Of a stretch of 60,417 nucleotides of DNA, positions 1-60,417 are shown piece after piece. The number at the start of each line of letters is the position of its first letter. Within the stretch, counting starts at the first letter, position 1. The position numbers and the translations under genes were made by a program. The notes under the pieces are model-generated. The model was given only the letters and a program-made list of their open reading frames with translations. It was not told where the DNA came from and did not search any database. Source of the stretch: a bacterium (GTDB taxonomy: Bacteria > UBP6 > JAFGXH01); contig JAMOQH010000032.1 of assembly GCA_027064085.1 (NCBI GenBank), forward strand, positions 1 through 60,417, given 5' to 3'.

Positions 1-168
1 AAAATCTGTTTTTTCCTTTTTTAAAGTTCTAAAATCTATATTTTTAACCCAATCTTCGTTAATGAATCCTGTAATTAATTGTTTCATTAATATTTTATTA
101 TCTAAGAGCTCTTTTAAGATTTTATCATAACGGTTTTCTATTCTATTTTTATCCTTATTTTTTACCAT
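1..168 (-). CDS. Rpn/YhgA-like PD-(D/E)XK nuclease family protein, N-terminal part (cut by window edge)
   Basis: Fifty-six codons are open from an ATG at 168-166 to the left edge. The residues include RYDKILKELL, LITGFI and EDWVKNIDF, which match the N-terminus of the Rpn (recombination-promoting nuclease, PDDEXK transposase-like) family, where a LLKELL helix is followed by a DWV..IDF segment. The catalytic residues lie further on and are not visible here. An AGGAGG ribosome site sits six bases before the start, but it is folded into a short hairpin (175-187). The gene diverges from rpsB. A C-terminal piece of the same family occurs at the right edge of the window. Family assignment is by recall of the N-terminal pattern. 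Confidence 0.7.
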   Translation of the reverse strand, partial: MVKNKDKNRIENRYDKILKELLDNKILMKQLITGFINEDWVKNIDFRTLKKEKTDF

Positions 169-174
169 TTAAGC

Positions 175-187
175 CTCCTAATAGGAG
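175..187 (-). promoter_or_regulatory. Hairpin covering the ribosome site of the Rpn-family gene
   Basis: On the minus strand CTCCT and AGGAG are separated by three bases, so the Shine-Dalgarno AGGAGG of the left-edge gene would be paired in the mRNA. Hairpins over the ribosome site are a known way to keep transposase-type genes quiet. The stem is only five base pairs, so it may be accidental. Confidence 0.35.
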
Positions 188-231
188 TATAACTTCTTTT
201 ATTTAAATGTGCAAGTGAGGAAGGTTTTAAA

Positions 232-293
232 TTTTTAAACCTAGATTAAAAATTCCGTGTAAAACAAAAATTTTAATTTTTGGTTGAAACGGC
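232..293 (+). repeat. Two-hairpin intergenic element, copy A
   Basis: Hairpin 1 pairs TTTTTAA (232-238) with TTAAAAA (246-252) around the loop ACCTAGA. Next comes a four-base outer stem CCGT (255-258) / ACGG (289-292). Inside it are GTAAAAC, a stem AAAATT/AATTTT, and GGTTGAA. The same order (hairpin; four-base outer stem; AAAC...GGTTGAA inner hairpin) recurs at 5527, 16883, 20211, 28476 and 56636, with stem sequences that differ but still pair. The rest of the gap 169-447 holds only the rpsB promoter and leader. Confidence 0.6.
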
Positions 294-333
294 AAAAAAT
301 AATAAAAATAAAGCAATAAAATTCAGAAAAATA

Positions 334-362
334 TTGAAAAAAAGATGATAATCTGTTATAAA
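334..362 (+). promoter_or_regulatory. Sigma-70-type promoter of rpsB-tsf
   Basis: TTGAAA (334-339) and TATAAA (357-362) are separated by exactly 17 bases. The expected start near 369 gives a leader of about 78 bases before rpsB. It is the only strong promoter-like match seen in the gap. Confidence 0.65.
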
Positions 363-380
363 CACTAGATTTTTAACGCA

Positions 381-418
381 CGCCCGATAGATTAGGTGCA
401 ATTTATTGTTTTTGGGCG
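381..418 (+). promoter_or_regulatory. Leader hairpin upstream of rpsB
   Basis: CGCCC (381-385) can pair with GGGCG (414-418) in the transcribed leader, just upstream of the GGAGG ribosome site at 440-444. In many bacteria rpsB leaders are feedback sites for ribosomal protein S2. The position fits such a role, but I cannot match it to a known leader family. Confidence 0.35.
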
Positions 419-447
419 GAGGCTAACTTAATTATTTTGGAGGACTT

Positions 448-1245
448 ATGTCTACAATTACACTAAGAGAAATGATCGAAGGTGGAGCACATTACGGTCA
501 CAGAACAAACAAATGGAACCCTAAGATGAAACAATATATCTATGGGAAAAAAGATGGTATTCATATCATTGATTTACAACAAACTTTAGGTTTATTTGAT
601 GACGCATGTGAAGCTGCTAAGAAAATAATATCTAAAGGTGGAGATATTTTATTTGTTGGAACAAAAAAACAAGCACAAAATACTCTAACTGAAGAAGCTA
701 AAAGAGCAGATATGCCTTATGTTTCATATCGTTGGTTGGGTGGAATGCTTACTAACTTTAAAACAATCAAACAAAGTATTGATAAATTAAAAAGATATGA
801 AAAAATGATTGAAACTAATGAAATTAAAAAATATTCTAAAAAAGAAATTTTAAAAATAAATAAGCAAATTCAAAAGCTAGATAGAAACTTAGGTGGTTTG
901 AAAAAAATGAATAAACTACCAAAAGCTTTATTTGTTGTTGATGTTAGAAGAGAACATTTAGCTGTTGCTGATGCTATCAACTTAGGAATACCTGTATTTG
1001 CTATTGTAGATACAAATGTTGACCCTGATTTAGTAGATTATCCTATTCCTGCAAATGATGATGCAATTAAGAGTGTAAGATTATTCTTAAGAGGTTTTGC
1101 TGATGCTTGTTTAGAGGGTAAAAGAATTTACTCTGAAAGAGTTAAAACTGAATCAAAAGATGGTGTTAAATTTGAAAAGAAAAAATCAAATTTTAGACCT
1201 AAAAATGGGAAGAAGACTTTTAAAATTCAAAGGGATGAGAAATAA
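448..1245 (+). CDS. rpsB: 30S ribosomal protein S2
   Basis: Protein S2 of the small ribosomal subunit, 265 residues. The N-terminus shows the S2 signature GAHYGHRTNKWNPKM, followed by the DLQQTL helix, FVGTKKQA, YRWLGGMLTN and, near the C-terminus, AIVDTNVDPDLVDYPIPAND. A Lys-rich tail of about 35 residues makes it slightly longer than the E. coli form. The ATG has a GGAGG site four bases upstream. It is the first gene of an rpsB-tsf operon read from the promoter at 334-362; tsf starts 26 bases after its stop. Confidence 0.97.
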   Translation: MSTITLREMIEGGAHYGHRTNKWNPKMKQYIYGKKDGIHIIDLQQTLGLFDDACEAAKKIISKGGDILFVGTKKQAQNTLTEEAKRADMPYVSYRWLGGMLTNFKTIKQSIDKLKRYEKMIETNEIKKYSKKEILKINKQIQKLDRNLGGLKKMNKLPKALFVVDVRREHLAVADAINLGIPVFAIVDTNVDPDLVDYPIPANDDAIKSVRLFLRGFADACLEGKRIYSERVKTESKDGVKFEKKKSNFRPKNGKKTFKIQRDEK

Positions 1246-1271
1246 GCCTCTTAATGATAAAAGGAGATAAA

Positions 1272-2336
1272 ATGGCAGGTAAAGTAACAGCAAGTATGGT
1301 TAAAGAATTAAGAGAAAAAACAGGTGTTGGTATGATGGATGCCAAAAAGGCACTTGTTGAAAAAGATGGAAATATGGATGCCGCAATGGCTTTTCTAAAA
1401 GAAAAGGGTTTAGCTGCTTCTGCTAAAAAAGCAGGAAGAATTGCTGCAGAGGGTTTAGTAGCAGTTGTTGCAAATGAAAATAATACAAAAGCTGCAATTG
1501 CAGAAGTTAATTGTGAAACTGATTTTGTTGGTAAAAATGAAAAATTCAAAGCCTTCGTATCTCAGGTTGCAAATTTTGTTAATGATAATAATGTTAAAGA
1601 TGTTGAAACATTAATGACTATGAAAGATGGTGATCTAACCTTTGAAGAATTACAATCAAGTTTAGTTGCTACAATTGGTGAAAAGATATCTACTCGTCGT
1701 TTTGAAACATTAAACGCTGACTATGTTCATACTTATTTACATTCAAATGGTAGAGTTGCTGCTTTAGTTGCTTTTAAAGCAGACGATGCAAGTTTAGCTA
1801 ATGATAAATTTAAAACTTTAGCAAAAAATGTGTGTATGCATATTGCTGCAATGAAACCATCTAAGTTAACTTATAAAGAATTAGATCCTAAATTTGTTGA
1901 AGAAGAAACAAAAGGTGCAATTGAAAGAGTTAAAAAAGATAACGAAGAAAGAGCAAGATTAGGAAAACATTTATTGAATATTCCAAGATTTATTTCAAAA
2001 CTACAACTTACAGATGAGATTTTGACTGAAGTAAAAGAAGAAATTAAGAAAGAATTGTTGGCAGCAGGAAAACCTGAAAAAATTCTTGATAAAATTATAC
2101 CTGGAAAAATGGAAAGATTTATTGCAGACAATACTTCTCTTGACCAAGAACACTGTCTTCTTGACCAATTCTATGCTCTTGATGATAAAAAAACTGTTGG
2201 AGCAATTCTTGACGAAAAGAAAAAAGAACTTGGCTCTGATTTTGAACTTATCAGTTTCGTAAGATATGAAGTTGGTGATGGTTTGGAAAAAAGAGAAGAA
2301 AATTTCGCAGAAGAAGTTGCTGCTCAAATGAAGTAG
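1272..2336 (+). CDS. tsf: Translation elongation factor Ts
   Basis: EF-Ts recycles EF-Tu by exchanging GDP for GTP. The N-terminal UBA-like domain (VKELREKTGVGMMDAKKAL) and the core motif CETDFVGKNEKF are clear. A second core part (YVHTYLHSNGRVAALVAF) and a C-terminal SFVRYEVGDGLEK follow. At 354 residues it is longer than the roughly 280-300 common in proteobacteria because the region between the core subdomains is enlarged (about residues 190-300). The start at 1272 is preferred over an in-frame ATG at 1254 because AAGGAG lies five bases before it and the family N-terminus begins there. pyrH, usually next, is about 5.9 kb away. Confidence 0.95.
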   Translation: MAGKVTASMVKELREKTGVGMMDAKKALVEKDGNMDAAMAFLKEKGLAASAKKAGRIAAEGLVAVVANENNTKAAIAEVNCETDFVGKNEKFKAFVSQVANFVNDNNVKDVETLMTMKDGDLTFEELQSSLVATIGEKISTRRFETLNADYVHTYLHSNGRVAALVAFKADDASLANDKFKTLAKNVCMHIAAMKPSKLTYKELDPKFVEEETKGAIERVKKDNEERARLGKHLLNIPRFISKLQLTDEILTEVKEEIKKELLAAGKPEKILDKIIPGKMERFIADNTSLDQEHCLLDQFYALDDKKTVGAILDEKKKELGSDFELISFVRYEVGDGLEKREENFAEEVAAQMK

Positions 2337-2342
2337 AAACCT

Positions 2343-2405
2343 CGAGAGGCCATAAGCGTGAAAACGACGCTTTTCACAATAATGGACTCGCAGAACCCGT
2401 TTCTG
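2343..2405 (+). ncRNA. Candidate structured RNA downstream of tsf
   Basis: CGAG (2343-2346) and CCAT (2350-2353) pair with CTCG (2387-2390) and ATGG (2382-2385). They enclose a perfect six-pair hairpin AAGCGT/ACGCTT (2354-2372) with loop GAAAACG. A second hairpin, CAGAA/TTCTG (2391-2405), follows at once, and a strong terminator ends at 2492. There is no ORF. It could be a 3' UTR-derived small RNA or a regulatory leader for the lost hsd genes. I recognise no known riboswitch core. Confidence 0.4.
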
Positions 2406-2443
2406 AGTAGGGAAACATTCAAAGCCTAAAGTCTTTTCATGTC

Positions 2444-2492
2444 AAAAAAGTAAAGCTACCGTATCAAGTACGGCATGACGCTTTCTTTTTTT
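2444..2492 (+). terminator. Intrinsic terminator after tsf
   Basis: AAAAAAG (2444-2450) pairs with CTTTTTT (from 2485), AAAGC pairs with GCTTT, and the tip CCGTA/TACGG closes the loop. A T-run follows to 2492. The tip is itself a copy of a short palindrome also found at 28417-28437. The flanking sequence resembles the terminators at 10151 and 11241. Confidence 0.75.
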
Positions 2493-2652
2493 AGATATTG
2501 CTTTTTTAAAATCAATATCTTTTAGGATTTCAAAAAAGAATAAAAAAATAAAAATTGCAAATATTAAAACTATTTATATAATGTAATCAAGGATTTTAAT
2601 TGTATTGCAGGCGAGACAATGAATAATAAAATAGAATTTTTTTAAAGAAAAG

Positions 2653-2751
2653 ATGACTAACTTAACAAATACGCTTAAAAATCAATTTGAAGAATCTGCA
2701 AGACTGGAAGTTGAAATAAAGAAAAATTTGAAAGAGTTGGGATTTGAATGA
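2653..2751 (+). pseudogene. hsdM: C-terminal remnant of type I methyltransferase subunit HsdM
   Basis: Thirty-two codons ending in QFEESARLEVEI and NLKELGFE, the typical last residues of HsdM, the DNA-adenine methyltransferase subunit of type I systems. The roughly 480 upstream residues with the SAM-binding and NPPF/Y motifs are absent: a TAG stop lies in frame at 2632-2634, and 2493-2650 shows no methyltransferase motif. Its TGA overlaps the ATG of the next gene (ATGA), preserving the old operon coupling. It may still be translated as a small peptide but cannot methylate DNA. Confidence 0.75.
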
Positions 2752-3104
2752 TGAGTGATTTAGTTATAATTGATGAAGAAACTTTAAAAGAAAAAATTTA
2801 TACAATAAGAGGCTTGCAGGTAATGCTTGATAGAGATTTAGCAAAATTGTATAAAGTTGAAACAAAGGTGTTCAATCAAGCTGTTAAAAGAAATATAAAA
2901 AGATTTCCAGATGATTTTATGTTTCAATTAAGTAAAAATGAACTTGAGAATTGGAGGTCACAATTTGTGACCTCCAATTCTGATAAAATGGGATTAAGAC
3001 GCTTACCCTTTGGAGCAAGTTTAAAAGATTTAGGTAAAAAATGGTTTGCATTTTTTAAATTTGAAAAGGGGGCTATTGAAGTGTTGGGGAGGCTTGGGGT
3101 ATGA
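2748..3104 (+). pseudogene. ORF6N-domain protein with internal deletion
   Basis: The first 85 residues match the ORF6N (KilA/ANT-type DNA-binding) domain: [25 protein letters not shown] and [11 protein letters not shown]. After LRRLPFGAS the usual FTEQGVAML segment and the long middle part are missing. The chain jumps to [14 protein letters not shown], a known C-terminal motif of these proteins. The result is a frame-preserving deletion giving 118 residues instead of roughly 200-300. ORF6N genes are common passengers inside type I restriction operons. It overlaps yhcG by four bases (ATGA). DNA binding may survive; normal function is doubtful. Confidence 0.65.
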
Positions 3105-4087
3105 GTAGTCTTATAAAAAGTGAAGAGTACAAAAACTTTATTAAAAACATAAAAAATAAAATCTATTCATCACAAATAAAGGCAGGAATATCTGTTAATA
3201 AAGAAATGTTAATGCTTTATTGGAATATTGCAGAAATGATAGTTGAAAAACAAGAAAAATCTTCATGGGGAAGTGGATTTATAAATGAAATAAGTAAGGA
3301 TTTAAAGAAAGAATTTCCAGAAATGAAAGGATTTTCTAAAAGAAATCTTCTTTATATGAAAAGGTGGTTTTTATACTGGAATGAAATTGTGCAACAAGCT
3401 GTTGCACAATTAGAAAATATAATTCCTTGGGGACATAATATCGTTATTATAGAAAAGATAAAAGATATTGAAACCGCAATATTTTATATCAATAAAACAA
3501 TAGAAAATAACTGGTCAAGAGCTGTTTTAGTTCATCAAATTGAATCAGGATTATATAATAGACATGGAAAAGCTATTAATAACTTTAAAGAAAACCTTCC
3601 TGCTATTCAATCAGACCTTGCAAAACAAGTATTAAAAGATCCTTATTGTTTTGATTTTTTGACATTAACAGAAGATTATAATGAAAGAGAACTTGAAAAT
3701 GCACTTGTTGATAATATAACTCAATTTCTTTTAGAATTAGGAGCTGGATTTTCATATTTGGGAAGACAATATAAATTAAATGTTGGCGGAGATGATTTTT
3801 ATATAGATTTACTCTTTTATCATGTTAAATTACATAGTTATGTAGTTGTGGAGTTAAAAACTGTTAAATTTATACCCGAATTTGCAGGAAAATTAAATTT
3901 CTACATATCAGCAGTAGATGGAATATTAGCAACTGAAACTGATAACCCTACAATTGGAATTTGCAAATCTAAAAATGATACAGTAGTTGAATACTCATTA
4001 AAAGATGTAAATAAAGCTATTGGTGTAAGTGAATATCAATTAACAAATTTCTTCCTGATGAGTTTAAATCATCATTACCAAGTATAG
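3101..4087 (+). CDS. YhcG-type PDDEXK nuclease (DUF1016), frameshifted tail
   Basis: 328 residues. The N-terminal DUF1016 region (residues 1-150: [31 protein letters not shown]) is followed by a PD-(D/E)XK domain with FYIDLLFYH and VVVELK as the catalytic D...ExK. The family's usual C-terminus is encoded in another frame at 4050-4119, ending in [20 protein letters not shown] one-base indel near 4041-4055 therefore replaces the last 20 or so residues with an unrelated tail. The nuclease core is intact, so residual activity is possible. Such genes usually sit between hsdM and hsdS, as here. Confidence 0.85.
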
Positions 4088-4148
4088 AAGAAATTGAAGC
4101 TGAGCTTGAGAATAAGTAATGGAGCTCTATGTAGGAACAAGGAAACTC

Positions 4149-4201
4149 CCACCAACAAGGGGGGGCAACCCTTTGTTCAGATGCAAAGCATTTGATGGTG
4201 G
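4149..4201 (+). repeat. REP-like double hairpin, left copy
   Basis: CCACCA (4149-4154) pairs with TGGTGG (4196-4201). Between them lie a 24-base near-palindrome (4154-4177) and a hairpin with arms TCAGATGC and GCATTTGA (4177-4195). The same 53-54 base design is repeated in the same orientation at 4693-4746. It lies 21 bases before the transposase start. This copy carries mismatches in both hairpins, so it is the more eroded one. Confidence 0.8.
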
Positions 4202-4222
4202 AGAGGATAAAGAGGAGAATAA

Positions 4223-4768
4223 GTGGAAAATTATCATCATATTGTATGGGTAACACATAATAGTAGAATTAGTGAAAGAATGATTATATTTAAGGTATCA
4301 AGAGGAGAAGCTCTTATATTATCAGATGCAGATGAAGTTGAAATAGCTAACTATATTTTTCAAGTTTCAGATAAAATAAATATAAAGGTTTGTTCGATTA
4401 ATATTTGTAAAGACCATATTCATATGCTGATAAATGCCAATAATAAAGATATATCCCAAATAATGAAATCAATTAAAGGAAAAACAACTCATTTATATAA
4501 AAAAAATCACAATATAGATTATAGTTATAGCTTATGGGCTCAAAAATATTTCTCTGAAAAGATAAAAAATGAATCACACTTCACAAATGTTATTGAGTAT
4601 ATAGAAAATAATAGAAATAAACACGAATTGCCTAGAAATATAGAACTAGAAAAGACGATATATCGATATAAGGATTCCCACCAAATGGACTCCCACCAAC
4701 AAGGGGTTGCAACCCCTTGTTTCAGATGCAGAGCATCTGATGGTGGAAATGATAAAGATGAGGAATAA
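4223..4768 (+). mobile_element. REP-associated tyrosine transposase (RAYT, Y1/IS200-like)
   Basis: A 181-residue HUH single-strand transposase. It shows the N-terminal YHHIVWVTH strand, the metal-binding HUH motif DHIHMLI, KSIKGKTTH, LWAQKYFSE and the helix with the catalytic Tyr (NVIEYIENNRNKH). The start is GTG at 4223 with GAGGAG nearby. The last 25 or so codons run through the right-hand REP-like hairpin, so the C-terminus (DSHQQGVATPC...) is probably read-through of repeat DNA. RAYTs bind and move REP palindromes; here one identical-type palindrome lies on each side. The insertion lies between the yhcG-type gene and hsdS. Confidence 0.88.
4693..4746 (+). repeat. REP-like double hairpin, right copy
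   Basis: CCACCA (4693-4698) pairs with TGGTGG (4741-4746). It encloses a perfect 24-base palindrome (4698-4721, centred on GC, arms AACAAGGGGTT/AACCCCTTGTT) and a perfect eight-pair hairpin TCAGATGC/GCATCTGA with loop AGA. The result is a Y-shaped fold. It overlaps the 3' end of the transposase ORF. Confidence 0.85.
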
Positions 4769-4819
4769 TGACTAAAAGAAGACATAGATTATTAGAAAAA
4801 GATAATGTTGGAGGGGATG

Positions 4820-5434
4820 ATGAATAAGAAGGGCTTGCCTGATGGGTGGAAAATTAAACCCTTGGATAAAATTGCACATTATTTAAACGGCTTAGCTCTT
4901 CAAAAATTTAGGCCAAAAAATGATAATAATTTTTTACCTGTATTAAAAATCTCCCAATTAAGAAGTGGCTTTGCGGATGGTAAAGAAAAAGCTGATATAA
5001 ATATAAAATCTGAATATATTGTTGAGAATGGTGATGTTATATTTTCATGGTCAGGTAGCCTAATTGTTGATATCTGGTGTGGTGGAAAAGTAGCTCTGAA
5101 TCAGCACTTATTCAAGGTAACTTCTATTGATTATGATAAATGGTTTTATTATTATTGGACTAAAGAACACCTAAAAGCCTTTCAACAAATAGCAAAAGAT
5201 AAAGCTGTAACAATGGGACATATAAAAAGAAGTCACTTCAGTGAAGCTTTGTGCATTATTCCTGATAAAATTATCTTAAAAAAGGCAAAAAAAATTATCT
5301 CTCCATTATTAGATAGAATAATTTCAAATAGATTAGATAATAATAATTTAAAAGAAGAAAGAGATACTCTCTTACCTAAATTAATGAGTGGTGAGATTAG
5401 AGTTGGGGTGGGTAATGATGCAAATGGAGATTAA
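4820..5434 (+). CDS. hsdS: Half-size type I restriction specificity subunit HsdS
   Basis: About 204 residues. It has one target-recognition domain beginning LPDGWKIKPLDKIA, with FLPVLKISQLRSG, GDVIFSWSGS and LNQHLFKV, followed by one conserved helical region ending KEERDTLLPKLMSGEIRV. Complete HsdS is usually about 400 residues with two such halves, so this is the C-terminal half, or a half-subunit able to dimerise. Without HsdM it has no partner methylase here. Start ATG 4820 follows GGAGGGG; an in-frame ATG at 4805 lacks a good ribosome site. Confidence 0.85.
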   Translation: MNKKGLPDGWKIKPLDKIAHYLNGLALQKFRPKNDNNFLPVLKISQLRSGFADGKEKADINIKSEYIVENGDVIFSWSGSLIVDIWCGGKVALNQHLFKVTSIDYDKWFYYYWTKEHLKAFQQIAKDKAVTMGHIKRSHFSEALCIIPDKIILKKAKKIISPLLDRIISNRLDNNNLKEERDTLLPKLMSGEIRVGVGNDANGD

Positions 5435-5463
5435 GTGCTTTAACTGAATACATAAGAATATTT

Positions 5464-5493
5464 GTAAAAACATAAAAAAATTTATGTTTTTAC
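5464..5493 (+). repeat. Perfect 13-base-pair inverted repeat after hsdS
   Basis: GTAAAAACATAAA (5464-5476) and its exact complement (5481-5493) are separated by AAAA. No T-run follows on the plus strand, so it is not a standard terminator. It is the first of four consecutive hairpins between hsdS and hsdR. Confidence 0.7.
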
Positions 5494-5497
5494 CCAA

Positions 5498-5588
5498 ATT
5501 AAAGACCTTTTGGGGCTTTAATTTCAATTTACAAGACCGTAGGGCTTGTAAATCCACGGAAAACCATTGAAAATGGGTTGAAGTGGCA
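5498..5588 (+). repeat. Two-hairpin intergenic element, copy B (with duplicated first hairpin)
   Basis: ATTAAAG/CTTTAAT (5498-5522) is an extra first-type hairpin with an ACC...GGG loop. The element proper follows: ATTTACAAG/CTTGTAAAT (5527-5553), then the outer stem CCAC (5554-5557) / GTGG (5583-5586) with GGAAAACCATT, GAA, AATGGGTT and GAA between. This is the best-preserved copy. It fills most of the 182-base gap before hsdR, whose AGGAGG site is at 5609-5614. Confidence 0.65.
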
Positions 5589-5616
5589 AGAGTTTAGGAA
5601 ATAAAAAGGAGGTTTC

Positions 5617-8226
5617 ATGACTATAACAGAAGATGAATTAGAATTATTAGCAATAGAATGGTTTAAAAATCTAGGCTATGACTATTTATTAGGATATGAT
5701 ATAGCCCCAAATGGTGAAACTCCTTTAAGAAAAAATTATGAAGATGTTTTATTGGAAAATAGATTGGAAACAGCTCTTATAAAATTAAACCCAAGTATTC
5801 CTTTTGACGCAATTACTGATGTAATTTATAGATTAAAAAGACCACAAAAAACTAGTTTAGTTCAAAATAATCAAGAATTTCATAAAATGCTTTTACAAGG
5901 TGTTAGTATTGAAGTAAAAAAAGATGATGGTGCAGATATTGAAATTGTTAAACTTATAGATTTTCATAATATAGAAAATAATGATTTTTTAGTTGTAAAC
6001 CAATATACAATTAATGGAAAAACAGAAAGAAGACCTGATATTATTGTATTTATAAATGGATTACCAATTTCTGTGATAGAATTAAAAAACCCTGTTGGAG
6101 AAAATGCTACAATAGAAGAGGCATTTAATCAAATACAAACATATAAAAATGAAATAGAGGATTTATTTGTTTATAATGAAGCTATTGTTATTAGTGATGG
6201 GATAAATGCAAGAATTGCTTCACTAACTGCTGATAGAGAATGGTATATGTATTGGCGAACTATTGAAAATGAAAATGATAAACCTAAGCTTGAATTAGAA
6301 TTAGAAACAATGATAAATGGATTTTTTAAAAAAGAATTACTTCTTGATTATTTACAGAATTTTGTTCTTTTTGAAGACAACGGAAAGGACTTAATTAAAA
6401 AAAATGCAGGATATCATCAATTTCATGGAGTTAGAGAGGCTGTTTCTTCTGTTTTAAGGGCAAAATTTAATAAAACTAGAAAAGCTGGGATTGAAAGGGA
6501 AGATAAAGATACAAGAGTTGTTTTTGGTGATTATATTTCTATTTATGATATTGAAGATGCTGTAAATGATAAGGCAACAGTGCCCATATATTATGAAAGC
6601 AGATTGGCAAAACTTGATATTGATGAAGCTTTAATGAAAGATATAGATAATGAGGTTGAAGAACTGGTTGAAGGTTCTGAATTAAGTGATCAAGAAAGTT
6701 TTAAAAGTAAATGGAGTACTCTAGAGAAACTTGTTGGGGCAAAAAATAGAGTTGAAGAGATTGCAAAAGATTTAGTTGAGCACTTTGAAAACCGTTTATC
6801 TTCTATAAGTGGTAAAGGTATGATTGTTGCTATGAGTAGAGCAATTGCAGTTGAATTATATGATGCGATTATACAATTAAAGCCCAGGTGGCATAATGAA
6901 GACCCTCAAAAAGGAGTTCTTAAAATTATAATGACAGGTAGTGCAAGCGATAATCAAGAAATGCAAAAACATATTTACAGTAAACAAGTTAAAAAAGAAA
7001 TAGAAAAAAGATTTAAAGACAATGAAGATGAATTAAAGCTTGTAATTGTAATAGATATGTGGCTAACAGGTTTTGATGCTCCATCACTTCATACAATGTA
7101 TATTGACAAACCCATGAAATCTCATAATTTAATGCAAGCTATTGCAAGAGTTAATAGAGTTTTTAAAGATAAAGAAGGTGGACTGGTTGTTGATTATATT
7201 GGAATTGGAAACGAACTTAAAAATGCTTTGAAAACTTATACAAATAGTAAAGGAAAGGGAAAAACAACAATTGATACTCAAGAAGCGTATAATCAATTAA
7301 TTGAAAGAATTGAAATTATAAGAAATATGTACCATGGTTTTGATTATAGTAATTTTAAAGAAAATTCTTTAATCCTATTGCCTTCATCTGCAAATCATAT
7401 TTTAGGATTAAAAGATGGTAAAAAAAGGTATTTTGATACAGTTTTGGCTATGTCAAAAGCATTGAGCTTATGTTCAGGTATGGATGAGATAAAAGAATTT
7501 AAAGAAGAAATTGCTTTTTTTCAAGCTGTAAAAATTGCAATTCTGAAGTCATTTGAGAATCCTAGGAAAAAAGTAAATAAGAATATAGTTATAAAACAAA
7601 TAATAGACAATGCTATTGTATCTGATGGCGTAGATGATATTTTTAAATTAATAGGTATTGAAAAACCAAATATCAGTATATTATCTGAACAATTTATTAA
7701 TGATATTTCTAATATTCCTTACAAGAATCTTGCTGTTGAATTACTTGAAAAATTATTAAAAGATACAATTAAAGCTAGAACTAAAACAAATATTGTAAAA
7801 GAAAAGAAGTTTAGTGATAGATTAAAGGCTAGCCTTAATAATTATCATGTTAAAGGCATAGAAACAGCTCAGATAATAGAAGAACTTATTGCAATGGCAA
7901 GAGAGATTGCCAAAGATTTTGAAAATGAAAAAAAACTTGGTCTTGACTTTGATGAACTTGCATTTTATGATGCTCTTTCTGAAAATGAAGAGGCACTAAG
8001 AGAAATGGGGGATAAAATATTAAAAAATATTGCTATTGAATTAACAGAAAAATTAAGAAAAAGTATTAGTGTTGATTGGCAAAAAAGAGAGAGTGTTAGA
8101 GCAAAAATGAGAAATATTATAAGAATAATATTAAAAAGATATAAGTATCCTCCGAATAAAAGCTCAGAGGCTATAAGCCTTGTAATGAAGCAAACAGAAG
8201 TATTGAGTAATGAATGGAGTAAATAA
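5617..8226 (+). pseudogene. hsdR: Type I restriction subunit HsdR lacking ATPase motifs (in-frame deletion)
   Basis: 869 residues in one open frame; complete HsdR of this type is roughly 1000-1100. The N-terminal nuclease is intact: NNDFLVVNQ, RRPDIIVF (D141) and VIELK (E155, K157). The chain reaches FHGVREAVSSVL (about 270-280) and RKAGI, then continues with EREDKDTRVVFGDYIS, which normally comes just after the GTP(IE) of motif III. The Walker A (QGSGKS), the DEAH box and everything between, about 150-170 residues, are missing. The second RecA-like domain (DMWLTGFDAP, QAIARVNR) and the helical C-terminus remain. ATP-driven DNA translocation is therefore not expected. The TAA falls 43 bases before pyrH. 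Confidence 0.85.
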
Positions 8227-8269
8227 AATAGCAGTTTTTTTAAATAAATATTTTACTATGGGAGAGAAT

Positions 8270-10100
<1,831 letters not shown>

Positions 10101-10150
10101 TTATTTATTATACTTTGGGCCTTTCAGCCAAATAAATTTGTCTTACAGGC

Positions 10151-10181
10151 AAAAAAGTAATCAGCAAGCTGTTTCTTTTTT
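10151..10181. terminator. Bidirectional terminator between tgt and the convergent lipoprotein gene
   Basis: AAAAAAG (10151-10157) pairs with CTTTTTT (10175-10181) around a CAGC/GCTG tip. The A-run on one side and T-run on the other allow use from both strands, which fits the convergent genes. The preceding GCC...TTTGTCTTACAGGC stretch (from about 10119) is shared with the terminators at 2444 and 11241. Confidence 0.75.
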
Positions 10182-10182
10182 A

Positions 10183-11181
10183 CTAATATTTCAACTTTAA
10201 TAAAAGAGCTTTATGGTCAGATGGAGTTCCTGAAGGAGTAATAATATTAACACTATCATCAATATATTGCTCTAGAAGTTTTGGTGATAAAATAATATGA
10301 TCCATAATACTTTCGTATCTAGTATGAGTTGATTCTCTTTTATATTCATAATTTATAGATAAAAAATCATTTTCGTTATTTTCATCTGTTTTTAGTGTTA
10401 ACATATCAAGAGTATTTCCTTTTTCAAAGTCTTCACCGGTTTCTGTTGCGGTATTTGCATCTCCTGCAATAATAATATCATCATTTATTGGGTCTAAATT
10501 ATCAATAATATAGTTTTCTAAAGCATAAGCTTGAGCTCTTCTTTTTCTTATACAATCGGGACAAGATGGCCAAGGAGATTGAGCTTTTAAATGTATATTA
10601 AAAATAGTAATAGCTTTATCAAAAACTTTTAATTTTATTTCTAAGACAGGCCTCATATTATTAAAACTATAAGAATATCCAGATATAGGATCTTGATATC
10701 TTTCTGTTAGTATAGTATCTATTTCATCTATAGGCCAGCGACTAATTACTGCTAAATAATCATTTCCATCATCACCACCATAGCCCCCATAAGTAGAAAA
10801 TTTTATTTCTGCATCTATGTTAAGAGCATTTAATTCTTTTAGCAATGCTTCTTTATCTTCAACTTGTATTTCTTGACTAACCATTATAGCAATATTTTTT
10901 TCTTTTATAAATTTTGCTAAATTTTTATAAGCATAGGGATTTTTTAAATCATATAAATTGTAAGTAGAGAAAACTAGAGTTTTTTTACAAGTACTTTCTT
11001 CACATGTTTCATGTTCTGAACATAGTGATTTTCCACAAAGCAATGTTTTGTTGGTACAAATATTGTTTATTAATACCTCATCTGTAGCACATTTTTGCGT
11101 TTCACTTTCTTTAGCACATGAAAAGATTAACAAAGATAGCAATATTAGTAACATTAGTTTTTTTAAATTTTTTTTATACAT
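10183..11181 (-). CDS. Endonuclease/exonuclease/phosphatase-family lipoprotein
   Basis: 332 residues with a lipoprotein signal (MYKKNLKKLMLLILLSLLIF then SC). A short Cys-rich linker follows (about residues 25-70). An EEP-superfamily domain then shows FSTYNLYDL, VSQEIQ (metal-binding Glu), FNIHLKA, IIAGDANT (catalytic D-x-N) and PSDHKALL (catalytic His). The fold is shared by DNase I-like nucleases and phosphodiesterases, so the substrate is not determined. It is anchored in a membrane facing the periplasm or cell surface. Start 11181 is preferred to an in-frame ATG at 11196 because AGGGA precedes it and the signal peptide is cleaner. Confidence 0.8.
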   Translation of the reverse strand: MYKKNLKKLMLLILLSLLIFSCAKESETQKCATDEVLINNICTNKTLLCGKSLCSEHETCEESTCKKTLVFSTYNLYDLKNPYAYKNLAKFIKEKNIAIMVSQEIQVEDKEALLKELNALNIDAEIKFSTYGGYGGDDGNDYLAVISRWPIDEIDTILTERYQDPISGYSYSFNNMRPVLEIKLKVFDKAITIFNIHLKAQSPWPSCPDCIRKRRAQAYALENYIIDNLDPINDDIIIAGDANTATETGEDFEKGNTLDMLTLKTDENNENDFLSINYEYKRESTHTRYESIMDHIILSPKLLEQYIDDSVNIITPSGTPSDHKALLLKLKY

Positions 11182-11240
11182 ATTATCCCTAATCATAAGC
11201 CCTTTTGCTTTTATCTTATTTATAAAAAAATAGCAAATAT

Positions 11241-11272
11241 AAAAAGAAATAAGCTTTGCTTAGTTACTTTTT
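11241..11272 (-). terminator. Terminator after the murJ operon
   Basis: On the minus strand AAAAAG (11272-11267) pairs with CTTTTT (11246-11241) around AAGC AAA GCTT, followed by a T-rich run. The pair GTAAAG/CTTTAC lies just upstream in the transcript (about 11274-11297). It shares its design with the terminators at 2444 and 10151. Confidence 0.65.
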
Positions 11273-11295
11273 AAGAGTAAAGACAAATTTTGGCT

Positions 11296-12840
11296 TTACG
11301 ACTTTAATAATTTAAGTTTTTTTAATATTCTATTTAAATATTTAACTTTAAATTCATCATAAGCATCAACTTTTATATATTTAGCTAGAAATAAAGTAAT
11401 CACAAACTGAAAACTACTACCTACGGCTAATAATAAAAACCAATTTATAGTTTTTAACTCTATTTTTGAAAAGTAAAATATAGCAGTTACTATTATAAAA
11501 AACATAATTATTTTAAATAAATCCTTAATTATTGGAATAAGTTCAAAATCCTTATTAAATTTCTTGTAAAAAACAAGCAATGTAAAGAAATATAATACTT
11601 TAACTATAGAAATTGTCATAGCAAGGCCTTTCGCCTCAAAAATTGATGATAACAATGAATATAATGGTAAAGAAATAAGAGTCATCATTGCACCAATTAT
11701 CATTGGAGTTTTGGTGTTATGAATCGCATAATAAAATCTTGAAATTATTATTATTGAGGCCCAAAAAGGTATAGATAGTGATAACATTAAAAATATATCG
11801 CTAGTTGTAATAGCATCGTTAATACTATAAGCTCCTCTTTGATAAACAAGTTTTATTATTTCATAGTGAAAAACTATAAACCATGATGTTGCAAATCCTG
11901 TTACAAAAAATACTAGAGTTAGGCTTTTTCTTGCTAATTCACTAAATAATTTAAAATCTTTTCTTGCAAAATATTCCGATAAAAATGGTAGAATCGCTTG
12001 TGCATTAGCTTGTGCAAATAATCCTATAGGCACTAATACCAATCTTCTTGAATTATTTAAATAAGAAATTGTTCCTTTATCTAAAAATGAGCCATATCTT
12101 TTACTAAGCCAATCATCTAAAGTTATTAAAATTAATCCTAACATAATAGGAATAGATTTTTTAAAAAAATTAATAAAATCTTTATCTTTTATATTAAAGT
12201 TTATTTTAAATTGTATTTCTTTTCGTAGTGCAAAAAATTGTAAACCAAATGGGCCTATAAAGGCTCCAACTAAAGCACCAATGGAAAACCCTATCATTCC
12301 ATAAGATGCAAAAAGCAAACCAAAAATTATTATTGAAATGTTATAAATTAATGGAGCAAGTGCTGGAATAAAAAATTTTTTCTTTGATAATAAAATTGCA
12401 GAAATTATTCCGCCGTTATAGAAAAATAGTTGAGCAGGCAGTACAATCCTTGTAAATAATATTGTTTTTTCAAGAGTTTCTTTATCGAATCCAGGAAACA
12501 TTGATTTAATTATACTAGGTGCTAGTATTTCTAGGGTAATAATGGAAATTACTAAAATAATAGTCATAGTTGAAATAATAATACTATATAATTTCCACCC
12601 TTTTTCCTCTTCTTTATTTACCATATAGGCAGTAAAAATAGGAATAAATGTTAAGGAAAATGCTCCTCCTGCAACCAAATAATTTAAAAAATCTGGTAAG
12701 GTAAAGGCTGCAAAATATGCATCTGTCTGAATACCAGAGCCAAACTTAGAGGCAATTGTTGCATCTCTAACAAAGCCAATAATACGACTTAATAAAAGAG
12801 ATGATGTCATTAATAGTGAAGCTATAGTTATTTTTTTCAT
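11296..12840 (-). CDS. murJ: Lipid II flippase MurJ (MviN)
   Basis: A 514-residue polytopic inner-membrane protein of the MOP superfamily that moves lipid II across the membrane for peptidoglycan synthesis. The N-terminus TSSLLLSRIIGFVRDATIAS and AFTLPDFLNYLVAGGAFSLTFIPIF are the family hallmark, with about 14 membrane helices. Charged residues in early helices (R19, R25, D26 region) are kept. Its ATG follows directly on the stop of the upstream gene (TAAATG), so translation is coupled. It is the last gene of a minus-strand run that starts near 16360. Confidence 0.95.
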   Translation of the reverse strand: MKKITIASLLMTSSLLLSRIIGFVRDATIASKFGSGIQTDAYFAAFTLPDFLNYLVAGGAFSLTFIPIFTAYMVNKEEEKGWKLYSIIISTMTIILVISIITLEILAPSIIKSMFPGFDKETLEKTILFTRIVLPAQLFFYNGGIISAILLSKKKFFIPALAPLIYNISIIIFGLLFASYGMIGFSIGALVGAFIGPFGLQFFALRKEIQFKINFNIKDKDFINFFKKSIPIMLGLILITLDDWLSKRYGSFLDKGTISYLNNSRRLVLVPIGLFAQANAQAILPFLSEYFARKDFKLFSELARKSLTLVFFVTGFATSWFIVFHYEIIKLVYQRGAYSINDAITTSDIFLMLSLSIPFWASIIIISRFYYAIHNTKTPMIIGAMMTLISLPLYSLLSSIFEAKGLAMTISIVKVLYFFTLLVFYKKFNKDFELIPIIKDLFKIIMFFIIVTAIFYFSKIELKTINWFLLLAVGSSFQFVITLFLAKYIKVDAYDEFKVKYLNRILKKLKLLKS

Positions 12841-13407
12841 TTAAAATATATACATCCATTTAATATAAAGAGTATTACTTACATTTACCGAATTCAATAA
12901 AATATTAAAATAGTCACTTAAAATAACATAATAATGTCTTGTTTGAATTAAATAATAAGATGCTCCTAAGTTTATAAAAAAATTATAATTACCCTCAAAT
13001 ACAGTCATTACTCCTAAATTTACTGAGATATCATTATTTAAGTATATATTATCAATAATACCAAAAGAAAATGATTTATAAGAGAAATAATTAGTACTAA
13101 TATCAAGATTTGCTTCTATTAGAAAACTAAATCTGTTAAAGTCTGTAGAAAAATATGTAATATTGGTATTTATATTAAAGCGATTTACATCATTTTTAAG
13201 TAAATATTTAAAATAACTGCTATTTCTTAATGAATAGTATTCAAAAGTATTAACCCCAAATGAAAACTCTATTCCAACATGACCACTATTACCATAAATG
13301 TCTTCCAATTTATTGTTTTCGTTAGCTAGTTCTTCATTTGCATTTATTGATATACCTAAAATAAAGATAAAGATATAAAAAAACCTAGAAAGACTTCTAA
13401 TATTCAT
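12841..13407 (-). CDS. Putative outer-membrane beta-barrel-like protein
   Basis: 188 residues, not assigned to a family. An N-terminal signal peptide (FFYIFIFILGISINA) is followed by alternating aromatic/polar strands (IEFSFGVNTFEYY, FNINTNITYF, FSFLIEANLDI, ISVNLGVMTVFEG, YNFFINLGASYYL). It ends in Phe, as many outer-membrane barrels do. It starts directly after the RDD gene's stop and abuts murJ, so it is likely co-expressed with them. Function unknown. Confidence 0.6.
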   Translation of the reverse strand: MNIRSLSRFFYIFIFILGISINANEELANENNKLEDIYGNSGHVGIEFSFGVNTFEYYSLRNSSYFKYLLKNDVNRFNINTNITYFSTDFNRFSFLIEANLDISTNYFSYKSFSFGIIDNIYLNNDISVNLGVMTVFEGNYNFFINLGASYYLIQTRHYYVILSDYFNILLNSVNVSNTLYIKWMYIF

Positions 13408-14319
13408 TTAATTTTCTTTTAGAAAGTAGGTTTTAAATATTTTATCATATAATGTTTGTTTGTCATCAGATACAAGCATAAATAAATAAGGAAATAACAA
13501 TAATAAGTTTAGTGTAATCATTAAAAGATTTCTAAATATTAAAACAATGGGTGATGCTAAATTATCATTTCTATAAATTTTATATCCAAATAAGTAATTG
13601 AATGGTGTTGATTTTATTATAATATTAAAAATAGTATAATATATAAGTGTAATTAAAAAATATCCTATTAATAATGACTTAAAATTAAAGTTATCATTAA
13701 TTATAAAATCTGTTATTCCTTCAATGTAAGAATACGGTGTTTTTATCATATTGGGTTTAATTAAAAATAAAAAATATAAAAAAGTTAATCCTAAAATTAT
13801 AGCTTGGTCTAAAATAGTTGAACTTAATCTTGCAAAAAATTTTAATACTTTGTAGTGTTTGGTTATACTTGAATTATTTAATTCATCTTTTTTTTGTTCT
13901 GAGTTTAATTTAGAATTCATTGAAAAGCCTAAATTATCAAACTTAGAGCTAATATCTTTCTTTTCTTTTTGTTTGTCTTTTTGTGTAGCTGTTGCTAAAT
14001 CTGTTTTAGACTCTGTGATAGTAGACCCCTCAGTAGGATGAGTCAACGACCCCGTAGCAGGATGAGTCAACGACCCCGTAGCAGGATGAGTCAACGACCC
14101 TGTAGCAGGATGAGTCAACGACCCTGTAGCAGGATGAGTCAACGACTCATCCCTACTAGGGTCTAAATCCTTTATGTTAAATTTTAATTTTCCTACATTA
14201 GTAACCTCAACGGGTTTGGTTTCTTCTTCATCATCAAACAATTTAAATGTATTTGCATACTTGCTTCTTAATTCGTCTTTTGGTTTTTTTTTAGGAGTAT
14301 TATTTGTAGTTTCAGTCAT
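13408..14319 (-). CDS. RDD-family membrane protein with tandem-repeat linker
   Basis: 303 residues. A hydrophilic N-terminal half contains about five copies of the eight-residue unit SLTHPATG (residues 60-95). The C-terminal half is an RDD domain: ARLSSTILDQAIILG (the R...D signature), two further hydrophobic helices, NYLFGYKIYR, FRNLL and SDDKQTLYDKI. RDD proteins are small membrane proteins, some acting in ion tolerance or transport; the role here is not known. Its start overlaps the rsmE end by eight bases, giving coupled expression. Confidence 0.8.
   Translation of the reverse strand: MTETTNNTPKKKPKDELRSKYANTFKLFDDEEETKPVEVTNVGKLKFNIKDLDPSRDESLTHPATGSLTHPATGSLTHPATGSLTHPATGSLTHPTEGSTITESKTDLATATQKDKQKEKKDISSKFDNLGFSMNSKLNSEQKKDELNNSSITKHYKVLKFFARLSSTILDQAIILGLTFLYFLFLIKPNMIKTPYSYIEGITDFIINDNFNFKSLLIGYFLITLIYYTIFNIIIKSTPFNYLFGYKIYRNDNLASPIVLIFRNLLMITLNLLLLFPYLFMLVSDDKQTLYDKIFKTYFLKEN
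14036..14146 (-). repeat. 24-base tandem repeat inside the RDD gene
   Basis: Four full 24-base units begin at 14036, 14060, 14084 and 14108, with a partial fifth at 14132-14146. Units differ only by C/T at one site. They encode SLTHPATG repeats. Near-identity at DNA level implies recent expansion and possible length variation between strains. Confidence 0.9.
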
Positions 14320-15046
14320 TATTTACCTCGTTTAACTTTGATATTATTAATACTAATGCTGCAATTGATGCTGTTTCTGCTCTTAAAATAGGAAGAGGCA
14401 TTTTATATCCTTTAAAACCTATATCATAAAAAAAGTTTTTTTCTTCTTCAGAAAATCCACCTTCTGGACCTATTGCAACAAAAATATCCTGCTTTGCATT
14501 ATTTATAATTTGAGGGGTAAAAGTCAAATTTTCGTTTTTTGTATCAAATATAATTTTTAATCCTTCATTTAATTTTAATTTATTAAGTTTAGTTGGTTGA
14601 TTTATTTTTACTAGTCTTGATTGATGTGATTGAGTTAATGCTTTATACATAATTTTATTTAGTCTTTCTTTTTTAGATTCCCAATTATTTATTTTTAATT
14701 TACTTCTTTGAGTTTGAATAAAAGTTATTTCGTCTATTCCTAATTCTACTGTTTTTTCTACTAGCCATTCTAGTCTAGGCCATGAAAACAAAGATTGTAT
14801 TAATATAATTTTATTTTTTTTATTAGTTTCAACTTTTTCTTTAGATAGAATTTTAAATTCTATTAGTTTTTTAGTGATTTTCATTATTGTTGTTTGATAT
14901 ATCACTCCATTATTGGATATATTTATCTCTTCATTAATATTAAACCTTAACACATTTTTAATATAGTTTATGAAATATGCTGAAGTTAAAACTATGGTAT
15001 CTTCCTTTATGTTTATTTCGGGCAAATATATTATCTTATTACTCAT
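14312..15046 (-). CDS. rsmE: 16S rRNA m3U1498 methyltransferase
   Basis: SPOUT-class enzyme methylating N3 of U1498 in 16S rRNA, 244 residues. It has an N-terminal PUA-like domain, then the SAM-binding trefoil knot with FVAIGPEGGFSEEE and the C-terminal PILRAETASIAAL, both diagnostic of RsmE. Helix LEWLVEKTVELGIDEI and QRSKLK also fit. It lies nine bases downstream of the ABC1 kinase gene and overlaps the RDD gene. Confidence 0.93.
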   Translation of the reverse strand: MSNKIIYLPEINIKEDTIVLTSAYFINYIKNVLRFNINEEINISNNGVIYQTTIMKITKKLIEFKILSKEKVETNKKNKIILIQSLFSWPRLEWLVEKTVELGIDEITFIQTQRSKLKINNWESKKERLNKIMYKALTQSHQSRLVKINQPTKLNKLKLNEGLKIIFDTKNENLTFTPQIINNAKQDIFVAIGPEGGFSEEEKNFFYDIGFKGYKMPLPILRAETASIAALVLIISKLNEVNND

Positions 15047-15055
15047 CTTAACCTT

Positions 15056-16360
15056 TTAAATCATATTTAATGCAGTCATAATATCAAATGCATAAAGTCT
15101 TGTTTCTTCTATTAAGTCAAAATCTGGAACTAATGATTTTGCTAAACCTTCTATTGTTATTAAAGCAACAAATATCATAGTGTAGTTTGCAACTATTTTT
15201 ACTTTATGTTTTGCAATAATTGCATATAATTTAGAAATAATAACAGAAAATTCTATTTCTGAGAGCTTTAAGTTAGATACATACAATTTAAACATTTTAT
15301 CAATATCAGTAAAATAATCATTATAATTAATTTTTGGATATTTGTTATATCCTCCACATGCTTGAAAGATTGCTTCTGCAACTTTTGATGAGTCAGATTG
15401 TATAACTCCTAAAATAAAATTTAAAGTAATTTTCTTTTCTGTATTTGAAATTTTACCTATAACTCCACAATCAATAATCGCAATTTTATTGCCTTTATCT
15501 AAAACAAAAACATTGCCTGGATGCGGGTCTGCATGAAAGAAACCGTCTCTGTAAATCATTTTTAAACTTGCATCTAAACCTAATTTAGCAATTTTTTCTG
15601 GGTCAGCATTAATTTTTTGATAATCAGTGGGTTTAACTCCATCTATGTATTCCATTACTAACACTTTATCATTACTATAATTTTTGAATGCTTTAGGAAA
15701 TATTATATCTTCATCATTTTTAAAATTTTCAATAAATCTTTCAAGGTTTTTTAGTTCTAAGTTAAAATCAAGTTGTTCTATTAATGCTTTTTCTAGTTCT
15801 TTAATAATATTAGCTAGATTAATTAATTTAGCTTTTGTAGATACTTTTTCTGCAAATTTACTAAAGTTTTTTAATATTGTTAAATCAAAAAGCATATTCT
15901 TTTTAATATTGGGTCTTCTAATTTTAACAGCAACGAATTCTCCTGATTTTAATTTTGCCTTATGAACTTGTGCCACAGATGCAGATGCAACAGGTTTTTT
16001 ATCAAATTCATTAAATATTTCACTTGGTTTTTTATTAAATTCATTAAGAAAAGTGTTTTCTACTTCATTATATGAGAAAGGATCGACATCATCTTGTAGT
16101 TTTTTTAAGGAATTAATGAAAAAAGTTGGTAATAAGTCGGGTCTACTACTTAAAACTTGCCCAAATTTAATAAATGTTGGCCCCATTTCTTCTATAATTT
16201 CAATAGTAATATCAGAAAATAGTTTATTTATATCATTTTTTGTTAAAATACCAGAAGATTTATAATCTAAATCTAAATATTTTATATATCCCTTAAAATA
16301 ACCAATTAAGATAAGAAAATAAATTTTAGTCATTCTTTGAAAGATTTTTAAGCTATTCAT
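15056..16360 (-). CDS. ABC1/UbiB/AarF-family atypical kinase
   Basis: 434 residues of the UbiB family, protein-kinase-like ATPases involved in quinone or lipid handling. Seen are the KxGQ motif region (FIKFGQVLSSRPDLLP), an Ala-rich nucleotide loop (ASVAQVHKAK), VAVKIRRP, the catalytic-type FHADPHPGN and IIDCGVIG in place of the usual DFG. A hydrophobic C-terminus (YTMIFVALITIEG) could attach it to the membrane. No other ubiquinone or menaquinone gene is near. The start at 16360 (TTGGAG upstream) is preferred to 16411, whose extra 17 residues look unlike the family. Confidence 0.88.
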   Translation of the reverse strand: MNSLKIFQRMTKIYFLILIGYFKGYIKYLDLDYKSSGILTKNDINKLFSDITIEIIEEMGPTFIKFGQVLSSRPDLLPTFFINSLKKLQDDVDPFSYNEVENTFLNEFNKKPSEIFNEFDKKPVASASVAQVHKAKLKSGEFVAVKIRRPNIKKNMLFDLTILKNFSKFAEKVSTKAKLINLANIIKELEKALIEQLDFNLELKNLERFIENFKNDEDIIFPKAFKNYSNDKVLVMEYIDGVKPTDYQKINADPEKIAKLGLDASLKMIYRDGFFHADPHPGNVFVLDKGNKIAIIDCGVIGKISNTEKKITLNFILGVIQSDSSKVAEAIFQACGGYNKYPKINYNDYFTDIDKMFKLYVSNLKLSEIEFSVIISKLYAIIAKHKVKIVANYTMIFVALITIEGLAKSLVPDFDLIEETRLYAFDIMTALNMI

Positions 16361-16498
16361 AAACACTCCAAAATATAATTCCAATTTACAATAATAATGC
16401 TTATAAATCAATGAATTATTAAAATATAAATGTATCGTTTGACTTGTAGTCGTTTATAATGCTAATAATAACTATGTTATTTTTTATTTGGAGGAAAA

Positions 16499-16831
16499 AT
16501 GGAAGAAAGAAGGTGCCCTTACTGTGATGAAGTTATAAACTTAAATGCTAAAAAATGTAAACATTGTGGTGAATTTTTAGACCCTACATTAGTTGCTGCT
16601 AATGGTGGAGGAGTAGGTCAATCTGCAAAGAAAATGTTACCTGCATTTATTTTATGCTGGTTTTTTGGTGCATTTGGTGTGCATAGATTTTATGTAGGTA
16701 AAACAGGTACTGGTATTATTCAATTATTTACACTTGGTGGTTTGGGTATTTGGGCATTAATAGACTTAATTACTATAGTAATGGGTAATTTCACAGATGC
16801 AGATGGTAATAAAATTAATCAATGGACTTAA
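16499..16831 (+). CDS. Zinc-ribbon TM2-domain membrane protein
   Basis: 110 residues. The N-terminal zinc ribbon carries two CxxC pairs (CPYCDEVI and CKHCGEFLDP). A TM2 domain follows with two hydrophobic helices separated by the GVHRFYVGKTGTG turn and GGLGIWALIDLI. Such proteins are common but uncharacterised. GGAGGAAAA lies directly before the ATG. It is a single gene diverging from the ABC1 kinase gene; 16832-16882 holds nothing recognisable. Confidence 0.85.
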   Translation: MEERRCPYCDEVINLNAKKCKHCGEFLDPTLVAANGGGVGQSAKKMLPAFILCWFFGAFGVHRFYVGKTGTGIIQLFTLGGLGIWALIDLITIVMGNFTDADGNKINQWT

Positions 16832-16882
16832 ATAATAGCTTTCTTGCTTAATTTATCTTTATAAAATTATAAAAATTTAATA

Positions 16883-16939
16883 TTTTTAAGATTCTAGCTT
16901 AAAAATCCACGAAATAAGCACTAGTGATTATGTAGTGGC
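16883..16939 (+). repeat. Two-hairpin intergenic element, copy C
   Basis: TTTTTAAG/CTTAAAAA (16883-16905, loop ATTCTAG) is followed by the outer stem CCAC (16907-16910) / GTGG (16935-16938). This encloses GAA, ATAA, CAC TA GTG, TTAT and GTA. The stem sequence is unrelated to other copies but the architecture is the same. It ends at the stop codon of the minus-strand lipoprotein gene. Confidence 0.55.
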
Positions 16940-18796
16940 TTAATAATTTCTACTTGCAGTTTCTAAACTACAAGTTTCATTTGCCCACACAATATCAATT
17001 ACAGCCCATTTATCTTTTGGATTAAGTGCTTGAGAGCTATAACTATGTTCTTCCCCATTACAAATAATTTTTATAGTTGCAATACTTGCACCCATTCCTT
17101 GAGCATCAAAATAATCAACTCCAACAGTATATTTACCATCTTTAGGACTTTCTATTTGTATAACTTCAGGGCCAAAACCATTGGTGTCATCTCTGTCTAA
17201 CCTTGGATTATCTATACTTACACCGTGTTCACCCCAATCAGGATTTGAAACAGCCCAAAAACAATCATTTATTGTACCCCACTTTGAACTATCAACGCCT
17301 GGTTTTAATAAATGTAAATCCATATCACTATTACCACCTTTGTCCCATGTTAAAGTTACATTTAAGTGGTCACGAGTTTTGGCATTAATATGAATATCAC
17401 AATATGATTTTTCTCCATCATTGTCTGTTGCAGTAAATCTAGCAATATATTCTCCAACTGTATCTGGAATGAATTGAGTTCTTGTTCCTGTTGTTGGATT
17501 TAAACTTGATGCTGTACCATCTGGTTTACTAAAAAAACTCCATTCTGTTGAAACAACAGTTCCATTGCTATCTGTTGCCTCTGCTGATAAACGAACTGGA
17601 GCTTCAAATAAATAAGCTCTTGAGATATCATTTGAACATGTTACTATCGGTGCAACACAATCTTCATCAATTCTGCCATCACAATTGTCATCTATACTAT
17701 TTCCACAGATTTCAGTATCTAATGGTAAAATTTCATCAATACAGTTATTAGTATCATAAATACCATCTTTACATTCATATCTACCTTCTTTACATCTAGA
17801 ATTTGGGTATTGTGTTTCTAAAATATCTCTTGTATAGCATTTTTTAGATAAAATTTCTCCATTTGGATTTAAATCAGTTGTTCCATCACAATCGTTATCC
17901 TTATTATCGCATATTTCTTCACTTGGCAAAATTTCTCCATCACAACTACCCCATTCTTCACCACCAACACAACTAATAATACCTGTTTTGCATTCTCCTA
18001 TGTTAATTTTACTGCTATCTCCTGTATAACAATCAAGAGTGCTACCTGAGCTACATGAACAATTATCATTAATTGTTCCATCACAATTGTTATCTAGTCC
18101 ATCAGAACAATTATCTGTTTCTGCTGTTTTTACACATGGAATTTCAAATATACATTGTGTCTCTTTATCTATGTATCCATTTTCACACTCACAAGAGGCA
18201 TTTCCGTCTTTATCATAAATACATTCTCCATGTTCTCCACAATTTACTCCATCACATGGATTAGTAACAACTTCACATTTTCCAGTGTCATTATTACACA
18301 TTTCAATAATTGAGCATTCAACATTTTGACATTTGTCCTCAATGCAACTAAGATTTTCTTCAATGTAGCCATCATTACAATTACATTTTGCTACTTTATT
18401 TTCAATAACACAATTACCATTTCCACAATTTACATTTTGACATAAAGTATTTTCATCTATGCATTCTCCTTCTTGGCAAATTTCATTATTAGCACATTCA
18501 CTGTTTTTAATACATGGTGCTTGAGTGCATGAAAGCCCTTGTGGAATAAAGCCTGTATCACAATCACAAGTTGCACTAGCATTTATTACTATACATTTTC
18601 CATGATTTGAACATTTTTTATTTTGACATAAAAAACTATTACTTACACATTTTTTAGAAATGCAAATTTGGTTTTCACTACAGTCTTCATCCTTTTGGCA
18701 AGTATCTCCACCATCACCATTACTTTCACTACAAGAAATTATAAAAATAGATAAAAAAAGACTTAAAAAAAATATTAAATGCTGTTTGTTATTCAT
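16940..18796 (-). CDS. Large Cys-rich lipoprotein (EGF-like, MopE-type and PKD-like domains)
   Basis: 618 residues. Lipoprotein signal with IFIISC. Residues 30-220 are Cys-rich EGF-like/Dickkopf-like repeats (CQKDEDCSENQICISKKC, NHGKC..CDCDTGF). Residues 225-385 hold MopE-type putative metal-binding motifs (CSDGLDNNCDGTIND, CDNKDNDCDGTTD, CGNSIDDNCDGRIDEDC). Then comes a PKD-like domain (VGEYIARFTATDNDGE). A C-terminal YfaP-like domain follows (LNVTLTWDKGGNSDMDLHLL). This layout is typical of exposed myxobacterial lipoproteins; ligand unknown. Its ATG overlaps the murA stop by one base (TAATG). Confidence 0.85.
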   Translation of the reverse strand: MNNKQHLIFFLSLFLSIFIISCSESNGDGGDTCQKDEDCSENQICISKKCVSNSFLCQNKKCSNHGKCIVINASATCDCDTGFIPQGLSCTQAPCIKNSECANNEICQEGECIDENTLCQNVNCGNGNCVIENKVAKCNCNDGYIEENLSCIEDKCQNVECSIIEMCNNDTGKCEVVTNPCDGVNCGEHGECIYDKDGNASCECENGYIDKETQCIFEIPCVKTAETDNCSDGLDNNCDGTINDNCSCSSGSTLDCYTGDSSKINIGECKTGIISCVGGEEWGSCDGEILPSEEICDNKDNDCDGTTDLNPNGEILSKKCYTRDILETQYPNSRCKEGRYECKDGIYDTNNCIDEILPLDTEICGNSIDDNCDGRIDEDCVAPIVTCSNDISRAYLFEAPVRLSAEATDSNGTVVSTEWSFFSKPDGTASSLNPTTGTRTQFIPDTVGEYIARFTATDNDGEKSYCDIHINAKTRDHLNVTLTWDKGGNSDMDLHLLKPGVDSSKWGTINDCFWAVSNPDWGEHGVSIDNPRLDRDDTNGFGPEVIQIESPKDGKYTVGVDYFDAQGMGASIATIKIICNGEEHSYSSQALNPKDKWAVIDIVWANETCSLETASRNY

Positions 18797-20079
18797 TATA
18801 TTTCCTCTCTTTTAATGTTTGCACCCAAATTTTGTAATTTTTTATCAATATTTGCATATCCTCTATCAATTTGTCTAATATTATACATACTAGATTCTCC
18901 TTTTGCTACTAATGAGGCTATTAATAATGCCATACCTGCTCTAACATCTGGTGAATCGAGTTTTGTACCATACAATTCAGATGGGCCGACAATAACAGCT
19001 CTATGAGGATCACATGGAATAATTTTTGCCCCCATAGACATTAAATTATCAACAAAATACATTCTTCCTTCAAACATTTTTTCAAAAAATACTATTGTTC
19101 CCATTGCTTGAGTTGCAACAGTAATCAATATACTCATTAAATCACTTGGAAATGCTGGCCACGGTCCATCATAAATCTGAGGGACAGCCTTCATCATATC
19201 ATCTTTAATTTTTAATTCTTGGTTTTTGGGAACAATAATATCATTTCCGTCCCATTTTATACTTACACCTAATTTTTCAAAATTAATCAAAATCATGTAT
19301 AAGTCTTCTCTTCTGCAATTTTTTATTCTTATTTCACTGTTACTAACAGCAGCTAGGCCAATAAAAGAACCTATTTCTAAATAATCAGGCCCAATAGTAT
19401 GCTCGCCACCATATAGTCTATCAACTCCAGTGATATATAAAGTACTAGTGTTAATTCCTTCTATTCTTGCACCTATACTATTTAAAAACTTAATTAAATT
19501 AGTAACATGAGGTTCTTGAGCTGCATTTCTTATTATTGTAACACCTTTTGCAAGTACAGCTGCCATAATAATGTTTTCAGTTGCGGTAACAGATGGTTCA
19601 TCAAGAAAGATTTCAGCTCCTCTTAAGTTGTCTTCTGCAGTAACCTCAAATACATCAGATAACTTGATGTTGGCTCCAAGCATTTCTAAGCCTATAAAGT
19701 GAGTATCTAGCCTTCTTCTACCTATAACATCTCCCCCTGGAGGAGGTAACATTACTTTTTTATGCTTACTTACCATTGGTCCTAAAAATAAAATGCTTGC
19801 TCTAATTCTTTGGCATTCTTCTTTTGGAAGTTCAAAAGTATTTATTCCTTTGTTTATAATATATAAAGTTGTATCATCTATCCATTCAACAACTCCACCT
19901 ATTTTTTGAATCACTTCTATCATTACCTCAATATCTCTAATTTTAGGCATATTTTTTAATATAATTTTTTCATCAGTTAAAAGAGTTGCTGCTAAAATAG
20001 GCAAAGCTTCATTTTTACTTCCTGATGGTATTACTGTTCCTGATAGTTCTTTTTTCCCATTAATTACAAAGCGTTCCAT
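18796..20079 (-). CDS. murA: UDP-N-acetylglucosamine 1-carboxyvinyltransferase (Asp-type active site)
   Basis: First committed step of peptidoglycan synthesis: enolpyruvyl transfer from PEP to UDP-GlcNAc. 427 residues. K22 (PSGSKNEALP) and RASILFLGP are kept. The active-site loop reads LPPPGGDVIGRRRLD, so the residue equivalent to E. coli Cys115 is Asp117. The same Cys-to-Asp change in Mycobacterium and Chlamydia makes MurA insensitive to fosfomycin. Start ATG 20079 follows GAGGAG; an in-frame TTG at 20091 is rejected. Confidence 0.96.
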   Translation of the reverse strand: MERFVINGKKELSGTVIPSGSKNEALPILAATLLTDEKIILKNMPKIRDIEVMIEVIQKIGGVVEWIDDTTLYIINKGINTFELPKEECQRIRASILFLGPMVSKHKKVMLPPPGGDVIGRRRLDTHFIGLEMLGANIKLSDVFEVTAEDNLRGAEIFLDEPSVTATENIIMAAVLAKGVTIIRNAAQEPHVTNLIKFLNSIGARIEGINTSTLYITGVDRLYGGEHTIGPDYLEIGSFIGLAAVSNSEIRIKNCRREDLYMILINFEKLGVSIKWDGNDIIVPKNQELKIKDDMMKAVPQIYDGPWPAFPSDLMSILITVATQAMGTIVFFEKMFEGRMYFVDNLMSMGAKIIPCDPHRAVIVGPSELYGTKLDSPDVRAGMALLIASLVAKGESSMYNIRQIDRGYANIDKKLQNLGANIKREEI

Positions 20080-20210
20080 AATACTCCTCAAAAGTTTTGA
20101 TTAAGGTATCATAAAATGAAGTCATTTTGTAGTTTTTTTAATATTAATTTGGCTTTTATTTATTTTCCAGTGAAATCTTATAGTATTTTCTACATGGGTT
20201 TCTTTTCTCC

Positions 20211-20272
20211 ATTTTTAAGATTTTAAGCTTAAAAATCAATGTAATAAACTGTTTATAGGTTATGAAATTGCA
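20211..20272 (+). repeat. Two-hairpin intergenic element, copy D
   Basis: ATTTTTAAG/CTTAAAAAT (20211-20236, loop ATTTTAAG) precedes the outer stem CAAT (20237-20240) / ATTG (20267-20270). Between them are GTA, ATAAA/TTTAT, and GGTTATGAA. The surrounding 20092-20328 gap has no ORF of note. Confidence 0.55.
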
Positions 20273-20328
20273 AGTAACTACTTTTATTCCTAATTCTCTA
20301 GCATTTTATTAGTTGAAATGTATAAAAG

Positions 20329-20913
20329 TTATTGATTAATAATCTTTCCAACTTTTTCAACTGTTAGTTTATCATTTCCTAGAAACGGGTATCCTTCCCA
20401 AACAACAGTTTTATCTGGAGCAATAATTACTACATGAGGAATTCCTCTTACTCCATAACGATGTTTAAGTGTTCCATGAGTATCATAGGCGGAATAGTAT
20501 TCTATAACTGGTGACTTCATCGCTTTGATTCTATTTTTTGTTGTTGTTGCAATTCCAACTACAATAAGTTTGTTTTTATATTTTTTACTAATTTTATTTA
20601 ATTCGGGGATAGCTCTTTTACATTGCGGACAATGTGTTCCCCAAAAATCAATTAGAATAAATTTATTTTTAAAATTAGGTTTATCGCTTACCCAACCCTC
20701 AACTGTAAAAAGAGGAGCTGGCTTTCCTAAAAAAGAATTTGCCCATAGTTTTTTATTTTTTACACAAAATTTTGTAGAATATTTTTTATTATTAGAAATA
20801 CTATCTTTTTGGAAGGGATTAGTTCCCAATTTATCATTAGGTGATTTATTGGTATTTACTTTTTTACATGAAACTAAACTTAAAATAATTATTAGAAAGA
20901 TTAATGTCTTCAT
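20329..20913 (-). CDS. TlpA-like thioredoxin-fold lipoprotein
   Basis: 194 residues. Lipoprotein signal (MKTLIFLIIILSLVSC) and a polar linker precede a redoxin/TlpA domain from about residue 60: GKPAPLFTVEGW, FILIDFWGTHCPQCKRAIPEL (active-site CPQC) and the cis-proline loop RGIPHVVII. It would act as a membrane-tethered disulfide reductase in the periplasm. No cytochrome c maturation gene is near, so the partner is unknown. Single gene. Confidence 0.85.
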   Translation of the reverse strand: MKTLIFLIIILSLVSCKKVNTNKSPNDKLGTNPFQKDSISNNKKYSTKFCVKNKKLWANSFLGKPAPLFTVEGWVSDKPNFKNKFILIDFWGTHCPQCKRAIPELNKISKKYKNKLIVVGIATTTKNRIKAMKSPVIEYYSAYDTHGTLKHRYGVRGIPHVVIIAPDKTVVWEGYPFLGNDKLTVEKVGKIINQ

Positions 20914-21009
20914 AGAGCCTCCAATTGATTTTAAAATAATATATTTTTGTTATTATTACAAGTTTTAAAATGTTTGCTCTAAAATTATGACCCAATAAAA
21001 TGTTATCAG

Positions 21010-21672
21010 CTAAGGTAAAGTTGCTAAAAAACCTAGCATAACAGAATAACCTGTCTTTTCATCATTTTGAGGAATATCTATAGAAAATTCGGTTATTAAT
21101 TCTATGGTATCGTAAAGTTGATAATTAGCACCAAATGCCAGTGCTCCAATATTTAAATTTTCATTATTGTTTTTTGATATGTCAAGTTGAATTAATAGTT
21201 GTAAATTATCTAATAATGAGTAATAACTCCCAAATAAAAAAGAATAACCATTATATCCATTATTAAAATTTAATTCAGAATCTAAATAAAAGCCTGCTAA
21301 TTGTAAATCATCTTTTAAATCATAATTTAATTCTAATCCTATTAAACTATTATATGAATTGTCTAATTCTCCATAAAAATCAATATCAACATGTGTTGTA
21401 TCTAATGGGGTAAAAATAAAGCCAAAAGAATTTGATGTTATAGCTGTGTTGCTGGAAAATTTTTCACTTGAAATACCAACATGAGCTGAAAATATTGAAG
21501 TAATACCCATGCCAATATGGATTTCATTTGTAAAAATTTTATTATCTTCAGATAAATTTGAAGTTTTGTGGTAATATTCAAAGTCGGTGAAACCCAAGTC
21601 AAAAGTTTCTATGGTATCTACAGCAAAAAGATTAATGTTTATTAAAACAAGTAGAGTGATAATTTTTTTCAT
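21010..21672 (-). CDS. Putative outer-membrane beta-barrel protein, likely iron-regulated
   Basis: 220 residues with signal peptide MKKIITLLVLININLFA. Repeated amphipathic strands follow (IHIGMGITSIFSAHVGI, SNSFGFIFTPL, VDIDFYGELDN, LQLAGFYLDSELN, SFLFGSYYSL), as in small barrels. I do not recognise the family. GGAG lies five bases before ATG 21672; the in-frame start at 21783 would cover the operator and is rejected. A Fur-box-like site lies 39 bases upstream of the start, so iron repression is likely. Confidence 0.65.
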   Translation of the reverse strand: MKKIITLLVLININLFAVDTIETFDLGFTDFEYYHKTSNLSEDNKIFTNEIHIGMGITSIFSAHVGISSEKFSSNTAITSNSFGFIFTPLDTTHVDIDFYGELDNSYNSLIGLELNYDLKDDLQLAGFYLDSELNFNNGYNGYSFLFGSYYSLLDNLQLLIQLDISKNNNENLNIGALAFGANYQLYDTIELITEFSIDIPQNDEKTGYSVMLGFLATLP

Positions 21673-21710
21673 TTCTTCTCCTATTAAAAATGCCTTTATG
21701 ATAAAGGTAA

Positions 21711-21744
21711 TGAAAATCGTTTTCAATATCATTATATTGAAAAC
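21711..21744. promoter_or_regulatory. Fur-box-like operator overlapping a 26-base palindrome
   Basis: TGAAAATCGTTTTCA (21711-21725) matches the 7-1-7 Fur pattern TGATAATnATTATCA at 12 of 14 positions. It overlaps a second palindrome with 11-base arms (GTTTTCAATAT, 21719-21729; complement 21734-21744). The site lies between divergent genes (starts at 21672 and 21776) and could control both. Confidence 0.55.
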
Positions 21745-21775
21745 TTTGTATTTGTCAAGTGAAAAAAGATGATAA

Positions 21776-22024
21776 ATGTTCAATTGTTTTATAGATAATA
21801 TTTGGATTATTTCAAAGGCAAGTGATAAAGTTGATTTTTTACAAGGAAAACGGGTAGAGTTAATTGCTAATAGCAGTAATAAAAACTTACTTGAAATAAT
21901 TGATTTGATTGATGGAAAACGCTTAATTAAGGAAATTGGAAATTTATCAAGGTTTAGCGATTTTAAAATATTAAAATTACTTGCAAGATTAAAAGAAAAG
22001 GGGTATATACAATCTTTTGATTGA
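21776..22024 (+). CDS. Small protein with winged-helix-like C-terminal half
   Basis: 82 residues. The second half (LLEIIDLIDGKRLIKEIG and FKILKLLARLKEKGYIQ) resembles the wHTH-like tail of DUF4388-type proteins, where IDG..S..EI is followed by a helix and a LxxLxxxGxI turn. The N-terminal half is unrecognised. No strong ribosome site precedes the ATG. The next gene starts 16 bases after its stop, so they are probably co-transcribed. Confidence 0.55.
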   Translation: MFNCFIDNIWIISKASDKVDFLQGKRVELIANSSNKNLLEIIDLIDGKRLIKEIGNLSRFSDFKILKLLARLKEKGYIQSFD

Positions 22025-22040
22025 TTTGTTTGTAGGTAAG

Positions 22041-23270
22041 ATGAAATTTATATTTGTTTTTTTATTTGTTTTTACTCCCATATTAAGTTTATTTGCTTCT
22101 AAAGATAATCTATTAAATGAAAATAATACAATAAAGAAGCCTAAGTCGCTTAGTAAGCTTGTTAAAAAAAAGAAAACAGAAGGCTTTACTTATTGGTATT
22201 ATAAGCCTGATAAAACTGGAGCAAGAGCTTTTCATAATCCTCTTCAGTTTATTATAGAAGGAGGTATTCCGGGAGATAAAGTACTGGGAAATTCAAGATT
22301 TGGAGATGGTTTTGTTGAACTTTTCAGAAAATTAAAAAATCCAATCCCATTAATTAATGATTATGGTTGGAAAAAGTTTATATATTATGAATTTATTCCT
22401 CATTATGGAGATGGTGCTAATTGGATACCCAATTATACTTGGCATCTTTTTGGTGGAGGATTCAGAACAAGACTCATGATAGAATATTATCATTATAATA
22501 ATTACAAATATCCTGCTCTTTGGGGGTGGGCAACAATGTATATTATGCATATTTTTAATGAATCAACACAGCAGGGTAATTTTTTAAAATTATCCTCGGA
22601 GGATAAAGAAAATGGAGCAAGTGAAAATGATACTATAGATCCTTTTCCTGATTTATTATTTTTTGATTGGATTGGGGGGGTAATTTTTTCCTATGACCCA
22701 ATTAACAGATTTATGACAAAATATTTACATTTATCTGATTGGTCATATCAATCGCAATTAAATCTTGCAACAAATAGAATTTTAAATAATGGACAAATTT
22801 ATTGGATGCGTTATCAACTTTTTGACTCTCCTTTTAGTTTAAATTGGATTTCTGGAGCTAAAATTACGGCTCCTGGATTTTCTTATGAGTATAAAAACGA
22901 CCATTACTTGTCTTTTGGTTTTGGTTTGTCAGTAAACAGAATATCTATGGATTCAAAAGGTAATTTAGTTTCGGGTTCTACTGTTTATACTATGGGATTT
23001 TATTACTCTATTGCTGATAATCCTATTTTAACAGCAACTTTGTCTATGCCTGATTATAAAGCAATGAGACTACATCCTGAAACTAAGAATGAATATAATA
23101 TGAAGTTTTATGTAAATCTATATCCAACTGATTTAATAAAATTATGGGATATGAATCTGGGATTAAGTTTTGCATATGACAGAGGGACTTTCTTTTTGGG
23201 AATAACCAATGCAAATTGGCCTCTTGGTTTTACTTTTGGTAATCATAAGCCCGAATATTATGGCAGATAA
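22041..23270 (+). CDS. Putative outer-membrane protein of unknown family
   Basis: 409 residues. Signal peptide MKFIFVFLFVFTPILSLFA, then a Lys-rich segment (about 30-55), then a Trp/Tyr-rich body with many barrel-type strands (FIYYEFIPHYGDGANW, FRTRLMIEYYHYNNY, YLSFGFGLSVNRI, YNMKFYVNLYPT, MNLGLSFAYDRGTFFLG). Several strands suggest a membrane-embedded enzyme or channel, but I find no catalytic motif I can name. AGG lies ahead of ATG 22041; the in-frame ATG at 22017 overlaps the upstream gene. Confidence 0.6.
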   Translation: MKFIFVFLFVFTPILSLFASKDNLLNENNTIKKPKSLSKLVKKKKTEGFTYWYYKPDKTGARAFHNPLQFIIEGGIPGDKVLGNSRFGDGFVELFRKLKNPIPLINDYGWKKFIYYEFIPHYGDGANWIPNYTWHLFGGGFRTRLMIEYYHYNNYKYPALWGWATMYIMHIFNESTQQGNFLKLSSEDKENGASENDTIDPFPDLLFFDWIGGVIFSYDPINRFMTKYLHLSDWSYQSQLNLATNRILNNGQIYWMRYQLFDSPFSLNWISGAKITAPGFSYEYKNDHYLSFGFGLSVNRISMDSKGNLVSGSTVYTMGFYYSIADNPILTATLSMPDYKAMRLHPETKNEYNMKFYVNLYPTDLIKLWDMNLGLSFAYDRGTFFLGITNANWPLGFTFGNHKPEYYGR

Positions 23271-23300
23271 ATAAATAAAATTATATATGTTAATTAATAT

Positions 23301-23324
23301 AAGTTTAGATTTTAAGCTAAACTT
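23301..23324 (+). repeat. First hairpin of the two-hairpin element, copy G (degenerate)
   Basis: AAGTTTAG/CTAAACTT with loop ATTTTAAG, the same loop as copy D at 20220. The second hairpin cannot be drawn convincingly; the following bases form AAATAAAA...TTTTATTT overlapping the mnmE stop. It lies between two convergent genes and may help end both transcripts. Confidence 0.45.
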
Positions 23325-23345
23325 ACAAATAAAAATTCATAAGTT

Positions 23346-24710
23346 TTATTTGCCTATACAAAAATTTTGAAAAATATTTCCTAAAATATCATCAGGGGTA
23401 ACTTCTCCTAGTATTGCTCCGATTTCTTCTAGTGCAAATCTAAAATCTTGTGAAATAAATTCTAAAGGGAGTTGGCTTTCTATTGATTTTAAAGAGTTTT
23501 CTAAGTTTTTTATACTTTTATCAATATGTTGCTTATGTCTTTCATTAGTAATTAAAATTGTTTCGCTATTAAAGTTTTTGTTAATTAATTTTTCTGAAAT
23601 TAACTCTTTTAATTCTTGTGTTCTTAAGTTATGTTTTGCAGAAATTTCCAAATCTGGCTTTATCTCAGTATGTTTTGAAACATCTATTTTATTTTGTATT
23701 AAAAGATGATTTTTTCCTTTAAATTTATAATATATTTTTTCAATATCATTAGTAAAACCATGCTCGTCATATAAAAATATTATTAAATCAGCTTCTTCTA
23801 TCTTAGAAAATACCTTTTCAACGCCTATTTGCTCTATTTTATCATTACTTTCTCTAATTCCTGCAGTGTCAATAAGAGTTATAGGGATACCATTAATTAT
23901 AATGTTACCCTCTAAATAATCTCTTGTTGTGCCAGGGATATCTGTAACTAATGCTCTATCCATTTTAAGTAAAGTATTCATTAATGAAGATTTTCCTGCA
24001 TTTGGAGCTCCAACAATAGTTACCATTGCGCCTTTTGAAATTAATTTCCCCTCATAGTAAGAACTAGATAATGATTTTAATTTAGTTAATAAATTTATGA
24101 CCTTTTCTTTTATTTTATAATTAGCCATAAAGTCGTAGTCTTCTTCAGGAAAATCAATAGTTGCTTCTGTGATTGTTGCAATATTAAATAAATTTTCTTT
24201 TATTTTCTTTAAATATTTTGATAATTCACCTCTAAGTTGTCCAACTGCTTCTAAATGTGCATTTTCAGACCTTGCTTCTATGATATCTAGTATGGATTCA
24301 GCTTGAACTAGGTCAATCTTTCCAAATAAAAAAGCTCTTTCGGTAAATTCACCTCTTTCTGCTTGAATTGCTCCATTTTTAAGTATTAATTTTAATATTT
24401 TATTAGAATTAATAAATCCACCATGTATATGAAATTCAACTATATCTTCACCTGTAAAAGAATTAGGTCCTTTGAAATATACTGCCATTGCCTCATCTAG
24501 TATGATGTTTTCATCTTTTATTTTTCCAAAGTAAAAATATCTTTTTTGGGGCATAAAATCAGAATTTTTAATTCTTCCTTTATGAAAGAAAATTTTATTC
24601 ATAATTTTTAAAGAATCTGAGCCTGAAACCCTAATAATAGAAACTCCAGCACTACAATTACCCGTTGCAACAGCTACAATTGTTTTTGATAATCTATTTT
24701 TTGTGTTCAT
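23346..24710 (-). CDS. mnmE: tRNA modification GTPase MnmE
   Basis: With MnmG it forms the 5-carboxymethylaminomethyl group at U34 of some tRNAs. 454 residues: N-terminal folate-binding domain (IVAVATGNCSAGVSIIRVSG), helical domain (GEFTERAFLFGKIDLVQAESI), an inserted G domain (GAPNAGKSSLMN, DIPGTTRD, DTAGIRES, QNKID) and the C-terminal C-x-G-K (FCIGK). All key residues are present. It stands alone and diverges from the TonB receptor gene. mnmG is not nearby. Confidence 0.97.
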   Translation of the reverse strand: MNTKNRLSKTIVAVATGNCSAGVSIIRVSGSDSLKIMNKIFFHKGRIKNSDFMPQKRYFYFGKIKDENIILDEAMAVYFKGPNSFTGEDIVEFHIHGGFINSNKILKLILKNGAIQAERGEFTERAFLFGKIDLVQAESILDIIEARSENAHLEAVGQLRGELSKYLKKIKENLFNIATITEATIDFPEEDYDFMANYKIKEKVINLLTKLKSLSSSYYEGKLISKGAMVTIVGAPNAGKSSLMNTLLKMDRALVTDIPGTTRDYLEGNIIINGIPITLIDTAGIRESNDKIEQIGVEKVFSKIEEADLIIFLYDEHGFTNDIEKIYYKFKGKNHLLIQNKIDVSKHTEIKPDLEISAKHNLRTQELKELISEKLINKNFNSETILITNERHKQHIDKSIKNLENSLKSIESQLPLEFISQDFRFALEEIGAILGEVTPDDILGNIFQNFCIGK

Positions 24711-24829
24711 ATTTTCCTTTTATCTCTTTAAATAACTTAATATAAGTATCAAAAAATGATAAATAATATATAGAGAATAGTTATTTTTAATATTTTTTCA
24801 ATAATAATTTATTATTTATTGTAATATTG

Positions 24830-24847
24830 TTTGTTATCGTTAACAAA
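24830..24847. promoter_or_regulatory. Palindrome upstream of the TonB receptor
   Basis: TTTGTTA and TAACAAA are separated by TCGT (18 bases). It lies in the 228-base divergent gap between mnmE and the receptor gene, 34 bases before a longer palindrome. Possible regulator site; the rest of the gap is AT-rich without clear signals. Confidence 0.35.
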
Positions 24848-24880
24848 AATTGAAATTTTCTTTACTTAATGTTAAGTTAT

Positions 24881-24912
24881 GATGTTTTAATAATAATTAT
24901 TATTAAAACATC
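24881..24912. promoter_or_regulatory. Perfect 32-base palindrome, possible Fur-type operator
   Basis: The arm GATGTTTTAATAATAA (24881-24896) is followed with no spacer by its exact complement. Inside it TAATAATAATTATTA (24888-24902) agrees with the Fur 7-1-7 pattern at 12 of 14 positions. It ends 26 bases before the GTG start of a TonB-dependent receptor, a class often under metal control. Confidence 0.55.
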
Positions 24913-24938
24913 TCTAGGTAACTTTTTATGGAGTAAAA

Positions 24939-27554
24939 GTGTTAAGAATTTTAATTATTTTAACTGTTCTTCTTATGAATTTAACAATTTTTCAACCTGA
25001 TTTAATGGCGAGAAGAAGATATCATTCTAAAAAAAGAACTAAAAAAACAAAAAACTATAGAAAATCCCAAAAAAAGAAAGTAGAAAAGAAAGTAGAAAAG
25101 AAAGTAGAAAAGAAAGTAGAAAAGGAAACAAAACCTGAAATTATTCATAAAAAAATCAAAGCTGCTATAACCAATGAATCTGTTGATATAAATATTAATA
25201 TTAAGAATGATAAAAAAGTAAGTTTTGTTATACTTCATTATGCCTCTTTTGTTTTACAAGATTGGAGTCAAAAAGAGATGATCAAAACGAAAAGTGGATA
25301 TTCTGCATCTATTCCTTCGGATTTTGTATTAAAAAAAGGAGTAGTTTATTATATTGAGGCTGTTGCAACAAATGGTGATGTTATTGCAAATTTAGGCACA
25401 TTAGAATTGCCTATTTTCGTTGAAACATATAATGTTCAAAGAGCAACAAAGAAAGTAGAAAAGATTAAGAAAACAGTAAAAGATGAAAATTATAATTTAT
25501 CCTTAAGTGAGGAATTATCTATTTTTAAAATGGATACAGAAGTTGAAACTGTTTCTAAACGAGTTCAAAAATCTAAATTAGCTCCTGGTATTGTATCTGT
25601 AATCTCAAGAGCGAGGATTTTAAAAACTGGTGCCAAAAAATTAATTGAAATAATTAGATATATTCCTGGATTTACCGTTAAAATGCTTCCTTCAGGTAAA
25701 TATTTTGTTTCGATTAGAGGTGTTGGAAAAGATGGTAATATTCTTGTCATGATAAATGGAAATAGAATAAATAATCCTTATAATTCTTCTGTTATTTTTG
25801 ATTTATCAACAGATTTTATTGAAAAAATAGAAGTTATAAGAGGCCCCGGGTCTTCTCTTTTTGGTACCGATGCAGTTGTTGGAGTAATCAATATTTTTAC
25901 AACGAAAAAAGATAAAAGTATAGAGGCATTAATTGGTTTACATAATAATTATGAAGTTTCAAGTAATTACTCAATAAAGAGAAGGGGAATTGATATTAAC
26001 TTGTCGGGAGGAGTTGGTTTAGATGATGGAGCCAATCAGGACATTGAAAAAGATGATTCTGCTGATATGGATTGGGGTTTAACAACAGGAGATAAAAAGT
26101 TTAGATCAGATAGATGGAGTAGAAATGGTTTTTTATCGCTTAATCTTTCTTCTGATAAATTAAAGTTATTTCTTTTTGGAATGGAGAGCAAAAGAGGTAC
26201 TTGGGTAGGTCCAAATTATACAGCAACAAAAGGTAGTTCATATAAAACAGATACAATTTTATATAACTTAGAGTATTCTATCATTAGAAATAAAAATATT
26301 GAGTTTTCAACTAAGGTTTATGGTAACTTTTTTGCTGTCGATAATTATATGGTGACTGCTCCAAAAGGTTATCATTCTATTACAACAAATGAAAATTTTG
26401 ATAATGGTAAAATTACTAAAGAGAATTATGATGCAATGGTTGTAACGGCAGAACTAAATTTAGATTGGCAAGTATTAAATAGCCTTAATTTACTTGTGGG
26501 GTTATCATATCAGTATTTAAAAATTTTAAATTATGATTTATCTAGAAATTATAGCTTAATTGAAGATAAATATCATGGTACTAAATTTGATTTATATGAT
26601 GAAGGAAGTAGTTTGGCTCAAGATGGTAAATCAAGGTCTGTTATTGCATCTTATTTGCAATCAACTTATAATTATAATGATTTTGGAGCAACATTAGGTT
26701 TAAGATTTGATTATTATAATGATTTTGGGTTAACTATAAACCCAAGGGCCGCTTTGGTTTATAATGTTTTTAATTTATTTATAGTTAAAGCTTTATATGG
26801 CCAAGCGTTTAGAGCTCCAACGATAAAAGAGCTTTATGATAAAACAGACATAAGCCCTAATGGAATTATTGGTAACAAAGACTTGCTTCCTGAAGATGTA
26901 AAGACATCAGAAATTGCTATTCAGTTTGATTTATGGAAGTTTAATTTTAATACTAATGTTTTTTATAATATAGATAAAAGCATTATTGCTCCTTTTGATG
27001 AAGATGGTAGTGGCAGTACTGGGAGTTATAAGAATATCGGGGAAACTAATGATTTGGGTATTGAATTTGCATTAAAATTCTTTTTAAATAAATATTTTGA
27101 TACTTTTATTAATGTTTCTTGGTTTCAAAGAAAGTTTTCATGGAATGAAAAGATATGGACATTAGATGCTCCTGAACTTGATGACAGAAGATCTTTATTA
27201 ACAGACATCCCTATGAGGACATTAAATATGGGATTTAATTTAAATTTTAAAGATTTTAGATTATTCTTAGGTGTTAGAAATGTAAGTAAAGCATTAAACA
27301 ATAACAGAATGGCTTTAGAGGAAATAAACATTGTTGATATTTCTAGTTATTGGGCTTTTGATGTAAATATATCCTATAGTATTACAAATAATTTTTTAAT
27401 TTACCTTACTGGAATTAACTTAGGAACATCTAGTTATGCATCACCTAGTGAGCTTGGAGACAATATTGCTGTTTTTGGAAGGCCTGGTTTAGTTCAACCT
27501 GGTTATAGTTTTCGTTTAGGAATAACTTATAGATTTAATTTTGAGGGAGAGTAA
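24939..27554 (+). CDS. TonB-dependent outer-membrane receptor
   Basis: 871 residues. Signal peptide, then a Lys-rich stretch with KKVE repeated four times (encoded by a 12-base repeat near 25074-25121). A small domain follows (about 65-170). The plug domain comes next (APGIVSVISRARI, IEIIRYIPGF, SIRGVGKDGNILVMINGNRIN, IEKIEVIRGPGSSLFGTDAVVGVINIFT). The barrel ends YSFRLGITYRFNF. The barrel contains the RAPT and NPRAALVYN segments of siderophore/vitamin-type receptors. GTG start with GGAG five bases upstream. Substrate unknown; it is followed directly by a nucleotidase-domain lipoprotein. Confidence 0.92.
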   Translation: MLRILIILTVLLMNLTIFQPDLMARRRYHSKKRTKKTKNYRKSQKKKVEKKVEKKVEKKVEKETKPEIIHKKIKAAITNESVDININIKNDKKVSFVILHYASFVLQDWSQKEMIKTKSGYSASIPSDFVLKKGVVYYIEAVATNGDVIANLGTLELPIFVETYNVQRATKKVEKIKKTVKDENYNLSLSEELSIFKMDTEVETVSKRVQKSKLAPGIVSVISRARILKTGAKKLIEIIRYIPGFTVKMLPSGKYFVSIRGVGKDGNILVMINGNRINNPYNSSVIFDLSTDFIEKIEVIRGPGSSLFGTDAVVGVINIFTTKKDKSIEALIGLHNNYEVSSNYSIKRRGIDINLSGGVGLDDGANQDIEKDDSADMDWGLTTGDKKFRSDRWSRNGFLSLNLSSDKLKLFLFGMESKRGTWVGPNYTATKGSSYKTDTILYNLEYSIIRNKNIEFSTKVYGNFFAVDNYMVTAPKGYHSITTNENFDNGKITKENYDAMVVTAELNLDWQVLNSLNLLVGLSYQYLKILNYDLSRNYSLIEDKYHGTKFDLYDEGSSLAQDGKSRSVIASYLQSTYNYNDFGATLGLRFDYYNDFGLTINPRAALVYNVFNLFIVKALYGQAFRAPTIKELYDKTDISPNGIIGNKDLLPEDVKTSEIAIQFDLWKFNFNTNVFYNIDKSIIAPFDEDGSGSTGSYKNIGETNDLGIEFALKFFLNKYFDTFINVSWFQRKFSWNEKIWTLDAPELDDRRSLLTDIPMRTLNMGFNLNFKDFRLFLGVRNVSKALNNNRMALEEINIVDISSYWAFDVNISYSITNNFLIYLTGINLGTSSYASPSELGDNIAVFGRPGLVQPGYSFRLGITYRFNFEGE

Positions 27555-27555
27555 T

Positions 27556-28380
27556 ATGAAATTTATAAATAAAAAATTATTTATACTGTTTATTTTTATA
27601 TCTATTTTTATTATTTCTTGTATTCCTGAGCCTATATCTTGTAATAGAGATGGTGAAGTTATTGGTATCGTTGCCGTAGATTTAGATCTTAGTGAAAACT
27701 TAATACGAACACAAGAATCTCTAATTGGGAATTATATTTCAGATGCAATACTTGACTTTATAAATAATGATAGCTTATCTATTAATAGACTAAAAATAAA
27801 CTTTAATGAAGAGCAAAATAATGATTTTAAAATAGATTTTGCAATTGTTAATGCAGGTTCAATAAGGCATTGCAGTTCAAGTGCAATGATAAATTCGGGA
27901 AGTGATTTTACAACGGGAATGATTGAGGAGTTATTACCGTTTCCAAGTAATATATATGTTGTGAAATTAACGGGTGGAGAGTTGCTTGAAATATTTGAAC
28001 ACAGTGTTGCTAAAGTAGAAGAAACCAAAGGCCAGTTTTTACAAGTTTCAAAAGGTGTAAGAGTTATTTATGATAAAAGTAAAAATCCTGAAGCTTTAAA
28101 TAAAATTGGAGATAAAGATTACGAGATTGCTTTTAAAGGAGAAAGAGTTAAAGAGCTTTATATCGATAATAAAAGGGTAGATGTGGCTCAAGATTATTAT
28201 GTCGCGACTTCGGGATATCTTGCAACGGGAGGAGATCAGTTTGTGACATTTTCTCTTACAGGAGAAACTAAAAAGTTAGATATGAACAAAACATATAATG
28301 AGGTTTTAAGTAGTTATATTACAGCTAATAATAAAATTGAACCTAAAATAGAGGGTCGAATAGTTTATGTTTCTGAGTAG
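27556..28380 (+). CDS. Lipoprotein consisting of a 5'-nucleotidase C-terminal domain only
   Basis: 274 residues. Lipoprotein signal (LFIFISIFIISC) is followed by the substrate-binding domain of UshA-like nucleotidases: TQESLIGNYISDAIL, DFAIVNAGSIRH, GMIEELLPFPSNIYVVKLTGGEL, FLQVSKGVRVIYD and YYVATSGYLATGGDQF. The metallophosphoesterase domain that carries the active site is absent, so it cannot hydrolyse nucleotides alone. It starts just after the TonB receptor stop and is probably co-transcribed. A role in binding nucleoside-like ligands for the receptor is inference. ATG 27556 follows GGGAGAG. Confidence 0.82.
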   Translation: MKFINKKLFILFIFISIFIISCIPEPISCNRDGEVIGIVAVDLDLSENLIRTQESLIGNYISDAILDFINNDSLSINRLKINFNEEQNNDFKIDFAIVNAGSIRHCSSSAMINSGSDFTTGMIEELLPFPSNIYVVKLTGGELLEIFEHSVAKVEETKGQFLQVSKGVRVIYDKSKNPEALNKIGDKDYEIAFKGERVKELYIDNKRVDVAQDYYVATSGYLATGGDQFVTFSLTGETKKLDMNKTYNEVLSSYITANNKIEPKIEGRIVYVSE

Positions 28381-28416
28381 TATTTAACTCCATTTATATT
28401 CACAAGTGTATTAATC

Positions 28417-28437
28417 ATGCCGTGTTTGACACGGTAT
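28417..28437 (+). repeat. Short palindromic repeat (also inside the tsf terminator)
   Basis: ATGCCGTG/CACGGTAT with loop TTTGA. The minus strand of 2459-2476 carries the same repeat, following ATGCCGTnnTTGAnACGGTA, with an A-T pair exchanged for G-C in the stem. Confidence 0.5.
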
Positions 28438-28475
28438 TATTTATTTAATATATTTATTTAGCAAAAAATTAATGA

Positions 28476-28531
28476 GTAGACTTTGGCTACGAATTATATG
28501 GAAAACATTTTATATAAAATGGTTGAAATAT
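28476..28531 (+). repeat. Two-hairpin intergenic element, copy E
   Basis: GTAG/CTAC (28476-28490, loop ACTTTGG) is followed by the outer stem ATAT (28496-28499) / ATAT (28528-28531). Inside are GGAAAACATTTT, a short loop, and AAAATGGTTGAA. The GGAAAAC and GGTTGAA flanks are identical to copy B while the stems differ. It lies between the nucleotidase-domain gene and convergent truB. Confidence 0.6.
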
Positions 28532-28545
28532 CTTGTAGAAAAACC

Positions 28546-29418
28546 TTATTTAAAAACCTTAAAAAGTTTAGAATTTCCATCTTCTTTAAAAATAATTGCA
28601 GATAATTTCTTTTCAAATATTAGTTGAGTATATCCAGTATCAGAAAAGATTAACTTTTTAGGAATTTGTCCATTTTGTATTAATTTATATTCAAATTTAT
28701 TGATTTCCAATTTAGGAAACTTAAAAAGAGCTTCTATTGGTATTATATTATTTTCTAATTCGCTAACTGCATCTTCTAGTAAAACACTTTCTTTAATTGA
28801 AAAATTTGAAGAAACAGATCTTGTTAATTTACTCATAGTTGCAGGAATGTCTAATAAGTGTCCCAAATCTCTTATAATACTCCTTATATAAGTACCTCTT
28901 GAGCATTGAATTTCAACTTCAGCATAGGGAAGAAAAAATCTTTTTAACTCTATTTCATAAACATTAACTGTTTTAGCTTTTATTTCAAATTCTTTTCCTT
29001 CTCTTGCTAGCTTGTATGCTCTAACTCCATTTATTTTAACTGCAGCATATTTAGGTGGAATTTGTTCTATCTTTCCTTTAAATTTTAATAAAGAACTTTC
29101 TAGCTCTTCCCTTGTTAAAGAAAAATTTTCTTTTTGTACTAAAGCTTTACCAGTAATGTCATTTGTATCTGTTTCAATTCCGAATTTAATAATTGCTTTA
29201 TATGATTTTTTAGATGTATCTAAAATAGGAGCAAGTTTTGTTGCTTGATTTATCATTATTGGTAGAATTCCTTCAGCCATAGGATCAAGTGTACCTAAAT
29301 GACCTATTTTATGGAATTTATACTTCTTTTTTAATTTTCTTATAATATCAACAGATGTAGGGCCAGAAGGTTTATATATAGGGATTACTCCACTTTCTTT
29401 AATAGATATTTTATTCAT
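28546..29418 (-). CDS. truB: tRNA pseudouridine-55 synthase
   Basis: Makes pseudouridine 55 in the T loop of tRNAs. 290 residues with the catalytic Asp45 in KIGHLGTLDPMAEGILP, YKPSGPTS near the N-terminus, PPKYAAVKINGVRAYKLAREG and CSRGTYIRSIIRDLG. The C-terminal part is PUA-like. It is downstream of nrnA with only one base between, an order often seen with rbfA; here rbfA is 11 kb away in the infB operon. Confidence 0.96.
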   Translation of the reverse strand: MNKISIKESGVIPIYKPSGPTSVDIIRKLKKKYKFHKIGHLGTLDPMAEGILPIMINQATKLAPILDTSKKSYKAIIKFGIETDTNDITGKALVQKENFSLTREELESSLLKFKGKIEQIPPKYAAVKINGVRAYKLAREGKEFEIKAKTVNVYEIELKRFFLPYAEVEIQCSRGTYIRSIIRDLGHLLDIPATMSKLTRSVSSNFSIKESVLLEDAVSELENNIIPIEALFKFPKLEINKFEYKLIQNGQIPKKLIFSDTGYTQLIFEKKLSAIIFKEDGNSKLFKVFK

Positions 29419-29419
29419 A

Positions 29420-30406
29420 TTAGCTTAACCACTTTGTAAAGTTTATTTTTAGTTCTTCTATAATTGTATTTAAATCGCCATTTATTTTGCCACCAGCTGC
29501 ATTTTTGTGTCCGCCACCAGAAAAATATTCTATTGCTATTTGAGAGATATCAAATTTTTTAGACCTTAAACTAACTTTATATTCTTCTTTATTAATTTCT
29601 TTAAGAAGGCAAGAAACTTCTATTCCATCTATTATTCTTCCATAATTTACAAACCCTTCAGATGTATCTTCGTTTGCATTATGTTTTTTAAACATTTCTT
29701 TAGTTAAGTACATAATTGCAAAATTTTTAGTTTTATTAAATTGAATTGTAGAAAGAGTTTCTTTTAATAGGGCTATCTTTTTAAATTCAACTTTTTCATA
29801 AACCTCTATATTTATATCATAAACTTTTGCACCTGCTTCTAATAGTTTTTGAGCAACATAGAAGGTTCTTGGTGTTGTGTTTGAGTATCGAAAAGAACCT
29901 GAATCCGTTAATATAGATAGGTATAGAGCTTGTGCAATATCAAAATTTAACTTTGGAATAATTTCTTTTATAATAAAATATAATATTTCTCCAACAGCAA
30001 CAGCGTGCTCATCAATATAGACAATATCACCAAAAACTTGAGCTTTTACATGATGATCTATTTGAATAACCGTTTTAATATTATTGGCAGGCCAATCATT
30101 TCCTATCCTACTTATATCACTATTATCAACAACAATACCTACATCAAATTCTTCATTTTTATCAATACTGTGTTGATATTTATCTATATCTTTTAAGAAG
30201 CTAAAGCTTTTAGGTATTGTGTCGGGATTATATGGAATGACCTCTTTACCTAATGATTTTAAAATATAGTATAAAGCCATTGTTGACCCTACATTATCTC
30301 CATCAGGATTTATGTGAGCTCCAAGTATAAACTTTTTATTATTATTATCAAGAATAACATCTGTAATTAGTTTTATAATATCTTGATGTTTCTTATTTAA
30401 TTTGAT
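29420..30406 (-). CDS. nrnA: DHH-family nanoRNase/pAp phosphatase NrnA-like, apparent ATC start
   Basis: DHH/DHHA1 phosphoesterase degrading short oligoribonucleotides and pAp. From the first in-frame ATG (30280) only 286 residues would be made and motif I would be lost. The frame is open upstream and encodes ILGAHINPDGDNVGST (motif I) after IKLNKKHQDIIKLI. There is no ATG, GTG or TTG in that stretch. AAGGAGG (30411-30417) lies four bases before an ATC codon at 30406-30404, giving a normal 328-residue protein. Other motifs: VDNSD, IDHH, LTDSGSF and SGGGHKNAAGG. The ATC may be a rare start or a single-base change from ATG. Confidence 0.85.
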   Translation of the reverse strand: MKLNKKHQDIIKLITDVILDNNNKKFILGAHINPDGDNVGSTMALYYILKSLGKEVIPYNPDTIPKSFSFLKDIDKYQHSIDKNEEFDVGIVVDNSDISRIGNDWPANNIKTVIQIDHHVKAQVFGDIVYIDEHAVAVGEILYFIIKEIIPKLNFDIAQALYLSILTDSGSFRYSNTTPRTFYVAQKLLEAGAKVYDINIEVYEKVEFKKIALLKETLSTIQFNKTKNFAIMYLTKEMFKKHNANEDTSEGFVNYGRIIDGIEVSCLLKEINKEEYKVSLRSKKFDISQIAIEYFSGGGHKNAAGGKINGDLNTIIEELKINFTKWLS

Positions 30407-30576
30407 AAATCCTCCTTGAAAACCAAAAACAACTTATATCATAATATCTCTATTTTTCCAAGACTATATTTGAAAATATCGTTAAATATTGTATAAAAAT
30501 TATATAATAATTTAAAATTCTTGATTTTTATATATTATTATCCTATATTTATATGGCTAATTATTGGAGATTATTT

Positions 30577-30753
30577 ATGAATAAAAATATAAAGCAAGCG
30601 GTTGTAATCATTTTAAGTGTTATTGTTGCATATATTGTTTTTAAATTATTAAAGGCATTAACCTATGCAATAATAGTCGGAGTTGTGTTATATATTGGGT
30701 ATAATATTGTAAATAAGGCCTTAAGTGGTAATAGTAAAGATAAAATAGAGTAA
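30577..30753 (+). CDS. Small two-helix membrane protein
   Basis: 58 residues. Two adjoining hydrophobic stretches (AVVIILSVIVAYIVFKLL and ALTYAIIVGVVLYIGYNIV) with a charged C-terminus. No family recognised. ATG 30577 has GGAG seven bases upstream; an in-frame ATG at 30553 does not. It is the first gene of a plus-strand envelope cluster. Confidence 0.5.
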   Translation: MNKNIKQAVVIILSVIVAYIVFKLLKALTYAIIVGVVLYIGYNIVNKALSGNSKDKIE

Positions 30754-30823
30754 TCAAAACTTGACTTTATAATTGGCCTTTGGTAGAATGTCTAGTTGTT
30801 TTATGCTTATTTTTGGAGGTAAA

Positions 30824-31264
30824 GTGAAATATATTTTTTTAATAATTTCTTTATTGTTTTTAATGGTTGGATGTGGCCCTGTTAAATCTACAATGGAAAT
30901 AAATAAAGCAGAAGTTGAAATTAGAATGGCTTATAGAGTTCAGGCAAGTAAAAAAGCTCCTTATGAATTCTATAAAGCAAAGGCTTATTTGTATAAGGCT
31001 AAAGATGAAAGATCGTATTCTGATTTTAAAGAAGCAAGTCTCTTTGCTCAAAAGGCTGTTGCGTTGGCTAAAAAGGCTAAATTAATTGCAGAAAAAGATC
31101 AATCAGGTCTTCTTGAGGAAAATAATATAAAACTAGAAAGAGATGCCCTAGATAATAGAGATGAATCAGTTGATGTTGAAACTTTGAATAAGGTTGATAA
31201 ACAAAAATTAGAAAATAAAAAGGGTGAAGTTAAAGTAGATAGTAGCTCAGATGATTTAGATTAG
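30824..31264 (+). CDS. DUF4398-like lipoprotein
   Basis: 146 residues. GTG start with GGAGG four bases upstream. Signal ending LLFLMVGC, then a helical hairpin rich in Ala/Lys (INKAEVEIRMAYRVQASKKAPYEFYKAKAYLYKA ... FAQKAVALAKKAK, residues 25-85), the DUF4398 pattern. The C-terminal 50 residues are highly charged. It is twelve bases before an OmpA-type gene whose N-terminal region has the same helical pattern, suggesting a shared periplasmic complex. Confidence 0.75.
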   Translation: MKYIFLIISLLFLMVGCGPVKSTMEINKAEVEIRMAYRVQASKKAPYEFYKAKAYLYKAKDERSYSDFKEASLFAQKAVALAKKAKLIAEKDQSGLLEENNIKLERDALDNRDESVDVETLNKVDKQKLENKKGEVKVDSSSDDLD

Positions 31265-31276
31265 GAGAGTTTAGCG

Positions 31277-32656
31277 ATGAAAATTAAATTATTATTACCT
31301 TTATTTATTATTTTTTCACTTTTCTTTGTTAGCTGTGCTCATGCATCAAAAATTAGAGAAGAAAGCAGTATTATTAAGCAAAAAATAGAAAAAGCAAGAA
31401 AACAAAATGCTATTAAATTAGGGTGTGGACCCAAAGAGTTGGCTCTTGCAGAGGCGAATAGAGAGTTTGCTGAAGCGGAATTAGCACAAGGGGATTGGAG
31501 GCAAGCGAATATTCACATCGTAAAGTCTAGAAAATATATAAATATAGCTCTTAAAAAATCTAAACCTTGTGAAATCGTGGATAACGATAAAGATGGAATT
31601 TTAAATCAACATGATAAGTGCCCAAATATTCCAGAAGATAAAGATCAATTCGAAGATGAGGATGGTTGTCCTGATGTAGATAATGATAAAGATGGAATTT
31701 GTGATCCATGGGTAAGTAAAGATGGTGAACTAGAAAAATATAAAGATATTTGTAAGGGAGTGGATCAGTGTCCTAATGAACCTGAAGTTATTAATGGTAA
31801 CAAAGACGAAGATGGTTGCCCGGACTTTGATAAAGATGGTGACGGAATCTTTGATGATGTTGATAAGTGTCCGGAAAATGCAGAAGATAAAGACGGTTTT
31901 GAAGATGAAGATGGATGCCCAGATTTAGATAATGATAAAGATGGAGTATTAGATCTACAAGATAAATGTCCTCTAATTCCTGAAGATATTGATATGTTTC
32001 AAGATGAAGATGGTTGTCCAGATCCAGATAATGATAAGGACGGATTTTTGGATAAGCAAGATAAGTGTCCGAATGATGCAGAAGATAAAGATGGTTTTGA
32101 AGATGAAGATGGATGTCCTGATTTAGATAATGATAAAGATGGAATTTGTGACCCTTGGGTAAGTAAAGATCCTGTAATCGCAGATAAATTTAAAGATATA
32201 TGTGTTGGAACTGACAAGTGTCCTCTTGAGCCTGAAGATAAAGATAACTTTGAAGATGAAGATGGGTGTCCTGAAGAAGGACCGAAGAAATATACTTTAA
32301 TTGAAGTTAAAGCTGATAAGATTGAGTTAAAGCAAAAGGTTTATTTCGCAAGTGGTAAAGCAAAAATTAGAAGTAGGTCTTTCAATATGTTAAATCAGAT
32401 AGCTGATGCACTTCTTAGCAGAAAGAAAATTAAGGTAAGAATAGAGGGGCATACAGACAGTAGAGGTTCTGCTAGATATAATAAGAAGTTATCTCAAAGG
32501 AGAGCTGATGCCGTTAAAAAATATCTTGTTAAGAAAGGTGTAAATTCTGATCAGTTAGAGTCAGTAGGTTATGGTGAAGAGAAGCCTATTGCGTCCAATA
32601 AAAGTAGAAAGGGACGAGAGAGTAATAGAAGAGTTGAATTCAATATTGTGAAGTAG
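31277..32656 (+). CDS. OmpA-family lipoprotein with thrombospondin type-3 repeats
   Basis: 459 residues. Lipoprotein signal (FSLFFVSC), DUF4398-like helices (LALAEANREFAEAELAQGDW, residues 50-85), then about eight calcium-binding TSP3 repeats (DNDKDGILNQHDKCPNIPEDKD and similar, residues 95-335). The C-terminal OmpA domain binds peptidoglycan (VYFASGKAKI, IEGHTDSRGS, YNKKLSQRRADAVKKYL, GYGEEKPIA). It would link the outer membrane to the wall. Two of the repeats carry an inserted DPWVSKD segment. ATG preceded by GGAG. Confidence 0.9.
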   Translation: MKIKLLLPLFIIFSLFFVSCAHASKIREESSIIKQKIEKARKQNAIKLGCGPKELALAEANREFAEAELAQGDWRQANIHIVKSRKYINIALKKSKPCEIVDNDKDGILNQHDKCPNIPEDKDQFEDEDGCPDVDNDKDGICDPWVSKDGELEKYKDICKGVDQCPNEPEVINGNKDEDGCPDFDKDGDGIFDDVDKCPENAEDKDGFEDEDGCPDLDNDKDGVLDLQDKCPLIPEDIDMFQDEDGCPDPDNDKDGFLDKQDKCPNDAEDKDGFEDEDGCPDLDNDKDGICDPWVSKDPVIADKFKDICVGTDKCPLEPEDKDNFEDEDGCPEEGPKKYTLIEVKADKIELKQKVYFASGKAKIRSRSFNMLNQIADALLSRKKIKVRIEGHTDSRGSARYNKKLSQRRADAVKKYLVKKGVNSDQLESVGYGEEKPIASNKSRKGRESNRRVEFNIVK

Positions 32657-32666
32657 GATAAAAATA

Positions 32667-33977
32667 ATGAAAAAGTTTTTTTTAATACTGTTTTTTTTAA
32701 GTATGTCTTTTAATATGTATGGATATAGTAAAGGCTCTGCCTTGAAAATGGTTAAGAAGTATCAACGGATTGCTAAATCTGCTCTTGATGAACTAGATAC
32801 AGAGGTTGCTAAAAAAAATCTATTAAAAGCTATTTCTTTGATAGAAAGTTATAAGTTAACTGATAAGAAGTTTGCAAGTATATATATTTCCGCAGGGGTC
32901 TTAAATTTAATGATCGAGGATGGTGGAGAAGCTGTTTCTTTTTTTAAAAAAGCACTTAAATTAGATCCCTCTGTTACTATTCCAGAAAGCTTTTCTTCTG
33001 ATGATGTAGATGTCGCATTTAAAAAAGCAAAAGATTCTTCTGAAAAAACAGATGAATCTTTTACCTTTGATACTGTAGCATATAAAATTAAATATACTGT
33101 CCCTAAAACACATTCTGAAAAAAAGCCTTTTGATATAAAAGTAAAAGTTGACCCCTTGCCTCCTTCAGGATATGATGTTCAAGTTATGTTTATTAGTAAA
33201 GAGAATAATAATAGCTTTGAATCACTTAATTTAACAAGGAGTCAAAATAATGAGTATGTTGGTGTAATACCAGCTTTAAGTATTCCTAATAAAGAATTAA
33301 AGCTTTATATATTAATGGTAGATGATGATTTGAATCCCGTAACAATGTTTGGTAGTGAGTCTGAACCTCTTAAAGTAAGAATTGTGCATGCAGATTTAGA
33401 TACTGACTTAGATTTAGATGATGATTCTGTTGGTAATTCAAAAAATAAAAAGAAACTGATAGTTAAAAAGATGATTAATGATAGTTTTCCTCTTTTAGGC
33501 TTTAAAGTTGAGTTTGGTACAGGAATTGGTATTGCACATGGTAAGCCTAAGTATACATCATTGAATATCGATCCTGGTCTTGCTTGGTCTCCAGCTTGGG
33601 TTGCTCCCGATTTATCTTTTTATATAACTCCACGAGTTATGGTTGGGATAACTGGAAGGATTCAAATAGTTGAAAAGGCATGGAATATTGCTCTAAAAGG
33701 ACAGACCCTGATTTATAATACTAGTGATTATAAATTGTTTACTGATTTTGGTGCAGGATATGGAACCGTAAGGTATAGGGTTGATGTAAGTAATGCATAT
33801 CCAGAGCAAGGCAATGATATTGTTATTCATGGAGACATTTTTTTATTTAGTGGAGTGACCTTTATATTTATGTTTAATAATCATATTGGATTTTCTAGTT
33901 CTGCAAAGATTAATTTAATTGTTCCTGATATTTCTATTTTAATGGATTTAGGAGCAGGGCTTTATATGGAGTTTTAG
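32667..33977 (+). CDS. TPR-type envelope protein with C-terminal barrel-like region
   Basis: 436 residues. Signal peptide MKKFFLILFFLSMSFNMYGYS. TPR-like helices at about 25-120 (AKKNLLKAISLIE, GEAVSFFKKALKLDPSV). A beta-sandwich-like middle (PSGYDVQVMFISKE, YVGVIPAL) is followed by an acidic linker (DTDLDLDDD). The C-terminal strands (VEFGTGIGIAHG, FYITPRVMVGITGRI, FTDFGAGYGTVRYR, LGAGLYMEF) resemble a small outer-membrane barrel. This layout recurs in myxobacterial envelope clusters. Starts ten bases after the OmpA gene. Confidence 0.7.
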   Translation: MKKFFLILFFLSMSFNMYGYSKGSALKMVKKYQRIAKSALDELDTEVAKKNLLKAISLIESYKLTDKKFASIYISAGVLNLMIEDGGEAVSFFKKALKLDPSVTIPESFSSDDVDVAFKKAKDSSEKTDESFTFDTVAYKIKYTVPKTHSEKKPFDIKVKVDPLPPSGYDVQVMFISKENNNSFESLNLTRSQNNEYVGVIPALSIPNKELKLYILMVDDDLNPVTMFGSESEPLKVRIVHADLDTDLDLDDDSVGNSKNKKKLIVKKMINDSFPLLGFKVEFGTGIGIAHGKPKYTSLNIDPGLAWSPAWVAPDLSFYITPRVMVGITGRIQIVEKAWNIALKGQTLIYNTSDYKLFTDFGAGYGTVRYRVDVSNAYPEQGNDIVIHGDIFLFSGVTFIFMFNNHIGFSSSAKINLIVPDISILMDLGAGLYMEF

Positions 33978-33981
33978 TCTT

Positions 33982-34071
33982 ATGGATAAGAGGTTGATTA
34001 TTTTTTCTATATTAGCTTGGATTTATTGGGCAGGAACACTTTCTTATTCAATAGGGATAAAAGTTTTTTAA
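33982..34071 (+). CDS. Possible 29-residue membrane peptide
   Basis: ATG GAT AAG AGG begins a short frame encoding MDKRLIIFSILAWIYWAGTL and nine more residues: two basic residues then one hydrophobic helix. It lies between two co-directional envelope genes, 12 bases before the next start. The ribosome site is weak (GGAG ten bases upstream). May be real or chance. Confidence 0.3.
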   Translation: MDKRLIIFSILAWIYWAGTLSYSIGIKVF

Positions 34072-34083
34072 TAGGAGTCTTTA

Positions 34084-34977
34084 ATGAGATTATTTATACT
34101 TTTACTTGCTTTAATTTATTCATTAAGTATTTTTGCAAAAGTTAAAACAGAAGATGTAAAAAAAATAAAAATTTCTGTTATGGATTTAAAGGCAGAAAAC
34201 GGTATTGATAAGGGGGTTGTAACTCTTTTATATGAATTGATTCTAACAGAGTTTCAGAATTATTCTAATTTATCTGTAATATCTAAAACAGATATTTCAT
34301 CAATGGTTCAATATGAAACAGAAAAGGAACTTGCTGGTTGTGATGATAGTTCATGTATGGCTGAAATAGGTGGTGCTTTAGGGGTTGATAAAGTTGTTAT
34401 TGGGCATGTAGGGAAGCTTGGGTCTTCTTATGTTGTAACTTTAAAATTGATGAACATAAAAAATGCAACTGTCGAAAACAGAGTTTCTGAGACTATTCCT
34501 GCAAATGAGGATAAGTTGATTCCATTAATTAAGTTTTTAGCTAATAAATTATTGAAAAATTATAGTAAATATAAAATAAAGAAAGATAATAAAGATTTTT
34601 CATTTAATGCTTCTCATTCTCAAAAAAACTTAAAAAGTAAGTCGGGTAGTAAACTTTATACTTGGATTACACTTGGTACAGGGAGCGTGTTTTTATTGGC
34701 TGGAACGGGATATCATTTTTTGAAAGTTGCTCCATTTAAAGAAGATGTTTATGCTGGTGAAAAGAATTCAAGTCAAGATTTTGATTCTTTAAATGATGAA
34801 TTTAAAACTAAACAAATAATACGGAATGTACTCTTGATATCTGGAGGAGCATTAGTTATTACTGGGACTATTTTATATTTTTTTGAGGGAGAAGGCGACA
34901 AAGAGTCTAAGAATCTAACGATTTCTCCATTTATAACAAATGATAGTTTCTATGTAGCAACATCTTTCTCTTTCTAG
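34084..34977 (+). CDS. CsgG/TolB-N-like secreted protein
   Basis: 297 residues. Signal peptide to SIFA. Residues 25-155 have the CsgG-like alpha/beta pattern (IKISVMDLKAENGIDKGVV, YSNLSVISKTDI) and the segment LAGCDDSSCMAEIGGALGVDKVVIGHVGKLGSSYVVTLKLM, frequent in deltaproteobacterial proteins. Two hydrophobic segments follow (WITLGTGSVFLLAGTGYHFL, VLLISGGALVITGTILYFF). It is the last gene of the envelope cluster; 34978-35077 holds the next promoter. Confidence 0.72.
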   Translation: MRLFILLLALIYSLSIFAKVKTEDVKKIKISVMDLKAENGIDKGVVTLLYELILTEFQNYSNLSVISKTDISSMVQYETEKELAGCDDSSCMAEIGGALGVDKVVIGHVGKLGSSYVVTLKLMNIKNATVENRVSETIPANEDKLIPLIKFLANKLLKNYSKYKIKKDNKDFSFNASHSQKNLKSKSGSKLYTWITLGTGSVFLLAGTGYHFLKVAPFKEDVYAGEKNSSQDFDSLNDEFKTKQIIRNVLLISGGALVITGTILYFFEGEGDKESKNLTISPFITNDSFYVATSFSF

Positions 34978-35007
34978 TTTTCTAAATAATTACTCTTAAA
35001 AATTAAC

Positions 35008-35036
35008 TTGATAAATTTAAATTTTTATGTTATTTA
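35008..35036 (+). promoter_or_regulatory. Candidate promoter of the rimP-nusA-infB operon
   Basis: TTGATA (35008-35013) and TATTTA (35031-35036) are spaced by 17 bases, about 42 bases before rimP. The -10 box is a weak match. Confidence 0.4.
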
Positions 35037-35077
35037 TGTGTTGTCTGTTTTACTGTTTCCAGTTATTTAGGAGTGTA

Positions 35078-35545
35078 ATGAGCTTAAATGATAAGCTTTT
35101 GAGATTAATAGAGAAGTACTTAGATGATACCGAATACGAATTAGTTAAGCTTACTTACCAAAAAGAAGGCTTTAATTGGATTCTCAGAGTATTAATTGAT
35201 AAACCAAAGGGAATTACTTTAAGTGATTGTTCATTGGTAAGTAAAGGGATTTCTCCTCTTTTAGATGATGCTAATCTAATAGAAGATGATTCTTATTCTT
35301 TAGAGGTTTCTTCTCCTGGAGTTAACAGGCCATTAGTTAAATTAAGTGATTTTGATAGATTTAAAGACAATGATGTAAAAATTGTTCTTAAAACTCCAGA
35401 AAAAAGTATTGATGAAAACAGAATAAAATATAAGGGATACCTCAATGGAATAAGTGATAATAGTATTGTTTTAACTGTTGGTGGTAAAAAAGTTTTAATC
35501 CCTTATGTGGGAATTAAGAAAGCTAATATTATTTATAAGTTTTAG
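35078..35545 (+). CDS. rimP: Ribosome maturation factor RimP
   Basis: Small-subunit maturation factor, 155 residues. Shows WILRVLIDKPKGITLSDC, the D-D-...-YSLEVSSPGVNRPL signature and a C-terminal SH3-like domain (YKGYLNGISDNSIVL, VLIPYVGIKKANI). Start 35078 has TTAGGAG upstream; the in-frame ATG at 35027 adds 17 unrelated residues. First gene of the canonical rimP-nusA-ylxR-infB-rbfA order. Confidence 0.93.
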   Translation: MSLNDKLLRLIEKYLDDTEYELVKLTYQKEGFNWILRVLIDKPKGITLSDCSLVSKGISPLLDDANLIEDDSYSLEVSSPGVNRPLVKLSDFDRFKDNDVKIVLKTPEKSIDENRIKYKGYLNGISDNSIVLTVGGKKVLIPYVGIKKANIIYKF

Positions 35546-35553
35546 GAGTAGAT

Positions 35554-37170
35554 ATGCCTAAAAAAAGGACAAAAAGCAAAAAAGGTGAGGGTGTAAAAAT
35601 TGATTTAACAGAAGCGTTAGAGGTCTTATCCAGAGATAAAGATATTGACGCTAATGTAATCAAAGAAGCTATACAAGATGCTCTAATTGATACAGCAAAA
35701 AAGAAGATCTCTCCTGATTTAGATTTAGAGTGTGAATATGATGAAGACGATGAAAGATTTATGTTGTATCAATATAAAATTGTTGTAGAGAATGTAACTA
35801 ATAAATTTACTGAAATTACTTTGAAAGAGGCTCTTGATATAGATCCAGATGTTACTATTGATTCAGAGGTGGGAATCCCTTTTGAGATGAATACTAGGAT
35901 TGATGCATATGTTGCAAGATCATATATTATTAAAAAGATAAGAGAAGTAGAAAGAAAAAAATTATATGATGAGTTTAAATACAGGCTTGGAGAGTTAATC
36001 ACAGGAACTATTAAAACAATTGAAGGTGATTATACTAGAATGGGCGCTTATGTTATTGATATAGGAAGGACAGAAGCTGTTTTGTATAGTAAGGATAAAT
36101 CAGAAAAAGAAATTTTAAGACCTGGTGATACAATTCAGGCTATAATTAGTAAAGTTGAAGAGAACCCTAAGGATGGTTATATTATAAAGTTGTCAAGGAA
36201 AGATCCTGCTTTTTTGATAAGACTTTTTGAAAGAGAAATTCCAGAAATTCTTGACGGAATTGTTGAAATAAAAGATGCTGTTAGAGATCCTGGTGGAAGA
36301 GCCAAAGTTGCTGTTTATTCTACTGACCCCGATACTGATCCAGTTGGAGCATGTGTTGGACTAAAAGGTCAAAGGGTTAAAAATATTGTAATGGAATTAA
36401 AGGGTGAGAAAGTTGATATCGTTGTTTGGTCGCCTAATGAAGTTAAATTTGCATGTAATGCTATTGCTCCTGCAGGAGTTTTACAAGTTGTTCAAGATGA
36501 AGCAAATAGGGTTATGGATATAATTGTTCCAAATGAACAATTATCTTTAGCTATTGGTAAAAGAGGACAAAATGTAAAACTTGCAAGTAAGCTTGTAAAC
36601 TGGGAATTAAGAATTATTTCAGAACAAGATTATCAGAAAATAGAAGAAAAAGGTCTTGCACAGTTATCTGAGTTGGAGAGTCTAGAAAGTGATGATGCTA
36701 TGGCTCTTTATAAAATGGGATTTAAAACACTAGAAGATTTAGCAGAGACGGATGTTGATGATTATCCTCTTATTCCTGGTTTAAATGAAGAGCTGATTAA
36801 TAAAATCAAAGATGAAGCAAAAGAAGCGTTAAGCAAGTCGGGTATTAATTTAGAATGGGAAAAGAAGCAACTTTTAAAGTCATATATTGAAAATTCTTCA
36901 GAATATGACGAAGCGACAGAAGAAGATGATGATGATGAAGAAATTGAAGAACAAGATTTTGTTTCTCCAGAGGAATTAGTGTTATCTCTTCCTGGTGTAG
37001 ATCAAAAAATATGGATTAAACTTAATGTAGCAGGCTATTATTCATTAGAAGATTTATTAAGTGATAATTCTATTGAAGAATTTTCAAATAAAACTAAATT
37101 TTCTTTAGTTAAGTCAAGACAGCTCATGAATGCCGCAAAGCAATTGTTGAGGAGTCAGAATAAAGAGTAA
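35554..37170 (+). CDS. nusA: Transcription termination/antitermination factor NusA
   Basis: 538 residues. N-terminal RNA-polymerase-binding domain (1-135), S1 domain (GELITGTIKTIEGDY), KH1 (VKDAVRDPGGRAKVAVYS with GACVGLKGQRVKNI) and KH2 (SLAIGKRGQNVKLASKL). Two helix-hairpin-helix repeats follow (ALYKMGFKTLEDLAE, LPGVDQKIWIKLNVAGYYSLEDLL), separated by an acidic linker rich in Asp/Glu near 455-470. Begins eight bases after rimP and is followed by ylxR after one base. Confidence 0.96.
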   Translation: MPKKRTKSKKGEGVKIDLTEALEVLSRDKDIDANVIKEAIQDALIDTAKKKISPDLDLECEYDEDDERFMLYQYKIVVENVTNKFTEITLKEALDIDPDVTIDSEVGIPFEMNTRIDAYVARSYIIKKIREVERKKLYDEFKYRLGELITGTIKTIEGDYTRMGAYVIDIGRTEAVLYSKDKSEKEILRPGDTIQAIISKVEENPKDGYIIKLSRKDPAFLIRLFEREIPEILDGIVEIKDAVRDPGGRAKVAVYSTDPDTDPVGACVGLKGQRVKNIVMELKGEKVDIVVWSPNEVKFACNAIAPAGVLQVVQDEANRVMDIIVPNEQLSLAIGKRGQNVKLASKLVNWELRIISEQDYQKIEEKGLAQLSELESLESDDAMALYKMGFKTLEDLAETDVDDYPLIPGLNEELINKIKDEAKEALSKSGINLEWEKKQLLKSYIENSSEYDEATEEDDDDEEIEEQDFVSPEELVLSLPGVDQKIWIKLNVAGYYSLEDLLSDNSIEEFSNKTKFSLVKSRQLMNAAKQLLRSQNKE

Positions 37171-37171
37171 T

Positions 37172-37711
37172 ATGAGAAGTTGTATTGTTTGCTCCAATAA
37201 AGCGAATAAACTAGAATTAATTAGATTAGCAATAGTAGATAACAATCTGTTTTTTGATATTTCTCAGAAAATACAAACTAGAGGTTATTATGTTTGTTAT
37301 AATTTAGACTGTATTAATAAAATTACAACTAAAAAAAAGAAATTTAAAGAAAATTTTGAATTTAATAAATTGGATAACTTAAATCGTTTAAAAGAGAATT
37401 TTATTAAATATATATTAAAAATGATAAATATTTTTTACTTAAAAAAAGAAATTATTATTGGAGTTAAGGATATTATAACAAGTGATGATGTTGAATATGT
37501 AATAACCGCATCAGATATATCATTATCTTCATTAAAAAAGATAGAAAGTTTAAATGTTAATAATTTATTTAAAAATATTGATGTTACAAAATTAGAGTTA
37601 GGTAAGAGTGTGAATAGAGCTTATGTTGTTGCACTTGGAATAAAAAAAATAAAAGATTTAAATTTTAAAAGAGTTCTCTCTCAGTATAATATACTGTTTT
37701 CTCAGGAGTAA
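37172..37711 (+). CDS. ylxR: YlxR-type RNA-binding protein fused to an L7Ae-like domain
   Basis: 179 residues. Residues 1-75 are the YlxR/DUF448 domain (MRSCIVCSNKA, LIRLAIVDN, TRGYYVCYNLDCI, with Cys pairs). Residues 85-178 look like a ribosomal L7Ae/YlxQ domain (LKKEIIIGVKDI, VEYVITASDIS, KLELGKSVNRAYVVALGIK). In many bacteria ylxR and ylxQ are separate adjacent genes between nusA and infB; here both seem joined. The second half is the less certain assignment. Confidence 0.8.
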   Translation: MRSCIVCSNKANKLELIRLAIVDNNLFFDISQKIQTRGYYVCYNLDCINKITTKKKKFKENFEFNKLDNLNRLKENFIKYILKMINIFYLKKEIIIGVKDIITSDDVEYVITASDISLSSLKKIESLNVNNLFKNIDVTKLELGKSVNRAYVVALGIKKIKDLNFKRVLSQYNILFSQE

Positions 37712-37717
37712 AAGGGT

Positions 37718-40600
37718 ATGGCAAGTGATATTTTAAGTTTTGCTAGTGAAGTTGGAAAAACATTTACTGAATTACAAGAATTAATAGTTAAAATGAAAGC
37801 ATCTGGAGTTAATTTTACTTTTGATGAAGTAAAATCGTATACACATCTGGAAATCTCTGATATTGAGAAAATAAAAGAAAAGTTAAATGTTATTTCTGCT
37901 AAAAATAGTAATAAATCAGATGATACTAGGACTATTAATAAAGGTGGAAAAAAGTTTAAAGTTAGGAAAAGAAAAAAAGCTAAAGTTCAAGCTCCTGAAG
38001 AGCTTAAGGTAGATGTAAAAGAAAAGCCTAAAGCTGAAGAAGCGAAAGAAAAGCCTAACGCTGAAGCGAAAGAAAAGCCTAATGCTGAAGCGAAAGAAAA
38101 GCCTAATGCTGAAGCGAAAGAAAAGCCTAATGCTGAAGCGAAAGAAAAGCCTAATGCGGAAGCGAAAGAAAAGCCTAATGCTGAAGCGAAAGAAAAGCCT
38201 AAAGCTGAAGCGAAAGAAAAGTTTAAAGCTGAAGCGAAAGAAAAGCCTAAAGCTGAAGCGAAATCTCATTCAAAGGAAGTAAATAAATTTACTGATAAAA
38301 AGAATGGTAGGGATAAGCCAAAGGCAAATCCTATTAAAGAGGGAGATAAAAAGAAGAAAGAAGAAAAATTGAATCCAAATAAAAAACCAAGTTCAAATAA
38401 TGCTGTTATAATATCAAGACCATCTAAAAAAGTTATATACAATATGAAAAATGAAAAGAGTGATAAAAATTATTCTAGTTCTAGACCTCGTAAAGATGAT
38501 AAAAAAGAAGGTGGGTATAAAAAATCTTATAATAATAGTGATAATAGGTATAAAAAGAAAACTACTATTGTTCCTATTGCACCTGATGTTACAAATGCTG
38601 AAACAAATAAATTTGCTAGAAAAAAATATGAAAATAAAACTACTACTAATGAAAACTATGCAGATAGAAAAAAGAAGAAAGCAGAAAAAAGAAAAAATAA
38701 TCAAAAAACTAAAGTTTACAGCTCGGCTCAATTAGAAGCAATGGAATTGGACGGATATGACTCATCTAAAAAAAGAAGAAGAGGTAAGAAAAAAGTTAAA
38801 AAAGTCTTTAAAACTACTGAAATAACGGTGCCAAAAGCTAGTAAGCGAATTATTAAGTTAACAAATGAAACGATTGTTATCGCCGATTTAGCAAAAGAAA
38901 TGAATATTAAAGCAGCAACTTTAATTCAGAATCTATTCAAGTTAGGTGTAATGGCAACAATTAATCAAGTGATTGATATTGATACATCAACATTGCTTGC
39001 AAATGAATTGGGTTATGAAATTCAATTGGAAAAATTTGATGCTGAAAAAATCATAGAATCTAAAATAGAAGATAAAGATTTAAATTTAGAAAGGAAAGAG
39101 AGAGCTCCAATTGTTACTGTTATGGGACATGTTGATCACGGTAAAACAAAGCTACTTGATGCAATTAGACAAACGAATGTAATAGATTCAGAGGCTGGGG
39201 GAATAACACAGCATATTGGAGCTTATCGTGTCGAAACAGATGGAGGCTATGTTACATTTCTTGATACTCCTGGGCATGAGGCATTTACTTCTATGAGGGC
39301 TAGAGGTGCAAATGTTACAGATATTGTAATTCTGATTGTTGCTGCAGATGATGGAATTATGCCTCAAACAGTAGAAGCAATAAATCATGCACAAGCAGCA
39401 AAAGTTCCTATCATTGTTGCTATTAACAAAATAGATAAGCCTGGTATAAATATTTCTAAAATAAAAGAAGAATTAACTGCTTATAATTTGGTTAGCGAAG
39501 ATTGGGGCGGAGATACAATTATTTGTGAAATTTCAGCTAAACAGAAAATAGGTATTGAAAATTTACTTGAAAACATATTACTCCAAGCAGAAATGTTAGA
39601 ATTAACTGCTGCTGAAGATATTCCTGCAAAAGCAACAGTGATTGAGGCTTTTATTGATAGAGGTAGAGGTGCTGTAACAAATGCTTTAATACAAGAAGGA
39701 CATCTTAGAGTTGGTGATTTTGTTGTTGCTGGTGAAATTTATGGTAAAATAAGAGCTTTATTTGATGATAAAGGTAATAAAATTAATTATGCTGGTCCAG
39801 CCGTTCCGGTTTCAATACTTGGTCTTAGTGGAGTTCCATTAGCTGGGGAGCCACTACTTGCGACAAGTGATGAAAAAACTGCTAAGCAAATTGCAACTCA
39901 TTATTCTAATAAGATTAGAGAAGAAGAACTTAAAAGAAAATCAACGCTATCTGCAGAGAATCTATTTGATCAACTTAAAGAAAATGAAATGAAAGAGCTT
40001 AGAATTGTTGTTAAAGCTGATGTTCAAGGTTCTGTAGAGGCTGTTAAAGCTGTTTTAGTTAGGCTAAGTAATGAGGAAGTTAAAGTTAATGTTATTCATG
40101 CTGCAGTTGGTGCTATTTTAGAGAATGATATTAATCTAGCACTTGCATCTAATGCATTGGTTGTTGGTTTTAATGTTAGACCTGCTACAAGAGTTAGAGA
40201 GCTTGCGGATAAAAATGGTATTGAAATAAGATTATATTCTATTATATATAATATGGAAGAAGAGGTCTCAAGGCTAACAAAAGGAATGCTTGAGCCTGTG
40301 ATTAAAGAAGTTCTTCTTGGAACTGCTGAAGTTTTAACAACTTTCAATATTCCTAAGATTGGTACAATTGCTGGTTGTATGGTTAAAAAAGGGAAAATCC
40401 TTAGGAATTCAAGTGTAAGAGTTATTAGGGATAGTGTTGTTATTGCTGATGATACTCTTAAATCTTTAAAAAGATTTAAAGATGATGCAAAGGAAGTTAA
40501 AGAAGGCTTTGAGTGTGGTTTAGGGTTACAAAAATATAATGATATTAAAATTGGTGATATTATTGAATCATATATATTAGAAGAACAAAAACAAGAGTAA
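37718..40600 (+). CDS. infB: Translation initiation factor IF-2
   Basis: 960 residues. Delivers fMet-tRNA to the 30S subunit. A short N-terminal helical region is followed by a long charged linker containing nine near-identical AKEKPNAE repeats (about 108-180). The IF2-N module follows ([25 protein letters not shown]), then the G domain ([33 protein letters not shown]), domain II, domain III and the C-terminal tRNA-binding domain ending in [14 protein letters not shown]. All GTPase motifs are intact. ATG preceded by AGGAG. Confidence 0.97.
38039..38254 (+). repeat. Nine-copy 24-base tandem repeat in infB
   Basis: Nine units of 24 bases start at 38039 and every 24 bases to 38231, beginning GAAGCGAAAGAAAAGCCTAA. 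They encode AEAKEKPN or AEAKEKPK. The near-perfect DNA identity indicates recent slippage; the segment lies in the disordered linker, where length can vary freely. Confidence 0.92.
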
Positions 40601-40609
40601 GGAAATAAT

Positions 40610-41002
40610 ATGTCTTTAAGGCAAGAGCGACTAAAGAAAGAGTTTTTTAGAATTATAAAAGAATTTTTTTTATATCAAGTAAATAATCCACTACTAAAAG
40701 ATATTTCTATAAAAGAAATTGATGTTTCAAGAGATTTGTCTTATTTGAAAATTTATTATAGAACAAAGCAAAATATTGATGTTAAATTTGAAAATGCTTT
40801 AGAAAAGATTATTCCCGTTATTAAGTCAAATTTATCTAAACATATAAATCTTAGAAAAATTCCTAATATGACTTTTATATATGATAATAGAAGTGAGTAT
40901 TCAGAAAAAGTGAATTCCATTTTAAAAAATATAGAATACTCTAATCAATCTACTGATGAATTAAATCAAAATTATAAAAATTTGGATTTAGAGGATTTAT
41001 GA
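40610..41002 (+). CDS. rbfA: Ribosome-binding factor A
   Basis: 130 residues. KH-like fold protein for 16S rRNA 5'-end maturation: RQERLKKEFFRIIKEF, IKEIDVSRDLSYLKIYY, HINLRKIPNMTFIYDNRSEYSEKVNSIL. Follows infB by nine bases and overlaps the next gene by four. Confidence 0.9.
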   Translation: MSLRQERLKKEFFRIIKEFFLYQVNNPLLKDISIKEIDVSRDLSYLKIYYRTKQNIDVKFENALEKIIPVIKSNLSKHINLRKIPNMTFIYDNRSEYSEKVNSILKNIEYSNQSTDELNQNYKNLDLEDL

Positions 41003-41649
41003 TTAGTAAACAATCTAAGATAGACTTAAAGACAGAGGTTTTTTTTAAATTTATTTTAGATAATTATGAAAGCTTTGATAAGTTTATTAAAAGTATAAAA
41101 AATTACTATATAAAAGAAGAGCTATTATATGATAACATTTTAGAAAATAATAATGATTATCTTAATTATTTTGAAAGTTTATCGGAAGTAACTGATAAGT
41201 TTTTTTATACTCCTTATCGTTTTGATATAAATAAAGAACTTCTTATTGAAGTGAATAAATTAATAAATAACGAATATAGTTTTAGAAATAAAAATATAAT
41301 ACATAGACATTTTCTGCATGAAGTATCTGATTACGAACTAATTAATCAGGAAATTGATAATATCTTCAGTAAATTTAGCAATAATGATTATACTACATTA
41401 GAGAATTATTGTTTTTTAATGTATAATTTATATCAAATATATCCATTTTTAAATGCTTTAGCTTTAAGATTTATTGGTAATATTTATTTATTAAAAAATG
41501 ACTATCTTCCTTTTTTTGTTTCTACTAGGTTTAAGTCAGAGTATTACTATATTTTTCAATATGATTTTAGTAGATTTAAAGAAGCTTTTCTCGAGTTAAT
41601 TTTAAAAAATATGGATTTTCTTGAAGAAAATTTAGGGTTAGGTAAATGA
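40999..41649 (+). CDS. Fic-like fold protein lacking the catalytic motif
   Basis: 216 residues, not firmly assigned. The second half looks Fic-like: YSFRNKNIIHRHFL (the yR..nv segment), a helix LENYCFLMYNLYQ, then IYPFLNALALRFIGNIYLLKNDYLP where active Fic proteins have HPFxDGNGR..R..N..L...G. The catalytic His is Tyr and the DGNG phosphate loop is replaced by NALA, so AMP transfer is not expected. It overlaps both neighbours by four bases (rbfA and the RNase J-like gene), hence is a true operon member. Its role is unknown. Confidence 0.5.
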   Translation: MISKQSKIDLKTEVFFKFILDNYESFDKFIKSIKNYYIKEELLYDNILENNNDYLNYFESLSEVTDKFFYTPYRFDINKELLIEVNKLINNEYSFRNKNIIHRHFLHEVSDYELINQEIDNIFSKFSNNDYTTLENYCFLMYNLYQIYPFLNALALRFIGNIYLLKNDYLPFFVSTRFKSEYYYIFQYDFSRFKEAFLELILKNMDFLEENLGLGK

Positions 41650-43304
41650 ATAAAATAAAAATTGGTTTTTTGGGTGGTGTTGATGAATTTGGAGAAAACT
41701 TAACTTGTTACTATAATAAAGAAGATGGCTTTTTAGTTGATTATGGTGCGATGTTTCCTGATTTTTATCATCATGGAGTAACTTATTTTTATCCTGATTA
41801 TAGTTTTATATTAAATAATTATGAGAAATTTAAAGTTTTAATTGTTACGCATGGTCATGAAGACCATATTGGTGGAATAGTTAATATTATAAGGAGAATG
41901 CCACTTAGGATTATTGCTTCAAGATTTACTATATCTTTAATAAAAAAGAAGTTGTCATTTTCAAAAAAAATAAACTTTTATCCAACTTTTGAAATCGCTG
42001 AAGATTTATCAGAATACAATATTGGAAAATTTAATGTTAAATTTATAGAAAATGATCATTCAATAATAGATTCATATTCTTTGAAGATTACACATGATAA
42101 TATTAGTATCTTTCACTCTTCTGATTTTAAAATAGATAAATCAAGCCCTAAAACTCAAAAATTTCTAAAAAATCTTGATAAATATTGTAAAAAAGTGGAT
42201 ATTGCATTAATTGATAGTACAAATGCAACAATTGATTATGACATAAATTTATCAGAAAAAGAGGTGAAAACTTCTATAGAAACAATAATAAAGGAAAGTG
42301 TAAATAATATATTTATAACAATGTTTTCTTCAAATATTGAAAGAATATTAAATATAATTGATATTGTAAATAAGCTGGATTATTCATTAGTTTTTTTGGG
42401 GAGAAGTATAGAAAAGTATACTTCTTTGGCAGAGGATTCTGATGTTGGCATAAATAGAAAAAAAATTATTACAATTGCAGAATATAATGAGCTTCTTAAA
42501 AATAAAGAGGAAGAAGAAGTCTTAAAGGTTATTTTTATTATTGCAGGAAGTCAAGGAGAGTTGACATCAGCTTTAACAAGTATTTCTTATAATCAATATA
42601 AGGGAGTATTTGTTAATGAAGGTGATACTGTTATATACTCAAGTAAAACGATACCTGGTAATGAAAAGGATATCTTAAAAGTTAAAAATCAGCTTATTAA
42701 GAAGGGAGCTATTTTAAAAACAGCAAGATATGATGGTAATGTTCATGCTTCAGGTCATTCAAATGCAGATGGGATTAGGGAAGTATTAGATATATTAAAA
42801 CCTAAAAATGTTATTCCTATACATGGAACTATTTCACAGCAAAAGGCTCTTGAGGGTATTGCAATTGAAAAAAATATTAAAAATATTTTAATTCCTATGA
42901 TAGGAGATATCTTTACATATAATTCAATAAAATTAAGAAGAACTAATAATATTGATATTGAAAAAAAATATTTAGATATTACTGGTTTTGATGATATGGA
43001 TTATTATTTAATAAAACAAAGAGATAATTTAAAGCTAGGAGTTGCGATTATTTCTTTAATTATAGATAAAAAAGATTATTTTGTATTTAAAAGGCCTACT
43101 ATCCAAATAAATGGTTTTGTTGATGATAAACATAATAAAATAATTTTAGAAAAGTTAGAGGAAGTTATATTTAAGTCTTTAGAGAAAATTGATTTATCTA
43201 AAGCGAAGTTATTAGAATCTGACTTGACATTAAGTGTAAAAAGGTTTTTTAGAAAAAATTATAATATTTCACCCAAGTTATTTATTTTAATTGATTATAT
43301 TTAG
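41646..43304 (+). CDS. RNase J-like metallo-beta-lactamase ribonuclease
   Basis: 552 residues with the RNase J layout: FLGGVDEFGENLTCYY, DYGAMFPD, the metal site VTHGHEDHIGGIV, FHSSDFKID, a beta-CASP domain with FSSNIERI, then SGHSNADGIREVLDILKPKNVIPIHGT (motif B/C) and a C-terminal domain. Metal ligands appear intact. It would process or degrade RNA exonucleolytically. Last gene of the rimP-infB operon; it overlaps the Fic-like gene by four bases. Sequence is more divergent than typical RNase J, so the symbol is left open. Confidence 0.85.
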   Translation: MNKIKIGFLGGVDEFGENLTCYYNKEDGFLVDYGAMFPDFYHHGVTYFYPDYSFILNNYEKFKVLIVTHGHEDHIGGIVNIIRRMPLRIIASRFTISLIKKKLSFSKKINFYPTFEIAEDLSEYNIGKFNVKFIENDHSIIDSYSLKITHDNISIFHSSDFKIDKSSPKTQKFLKNLDKYCKKVDIALIDSTNATIDYDINLSEKEVKTSIETIIKESVNNIFITMFSSNIERILNIIDIVNKLDYSLVFLGRSIEKYTSLAEDSDVGINRKKIITIAEYNELLKNKEEEEVLKVIFIIAGSQGELTSALTSISYNQYKGVFVNEGDTVIYSSKTIPGNEKDILKVKNQLIKKGAILKTARYDGNVHASGHSNADGIREVLDILKPKNVIPIHGTISQQKALEGIAIEKNIKNILIPMIGDIFTYNSIKLRRTNNIDIEKKYLDITGFDDMDYYLIKQRDNLKLGVAIISLIIDKKDYFVFKRPTIQINGFVDDKHNKIILEKLEEVIFKSLEKIDLSKAKLLESDLTLSVKRFFRKNYNISPKLFILIDYI

Positions 43305-43406
43305 TTTTATTTTACTATTTTCTCCATTTTAATCTTATCTGAAAAAAATTATACTTATTTATTTAATGTATTAACTGTTTATGGTACTCATACTAGAATT
43401 CTTATC

Positions 43407-43435
43407 TTGACAATTAAATAAAGATATGATAAAAA
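43407..43435 (+). promoter_or_regulatory. Promoter of tRNA-Leu
   Basis: TTGACA (43407-43412), 17 bases, then TAAAAA (43430-43435), about nine bases before the tRNA. The -35 box is perfect; the -10 is a partial match. Confidence 0.5.
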
Positions 43436-43443
43436 TTCTACAT

Positions 43444-43530
43444 GCCAGAGTGGTGAAATTGGTAGACGCGCTGGATTCAAAATCCAGTAGGGGTAACCCT
43501 GTGCCGGTTCGAGCCCGGCCTCTGGTACCA
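43444..43530 (+). tRNA. tRNA-Leu (anticodon CAA)
   Basis: 87 bases including an encoded CCA. Acceptor GCCAGAG pairs with CTCTGGT (one G-T). Anticodon stem CTGGA/TCCAG holds loop TTCAAAA, giving CAA, which reads UUG. The long variable arm (TAGGGGTAACCCTGTG) is typical of leucine tRNAs, and the T arm GCCGG TTCGAGC CCGGC is canonical. Confidence 0.97.
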
Positions 43531-43534
43531 ATGG

Positions 43535-43596
43535 GGCAACAAATAGCTCTTAAGTTTTATTTGATAAAGCTTTTAGGGTTTTTGTTGCCTTTTTTT
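43535..43596 (+). terminator. Terminator after tRNA-Leu
   Basis: GGCAACAAA (43535-43543) pairs with TTTGTTGCC (43581-43589), followed by seven T. The loop of 37 bases is unusually long but the stem is perfect. Confidence 0.75.
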
Positions 43597-43622
43597 ATGC
43601 TTTTGTTTTAAAAGAGGTCATA

Positions 43623-44621
43623 ATGTTTACTTTAGCTTTTGAATCTTCTTGTGATGACACATCAATTGCAATATTTAAAGATAAAAGATTAATTACAATG
43701 AAAACTGCATCTCAAAATGAAATACATTCTTTATATGGTGGTGTAGTTCCTGAGTTAGCAGCAAGAGCTCATACTCAAAATATTCTTCCATTATACTATG
43801 AAGTATTAAAAGAGGCAAATATTAAGCTTTCTGATGTAAAGTTAATAACTGCAACTTATGCTCCTGGGCTTATAGGCTCTTTACTTGTAGGATTAGAGTT
43901 TGCAAAAGCATTAGCAATAATAAATAATATAAAATTTAAAAAAGTTCATCATATTGCAGGACATTTACATGCGGCACATATTACACAGAAAATAGATTAT
44001 CCTTTCCTTGGGGTAACTGTTAGTGGTGGACATACCACAATTTACATTGTTAATGATATTGATAAATATGAATTAATAGGTTGGTCATTAGATGATGCTG
44101 TGGGTGAAGCTTATGATAAAGTCGCTAAAATGTGTGATTTAGGTTATCCTGGAGGTCCGATAATAGATAAAATAGCTCAAAATTATAATGGGGAATTAAT
44201 TGATTTTCCTAGGCCAATGAAATATAAAAAGAATTTTAATTTATCATATAGTGGTTTAAAAACGGCTGTTTCTATTTATATAAAGAACAACCCAAACTAT
44301 AATATAGAGCAATTAGTTTCTTCTTTTCAAGTAGCAGCAATAGATGTTTTAACACATAAAATTAAACTTGCAGCAAAGTATTATAATTTAAAAAGAATAG
44401 TAATAAGTGGTGGAGTTTCTGCTAATAGCCATTTAAGAAAATTATTACCAACTTTATTTAAAGATGAAACTGTTTATTTTCCCGAAATGAAGTATTGTAT
44501 GGATAATGCAGGAATGATAGGCTATCTTGGTATTCTTCTGTATGAAAAATATGGTGAGGACAATCCCAAAACTGTTAATCCAAAAGCAAGTAGCCGGCTT
44601 GGCGTTAAGTTAAATAAATAA
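43623..44621 (+). CDS. tsaD: tRNA N6-threonylcarbamoyltransferase TsaD
   Basis: Transfers the threonylcarbamoyl group to A37 of ANN-reading tRNAs. 332 residues: FESSCDDTSIA, GGVVPELAARAH, TYAPGLIGSLLVG, the metal-binding HHIAGHLHAAH, GHTTIYIVND, GEAYDKVAKM, ISGGVSANSHLR and DNAGMIGYLG. All family landmarks are present. AGAGGT precedes the ATG. Single gene after the tRNA. Confidence 0.97.
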   Translation: MFTLAFESSCDDTSIAIFKDKRLITMKTASQNEIHSLYGGVVPELAARAHTQNILPLYYEVLKEANIKLSDVKLITATYAPGLIGSLLVGLEFAKALAIINNIKFKKVHHIAGHLHAAHITQKIDYPFLGVTVSGGHTTIYIVNDIDKYELIGWSLDDAVGEAYDKVAKMCDLGYPGGPIIDKIAQNYNGELIDFPRPMKYKKNFNLSYSGLKTAVSIYIKNNPNYNIEQLVSSFQVAAIDVLTHKIKLAAKYYNLKRIVISGGVSANSHLRKLLPTLFKDETVYFPEMKYCMDNAGMIGYLGILLYEKYGEDNPKTVNPKASSRLGVKLNK

Positions 44622-44660
44622 ACTTTATTTTGTAATTATAGTTTACAACGGGAGAAATAC

Positions 44661-45236
44661 TTAATCTTTAATTAAAATAGGTTTAATTGTTGCTTTTCCA
44701 TTTTTTACTATAACTTTAAAATCAATATCTTTAGCTTTATATTTCTTTTTAAGAATTTCAGCCTGCTGTTGTAGTTTTTTAGATAAAACTTCCTTGTTTA
44801 ATTCTTTGTTAACCCCCAAAAGTCTTTGTGTAACTTCATATTTATTTAAAAGTTTATCATAATTTTTAGCTTGAGGTTTATTTTCATTATTTTCAACATT
44901 TTTAGGGGGATTTTCTTTGCCTTTAAGTTTATTATGTATCTTCATTTTATATCTATCTATTTTATATGTACCTTTTTCTATTCTAAGCCAAATTCCATCC
45001 CATTTTCCTTGGAATAATGCAAACTTATGAGTTAAATTCGCTGCTTTTTGTTTTATAATAGGGTTGTTTATTCTTAAAGTTTGCAAATTTAAAATATCTC
45101 TTTTCAGTTTTTGCCTTTTTTTTGTAGGTTCTATTCTTTCATGGCCTTGAAAAAACATATCATATTCATGAATTAATTCATTTAATTCTCTTTCTATAAT
45201 TAGAACTTCTTTTTTACCTCTAATAATATCACTCAT
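44661..45236 (-). CDS. MXAN_5187-like protein
   Basis: 191 residues, soluble and Lys-rich. The segment ELNELIHEYDMFFQGHERIEPTK and the following FALFQGKWDGIWLRIEKGTY match the C-terminal domain described for Myxococcus MXAN_5187; its function is unknown. A charged linker (100-125) leads to a C-terminal helix-strand part. ATG 45236 overlaps the stop of the sigma-54 activator gene and has AAGGA at a suitable distance; the in-frame ATG at 45242 is too close to it. Last gene of a four-gene minus operon. Confidence 0.65.
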   Translation of the reverse strand: MSDIIRGKKEVLIIERELNELIHEYDMFFQGHERIEPTKKRQKLKRDILNLQTLRINNPIIKQKAANLTHKFALFQGKWDGIWLRIEKGTYKIDRYKMKIHNKLKGKENPPKNVENNENKPQAKNYDKLLNKYEVTQRLLGVNKELNKEVLSKKLQQQAEILKKKYKAKDIDFKVIVKNGKATIKPILIKD

Positions 45237-46731
45237 AATCATATCCTTCTAATAACTCTGAATGGTCTTCCATCCAACGATATAGTTTTGTTCTTGATAT
45301 TTCTAACTCTTTATAGGTTTTCTTTCTGTTAAATTTATTTTTAATTAATGATTCTAGTATTGCCTGATTTATCACATTTTGTAATGACTTATTTTTACTT
45401 TTTTTCCAATTAAAAATATGAATATCCTTACTCTTGATTATATCTCCAGAAAAAACAAAAGCCCTTTCTATAGTATTTTTTAACTCTCTAACATTTCCTT
45501 GCCAAAGATATGAATTTAATTCTTCCATTGCATCTATTGAAAGTTTTTTATTTTCTCCCATTTTTTCATTAATTCTTCTTAAGAATAATTCTGCATATAG
45601 AATGATATCATTTTTTCTATCTCTTAATGGAGGAATTGTAATAGGGAGTACATATATTCTATGAAGTAAATCCTCCCTAAATTTATCCTCTGATATTAAT
45701 TTAAAAATATCTTTATGAGTTGCTGATATTATTCTTACATTAACTTTTTCAAATCTTTCACCACCAACTTTTTTTACTTTTTTGGTTTCAAGAACTCGTA
45801 ATAGTTTCGCTTGTTGTTCAATTGGCATATCGGCAATTTCATCGAGGAATAATGTACCATTATTTGCTAATTGAAATAAACCATTCTTTTCTTTTTCTGC
45901 ACCTGTAAAAGCTCCTTTTACATGCCCAAAAAGTTCTGTTTCCCATAAGTTATCAGGTATTGATGAACAATTTACGGCAATAAACTTACCTTCTAGTTTT
46001 GATATTTTATGAATAGTATTGGCCAATACATCTTTTCCAACACCCGTTTCTCCATGTATAAAAACTGGGAAATCAGAATGTGCTCCCATCCATATTTGAA
46101 AATATTGGTCTATTAAGGAATTAGACATTGAGTAAAATTTATAAAAACTATGATTTTTAAAGAAATTTGGGGCATCTAGGTTGCCAAATATTTGAAAATT
46201 TATATTTTTAAAGAAACTTTTTATGGGAAAATCATCTAACTCTAAATGAGTGTTATCTATTTCGAGAGTTTTGTTATCTATATTAATTTTAAAACTATAA
46301 CCATTAATATATGAGCTAAAATTTTTTTTAAATGTGTAAAATGAAATCTTTCTCTCAATATTTAGGTATAAAAAATAAAAATCATTTTGTAGTTTTTTAT
46401 TATTTAAGTATCTTATATCAAATGTCTCAGCAATAGTTTGATCTATTTGTGTTTGAAATATAAATTCATAACTTCCTATTTCAATAATATCGCCATGGTT
46501 TAGTAAAAACTTATTTTCTTTAATAGGATTACCATTTAATTTTGTAATTTTTGAATATAGTTGTTCAACAAAGTATTCATTATCTTCTTTTAATATTTCA
46601 AATGCAGTTCTTGATATATAATCTTCAAGAATAATAATATCACATTCTTCAGACCTACCAACAATGTTTTTATTCCCTAAAGTATGCATACTTTGAAGTA
46701 TCATATTTTTTTTAATCGATATTATTGCCAC
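45229..46731 (-). CDS. Sigma-54-dependent transcriptional activator with FHA domain
   Basis: 500 residues. N-terminal FHA domain (1-95: KNIVGRSEECDIIIL, INGD-type turn LNHGDIIEIGSYEF). The usual SRxH is SRTAF, with the conserved His replaced. The AAA+ domain (about 215-440) shows GETGVGKDVLA, the sigma-54-contacting GAFTGA, TLFLDEIADMP and RVISATHKD. A Fis-type helix-turn-helix ends it (RKKTYKELEISRTKLYRWM). It would activate sigma-54 promoters in response to a phosphoprotein or partner. Its start overlaps the PilZ gene by 20 bases. Confidence 0.92.
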   Translation of the reverse strand: MAIISIKKNMILQSMHTLGNKNIVGRSEECDIIILEDYISRTAFEILKEDNEYFVEQLYSKITKLNGNPIKENKFLLNHGDIIEIGSYEFIFQTQIDQTIAETFDIRYLNNKKLQNDFYFLYLNIERKISFYTFKKNFSSYINGYSFKINIDNKTLEIDNTHLELDDFPIKSFFKNINFQIFGNLDAPNFFKNHSFYKFYSMSNSLIDQYFQIWMGAHSDFPVFIHGETGVGKDVLANTIHKISKLEGKFIAVNCSSIPDNLWETELFGHVKGAFTGAEKEKNGLFQLANNGTLFLDEIADMPIEQQAKLLRVLETKKVKKVGGERFEKVNVRIISATHKDIFKLISEDKFREDLLHRIYVLPITIPPLRDRKNDIILYAELFLRRINEKMGENKKLSIDAMEELNSYLWQGNVRELKNTIERAFVFSGDIIKSKDIHIFNWKKSKNKSLQNVINQAILESLIKNKFNRKKTYKELEISRTKLYRWMEDHSELLEGYDYE

Positions 46732-47089
46732 TATATTTCTCTACGAATTCTTTAATAAATAATTTATCATCTTCACTTAAATTAATAAATTCAACCCCCA
46801 TACCATCATTTAAATCACCTTCTTTTCTTATTCTTACAACTTTAGCATCTACAGAGATAGATTTTTCTGTTCCAGGCATTGAAAACTCTAGGCTTAATAC
46901 ATCATCAATATTTAAAGGTGTGGTTGTTTCTAAAAACATACCTGTTTCTGATACATCTCTTGTTGAGTAACAAAATTTAAAATCATTTTTCCCTTTAAAT
47001 TCTTCACCAAGCCATAGAGCAATTTCATGTTCTGAATTATTGTCAGCCCACACTCTAAATCCTATTCTTTCTCCTTTTCTTTTTTCCAT
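46712..47089 (-). CDS. PilZ-domain protein
   Basis: 125 residues. A PilZ beta-barrel with RKGERIGFRVWAD near the start, YSTRDVSETGMFLET (the D/NxSxxG motif) and DGMGVEFINLSEDDK. The Arg-rich c-di-GMP loop appears only as RKGER, so nucleotide binding is plausible but not certain. Overlaps the downstream sigma-54 activator and sits one base after the upstream gene stop, so all are one operon. Confidence 0.85.
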   Translation of the reverse strand: MEKRKGERIGFRVWADNNSEHEIALWLGEEFKGKNDFKFCYSTRDVSETGMFLETTTPLNIDDVLSLEFSMPGTEKSISVDAKVVRIRKEGDLNDGMGVEFINLSEDDKLFIKEFVEKYSGNNID

Positions 47090-47090
47090 T

Positions 47091-47657
47091 TTATTTCTCC
47101 TGTTCTAATTGCATTATTTTAGTTTTTAATGCAAGATAGTTGCTAAATTCTATTTCATGGTTTTGTTTAATGATTTCTAAATAAAATCTTTTTTTATGGT
47201 TTTTTGAAATTTTAATTTTTAATTCTTTTAAACTTTTTAGGTATTTACTCCGTTTGTCAATATCTATGAATTTAATATTATCACTAGAATATTCGTCGGT
47301 AGTATTTTTATCAATACAATAAATTATGAAATCATCTGATGCCAAATTTGTTATTTCTTGATCTTTTAGCAAATTACTTGTAACAAATATTGCTTTATAA
47401 TCTTTTTTTGCTAAATTTTTTAAAAAATCATTCTTTTTTTTAAATGGGTCAATAAAAAAATTTAAACTTGTTGCATAGTGATATATTATTTTTTCAAGCT
47501 TATCATCAAGAATTGTTGCAATTTGTATATATTTATCAAAAAAATCACTTTCATTATAGCGATTATCTATTGATAACTTTTCCATTAATATAATTTCTCC
47601 TATTAACGAGTAAGATAAGTTTAAATTTTCTACTAAAATATTGATGCAATCCTTCAT
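47091..47657 (-). CDS. Unknown protein, first gene of the PilZ/FHA operon
   Basis: 188 residues without recognisable family motifs. Residues 1-70 are helical. Residues 85-140 alternate strand and helix (KAIFVTSNLLK, DFIIYCID, KFIDIDK), resembling a degenerate receiver-like or Rossmann half. A C-terminal helical part (LKIKISKNHKKRFYLEII) may be a coiled coil. It is followed by the PilZ gene after one base. No signal peptide, so cytoplasmic. Confidence 0.55.
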   Translation of the reverse strand: MKDCINILVENLNLSYSLIGEIILMEKLSIDNRYNESDFFDKYIQIATILDDKLEKIIYHYATSLNFFIDPFKKKNDFLKNLAKKDYKAIFVTSNLLKDQEITNLASDDFIIYCIDKNTTDEYSSDNIKFIDIDKRSKYLKSLKELKIKISKNHKKRFYLEIIKQNHEIEFSNYLALKTKIMQLEQEK

Positions 47658-47739
47658 TAATAACTCCCTTAAAAATAATAGTTTATCTTGTATTTATTGT
47701 CAAATAATTGTATTAATTTTATATTTAAAGAATTACAAA

Positions 47740-47768
47740 TTGAATAAAAAGCATAAATGTGTTATGTT
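47740..47768 (+). promoter_or_regulatory. Promoter of glyS
   Basis: TTGAAT (47740-47745) and TATGTT (47763-47768) are separated by 17 bases, about 25 bases before glyS, with AGGAG in between. Confidence 0.5.
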
Positions 47769-47792
47769 ATTGCTTGTTTTTAGGAGCTGATT

Positions 47793-49871
47793 ATGGAAAA
47801 TAAAAAAGAATTATTATTAGAGTTATATGTTGAAGAAATACCTCCATTTGAATTATATAAGTTAAATGATTTCTTTAAAGTAGAAATAGAGAAATTTTTA
47901 AAAAACAATGACATTAATTTTGAAGATGGTAAAATTCTTTCTACTCCAAGAAGAGTGGCATACTTAGCAAACAATGTTAGTGGAAAGCAAAATGATAAAG
48001 AAGTTATTGTTTATGGGCCGTATAAGCATATCGCTTTTGATGCAAATGGTAACCCAACTAGGGCATTATTAGGCTTCTTAAAAGGTAAAGGAAAAAGTTT
48101 AGAAGATGTTTCTTATCAAAAAGACAAAAAAGGGGAGAGAATATACTTCAAAAATAGTGTAAAAGGCAAAACAATAGATGAACTGTTAAGTGAGTTTGTA
48201 AATAAAATTTTAATGAAAAAAGCACCTTTCAAAAAATCAATGAAATGGGCAAGCAATAACTATACTTTTATTAGGCCAGTACATAGTATTTTGGCATTAT
48301 ATGGTAGTACTATACTAAATATTAAATATGAAAACTTAATTGCGAGTAATAAAACAAGAGGACATCTTATTTTAGCAAATGAAGAATTTGAAGTTAATTC
48401 TCCAAATGAATATGAATCTAAATTAAAAAAAACTTTTGTAATTTCTGATTCAACAGAGAGAAAAAAGTTAATTTTATCTCAAATAAAAGAAATAGAAAAT
48501 AAAAATAATTTTAAAGTTATGATAGATGATTATCTATTAAAAGAAGTTATTAATATTGTTGAGTATCCAGCATCTTTTGTAGGAACATTTAGCGAAGAAT
48601 TTTTAGTTTTACCAGCAGAAGTTCTTGAAATAAGCATGAAAAAACATCAAAAATATTTTCCAATTTATGATAATAATGGAAATATTACAAATCATTTTTT
48701 GGCTGTTGCAAATGTTCCACTTGAAGGAAGAGAAGCCATTATTCATGGTAATGAAAGAGTTTTAAGAGCGAGACTTAGTGATGCAAAATTCTTTTATGAA
48801 GATGATTTAAAAAAAGGTTTAGATGTTTTAATTCCTAAATTAGAAGATGTATTATTTCAACAAAAGTTAGGTTCTTATGCTGATAAAACAAGAAGAATAG
48901 AGGATATTGCATTAAAATTAAACAAAGATTTGAATTATAATATTTCTGAAGAGAAAATTAAAAAATCTGCTTCATTAATAAAAGTTGATTTATTAACAGG
49001 GATGGTTGGTGAGTTTGCTGGATTACAAGGAATAGTAGGAACACATTATGCTAAAAAACTTGGTATTGAAGAAGATGTTGCATTAAGTATAATGGAACAT
49101 TACCAACCTAAAACTGTTAATGATGAAGTTCCAAGTAGCAATCTATCTGTTCTAATGGCTTTATCTGATAAACTAGATACCTTAGTGGGTGGCTTTACTG
49201 CGGGGCTTGCTCCAACGGGAAGTAAAGATCCATTTGCCTTAAGAAGAGCAAGTTTAAGTATATTAAAAATTATGACACAAAGAAATGATGATTTGCAATT
49301 AAAAGATTACTTTATTCATTCTATTTTAACTTTAGAAAATGCTCCAAATGATGCCTTATTAACTAAATTAGTTGATTTCTTTAAAGAAAGGCTTAAGTTT
49401 TTCTTAAAAAGTAACTATAAATCAGATGTCGTTGAAGCTGTTACTGCAAAATCTGATACAATTAATAAAACAACAGTTGAATTATGTGATGCTTTAAATA
49501 ATTTTAAAAATGGTACTGAATCAAGAGAATTAATTCTTTTAATTAAAAGAATTACAAATATTTTAAAAGATGATTTATACACAATAAGTGGTGAAATTAA
49601 AGAATCATTACTAGATTTTCAAGAAGAAAAAGATTTGTTTTTGTGGCTAAATGAAAATAGTAATAAATTTAATACTCTCTTTACTCAAAATAAATTTCAA
49701 GATGCCTTTAATGTTGCATTAACGGCGTATCCTATTTTAGATAAATTCTTTGATAAAGTTTTAGTTAATGATGAGAATGCTGATATCAAGAAAAATAGGC
49801 AATTATTGCTCAAAAATTTATATTCACTTTTTACTAATTTTATTGCTCTTGAAAAGTTAGTTACTAATTAA
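47793..49871 (+). CDS. glyS: Glycyl-tRNA synthetase beta subunit
   Basis: 692 residues of the alpha2-beta2 type enzyme. It begins ELLLELYVEEIPP and contains STPRRVAYL, FIRPVHSI, VNIVEYPASFVGTF, VLEISMKKHQKYFP, KFFYEDDL, VGEFAGLQGIVGTHYA, AGLAPTGSKDPFALRRASL and a C-terminal helical anticodon-binding region. The catalytic alpha subunit gene glyQ, normally just upstream, is not in the window. Its 3' end overlaps the convergent neighbour by 15 bases. Confidence 0.96.
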   Translation: MENKKELLLELYVEEIPPFELYKLNDFFKVEIEKFLKNNDINFEDGKILSTPRRVAYLANNVSGKQNDKEVIVYGPYKHIAFDANGNPTRALLGFLKGKGKSLEDVSYQKDKKGERIYFKNSVKGKTIDELLSEFVNKILMKKAPFKKSMKWASNNYTFIRPVHSILALYGSTILNIKYENLIASNKTRGHLILANEEFEVNSPNEYESKLKKTFVISDSTERKKLILSQIKEIENKNNFKVMIDDYLLKEVINIVEYPASFVGTFSEEFLVLPAEVLEISMKKHQKYFPIYDNNGNITNHFLAVANVPLEGREAIIHGNERVLRARLSDAKFFYEDDLKKGLDVLIPKLEDVLFQQKLGSYADKTRRIEDIALKLNKDLNYNISEEKIKKSASLIKVDLLTGMVGEFAGLQGIVGTHYAKKLGIEEDVALSIMEHYQPKTVNDEVPSSNLSVLMALSDKLDTLVGGFTAGLAPTGSKDPFALRRASLSILKIMTQRNDDLQLKDYFIHSILTLENAPNDALLTKLVDFFKERLKFFLKSNYKSDVVEAVTAKSDTINKTTVELCDALNNFKNGTESRELILLIKRITNILKDDLYTISGEIKESLLDFQEEKDLFLWLNENSNKFNTLFTQNKFQDAFNVALTAYPILDKFFDKVLVNDENADIKKNRQLLLKNLYSLFTNFIALEKLVTN

Positions 49872-50462
49872 TGCTTCTTTAAAACTCTCATAATTATTTA
49901 AATTTTGCAAGATAGTATTTTTACTATATTTAACTAATTGAATATCCTTATAATATGGTGTTAAAAAATCTCTTAATGAATTAGAATTATCATTTTTTAT
50001 TAAAGATAATAAATTTTTATTAATTATTATTGGATGTCCTTTTTTATTATTAAAAATAGGCTGTAAAATGGGGCTGTTTCCGTTATATTCTTTAATTATT
50101 TTATGATATAATTCTTGTTCAATAAATGGTTGATCTATCATTTGTAAAATAAGATGATTTTTTTCACTTAAGGAGGAAACTCCTTTTTTAATTGAGCTAT
50201 ACATTCCATTTTCATAATTTTTATTATAAACAAAATTTATTTTATTCAAAAATTCTTTTTCAATATGTTTTTCTATAATTTTTGCATGATGTCCTAAAAC
50301 AACTTGTATGGATATGTTACCATTCCTATTTTTACAAGCTATTAAAAGTTTTTCTATAATAATATTTATTACTTTTCTCCCCTTTATTTCTAAAAGAGCT
50401 TTGTCTTGACCCATTCTACTAGATTTTCCTGCAGTTAATAAAATTGCATCAAAAGTTTCCAT
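49857..50462 (-). CDS. MobA-like nucleotidyltransferase
   Basis: 201 residues of the MobA/MocA-like NTP transferase type: FDAILLTAGKSSRMGQDKALLEIKGR (nucleotide-binding loop with RMG and K), VLGHHAKII, NGMYSSIKKG and MIDQPFI (metal-binding D) then KGHPIII. This pattern is closest to molybdenum cofactor cytidylyltransferase or CTP:molybdopterin-type enzymes. No molybdenum enzyme is present nearby, so the substrate is uncertain. Starts within the stop of the upstream gene (TAATG). Confidence 0.8.
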   Translation of the reverse strand: METFDAILLTAGKSSRMGQDKALLEIKGRKVINIIIEKLLIACKNRNGNISIQVVLGHHAKIIEKHIEKEFLNKINFVYNKNYENGMYSSIKKGVSSLSEKNHLILQMIDQPFIEQELYHKIIKEYNGNSPILQPIFNNKKGHPIIINKNLLSLIKNDNSNSLRDFLTPYYKDIQLVKYSKNTILQNLNNYESFKEALISN

Positions 50463-50983
50463 TATTTTCCTTTTTTTTCTAAAATTACTGTTGTATAATA
50501 TTTTGCTATCATAATATATTTATTTTTTTGAAAATTTTCATATAATATTCTAAAATCTTGACAAGTTAAATCAGAGTTTTTTAAATACCATGGGGGGCCT
50601 TCTAGGCTATATAAAAAGAATCCTATATCTCTATATTTAGTAACACTAGTATATTCGAATTGTTCAATTATTTCAAATCCTTTTCTTTTGAGTAAATTAC
50701 TATTTATTTTTTCAGTACTATGTATTATTACTCTCCCTTTGTAATAATTTGGGATAAAATATAGTTTATTTATTTGATATATTATAATTAAGTCAATAGT
50801 TTTAAAAAAACTCATTTTATAATTAAAGTCATAATTTTCTTTAAATTCAGTAATGATAGTGCTTTCTTTTAAAATTTTAAAAATTGATTTTAAAATTTTT
50901 TTATTTATAGGAGTTGTGTAAGTATTATTTATAATATTCCAAGCACAATATAATTTATCTAGTTCAAGTAAATCATCATTCAT
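50462..50983 (-). CDS. Unknown protein upstream of the MobA-like gene
   Basis: 173 residues, no signal peptide or membrane helix, no family recognised. Visible are an N-terminal helical part and alternating strands (KTIDLIIIYQINKLYFIP, KGRVIIHSTEKI, GFEIIEQFEY, DIGFFLYSLEGPPWYL). It is coupled to the nucleotidyltransferase by a one-base overlap, suggesting a shared task. Possibly nucleotide- or cofactor-related; this is inference only. Confidence 0.5.
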   Translation of the reverse strand: MNDDLLELDKLYCAWNIINNTYTTPINKKILKSIFKILKESTIITEFKENYDFNYKMSFFKTIDLIIIYQINKLYFIPNYYKGRVIIHSTEKINSNLLKRKGFEIIEQFEYTSVTKYRDIGFFLYSLEGPPWYLKNSDLTCQDFRILYENFQKNKYIMIAKYYTTVILEKKGK

Positions 50984-51039
50984 AATGTATACTAATTGAT
51001 TTTAACTGAGTTTTGCAAGATATTTTTTATAATGTACAC

Positions 51040-51064
51040 AAAAAAAGGGTGGCAAGCCACCCTT
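51040..51064 (-). terminator. Terminator of the lipoprotein/sigma-factor operon
   Basis: On the minus strand AAGGGTGGC and GCCACCCTT (51064-51045) pair perfectly over a two-base loop and run into seven T. It lies 24 bases after the lipoprotein stop. It is the strongest terminator in the window. Confidence 0.9.
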
Positions 51065-51087
51065 AAAAGACTTAATCTTTTTATTTT

Positions 51088-51951
51088 TTACTTTTTATTA
51101 CCTAATGCTTTAAGTGTAAATGTTCTTTCAAATGCACCACTGTCTAATTGAGCTTGGCTAACTTTGAAATCTTTTTCTAAATCTTGATATAAAACTTTTA
51201 CACCTGTATCAGTAAGTTGAGTTGCATAAATATTAAGGCTCATTCCAACATTAGCTTCATGAATAGTGTAAGCTTTCATCCATGCGTCAGTACAAGGTAT
51301 TGTAGTATAATCAGTAAAATCACAAACACCTTCACTATCACATGCTTCTAGTTCGTTTAATGCGATTCTAAAACTACTAATATCACCACATTCAGTTAGT
51401 GTTCCACCATAACCATCATCAATATCCCATTTAACTGTTAAAATTGCTTGTTGAACTTTTTCAAGTTTAACAACATTTGCATCATTTGCTGCACCAGGAG
51501 CTTCAACTCCACCAATTTTAGGAACGGCTACAAAATTCTTAGAAACTTCATCTGTAAATTTTACAGTAAAGTCATAATCTTTGTTAGACCATAAGTGCTC
51601 AATTGGATAGCCCATATTAGTGCTTTCTAATTCATGAACATTTAAGTCTTTACAAGCTACTGTTGTTTTTGCAACTTCATCACCATGTACAGAAACTGTT
51701 ATGTCAACATTATCTACATTTGCTTCGCTACAATGTAATGCATCATTAGTTTCAGAGTTTCTTAAGTTGAATTTTAAATTAACTATTCCTGCAGGTTCAT
51801 TTTCTCCACAATAACCAGCATAACAAGCTTCTTTTTCACCGTTACAGTCATCGTCTGTTTTACAGTTATCACCAGCTGTTTCACAACCCATTGCAAATGT
51901 CATTAACATTATTGTTAAAATTGACAGTAATAAAAATCTTACCTTTTTCAT
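51088..51951 (-). CDS. Lipoprotein of unknown function in the sigma-factor operon
   Basis: 287 residues. Lipoprotein signal with FAMGC (C23). A Cys-rich start (CKTDDDCNGEKEACYAGYC) resembles the Dickkopf-like segment of other lipoproteins here. The remainder is beta-rich with several Cys pairs (LHCSEANVDNVDITVSVHG, YDFTVKFTDE, ILTVKWDIDDGYGG, LNIYATQLTDTG). No known family. It follows the anti-sigma gene by 33 bases and is probably an envelope target of the ECF sigma factor. Confidence 0.65.
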   Translation of the reverse strand: MKKVRFLLLSILTIMLMTFAMGCETAGDNCKTDDDCNGEKEACYAGYCGENEPAGIVNLKFNLRNSETNDALHCSEANVDNVDITVSVHGDEVAKTTVACKDLNVHELESTNMGYPIEHLWSNKDYDFTVKFTDEVSKNFVAVPKIGGVEAPGAANDANVVKLEKVQQAILTVKWDIDDGYGGTLTECGDISSFRIALNELEACDSEGVCDFTDYTTIPCTDAWMKAYTIHEANVGMSLNIYATQLTDTGVKVLYQDLEKDFKVSQAQLDSGAFERTFTLKALGNKK

Positions 51952-51984
51952 AATTCCTCCATTAAAGTAAGTAAGTTATTAAAA

Positions 51985-52572
51985 TTAAATTGGACCATCA
52001 TCATCGTTATCATTATTTTCTTTAAATAACCAAATAACAGTTTTGTTTTTATCCTTTGTTTTATAAATCATAGCATTAAATTTACTGTATTCTAAGCTAT
52101 CAATAGTTACGCTATCACCTGCTTTAGCTTGAGTATTTACTGTTGTCGTATTAGGTTTATTATTTGAAATAATGATTGAAATCAATAAAATTGCAGCTAA
52201 AGATACTATTGCGGGTGCAAATCTATATATTTTACCAAAAATATTATCATTAGCTTTAGTTTCTTCTTTTTTAATTTTTTCTTTTGGAAACTCAATAATA
52301 TTATCATATAAGGTATGTTCTTCTGTTATATTCTCAGTGTTTTTAAGTTTTTCATTTAAATCTTTTATTAAATTAGGTAATTCAAAACTATGTTCTATTT
52401 GTTCATAATGAAACAAAGTATTGCTTGATAGTTCTTCTAGTTCTTCAACTAAAACTCTACAAGTTTCACATTCTTTAAGGTGATTTGCAACTTCTTGCAT
52501 ATCCTTATCATTTAGTTCACCATCAACATAAGCTGTTAATTTTTCTGTTTCTATAAAATCACATTTTTTCAT
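51985..52572 (-). CDS. Anti-sigma factor with zinc-finger (ZAS) domain
   Basis: 195 residues. The N-terminal zinc-binding anti-sigma domain carries H31-x3-C35-x2-C38 (ANHLKECETCRVLVEEL). A linker leads to one membrane helix (about 113-132: FAPAIVSLAAILLISIIIS) and a short periplasmic domain. It would hold the upstream-encoded sigma factor at the membrane. It lies nine bases after the sigma gene. The periplasmic part ends in an acidic DNDDDGPI tail. Confidence 0.88.
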   Translation of the reverse strand: MKKCDFIETEKLTAYVDGELNDKDMQEVANHLKECETCRVLVEELEELSSNTLFHYEQIEHSFELPNLIKDLNEKLKNTENITEEHTLYDNIIEFPKEKIKKEETKANDNIFGKIYRFAPAIVSLAAILLISIIISNNKPNTTTVNTQAKAGDSVTIDSLEYSKFNAMIYKTKDKNKTVIWLFKENNDNDDDGPI

Positions 52573-52581
52573 TTCAGCCTC

Positions 52582-53175
52582 CTAATTATCATACTCTTTT
52601 AGGTATTTTTTAAGGTTCATTCTTGCATGATGTAATCTGCTCATAACGGTACCTTTTGAAATATCTAAAATTTCTGCAATATCAGCATAAGACATGTCTT
52701 CAAATTCTCTAAGTTGTAGCATTAACTTATGATCATCTGAAAGTTTATTCATTGCTTTAGCCATTTTTACCGACAACTCCCTTTTTTGAACTTGTTCTAT
52801 TGGCGATGCTACTTTATGATGAACCGAATCAGTATAGATACTTTCATTTTTATATTGTTCTCCATATTCTACAGATGATAAATTCCTTTTTTTTCTGTAT
52901 ATATCAATACTGACATTTCTAGTGATTTTATACATCCAAGTGTATAGACTAGAATTTTCTTTAAAGTTTTTGATATACTTGAATACTTTTAAAAAAACAT
53001 CTTGTGTTGCATCGTATGCATCAGATTCATTTTTTAAAATTCCATAAGCAATCATATATATCCTCTTTTGATATGTTTGAACAAGCTCTTCAAAAGCTTT
53101 ATTGTCTCCAACTTTTATTTTTGCCACAAGCCCTTTCTCATTACGCCTCAAACTCAACTCCAAACTATTAGACAT
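52582..53175 (-). CDS. ECF RNA polymerase sigma factor (RpoE-like)
   Basis: 197 residues. Region 2 (FEELVQTYQKRIYMIAYGI, SDAYDATQDVFLKVFKYI, LYTWMYKITRNVSIDIYRKK) and region 4 (LPLREF-type MLQLREFEDMSYADIAEILDISKGTVMSRLHHARMNLKKYL) are complete; region 3 is absent as in group 4 sigma factors. Followed by its anti-sigma gene. Upstream, after 13 bases, lies a receiver-TPR gene, so all may share one transcript from near 54400. Confidence 0.93.
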   Translation of the reverse strand: MSNSLELSLRRNEKGLVAKIKVGDNKAFEELVQTYQKRIYMIAYGILKNESDAYDATQDVFLKVFKYIKNFKENSSLYTWMYKITRNVSIDIYRKKRNLSSVEYGEQYKNESIYTDSVHHKVASPIEQVQKRELSVKMAKAMNKLSDDHKLMLQLREFEDMSYADIAEILDISKGTVMSRLHHARMNLKKYLKEYDN

Positions 53176-53188
53176 CTATAATAAAATT

Positions 53189-54394
53189 TTATTCATTCTT
53201 TTTTAATGTAGCCTTTAATAAAATCCTAGATTTTAACTTTTGGGCTTCAGTAAAATTATTTTTTACCTTTAATGCTAAATTGATATAAAATAAAGCCTTT
53301 TCATATTTTCCCATTTCAAAATATACTGATGATAAATTAAAAAGTAGCACAGGGCTTTCTTTTTTTTCTTGTTTTGATAATTCCCAAGCTTTAGAAAAAT
53401 ATGAAAGTGCCTCTGATTTATTTCCTGATTTATTTAAATTCATACCTATTTCATTTAATTCTTTTACACTTAATGTATGTATATCTGAGTCTAGTTTTTT
53501 TAAATATTTTTTAGCTTTTTGGATATCTCCTTTTTTTATATATAGATTAGCTAAATTATTACTTAACCCCTTGTGTCTTGGGTTTATGTTTTCAACATAT
53601 TTTAAATGCTTTTCTGCTTTGTCATTATTATTATTTTCTAAATATGACTTTCCTATTTCAAAATTATGTTCGGGGTTTTTAGGAGAAAATATTAATACCT
53701 TTTCTAAGGTTTCTAGCTTTTTCTTCTTCTCATTTATAGCATCATAGCATTTTACTAATAATTTGTGTGCAGAAAAACAGGTAGGCTTGAACATTAGTAA
53801 TAATTTTAATTCTTTAATCGATTCTTTGTATTTATTTTTTTTAAATAGATACAAAGCTTTTAAATATTTTATATAAAAATCATTTATTTTATTCTCTAAG
53901 CTAGTAATATATTTTATTGCCATTTCAAGGTTATTATCATCAATTAATTTTTCAATAGAATTTAATATGTACCAATTATCATTTTTATTATATTTTTCAA
54001 TTAATTCATTAATTATTTCTTTTATCATAGGATAATTAAATGGTTTTAGAAGTATTCCATCAAAGCCAAGTTCTTCGGCATAAGATGTGTTTTTAGTATC
54101 ATTGTCTGGTGTAATTAGTATTAATGGAATATTTCTATTGTTTTTATCTTTTTTTAATGTTTTAATAATTTCTATTTCTTTATAATTATAAATATCTATT
54201 TCTAAAAATAGTAGTTCAATATCTAATTTGCTTACAGATGATTCTATTGAATTAAAATCATTTGTATATTGCGCATTTTTAATGCCAGTTTTTTTTATTA
54301 AATTAATTAAAGAATCTCTATTATACATATCCAAGCTATATATTAAGACATTGATTTTTGATAACTGATTTGAATTTACTTTTGTAATAAACAT
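53189..54394 (-). CDS. Degenerate receiver domain with TPR repeats
   Basis: 401 residues. Residues 14-125 fold as a response-regulator receiver: strand LIYSLD, LFLEIDIYN, LILITPDND (T95) and LLKPF (K117). The phosphoacceptor Asp position is Glu65 and the N-terminal acidic pair is lost, so phosphorylation is unlikely. Residues 140-395 hold about six TPR-like repeats (YKESIKELKLLLMFKPTCFSAH, AEKHLKYVENINPRH, SEALSYFSKAWEL, YEKALFYINLALKV). It may be a constitutive scaffold for the sigma-factor system encoded next. Confidence 0.75.
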   Translation of the reverse strand: MFITKVNSNQLSKINVLIYSLDMYNRDSLINLIKKTGIKNAQYTNDFNSIESSVSKLDIELLFLEIDIYNYKEIEIIKTLKKDKNNRNIPLILITPDNDTKNTSYAEELGFDGILLKPFNYPMIKEIINELIEKYNKNDNWYILNSIEKLIDDNNLEMAIKYITSLENKINDFYIKYLKALYLFKKNKYKESIKELKLLLMFKPTCFSAHKLLVKCYDAINEKKKKLETLEKVLIFSPKNPEHNFEIGKSYLENNNNDKAEKHLKYVENINPRHKGLSNNLANLYIKKGDIQKAKKYLKKLDSDIHTLSVKELNEIGMNLNKSGNKSEALSYFSKAWELSKQEKKESPVLLFNLSSVYFEMGKYEKALFYINLALKVKNNFTEAQKLKSRILLKATLKKNE

Positions 54395-54462
54395 GCTTAA
54401 CTCATATTAACTAAGTAAATATATACAATAAATTAAATAAAATTACAAGATATTGTATATAT

Positions 54463-56457
54463 TTACCTAAATATAGAGCCAAATTTATTAAATAGTTGAT
54501 AGGAATAGATTTTATTCTTTTTAAAAAATCTTAAAGTTGAATTAAGAATTTTTTCTCGATTACTTGTTTCTATTTTATTTTCTTTTTTGCTTAAGTTCAT
54601 ATATTTTAATGTGACTTTTCCAGACATATTAATTAAAAAAGAAATGGTATTTTCTTTATCGATATTTGTAATTAAGCCTATAGATGTAAGTTCATCATTA
54701 AGTTTTCCATCTCTATTTTTATCATAAGTATTATTAAAAAATATTAAATCTCCAATTTGATAGTTCTTGTTTTTATATAATTTTCCATTTTCTTTAATAA
54801 ATTGAAAAATCAATTCGGTAATAGACAGCCATTTTCCTCGTTCATTTTTTATTATTTTAGATTTTGTTATATTTACTTTAAATTTTAGAAAAACCATTTT
54901 TATAAATCCAGAAGAAGAATTCGTCCATAATTTACTAATAGGTAAACTCTTATCCTTAAATTTTAGGGCATAATCAACAACTGGTTTCCTTTGATGATTT
55001 CCAAGCACTTTATATTGTTTAAAGTCTTTTATTGTTGTTCGCTTTCCATTTTTTTTAGGAAGATCTAGTAGCTGACCATAAGAGTTAAATAATTGAGATG
55101 CCAAACTTGGTATATTATTTTTCTTGTCTTTGGAACTTAATTTTCTCAATTTTGAATTTAAAACCTTTATTATGTTTTTATTTTTGATATTTGCTTTGTT
55201 GGGGTGTTTTAAATTCATATTGCGAGTTCTGATAGTATTTCCAACTTTATATAAAAAATATACTGTTCCTTCTTCATCAGTATTGATAACCAAAGCAACA
55301 GTAGTGAGCATATCATCTAATTTATTATTTCTATTTTTATCATAGGTATTATTAAAAAAAATAAAATCACCAGCCTTAGGTGTGGTGTTTTTAAAAATCT
55401 TTCCCTTTTCTTTAACAAAAGAAAAGATTAATTCTGTTGTGTTTCTCCAAGAACCATCTGGATTTTTAGGATAAATATCAGTAAGGTCGATATCAAAATG
55501 TGAATAAACCATTTTTATAAAACCAGATAATGAATTATTCCATTCTTCTGATTTTGGTACTTTTTTATCAATAAATGATTTGGCGTATTCTTTAATTCGT
55601 TTTCTATCAGAAGATATTTTTATACTATTTTTTATTTTTTTATTATTTGAATGAGGTTTTGATAAAATTGCAATTAAGATAATTGCAATTAAAACACTCA
55701 TTGATATTGCTAAAATTTGATATCTTTTATTTTTCGTTAAATTTTCAAAAAAATCTTGTGTTTTAACTTTATTTTTAAAACTCTTTTTGATTGAAGGAGT
55801 TTTGGTGTCATTTTTATTTGTTATTTGGTTATTTTTTACTTTAGTTATTTCTTTTTTAATTACTTCAAGTTCATCTTTTAACTCTGTTGTTCTCCATAAT
55901 ACTGAATATGTTTCTATTTCATCGGATTTCCCCTTAAACTTAACTCGCCCTAGTAGTCTTGTTCTAATTTGTGGGTATTTTTTAATTCCATTTAATGTTG
56001 TTTCGGAAATAGTTGTTCTACTTGCTGCTGTATCTGATTCTATTCTTGCTGCAACATTAACTGCATCTCCAAATATGTCATTATTTTCTACTATTACTTT
56101 ACCAGTATGAATTCCAATTCTAATTTTTATTTTATCTGTTGCTGTTTGATTATAAGCATCTAATTTTTTTTGCATTTCAATAGATGCTCTTACCCCAAGA
56201 AATTCACTATCAAATTTTGCCATAATGGAGTCGCCAATAGTTTTTATTATAGTGCCATTATGAGCTTCTATTATCGGAAATAACATTTTATTATGTCTTT
56301 CTATAAATAATCTACCCTTAATATCACCATATTTTTCAAAATATTTTGTACTGTCTTTTAAATCTGTAAACATAATGGTAATAGTTTTAAGATAATTACT
56401 TTCTAACTTTTGTTGTAATTTATTAATATCTTCTAATATTTTAGATGCATCACTCAT
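54463..56457 (-). CDS. Membrane class III adenylate cyclase with two degenerate NlpC/P60-like domains
   Basis: 664 residues. Residues 20-190 are a class III nucleotidyl cyclase: FTDLKDSTKYF (D32), KTIGDSIMAKF (K72, D76) and FGDAVNVAARIE (D131, N134, R138), so metal and substrate sites look intact. One membrane helix lies at about 246-266. The outside part has two homologous copies (about 290-425 and 492-630). Each shows SGFIKMV, KAGDFIFF or QIGDLIFF, NNTYDKNR and LNDELTSIGLI. They resemble NlpC/P60-CHAP peptidases, but the Cys before SGF is L310/S515 and the His is T386/S592. They are therefore probably sensors rather than enzymes. Confidence 0.8.
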   Translation of the reverse strand: MSDASKILEDINKLQQKLESNYLKTITIMFTDLKDSTKYFEKYGDIKGRLFIERHNKMLFPIIEAHNGTIIKTIGDSIMAKFDSEFLGVRASIEMQKKLDAYNQTATDKIKIRIGIHTGKVIVENNDIFGDAVNVAARIESDTAASRTTISETTLNGIKKYPQIRTRLLGRVKFKGKSDEIETYSVLWRTTELKDELEVIKKEITKVKNNQITNKNDTKTPSIKKSFKNKVKTQDFFENLTKNKRYQILAISMSVLIAIILIAILSKPHSNNKKIKNSIKISSDRKRIKEYAKSFIDKKVPKSEEWNNSLSGFIKMVYSHFDIDLTDIYPKNPDGSWRNTTELIFSFVKEKGKIFKNTTPKAGDFIFFNNTYDKNRNNKLDDMLTTVALVINTDEEGTVYFLYKVGNTIRTRNMNLKHPNKANIKNKNIIKVLNSKLRKLSSKDKKNNIPSLASQLFNSYGQLLDLPKKNGKRTTIKDFKQYKVLGNHQRKPVVDYALKFKDKSLPISKLWTNSSSGFIKMVFLKFKVNITKSKIIKNERGKWLSITELIFQFIKENGKLYKNKNYQIGDLIFFNNTYDKNRDGKLNDELTSIGLITNIDKENTISFLINMSGKVTLKYMNLSKKENKIETSNREKILNSTLRFFKKNKIYSYQLFNKFGSIFR

Positions 56458-56635
56458 AAACCACCAATTATAACCACTATTATTATAAATTACTTTCTTT
56501 ATGATTACAAGTTTTAAACCAGTAATTCTTTATGAGTTTACCTCCTCTTTTTTAAAAATATCTAAAATTTATGATAATTTAGGATAATTTAGGATAAAAT
56601 GGTATTATTTTGATAAAAGTTTTAGCTTGTTTCAC

Positions 56636-56690
56636 AATTAATAGACTTATAAGGCTATTAATTACGAAGAAAACAACTTGTTGGTTGATG
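56636..56690 (+). repeat. Two-hairpin intergenic element, copy F
   Basis: AATTAATAG/CTATTAATT (56636-56663, loop ACTTATAAGG) is a nine-pair stem. AAGAAAAC, CAAC/GTTG and GGTTGATGA follow. The outer four-base stem is not evident in this copy. The rest of 56458-56704 is AT-rich and includes a direct repeat of TTTAGGATAA near 56578-56597. Confidence 0.45.
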
Positions 56691-56704
56691 AGCAATAATA
56701 AATC

Positions 56705-57157
56705 TTAGTTACTTTTAATTTTGCAAATAGTGTCTATTCCACCTCTTGTATTGTAAATTGTTTCAACTTTAATATTTTTAGGAGCTAGAATTTTTTTTAA
56801 ATCTTTATATATTATTTGAGTTAAATGCTCTTGATAAATACCTACTTCTCTAAAACTCATAAGATAATACTTAAATGATTTTAGCTCTAACACTTTTCTG
56901 TTTGGAGTATACTCCACTGTTAAAGTTGCTTGGTCAGGAAGCCCCGAATATGGGCAAAGAGCTGATAGTTCATCTGTTTTATATATTACAATTTGCTCAA
57001 TATATTCTGTATCCATATCTTCAATAATTTCACAATGACTATCTCCTGTTTCTTTGAATATAACTTCTCTCATCTTATATGGAAATGTTTCTAATAATTC
57101 CGTTTCTATCGCTGAAACTGGTAAAAATGCTCTTCTTTTTCCTTCTGCTATTGCCAT
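56705..57157 (-). CDS. queF: NADPH-dependent preQ0 reductase (7-cyano-7-deazaguanine reductase)
   Basis: 150 residues, unimodular QueF type. Reduces the nitrile of preQ0 to preQ1. The catalytic pair is C68 and D75 in LCPYSGLPDQATL; ELKSFKYYLMSFR and GIYQEHLT (substrate and NADPH contacts) and TRGGID complete the family pattern. preQ1 is the substrate of Tgt, encoded at 8976 in this window; the other queuosine genes are not seen. No preQ1 riboswitch is evident upstream. Confidence 0.95.
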   Translation of the reverse strand: MAIAEGKRRAFLPVSAIETELLETFPYKMREVIFKETGDSHCEIIEDMDTEYIEQIVIYKTDELSALCPYSGLPDQATLTVEYTPNRKVLELKSFKYYLMSFREVGIYQEHLTQIIYKDLKKILAPKNIKVETIYNTRGGIDTICKIKSN

Positions 57158-57198
57158 AACTTCACTCCTTGATGAGTTCTAAATAAAAATCAATACTG

Positions 57199-57227
57199 AA
57201 TATATATTAAATTTAATATTTATTCAA
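57199..57227 (-). promoter_or_regulatory. Promoter of queF
   Basis: On the minus strand TTGAAT (57227-57222), 17 bases, then TATATT (57204-57199), about 40 bases before the start. The spacer is part of a near-palindrome, so a repressor site is possible. Confidence 0.5.
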
Positions 57228-57353
57228 GTGGAAAGGGGGAGTTAAGATGGAACTAGCTTCATTTTAATATTCACATAGAAAACATATTTATTGTACATAA
57301 AAAACATAGCATTATAATAAAATATTTTTTTATTACTTTAGAGGGATTAAATT

Positions 57354-58682
57354 ATGAAAAAAAGAGTTGATATTAATCAAATTAAACAATTTAAACCTAT
57401 GCGAAAAGCTATGAACTTTCAGGAGGCTATTATTGAATCAAATAGATGCCTATTATGTGAAGATGCTCCTTGTAGTCAAGCTTGTCCTGCTGGAACAGAT
57501 CCTGGTAAATTTATTAGGCAAATTAAGTTTCAAAATTATAAAGGGGCAGCAAGAACAATCAGGAATAATAATATAATGGGAAGTTCATGTGCTCATATCT
57601 GTCCAACTGAAAAATTATGTGAATTAGGGTGTTCTGCAAAAGAATTAAATCATACTATTGATATTAGTGGTCTTCAGCAATTTGCAATTAATTATGGTAT
57701 TGAAAATAAACTTGAACCTATGATTAAAAGTAAAGAAAATATGGGTAAAATTGCTGTAATTGGGGCCGGTCCAGCTGGCTTATCTTGTGCTTCTGAATTA
57801 GCAAAATTAGATTATGATGTTACTATTTATGAAAAGGATAGTGAAGCAGGAGGTGTTTTAAGATGGAACATTCCTAATTTTCGTCTTCCTGTAGAAATGA
57901 TAGAAAATGACCTAAAAAACATTAGAGATTTAGGTGTTAAAATAAAATGTAATGAAGATATTAATACTAAAGAAAAGGCAAATAAACTATTAAAGAATAA
58001 TGATGCTGTTTTTCTAGCAACAGGGCTAAATAAAGCTTTTTTGCTTTCTGAACTCAAAGATTTTAACAATTCAAAATCATACATTGATTTTCTTCGTTCT
58101 ATTCAAGAATCAAAAAAAGAAATAAAAGCCCAAATTGAAAATAAAATTGTTACTATTGTTGGTGGAGGCTCTGTTGCTTTAGATTGTGCTATTTCAGCTA
58201 AGGCTTTAGGTGCAAAAAGGGTTTATGTTATATCATTAGAACATTTAAGTGAATTACCTGCAGTCCTTGAAGAAGTAGAGCTTGGACATTTAATGAATAT
58301 TATATTTAAACCAAATACAAGAATTACATCCGTTAAATCCATAGATAATAATATAATTGCAGTAAAGGGAAATGAAATAGATTGGAAAGAAGAAAATAAT
58401 TTTAGCCCTAAAAATGCAATAGAGATTGAAGATACTGAATTTACATTGAAAACCGATTTAGTTATTCAAGCAATTGGAACTTATCCAATAATTAAAGAAG
58501 TGTTTTCTGAATTGGAAACTTTTGGTAAAGGTTGTATTGTCAGTAAAAATAGTCTAACAAGTCATAAAAAAATATTTGTAGCTGGTGATTTAGTTAATGG
58601 TGGAGCAACTGCTGTTCAGGCAGTTGGAGAAGGTAAAAAAGCAGCTATTGCTATTGATAGTTTTGTAAAAGGAGGTAAATAA
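57354..58682 (+). CDS. preT: Dihydropyrimidine dehydrogenase subunit PreT (GltD-like flavoprotein)
   Basis: 442 residues. N-terminal iron-sulfur domain with eight Cys (RCLLCEDAPCSQACPAG and SSCAHICPTEKLCELGC), then an FAD site (IGAGPAGLSCASEL), the GGVLRWNIPNFRLP stretch and an NAD(P) site (VGGGSVALDCAISAKALGA), closing with VFVAGDLVNGGATAVQAVGEG-type residues. Passes electrons from NAD(P)H to PreA for uracil/thymine reduction. Its stop overlaps the preA start by one base. GAGGG precedes the ATG at some distance. Confidence 0.92.
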   Translation: MKKRVDINQIKQFKPMRKAMNFQEAIIESNRCLLCEDAPCSQACPAGTDPGKFIRQIKFQNYKGAARTIRNNNIMGSSCAHICPTEKLCELGCSAKELNHTIDISGLQQFAINYGIENKLEPMIKSKENMGKIAVIGAGPAGLSCASELAKLDYDVTIYEKDSEAGGVLRWNIPNFRLPVEMIENDLKNIRDLGVKIKCNEDINTKEKANKLLKNNDAVFLATGLNKAFLLSELKDFNNSKSYIDFLRSIQESKKEIKAQIENKIVTIVGGGSVALDCAISAKALGAKRVYVISLEHLSELPAVLEEVELGHLMNIIFKPNTRITSVKSIDNNIIAVKGNEIDWKEENNFSPKNAIEIEDTEFTLKTDLVIQAIGTYPIIKEVFSELETFGKGCIVSKNSLTSHKKIFVAGDLVNGGATAVQAVGEGKKAAIAIDSFVKGGK

Positions 58683-59920
58683 TGGGAAAAGCATCTTTAA
58701 AAGTAACATTTTGTGGTATTGAATTTGAAAATCCATTTTGTTTATCTTCATCTCCTGTTGGAAATCATGCGGAAATGTGTGCAAGAGCATTTGATGCTGG
58801 TTGGGGAGGAATTGTTTATAAAACATTAAATGTTGATGAAAGGTTTAAAGTAATAATGCCATCACCAAGGCTAAATTCATATAATTATAATGGTAATAAA
58901 TTTGTTGGGCTTCAAAATGCTGAGCAAATTTCTGATAGAACTCTTGCCGAGAATCTAAAAGATATTGCAGAATTAAAGAAAAATTATTCAACTAAGGTAC
59001 TTATCTCTAGTATTATGGGATTTAATGATGATGATTGGGCTATTTTAGCTAGAGAATCAGAAAAAGCTGGCGCAGATATGCTTGAATTAAACTTTTCTTG
59101 TCCTCAGATGGCAAGAAAAGATGCTGGCCATAGAATTGGACAAAATTACGAAGCTGTTGAACATTTTACTAAAATTGTTAAAGAAAACTGCAATCTTCCT
59201 ATTATAGCTAAAATGACTCCAAATATTACAGATATGCTTCCTGTTGCTTTAGCTGCAAAAAGAGGGGGAGCTGATGCAATTTCTGCAATTAATACTATAA
59301 GAGCAATAACAGATATAGATATAGATAGTTTAACTCCTATGCCTATGATTCATGGCAAATCAGGCATTACTGGATTTTCAGGACCTGCTGCAAAACCTAT
59401 AGGAATGCGTTTTGTATCTGAGCTTTATAATGATAAAGGATTAAATTTACCCATTTCTGCAATTGGAGGAATAGAAACTTGGAGAGATGCTCTTCATTTT
59501 ATTCTTCTTGGTGGAATGAATATTCAAGTGACTACAGCTATTATGCGTTATGGTTACAGAATCATAGAGGATATGAAAGAAGGTCTTTTGGATTATATGA
59601 ATGATAGAGATATTGAAACGATAGAGCAAATTTGTGGTAAAGCTGCTGAAAAATTAGTTGATCCTTCAGAGTTTGATATTAGATATCAAGTGGTTTCTGT
59701 TATTGATGAAGAAAAATGTATTGGTTGTGGTCAATGTTATATTTCATGCCAAGATGCTGCAAATCAAGCAATAATTTTTGATCTTGAAACAAGAAAAGCA
59801 ACAGTTGATGAAAAACGATGTGTTGGTTGTACTTTGTGTAAACATGTTTGTCCGGTTTGGGATTGTATTACATATAGGACAGTAGATACTTTAATAACTC
59901 CTCATGCCGGAAGATTGTAA
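58682..59920 (+). CDS. preA: Dihydropyrimidine dehydrogenase catalytic subunit PreA
   Basis: 412 residues. FMN barrel of the dihydroorotate dehydrogenase type: FENPFCLSSSPVG, LNFSCPQMARKD (active-site Cys), IIAKMTPNITD, NTIRAI and IGGIETWRDAL. Two C-terminal [4Fe-4S] clusters (CIGCGQCYISCQDA and CVGCTLCKHVCPV). Together with PreT it reduces uracil and thymine, the first step of pyrimidine breakdown. No hydantoinase or ureidopropionase gene follows in the window, so the rest of the pathway lies elsewhere or the pair serves another flavin reduction. 59921-60085 is AT-rich without recognisable features. Confidence 0.93.
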   Translation: MGKASLKVTFCGIEFENPFCLSSSPVGNHAEMCARAFDAGWGGIVYKTLNVDERFKVIMPSPRLNSYNYNGNKFVGLQNAEQISDRTLAENLKDIAELKKNYSTKVLISSIMGFNDDDWAILARESEKAGADMLELNFSCPQMARKDAGHRIGQNYEAVEHFTKIVKENCNLPIIAKMTPNITDMLPVALAAKRGGADAISAINTIRAITDIDIDSLTPMPMIHGKSGITGFSGPAAKPIGMRFVSELYNDKGLNLPISAIGGIETWRDALHFILLGGMNIQVTTAIMRYGYRIIEDMKEGLLDYMNDRDIETIEQICGKAAEKLVDPSEFDIRYQVVSVIDEEKCIGCGQCYISCQDAANQAIIFDLETRKATVDEKRCVGCTLCKHVCPVWDCITYRTVDTLITPHAGRL

Positions 59921-60085
59921 AATAAAAAATACTAATTTAAAAACTGCGATTCGTAATTTTAAAAAAAAATTTTAAAAATTTATAATATATATGTTATTCT
60001 ACAGTATTATAAATAATTCTAATGTTTTATAAAAAAGATAAAAAATATGTAAAAAAGAATTTTAAACAAGGTAATCTTTAACATA

Positions 60086-60417
60086 TTAATTGTTTTCTAT
60101 ATTTAACTCTTTTTGTAATTCTTTAACCTTTTTAATAGATAATTTAGTATATTTTTGTACAAATGCAATTTCAGCACCATCTTTTAACATCTCAATTGCT
60201 GTTTCTATTTTACCTTCTATTTTACCTTCTATTTTACCTTTTTCTATACCTTTTTCTATACCTTTTTTTTCTCCTCTTTCTTCAATTTCGTTAATTAGTT
60301 TCATCATTCCACCCATTTTATCCTCCTGGTTTAAAGTTTTAAGCGCTTCTTTAATATCTATTTTATCACTTGATATTAATTTAACAAATTTATTAATTTT
60401 ATCAAGCATTATTAATT
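60086..60417 (-). CDS. Rpn-family nuclease/transposase-like protein, C-terminal part (runs off window)
   Basis: The frame is open to the right edge, so Met at 60409 is probably internal. The last 107 residues include MGGMMKLINEIEERGEKKG, then repeated EKG/EGK units (about residues 45-70) and VQKYTKLSIKKVKELQ, the usual C-terminus of Rpn/PDDEXK transposase-like proteins. The catalytic domain lies outside the window. This is a second family member besides the fragment at 1-168, in the same orientation. Confidence 0.75.
   Translation of the reverse strand, partial: LIMLDKINKFVKLISSDKIDIKEALKTLNQEDKMGGMMKLINEIEERGEKKGIEKGIEKGKIEGKIEGKIETAIEMLKDGAEIAFVQKYTKLSIKKVKELQKELNIENN

What the first reader, a model, noticed from the sequence alone, without database searches (positions are those of the whole stretch)
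232..56690. A recurrent two-hairpin intergenic element with covarying stems
At 232-293, 5527-5588, 16883-16939, 20211-20272, 28476-28531 and 56636-56690 (plus a half copy at 23301) the gap DNA has one plan. Hairpin 1 has a loop starting A-Y-Y. A four-base outer stem follows. Inside it lie (G)GNAAAAC, an inner stem, and GGTTGAA or a close variant. Outer stems are CCGT/ACGG, CCAC/GTGG, CAAT/ATTG and ATAT/ATAT: the bases change but still pair, while GGAAAAC and GGTTGAA persist. All copies are on the plus strand, whatever the direction of flanking genes. This may be a small RNA family, a non-autonomous mobile palindrome, or a replication-oriented chromosomal motif.
Basis: seen in the sequence. Interest (0 to 1): 0.75.

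Follow-up and report, generated by a model that had tools for sequence, protein, structure and literature searches.

The report
Shape-conserved mobile DNA double hairpin
This bacterial genome carries roughly 80 copies of a tiny (about 70-90 base) paired-hairpin DNA element that sits next to gene ends and keeps its shape while almost every stem letter changes; it behaves like a small mobile palindrome that is recognised by shape rather than by sequence.

Summary
In detail: a lineage-specific family of two abutting hairpins. I keep 76 copies in 1.02 Mb of the own genome, against 0-1 in shuffles. A covariance model gives 67 hits genome-wide and none in 60 relatives. Hairpin 2 pairs in 98% of 677 cells with 228 double changes. 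Only 2 of about 664 pairs are G-U, against 4.6% in this genome's tRNAs, so the constraint looks DNA-level.

The all-plus claim is wrong (minus copy at 10117-10181), and orientation does not follow replication. Copies crowd gene 3' ends: a facing stop codon lies within 25 nt in 31 of 63, 6 expected. One pair is identical over about 86 bp with unrelated flanks, which suggests mobility. GTAG-type REPs sit in the loops, always on the element's strand.

Best reading: a REP-like, non-autonomous single-strand-DNA mobile palindrome recognised by shape. The enzyme is not shown; an HUH (Y1/RAYT) transposase is the candidate. It lacks the REP tag, so it is not filed as a REP.

The parts
230..293 (+). copy 1: hairpin 1 (230-254) and hairpin 2 (255-293)
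   Evidence: R1 255-294, E 4.5e-8; sequence
5496..5588 (+). copy 2: extra hairpin (5496-5524), hairpin 1 (5527-5553), hairpin 2 (5554-5588)
   Evidence: R1 5554-5588, E 9.6e-11; sequence
   Evidence: R1 10117-10150, E 3.9e-6; sequence
16883..16939 (+). variant copy with two extra base pairs (GAA-AT-AA / TT-AT-GTA)
   Evidence: sequence only; not found by R1 at E<=10
20211..20272 (+). variant copy with two extra base pairs (GTA-AT-AA / TT-AT-GAA)
   Evidence: R1 20237-20272, E 0.03; sequence
23301..23354 (+). degenerate copy: intact hairpin 1, decayed hairpin 2
   Evidence: sequence only
28476..28533 (+). copy: hairpin 1 (28476-28490) and hairpin 2 (28496-28531)
   Evidence: R1 28496-28533, E 6.2e-7
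56636..56690 (+). variant copy with double tandem G-A motif (GA-A-GA / GA-T-GA)
   Evidence: pattern match 56670-56688; R1 E 7.6 only
4223..4768 (+). Y1_Tnp (IS200/RAYT-like HUH transposase), a candidate trans-acting enzyme; link to the element not shown
   Evidence: PF01797 E 5.9e-16; below the curated cut-offs of the NCBIfam IS200 and REP_Tyr_transpos models

Best explanation
The element is a non-autonomous, REP-like mobile DNA palindrome of about 70-90 bp. Hairpin 1 has a stem, usually 9 bp, capped by an A-G or A-A purine pair. Hairpin 2 has a 4-bp outer stem, a GNA/GNA (or tandem G-A) purine internal loop, 2 bp, an A-G mismatch and an inner stem. The constant part is the set of purine-purine mismatches, which marks one strand and one shape; stem letters are free as long as they pair. 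Shown here: the family, covariation without wobble, strand asymmetry, gene-end placement, duplication of the exact two-hairpin unit in two pairs, and same-strand REP insertion into the loops. Inferred: an enzyme acting on single-stranded DNA, most likely of the HUH Y1/RAYT type, recognises the folded strand by shape and moves it to places near gene 3' ends, where insertions are tolerated. Also inferred: stems are re-paired in one step by template switching or copying from the other arm, which would explain double changes without intermediates.
For: Copy number against shuffles and genome-wide. Covariation: 98.1% of 677 cells paired, 228 double changes against 69 in shuffles, slid versions 28-37% paired. 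G-U 2 of about 664 against 15 of 324 in tRNAs of the same genome, Fisher p 3e-6; no excess of G-T or A-C among outer-stem mismatches. Element strand is the better DNA folder in 70 of 71. C20 pair identical over about 86 bp with unrelated flanks; C72/C141 pair 92% identical over 73 bp covering only the two hairpins, with one compensated change. C25 versus C7 shows gain of a hairpin module and of a REP in the loop. Eight strict GTAN-type REP units in loops, all on the element's strand. REP-like placement at gene ends (compare PMC3733652). Y1_Tnp genes in this genome but not in the two same-family genomes, which also lack the element.
Against: No enzyme is tied to the element: one of two intact Y1 genes has a copy next to it (C182), which is no more than expected by chance, and the window Y1 gene is bracketed by a different palindrome. 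Only two pairs of copies show recent duplication, and no orthologous empty site for the element itself was found. The tight spacing from stop codons could mean a 3'-UTR function. A mobile element spread by copying would be expected to keep its stem sequences, so the stem diversity needs an extra process. Copies were collected with a structure model, which favours well-paired copies.
Confidence: 0.6

Rival explanations
1. A 3'-UTR RNA element: read in gene orientation (the reverse complement of the reader's strand), the double hairpin follows the stop codon by about 14 nt and terminates transcription or protects the mRNA end.
For: 47 of 63 copies have the 3'-side gene antisense with its stop codon facing the element, median 14 nt; 31 of 63 within 25 nt against 6 expected.
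Against: In that orientation the loops are pyrimidine mismatches and the strand folds worse; no U-tract follows; no wobble pairs on that strand either; only a small share of genes has a copy; the same placement is typical of REPs (PMC3733652).
Confidence: 0.2
2. Ordinary palindromes shaped by template-switch mutation, neither mobile nor functional; the shared core is old ancestry or decay of former REPs.
For: Template switching creates and repairs perfect stems (PMC8794818); stem changes here are paired without intermediates.
Against: Template switching would erase the purine mismatches, yet these are the conserved part; exact unit duplication; the shared core is absent from relatives.
Confidence: 0.1
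3. A small structured RNA family transcribed from the reader's strand.
For: Covarying stems with conserved purine internal loops resemble RNA motifs.
Against: Near absence of G-U; no Rfam match; most copies are antisense to the 3'-side gene.
Confidence: 0.05
4. A chromosomal motif oriented by replication.
For: Seven of eight window copies are on plus, and neighbouring copies on a contig often agree in orientation.
Against: Relative to the leading strand inferred from GC3 skew the split is 12 versus 19.
Confidence: 0.03

Closest known systems
Repetitive extragenic palindromes (GTAG- and CGTC-tagged REPs) and their RAYT / TnpA-REP transposases
   Same: Short palindromic, intergenic, many copies, within about 20 bp of gene 3' ends, sometimes providing stop codons; strand-specific hairpin with a required stem irregularity (PMC3733652; PMC8266576).
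   Different: No GTAG or CGTC tag at the end; two unlike hairpins in the same orientation; stems almost free in sequence; no G-T pairing, which is often seen in REP stems.
REPINs
   Same: Two-hairpin miniature mobile DNA (PMC3116915, found).
   Different: REPINs are two REPs in inverted orientation (my knowledge); here both hairpins carry the 5' A / 3' G mismatch on the same strand.
IS200/IS605-derived miniature elements (PATE-like)
   Same: A hairpin at each end, single-strand logic, no evident target duplication.
   Different: No parent IS with these ends was identified; no cargo; stems not conserved in sequence.
Double-hairpin and repetitive hairpin-forming elements of fungal and sponge mitochondria
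   Same: Small dispersed double hairpins, intergenic, presumed mobile, restricted to close lineages (PMC2800124).
   Different: Bacterial chromosome; in the sponge elements the stems are conserved and the loops vary, the reverse of this case.
Integron attC sites
   Same: Folded single DNA strand recognised by structure with variable stems (my knowledge).
   Different: Copies are dispersed singly in both orientations, not in a cassette array; attC boxes are not apparent.

Membership tests
REP (GTAG/CGTC superfamilies) | short palindrome, many intergenic copies, close to gene 3' ends | tested here: met
REP (GTAG/CGTC superfamilies) | unpaired GTAG or CGTC tag at one end | tested here: not met
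   5' flank almost free of G, 3' flank begins with C or T then A or C
REP (GTAG/CGTC superfamilies) | cognate RAYT, usually flanked by the same repeat | tested here: inconclusive
   Y1 genes present; a copy lies upstream of the C182 gene, but the window gene is bracketed by a different palindrome
REPIN | two REPs in inverted orientation | tested here: not met
   both hairpins carry their purine mismatches on the same strand
IS200/IS605-type miniature element | hairpin near each end and no target-site duplication | tested here: inconclusive
   two hairpins span the unit; no duplication visible in the C20 and C72/C141 pairs, but only two pairs
IS200/IS605-type miniature element | parent IS with the same ends | not tested
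   no systematic search for full-length IS with these ends
Structured RNA family | match to a known family | tested here: not met
   Rfam search of the window: one tRNA only
Structured RNA family | wobble pairs tolerated in covarying stems | tested here: not met
   2 of about 664 against 15 of 324 in tRNAs
Structured RNA family | transcribed | not testable with these tools
   no RNA-seq
Integron attC | R and L boxes, cassette array, IntI integrase | not tested
   boxes not apparent by eye; integrase not searched for
Mitochondrial double-hairpin elements | in mitochondrial DNA | tested here: not met
   copies lie between ordinary bacterial genes

The most novel reading that the evidence does not exclude
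A mobile DNA propagated by shape alone: an enzyme reads only a scaffold of purine-purine mismatches, so copies in one genome share almost no stem sequence yet remain recognisable, with stems kept paired by copying between arms.
Probability: 0.3. Interest if true: 0.8.

Novelty: new variant of a known kind. Interest (0 to 1): 0.6.

Why it matters
Dispersed repeats normally keep their sequence. Here sequence is free and shape persists, apparently on DNA rather than RNA. If the element is mobile, it shows that a transposition system can run on structural recognition alone, and it offers about 80 natural variants to test that. It also makes a standing question testable: whether compensatory stem changes arise in one step by template switching (PMC8794818), since wobble intermediates are absent. 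REPs inserted in its loops, always on the same strand, would be indirect in vivo evidence that such hairpins are exposed as single-stranded DNA.

Tried and rejected
Replication orientation: 12 leading versus 19 lagging, rejected. Link to Rpn/YhgA-like nucleases, prompted by the C20 pair: only 3 of 20 such loci have a copy nearby, no more than the general density predicts. Same kind of element with other loop motifs in G001 and G002: a de novo internal-loop finder found nothing above shuffles, but only about 12 kb of intergenic DNA was available from each. Weak R1 matches in G001/G002 (best E 0.25-0.30) are at chance level. The four genome contigs pattern hits are chance matches that lack the stems. 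Viral contigs: none. Terminator reading: no U-tract. String reversal is not a valid control for the de novo finder, because hairpins survive reversal; Markov shuffles were used instead. The organism could not be named: the one collection scan that names records leaves out the own record.

Full report
What was claimed and what is there. The sequences are as described. In the window the pattern AAAAC-N(4-28)-GGTTGA occurs 5 times against 1.0 expected. A covariance model R1, built from seven copies of the genome of which one is the window's 5527 copy, finds four copies in the window at E below 1e-5, one of them on the minus strand at 10117-10150. The 'all plus' claim is therefore wrong.

Extent of the family. 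The window is contig C32 of a 3.65-Mb, 195-contig genome. R1 finds 67 matches at E<=1, on both strands. In 1.02 Mb that I could read, partly chosen because it holds copies, a descriptor finds 79 places. I keep 76 after removing matches that look like coding sequence; Markov shuffles give 0-1 and the reversed motif 0. None of 60 relatives, including two of the same family, has a match at E<=0.001; the best in the two same-family genomes is E 0.25. A scan of about 85,000 species for one common stem version found only four chance matches; it leaves out the own record and would miss other stem versions. The family thus looks restricted to this lineage.

Anatomy. Hairpin 2 has four outer pairs, then G-N-A opposite G-N-A (or a tandem G-A/A-G form, or two tandem forms separated by one A-T pair), then two pairs that are nearly always A-T but become A-T/G-C in the window's minus copy, then A opposite G, then an inner stem of about 3-9 pairs. 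Hairpin 1 usually has a 9-bp stem (7 in the AAAAAAG class) whose apex is A opposite G (44 of 69) or A (19 of 69), sometimes with a further inner stem or an ATCC/TAG internal loop. The two usually abut with no spacer. Some loci have three hairpins or tandem hairpin-2 units. The base after the 3' end is a pyrimidine in 95% of copies, and the 5' flank almost lacks G.

DNA rather than RNA. Of 677 cells, 98.1% pair; 228 carry changes on both sides against 69 in shuffles, and slid structures pair in 28-37%. Only two pairs are G-U, against 15 of 324 in tRNA stems of the same genome (Fisher p 3e-6). Outer-stem mismatches show no excess of G-T or of A-C, so neither strand behaves like RNA. A caveat: copies were collected with structure models, which favour good pairs, though they do not forbid G-U.

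Mobility and modularity. Two copies on C20 are identical over about 86 bp that begin at hairpin 1 and end just after hairpin 2, with unrelated flanks. They bracket a YhgA-like (PF04754) gene as direct repeats, and a neighbouring gene's last codons run into the element. A second pair (C72, C141) is 92% identical over 73 bp that cover both hairpins and little else; one of its differences is a compensated T-A to C-G change. At the paralogous gene ends on C25 and C7, C25 has a 29-nt hairpin between hairpins 1 and 2, and a GTAG-type REP in the apical loop of hairpin 2, that C7 lacks. Eight strictly detected REP units lie in loops of hairpin 1 or 2, all on the element's own strand, although the loops make up only about 1% of intergenic DNA by my estimate. 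REPs inside palindromes have been reported before in other genomes (PMC3733652).

Position. Relative to the element, the 3'-side gene is antisense, with its stop codon facing the element, in 47 of 63 copies (p 1e-4), median 14 nt away. In 31 of 63 it is within 25 nt, against 6.1 expected and at most 15 in 2000 simulations. The 5'-side gene shows no orientation bias. Genes here are open-reading-frame calls, not annotated genes. The same placement is described for REPs (PMC3733652). Orientation does not follow replication.

Mechanism. I commit to a shape-recognised, non-autonomous single-strand-DNA mobile palindrome (confidence 0.6). Shown: the shape, its strand, its pairing without wobble, its gene-end placement, duplication of the unit and insertion into the loops. 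Inferred: the enzyme, most likely a Y1 HUH protein. Two of the three in this genome keep the HUH and tyrosine motifs by eye, and Y1 genes are absent from the two same-family genomes, but that is a comparison of three genomes. E. coli TnpA-REP needs its stem bulge and acts on only one strand (PMC8266576), so recognition through a stem irregularity has precedent; recognition with nearly free stems does not, as far as I know. One-step template switching (PMC8794818) would explain paired changes without intermediates, while selection keeps the purine mismatches.

Verdict. A genuine, unusual, lineage-specific family: a new variant of the REP / single-strand palindrome kind that fails the REP tag test and the REPIN arrangement test. 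The most serious rival is a 3'-UTR role on the opposite strand (0.2).

Noticed in passing
window 4146-4205 and 4687-4747; also G000:C182 near 2145 (-): A different palindrome, CCACCA - ACAAGGGGTTGCAACCCCTTGT - CAGATGC..GCATCTG - TGGTGG, shaped like a three-way junction, brackets the window's Y1 transposase gene and overlaps its 3' end; a third copy lies beside similar sequence on C182. It may be the real REP of that transposase.
   Followed up: partly
window 4223-10100: The Y1 gene sits directly upstream of an unassigned 209-aa ORF (4805-5434) and an HsdR gene (5617-8226): an IS200-like gene apparently inside a type I restriction locus.
   Followed up: no
window 1-168 (-) and 60098-60397 (-); L185-L204: Both window ends fall in genes related to YhgA-like (PF04754) nucleases; the genome has 28 matches to this family, many at contig ends, so these repeats probably broke the assembly.
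   Followed up: partly
L009:1441-2717 (G000:C20): Two identical copies of the element bracket a single YhgA-like gene as direct repeats, like a minimal composite unit.
   Followed up: partly
G000:C105:861, C25:894, C150:271, C170:7692, C30:8667, C30:17428, C106:40037, C182:43635: GTAN-tagged REP hairpins in the apical loops of the two-hairpin elements, all on the same strand as the element.
   Followed up: yes
L053:1414-2217 (G000:C84): A third Y1_Tnp relative (267 aa) appears to have lost the HUH histidines and may be domesticated.
   Followed up: no

Follow-up and report, generated by a model that had tools for sequence, protein, structure and literature searches.

A membrane class III cyclase with catalytically dead NlpC/P60 repeats as a new kind of outer domain

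In bacteria, the state of the cell wall is known to be sensed mainly by PASTA kinases, two-component systems and regulators of wall recycling. The PASTA kinases are described as combining a catalytic domain inside the cell with peptidoglycan-binding repeats outside it (PMC6448482, PMC5786024). A review describes RipD as a noncatalytic protein, in which the triad is changed to Ala-Ser-Glu and peptidoglycan binding is retained (PMC12067865). In addition, the adenylyl cyclase Cyr1 of Candida albicans is described as being directly activated by muramyl dipeptide (PMC8308684, PMC6448482). Here we describe a bacterial gene that joins a nucleotide cyclase to NlpC/P60 domains devoid of their catalytic residues.

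The gene lies in the window, by which we mean the whole stretch of DNA analysed, 60,417 nucleotides long (contig JAMOQH010000032.1 of assembly GCA_027064085.1; UBP6, JAFGXH01). A preliminary description, made from the letters of the window alone, had placed an open reading frame at 54463-56457 and did not give its strand. This frame is real, encodes 664 amino acids and lies on the minus strand. Its product, predicted to be a class III cyclase of the membrane whose outer domain is of a new kind, is composed as follows.

54463 to 56457, minus strand: gene of 664 codons for a class III cyclase, one transmembrane helix and two dead NlpC/P60 domains
55900 to 56394, minus strand: class III nucleotide cyclase domain, residues 22-186 (PF00211, E 1.9e-21; alignment with Ma1120)
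55663 to 55725, minus strand: single transmembrane helix, residues about 245-265 (Kyte-Doolittle; also at 244-265 in a poor full-length model)
55051 to 55605, minus strand: dead NlpC/P60 domain 1, residues about 285-469 (Cys replaced by L310, His by T386, His by Y403)
54466 to 55008, minus strand: dead NlpC/P60 domain 2, residues about 484-664 (Cys replaced by S515, His by S592, His by I609)

The cyclase domain looks intact. The PF00211 match scored 76.9 bits against a curated cut-off of 21.9, and the closest solved cyclase by sequence was Ma1120 (E 6.8e-20, N-terminal part of the window protein). D32 and D76, which we take to be the metal positions, and N134 and R138, presumably the transition-state positions, are all present, as are K72 and D127, which align with K101 and D157 of Ma1120. 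In Ma1120, K101 and D157 are reported as the residues that select ATP (PMC4215837). Since all three pairs are in place, the window protein is expected to be an active adenylate cyclase, with cAMP as its presumed product, and the apparent activity suggested in the preliminary description agrees with the key residues. In a cyclase tree, the cyclase domains of this protein and of two related fusions (see below) fell on one side of a branch in only 57% of bootstraps, which leaves room for more than one origin of the fusion; row L042 of this tree begins within the cyclase domain and is a poor outgroup.

The cyclase domain is followed by a linker and a hydrophobic helix, which forms the single peak of the Kyte-Doolittle profile (2.94 over the 19 residues starting at 248), in agreement with the one helix described before as joining cyclase and repeats. 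Positive charges flank this helix on both sides, so the positive-inside rule leaves the topology undecided. However, the repeats are most likely periplasmic, because the cyclase must meet ATP in the cytoplasm and because proteins related to the repeats have the appearance of exported lipoproteins. Thus, the wall-facing orientation proposed earlier is likely, given a cytoplasmic cyclase and the lipoprotein-like N termini of the closest relatives.

The whole window protein matched NLPC_P60 (PF00877) over two stretches with 26.7 bits, above the curated cut-off of 23, whereas the copies taken singly scored 16.7 and 15.8 bits, each below it. A model of copy 1, built from an alignment of 14 rows, had the NlpC/P60 fold (pLDDT 88.3, pTM 0.85). 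When this model was compared with known structures by VIA-align 2, the top matches were NlpC/P60 wall hydrolases, led by 4fdy (Z 12.5, rmsd 2.5 Å, 122 residues aligned) and with many more at Z 11-12; RipD was found at Z 11.1 (4jxb, rmsd 2.5, 112 aligned) and Z 10.9 (4lj1). The CHAP domains of LysGH15 and LysK ranked lower, at Z 8.5. The E-values obtained with Foldseek were weak, the best being 1.6e-3 in PDB (a wall autolysin of NlpC/P60 type) and 1.9e-3 in BFVD, so the fold assignment leans on VIA-align 2 and the sequence matches. In the sequence alignment, copies 1 and 2 share 45% identity. The full-length model was poor (pLDDT 47.9, pTM 0.29), and how the two domains, or the chains of a dimer, are placed is not readable from it. 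The preliminary description had spoken of two CHAP/NlpC-like domains and had named structure prediction as the check, with an unrelated fold counting against it. For copy 1 the NlpC/P60 part of this assignment agrees with the predicted fold; as CHAP stands below NlpC/P60 in the fold ranking, NlpC/P60 is the better name. The architecture is more than a chance similarity, because homologous domains at 36-50% identity are encoded in the same genome and the NlpC/P60 model of copy 1 is a confident one.

To describe the catalytic positions we aligned 39 NlpC/P60 domains, picked from match coordinates. They comprised domains of the three genomes of the family defined below and 22 domains from outside it (17 from the ten other genomes of a profile search and five from a pattern scan of GTDB contigs). 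Cys, His and the third His were replaced in all ten dead domains. In the window protein these positions are occupied by L310, T386 and Y403 in copy 1 and by S515, S592 and I609 in copy 2, and neither copy has a Cys-His-polar triad; in the other dead domains Cys has given way to A or S, His to T, S, G or N, and the third His to Y, M or T. At the Cys position serine stands in five of the ten, and L or A in the other five. At the same time, C-H-H was kept in 5/5 family domains with the NDCSG motif and in 22/22 domains from outside the family. The earlier account had the replaced Cys (L310, S515) and His (T386, S592) exactly right but had missed the third residue (Y403, I609), and the motifs SGF, GD(F/L)IFF and NNTYDKNR that it listed as retained are all present. 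The dead domains also have features of their own: [ST]GFxKM stands beside the lost nucleophile in 10/10, and KM occurs there in none of the 59 other rows. An acidic DxNxDGxxND-like loop, of which both end Asp residues are conserved in 10/10, is also kept and may bind calcium. A different kind of degeneration was seen in two proteins (L027 2184-3728 and L060 43-1827), in which a first domain with C-H-H is connected by long repetitive linkers to a degenerate second one; these second domains lack the Cys and have N or D in place of His, and their third His is kept.

In a tree computed with IQ-TREE a branch supported at 100/100 separated the ten dead domains from all others, and the same clade was recovered at 100/100 when the catalytic columns and their neighbours were masked and the degenerate second domains (L027, L060) were left out. 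As the ten domains are one clade, the losses in the two window copies are not two independent events, and independent loss of the triad in each copy was rejected. Probably the triad was lost once, in a stand-alone domain, which was then duplicated and fused to the cyclase. The preliminary description had argued for a ligand-binding role from the shared loss in both copies, and this argument falls, since one inherited loss was counted as two. Purifying selection after the loss, together with the precedent of RipD, provides better arguments for a binding role. We estimated dN/dS between the genomes G001 and G002 by the Nei-Gojobori method with our own script; dS was 0.53-0.78, so it was not saturated. 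For the fusion gene dN/dS was 0.20 in the dead domain, 0.105 in the cyclase domain and 0.337 in the linker and helix, and for a tandem lipoprotein-like gene it was 0.08 and 0.16 in the dead domains and 0.741 in the linker. The dead domains are kept under purifying selection.

The fusion was found in the three genomes of one family (f1), namely that of the window (G000), G001 (JAFGXH01, ZodW_Metabat.349) and G002 (DYRY01, SulCav). The fusions of G001 and G002 (433 and 431 aa; L059 and L057) consist of a cyclase, a helix and one dead domain, compared with two dead domains in the window protein. A separate protein with two dead domains in tandem is encoded in 3/3 family genomes (464, 454 and 449 aa; L024, L028 and L029), each time with an N terminus judged by eye to be lipobox-like, and these lipoprotein-like proteins of the same genomes are the closest relatives of the window repeats. 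Active NlpC/P60 relatives are also encoded in all three. In the remaining 25 of the 28 genomes of the phylum, none among the matches listed covers the repeats. Of 386 genomes searched with a profile, 13 gave matches, namely the three of the family and ten with C-H-H domains, and a scan of GTDB r220 contigs for two short patterns, in which the window's own genome may be absent, gave ten loci, five from G001 and G002 and five stand-alone C-H-H proteins. In the phylum of G055, matches were obtained in 144 of 195 genomes; of 30 matches examined, C-H-H was intact in 29, while L111 has A-H-Q instead. The latter (G395:C27) is a separate degenerate NlpC/P60 member from a phylum other than that of the window, with no cyclase found in its locus. 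G055 itself has a cyclase-like frame some 1.4 kb away from an active NlpC gene (L037, 10-1308 and 2695-3645); neither the surroundings of L061-L065 nor the 30 loci showed this arrangement again. No fusion of a cyclase to NlpC/P60 was found in any genome examined beyond the three of the family, and the literature search, one part of which covered no NlpC papers, returned no description of such a fusion. Thus, the layout that had been called undescribed was indeed absent from the literature found, but it recurs in both other genomes of the family, and the proposed search for this architecture yielded two relatives with a single dead domain, not a tandem.

Downstream of the fusion gene, on the same strand, lie a response-regulator/TPR gene, the genes of an ECF sigma factor and of a zf-HC2 protein, and a lipoprotein-like gene (51088-54394). 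These four genes form a block that is also present in G001 and G002, there with no cyclase beside it, and the block was therefore rejected as a conserved partner. The neighbours of the fusion gene differ in each of the three family genomes, and in these no conserved genetic link of the fusion to wall genes was found. Elsewhere in the window, what by eye resemble a restriction-modification remnant, a nuclease gene and a transposase gene lie between tsf and pyrH (2748-8226), the genes rpsB, tsf and pyrH being directly consecutive in G001 (L028), and a membrane protein (13408-14319) carries several near-identical tandem copies of SLTHPATG in its N-terminal part. Matches to the cNMP-binding domain PF00027 numbered 12, 10 and 9 in the three family genomes; such domains are common and were present in 10/14 controls too. 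In L006 (613-3114), a gene read as a CHASE2-like cyclase adjoins, on the same strand, one read as CRP-like.

The best single explanation of these findings, at about an even probability, is that the dead NlpC/P60 repeats are the wall-ligand receptor of a membrane adenylate cyclase. In class III cyclases the active sites are formed between two chains, so that only the dimer is active. The dead domains would bind peptide stems of the wall, or muropeptides released from it, within the former substrate groove or close to it, and binding would alter the pairing of two chains across the membrane by bringing the outer tandems together or twisting them. The paired cytoplasmic cyclase domains would then make more or less cAMP, which would act via cNMP-binding proteins of the same genome. 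Peptidoglycan as the ligand and control through the dimer are proposals. Moreover, the catalytic positions vary across the dead domains (L, S or A; T, S, G or N; Y, I, M or T), so the old pocket may not survive as a binding site. A more specific version, possible if doubtful, is that the dead tandem binds periplasmic wall fragments and directly drives the cyclase in a kinase-free line from wall to cAMP, with the dead-domain lipoprotein competing for the ligand or presenting it.

The repeats could instead be a protein-docking module for active NlpC/P60 proteins or for the tandem dead-domain lipoprotein, the cyclase reading the state of the partner. Candidate partners exist in 3/3 genomes, both as active relatives and as the tandem lipoprotein to which the repeats are most closely related, and the dead clade has conserved residues of its own, SGFxKM next to the lost nucleophile among them; however, no gene neighbourhood links the cyclase, the active NlpC/P60 proteins and the lipoprotein, and we regard docking as somewhat unlikely. 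It is unlikely that the repeats merely tether the cyclase to the wall or aid dimerisation without signal-dependent control. RipD sets a precedent for plain binding, and a tether would tolerate the difference in copy number between the window protein (two) and the fusions of G001 and G002 (one), but a constraint this strong over the whole domain is not obviously needed for it.

Functionless, decaying leftovers could also have lost their catalytic residues, yet the dN/dS of 0.08-0.20 between G001 and G002 and the long intact frames in three genomes make decay very improbable. Hardly any credence can be given to residual enzyme activity through another nucleophile such as S515: a Ser does occupy the Cys position in 5/10 dead domains, but L or A stands there in the other five, and His and the third residue are lost in 10/10 as well. 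A receptor for a wall ligand thus remains our preferred reading of the repeats.

The window repeats resemble RipD (Rv1566c; PDB 4jxb, 4lj1) in the NlpC/P60 fold and the replacement of Cys and His of the triad, and a capacity to bind peptidoglycan, as reported for RipD, may be shared as well. At the same time, RipD has no cyclase and no helix-linked output, its single NlpC/P60 domain has Glu as the third residue, and it is only 14-15% identical to window copy 1 in the aligned part. Subfamily members in which the NlpC/P60 domain is active (L026, L027; L061 and L062 of Archangium) have a DxNxDG-like insert and the C-terminal part in common with the repeats and within the family are 36-43% identical to them, but keep Cys-His-His and are not fused to a cyclase. 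If the proposed receptor function is correct, an enzyme turned receptor would coexist with active relatives in one genome, and the change could be dissected residue by residue.

A plan similar to that of the whole protein is seen in a paralogue in the same genome (L025 2529-5027, G000:C188). Its cyclase domain is 52% identical to that of the window protein and is likewise linked to a helix, whereas its outer domain is another one, CsgG/LpoB-like (PF03783, E 2.3e-9; PF13036 LpoB, weaker, E 8.7e-6), and it has an extra central region. This long region, which gave no Pfam match, reads as CHAT-type protease-like (related protein: L107 88-2724). The LpoB match is at best a hint of wall biology. From these sequences, outer domains appear to be exchanged in this lineage while the cyclase chassis stays the same, and a similar plan is found in alphaproteobacterial cyclases with TolB-like outer domains. 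The PASTA kinases PrkC and PknB share the general plan with the window protein but combine a kinase with PASTA domains rather than a cyclase with dead NlpC/P60 domains, and are reported for most Gram-positive bacteria; neither kinase nor PASTA domains were among the Pfam matches of the window protein up to E 10. Cyr1 differs from the window protein in being fungal and in binding its ligand via leucine-rich repeats. Should the repeats indeed be a wall-ligand receptor, the window protein would provide a direct route from the wall to cAMP and represent a bacterial counterpart of Candida Cyr1.
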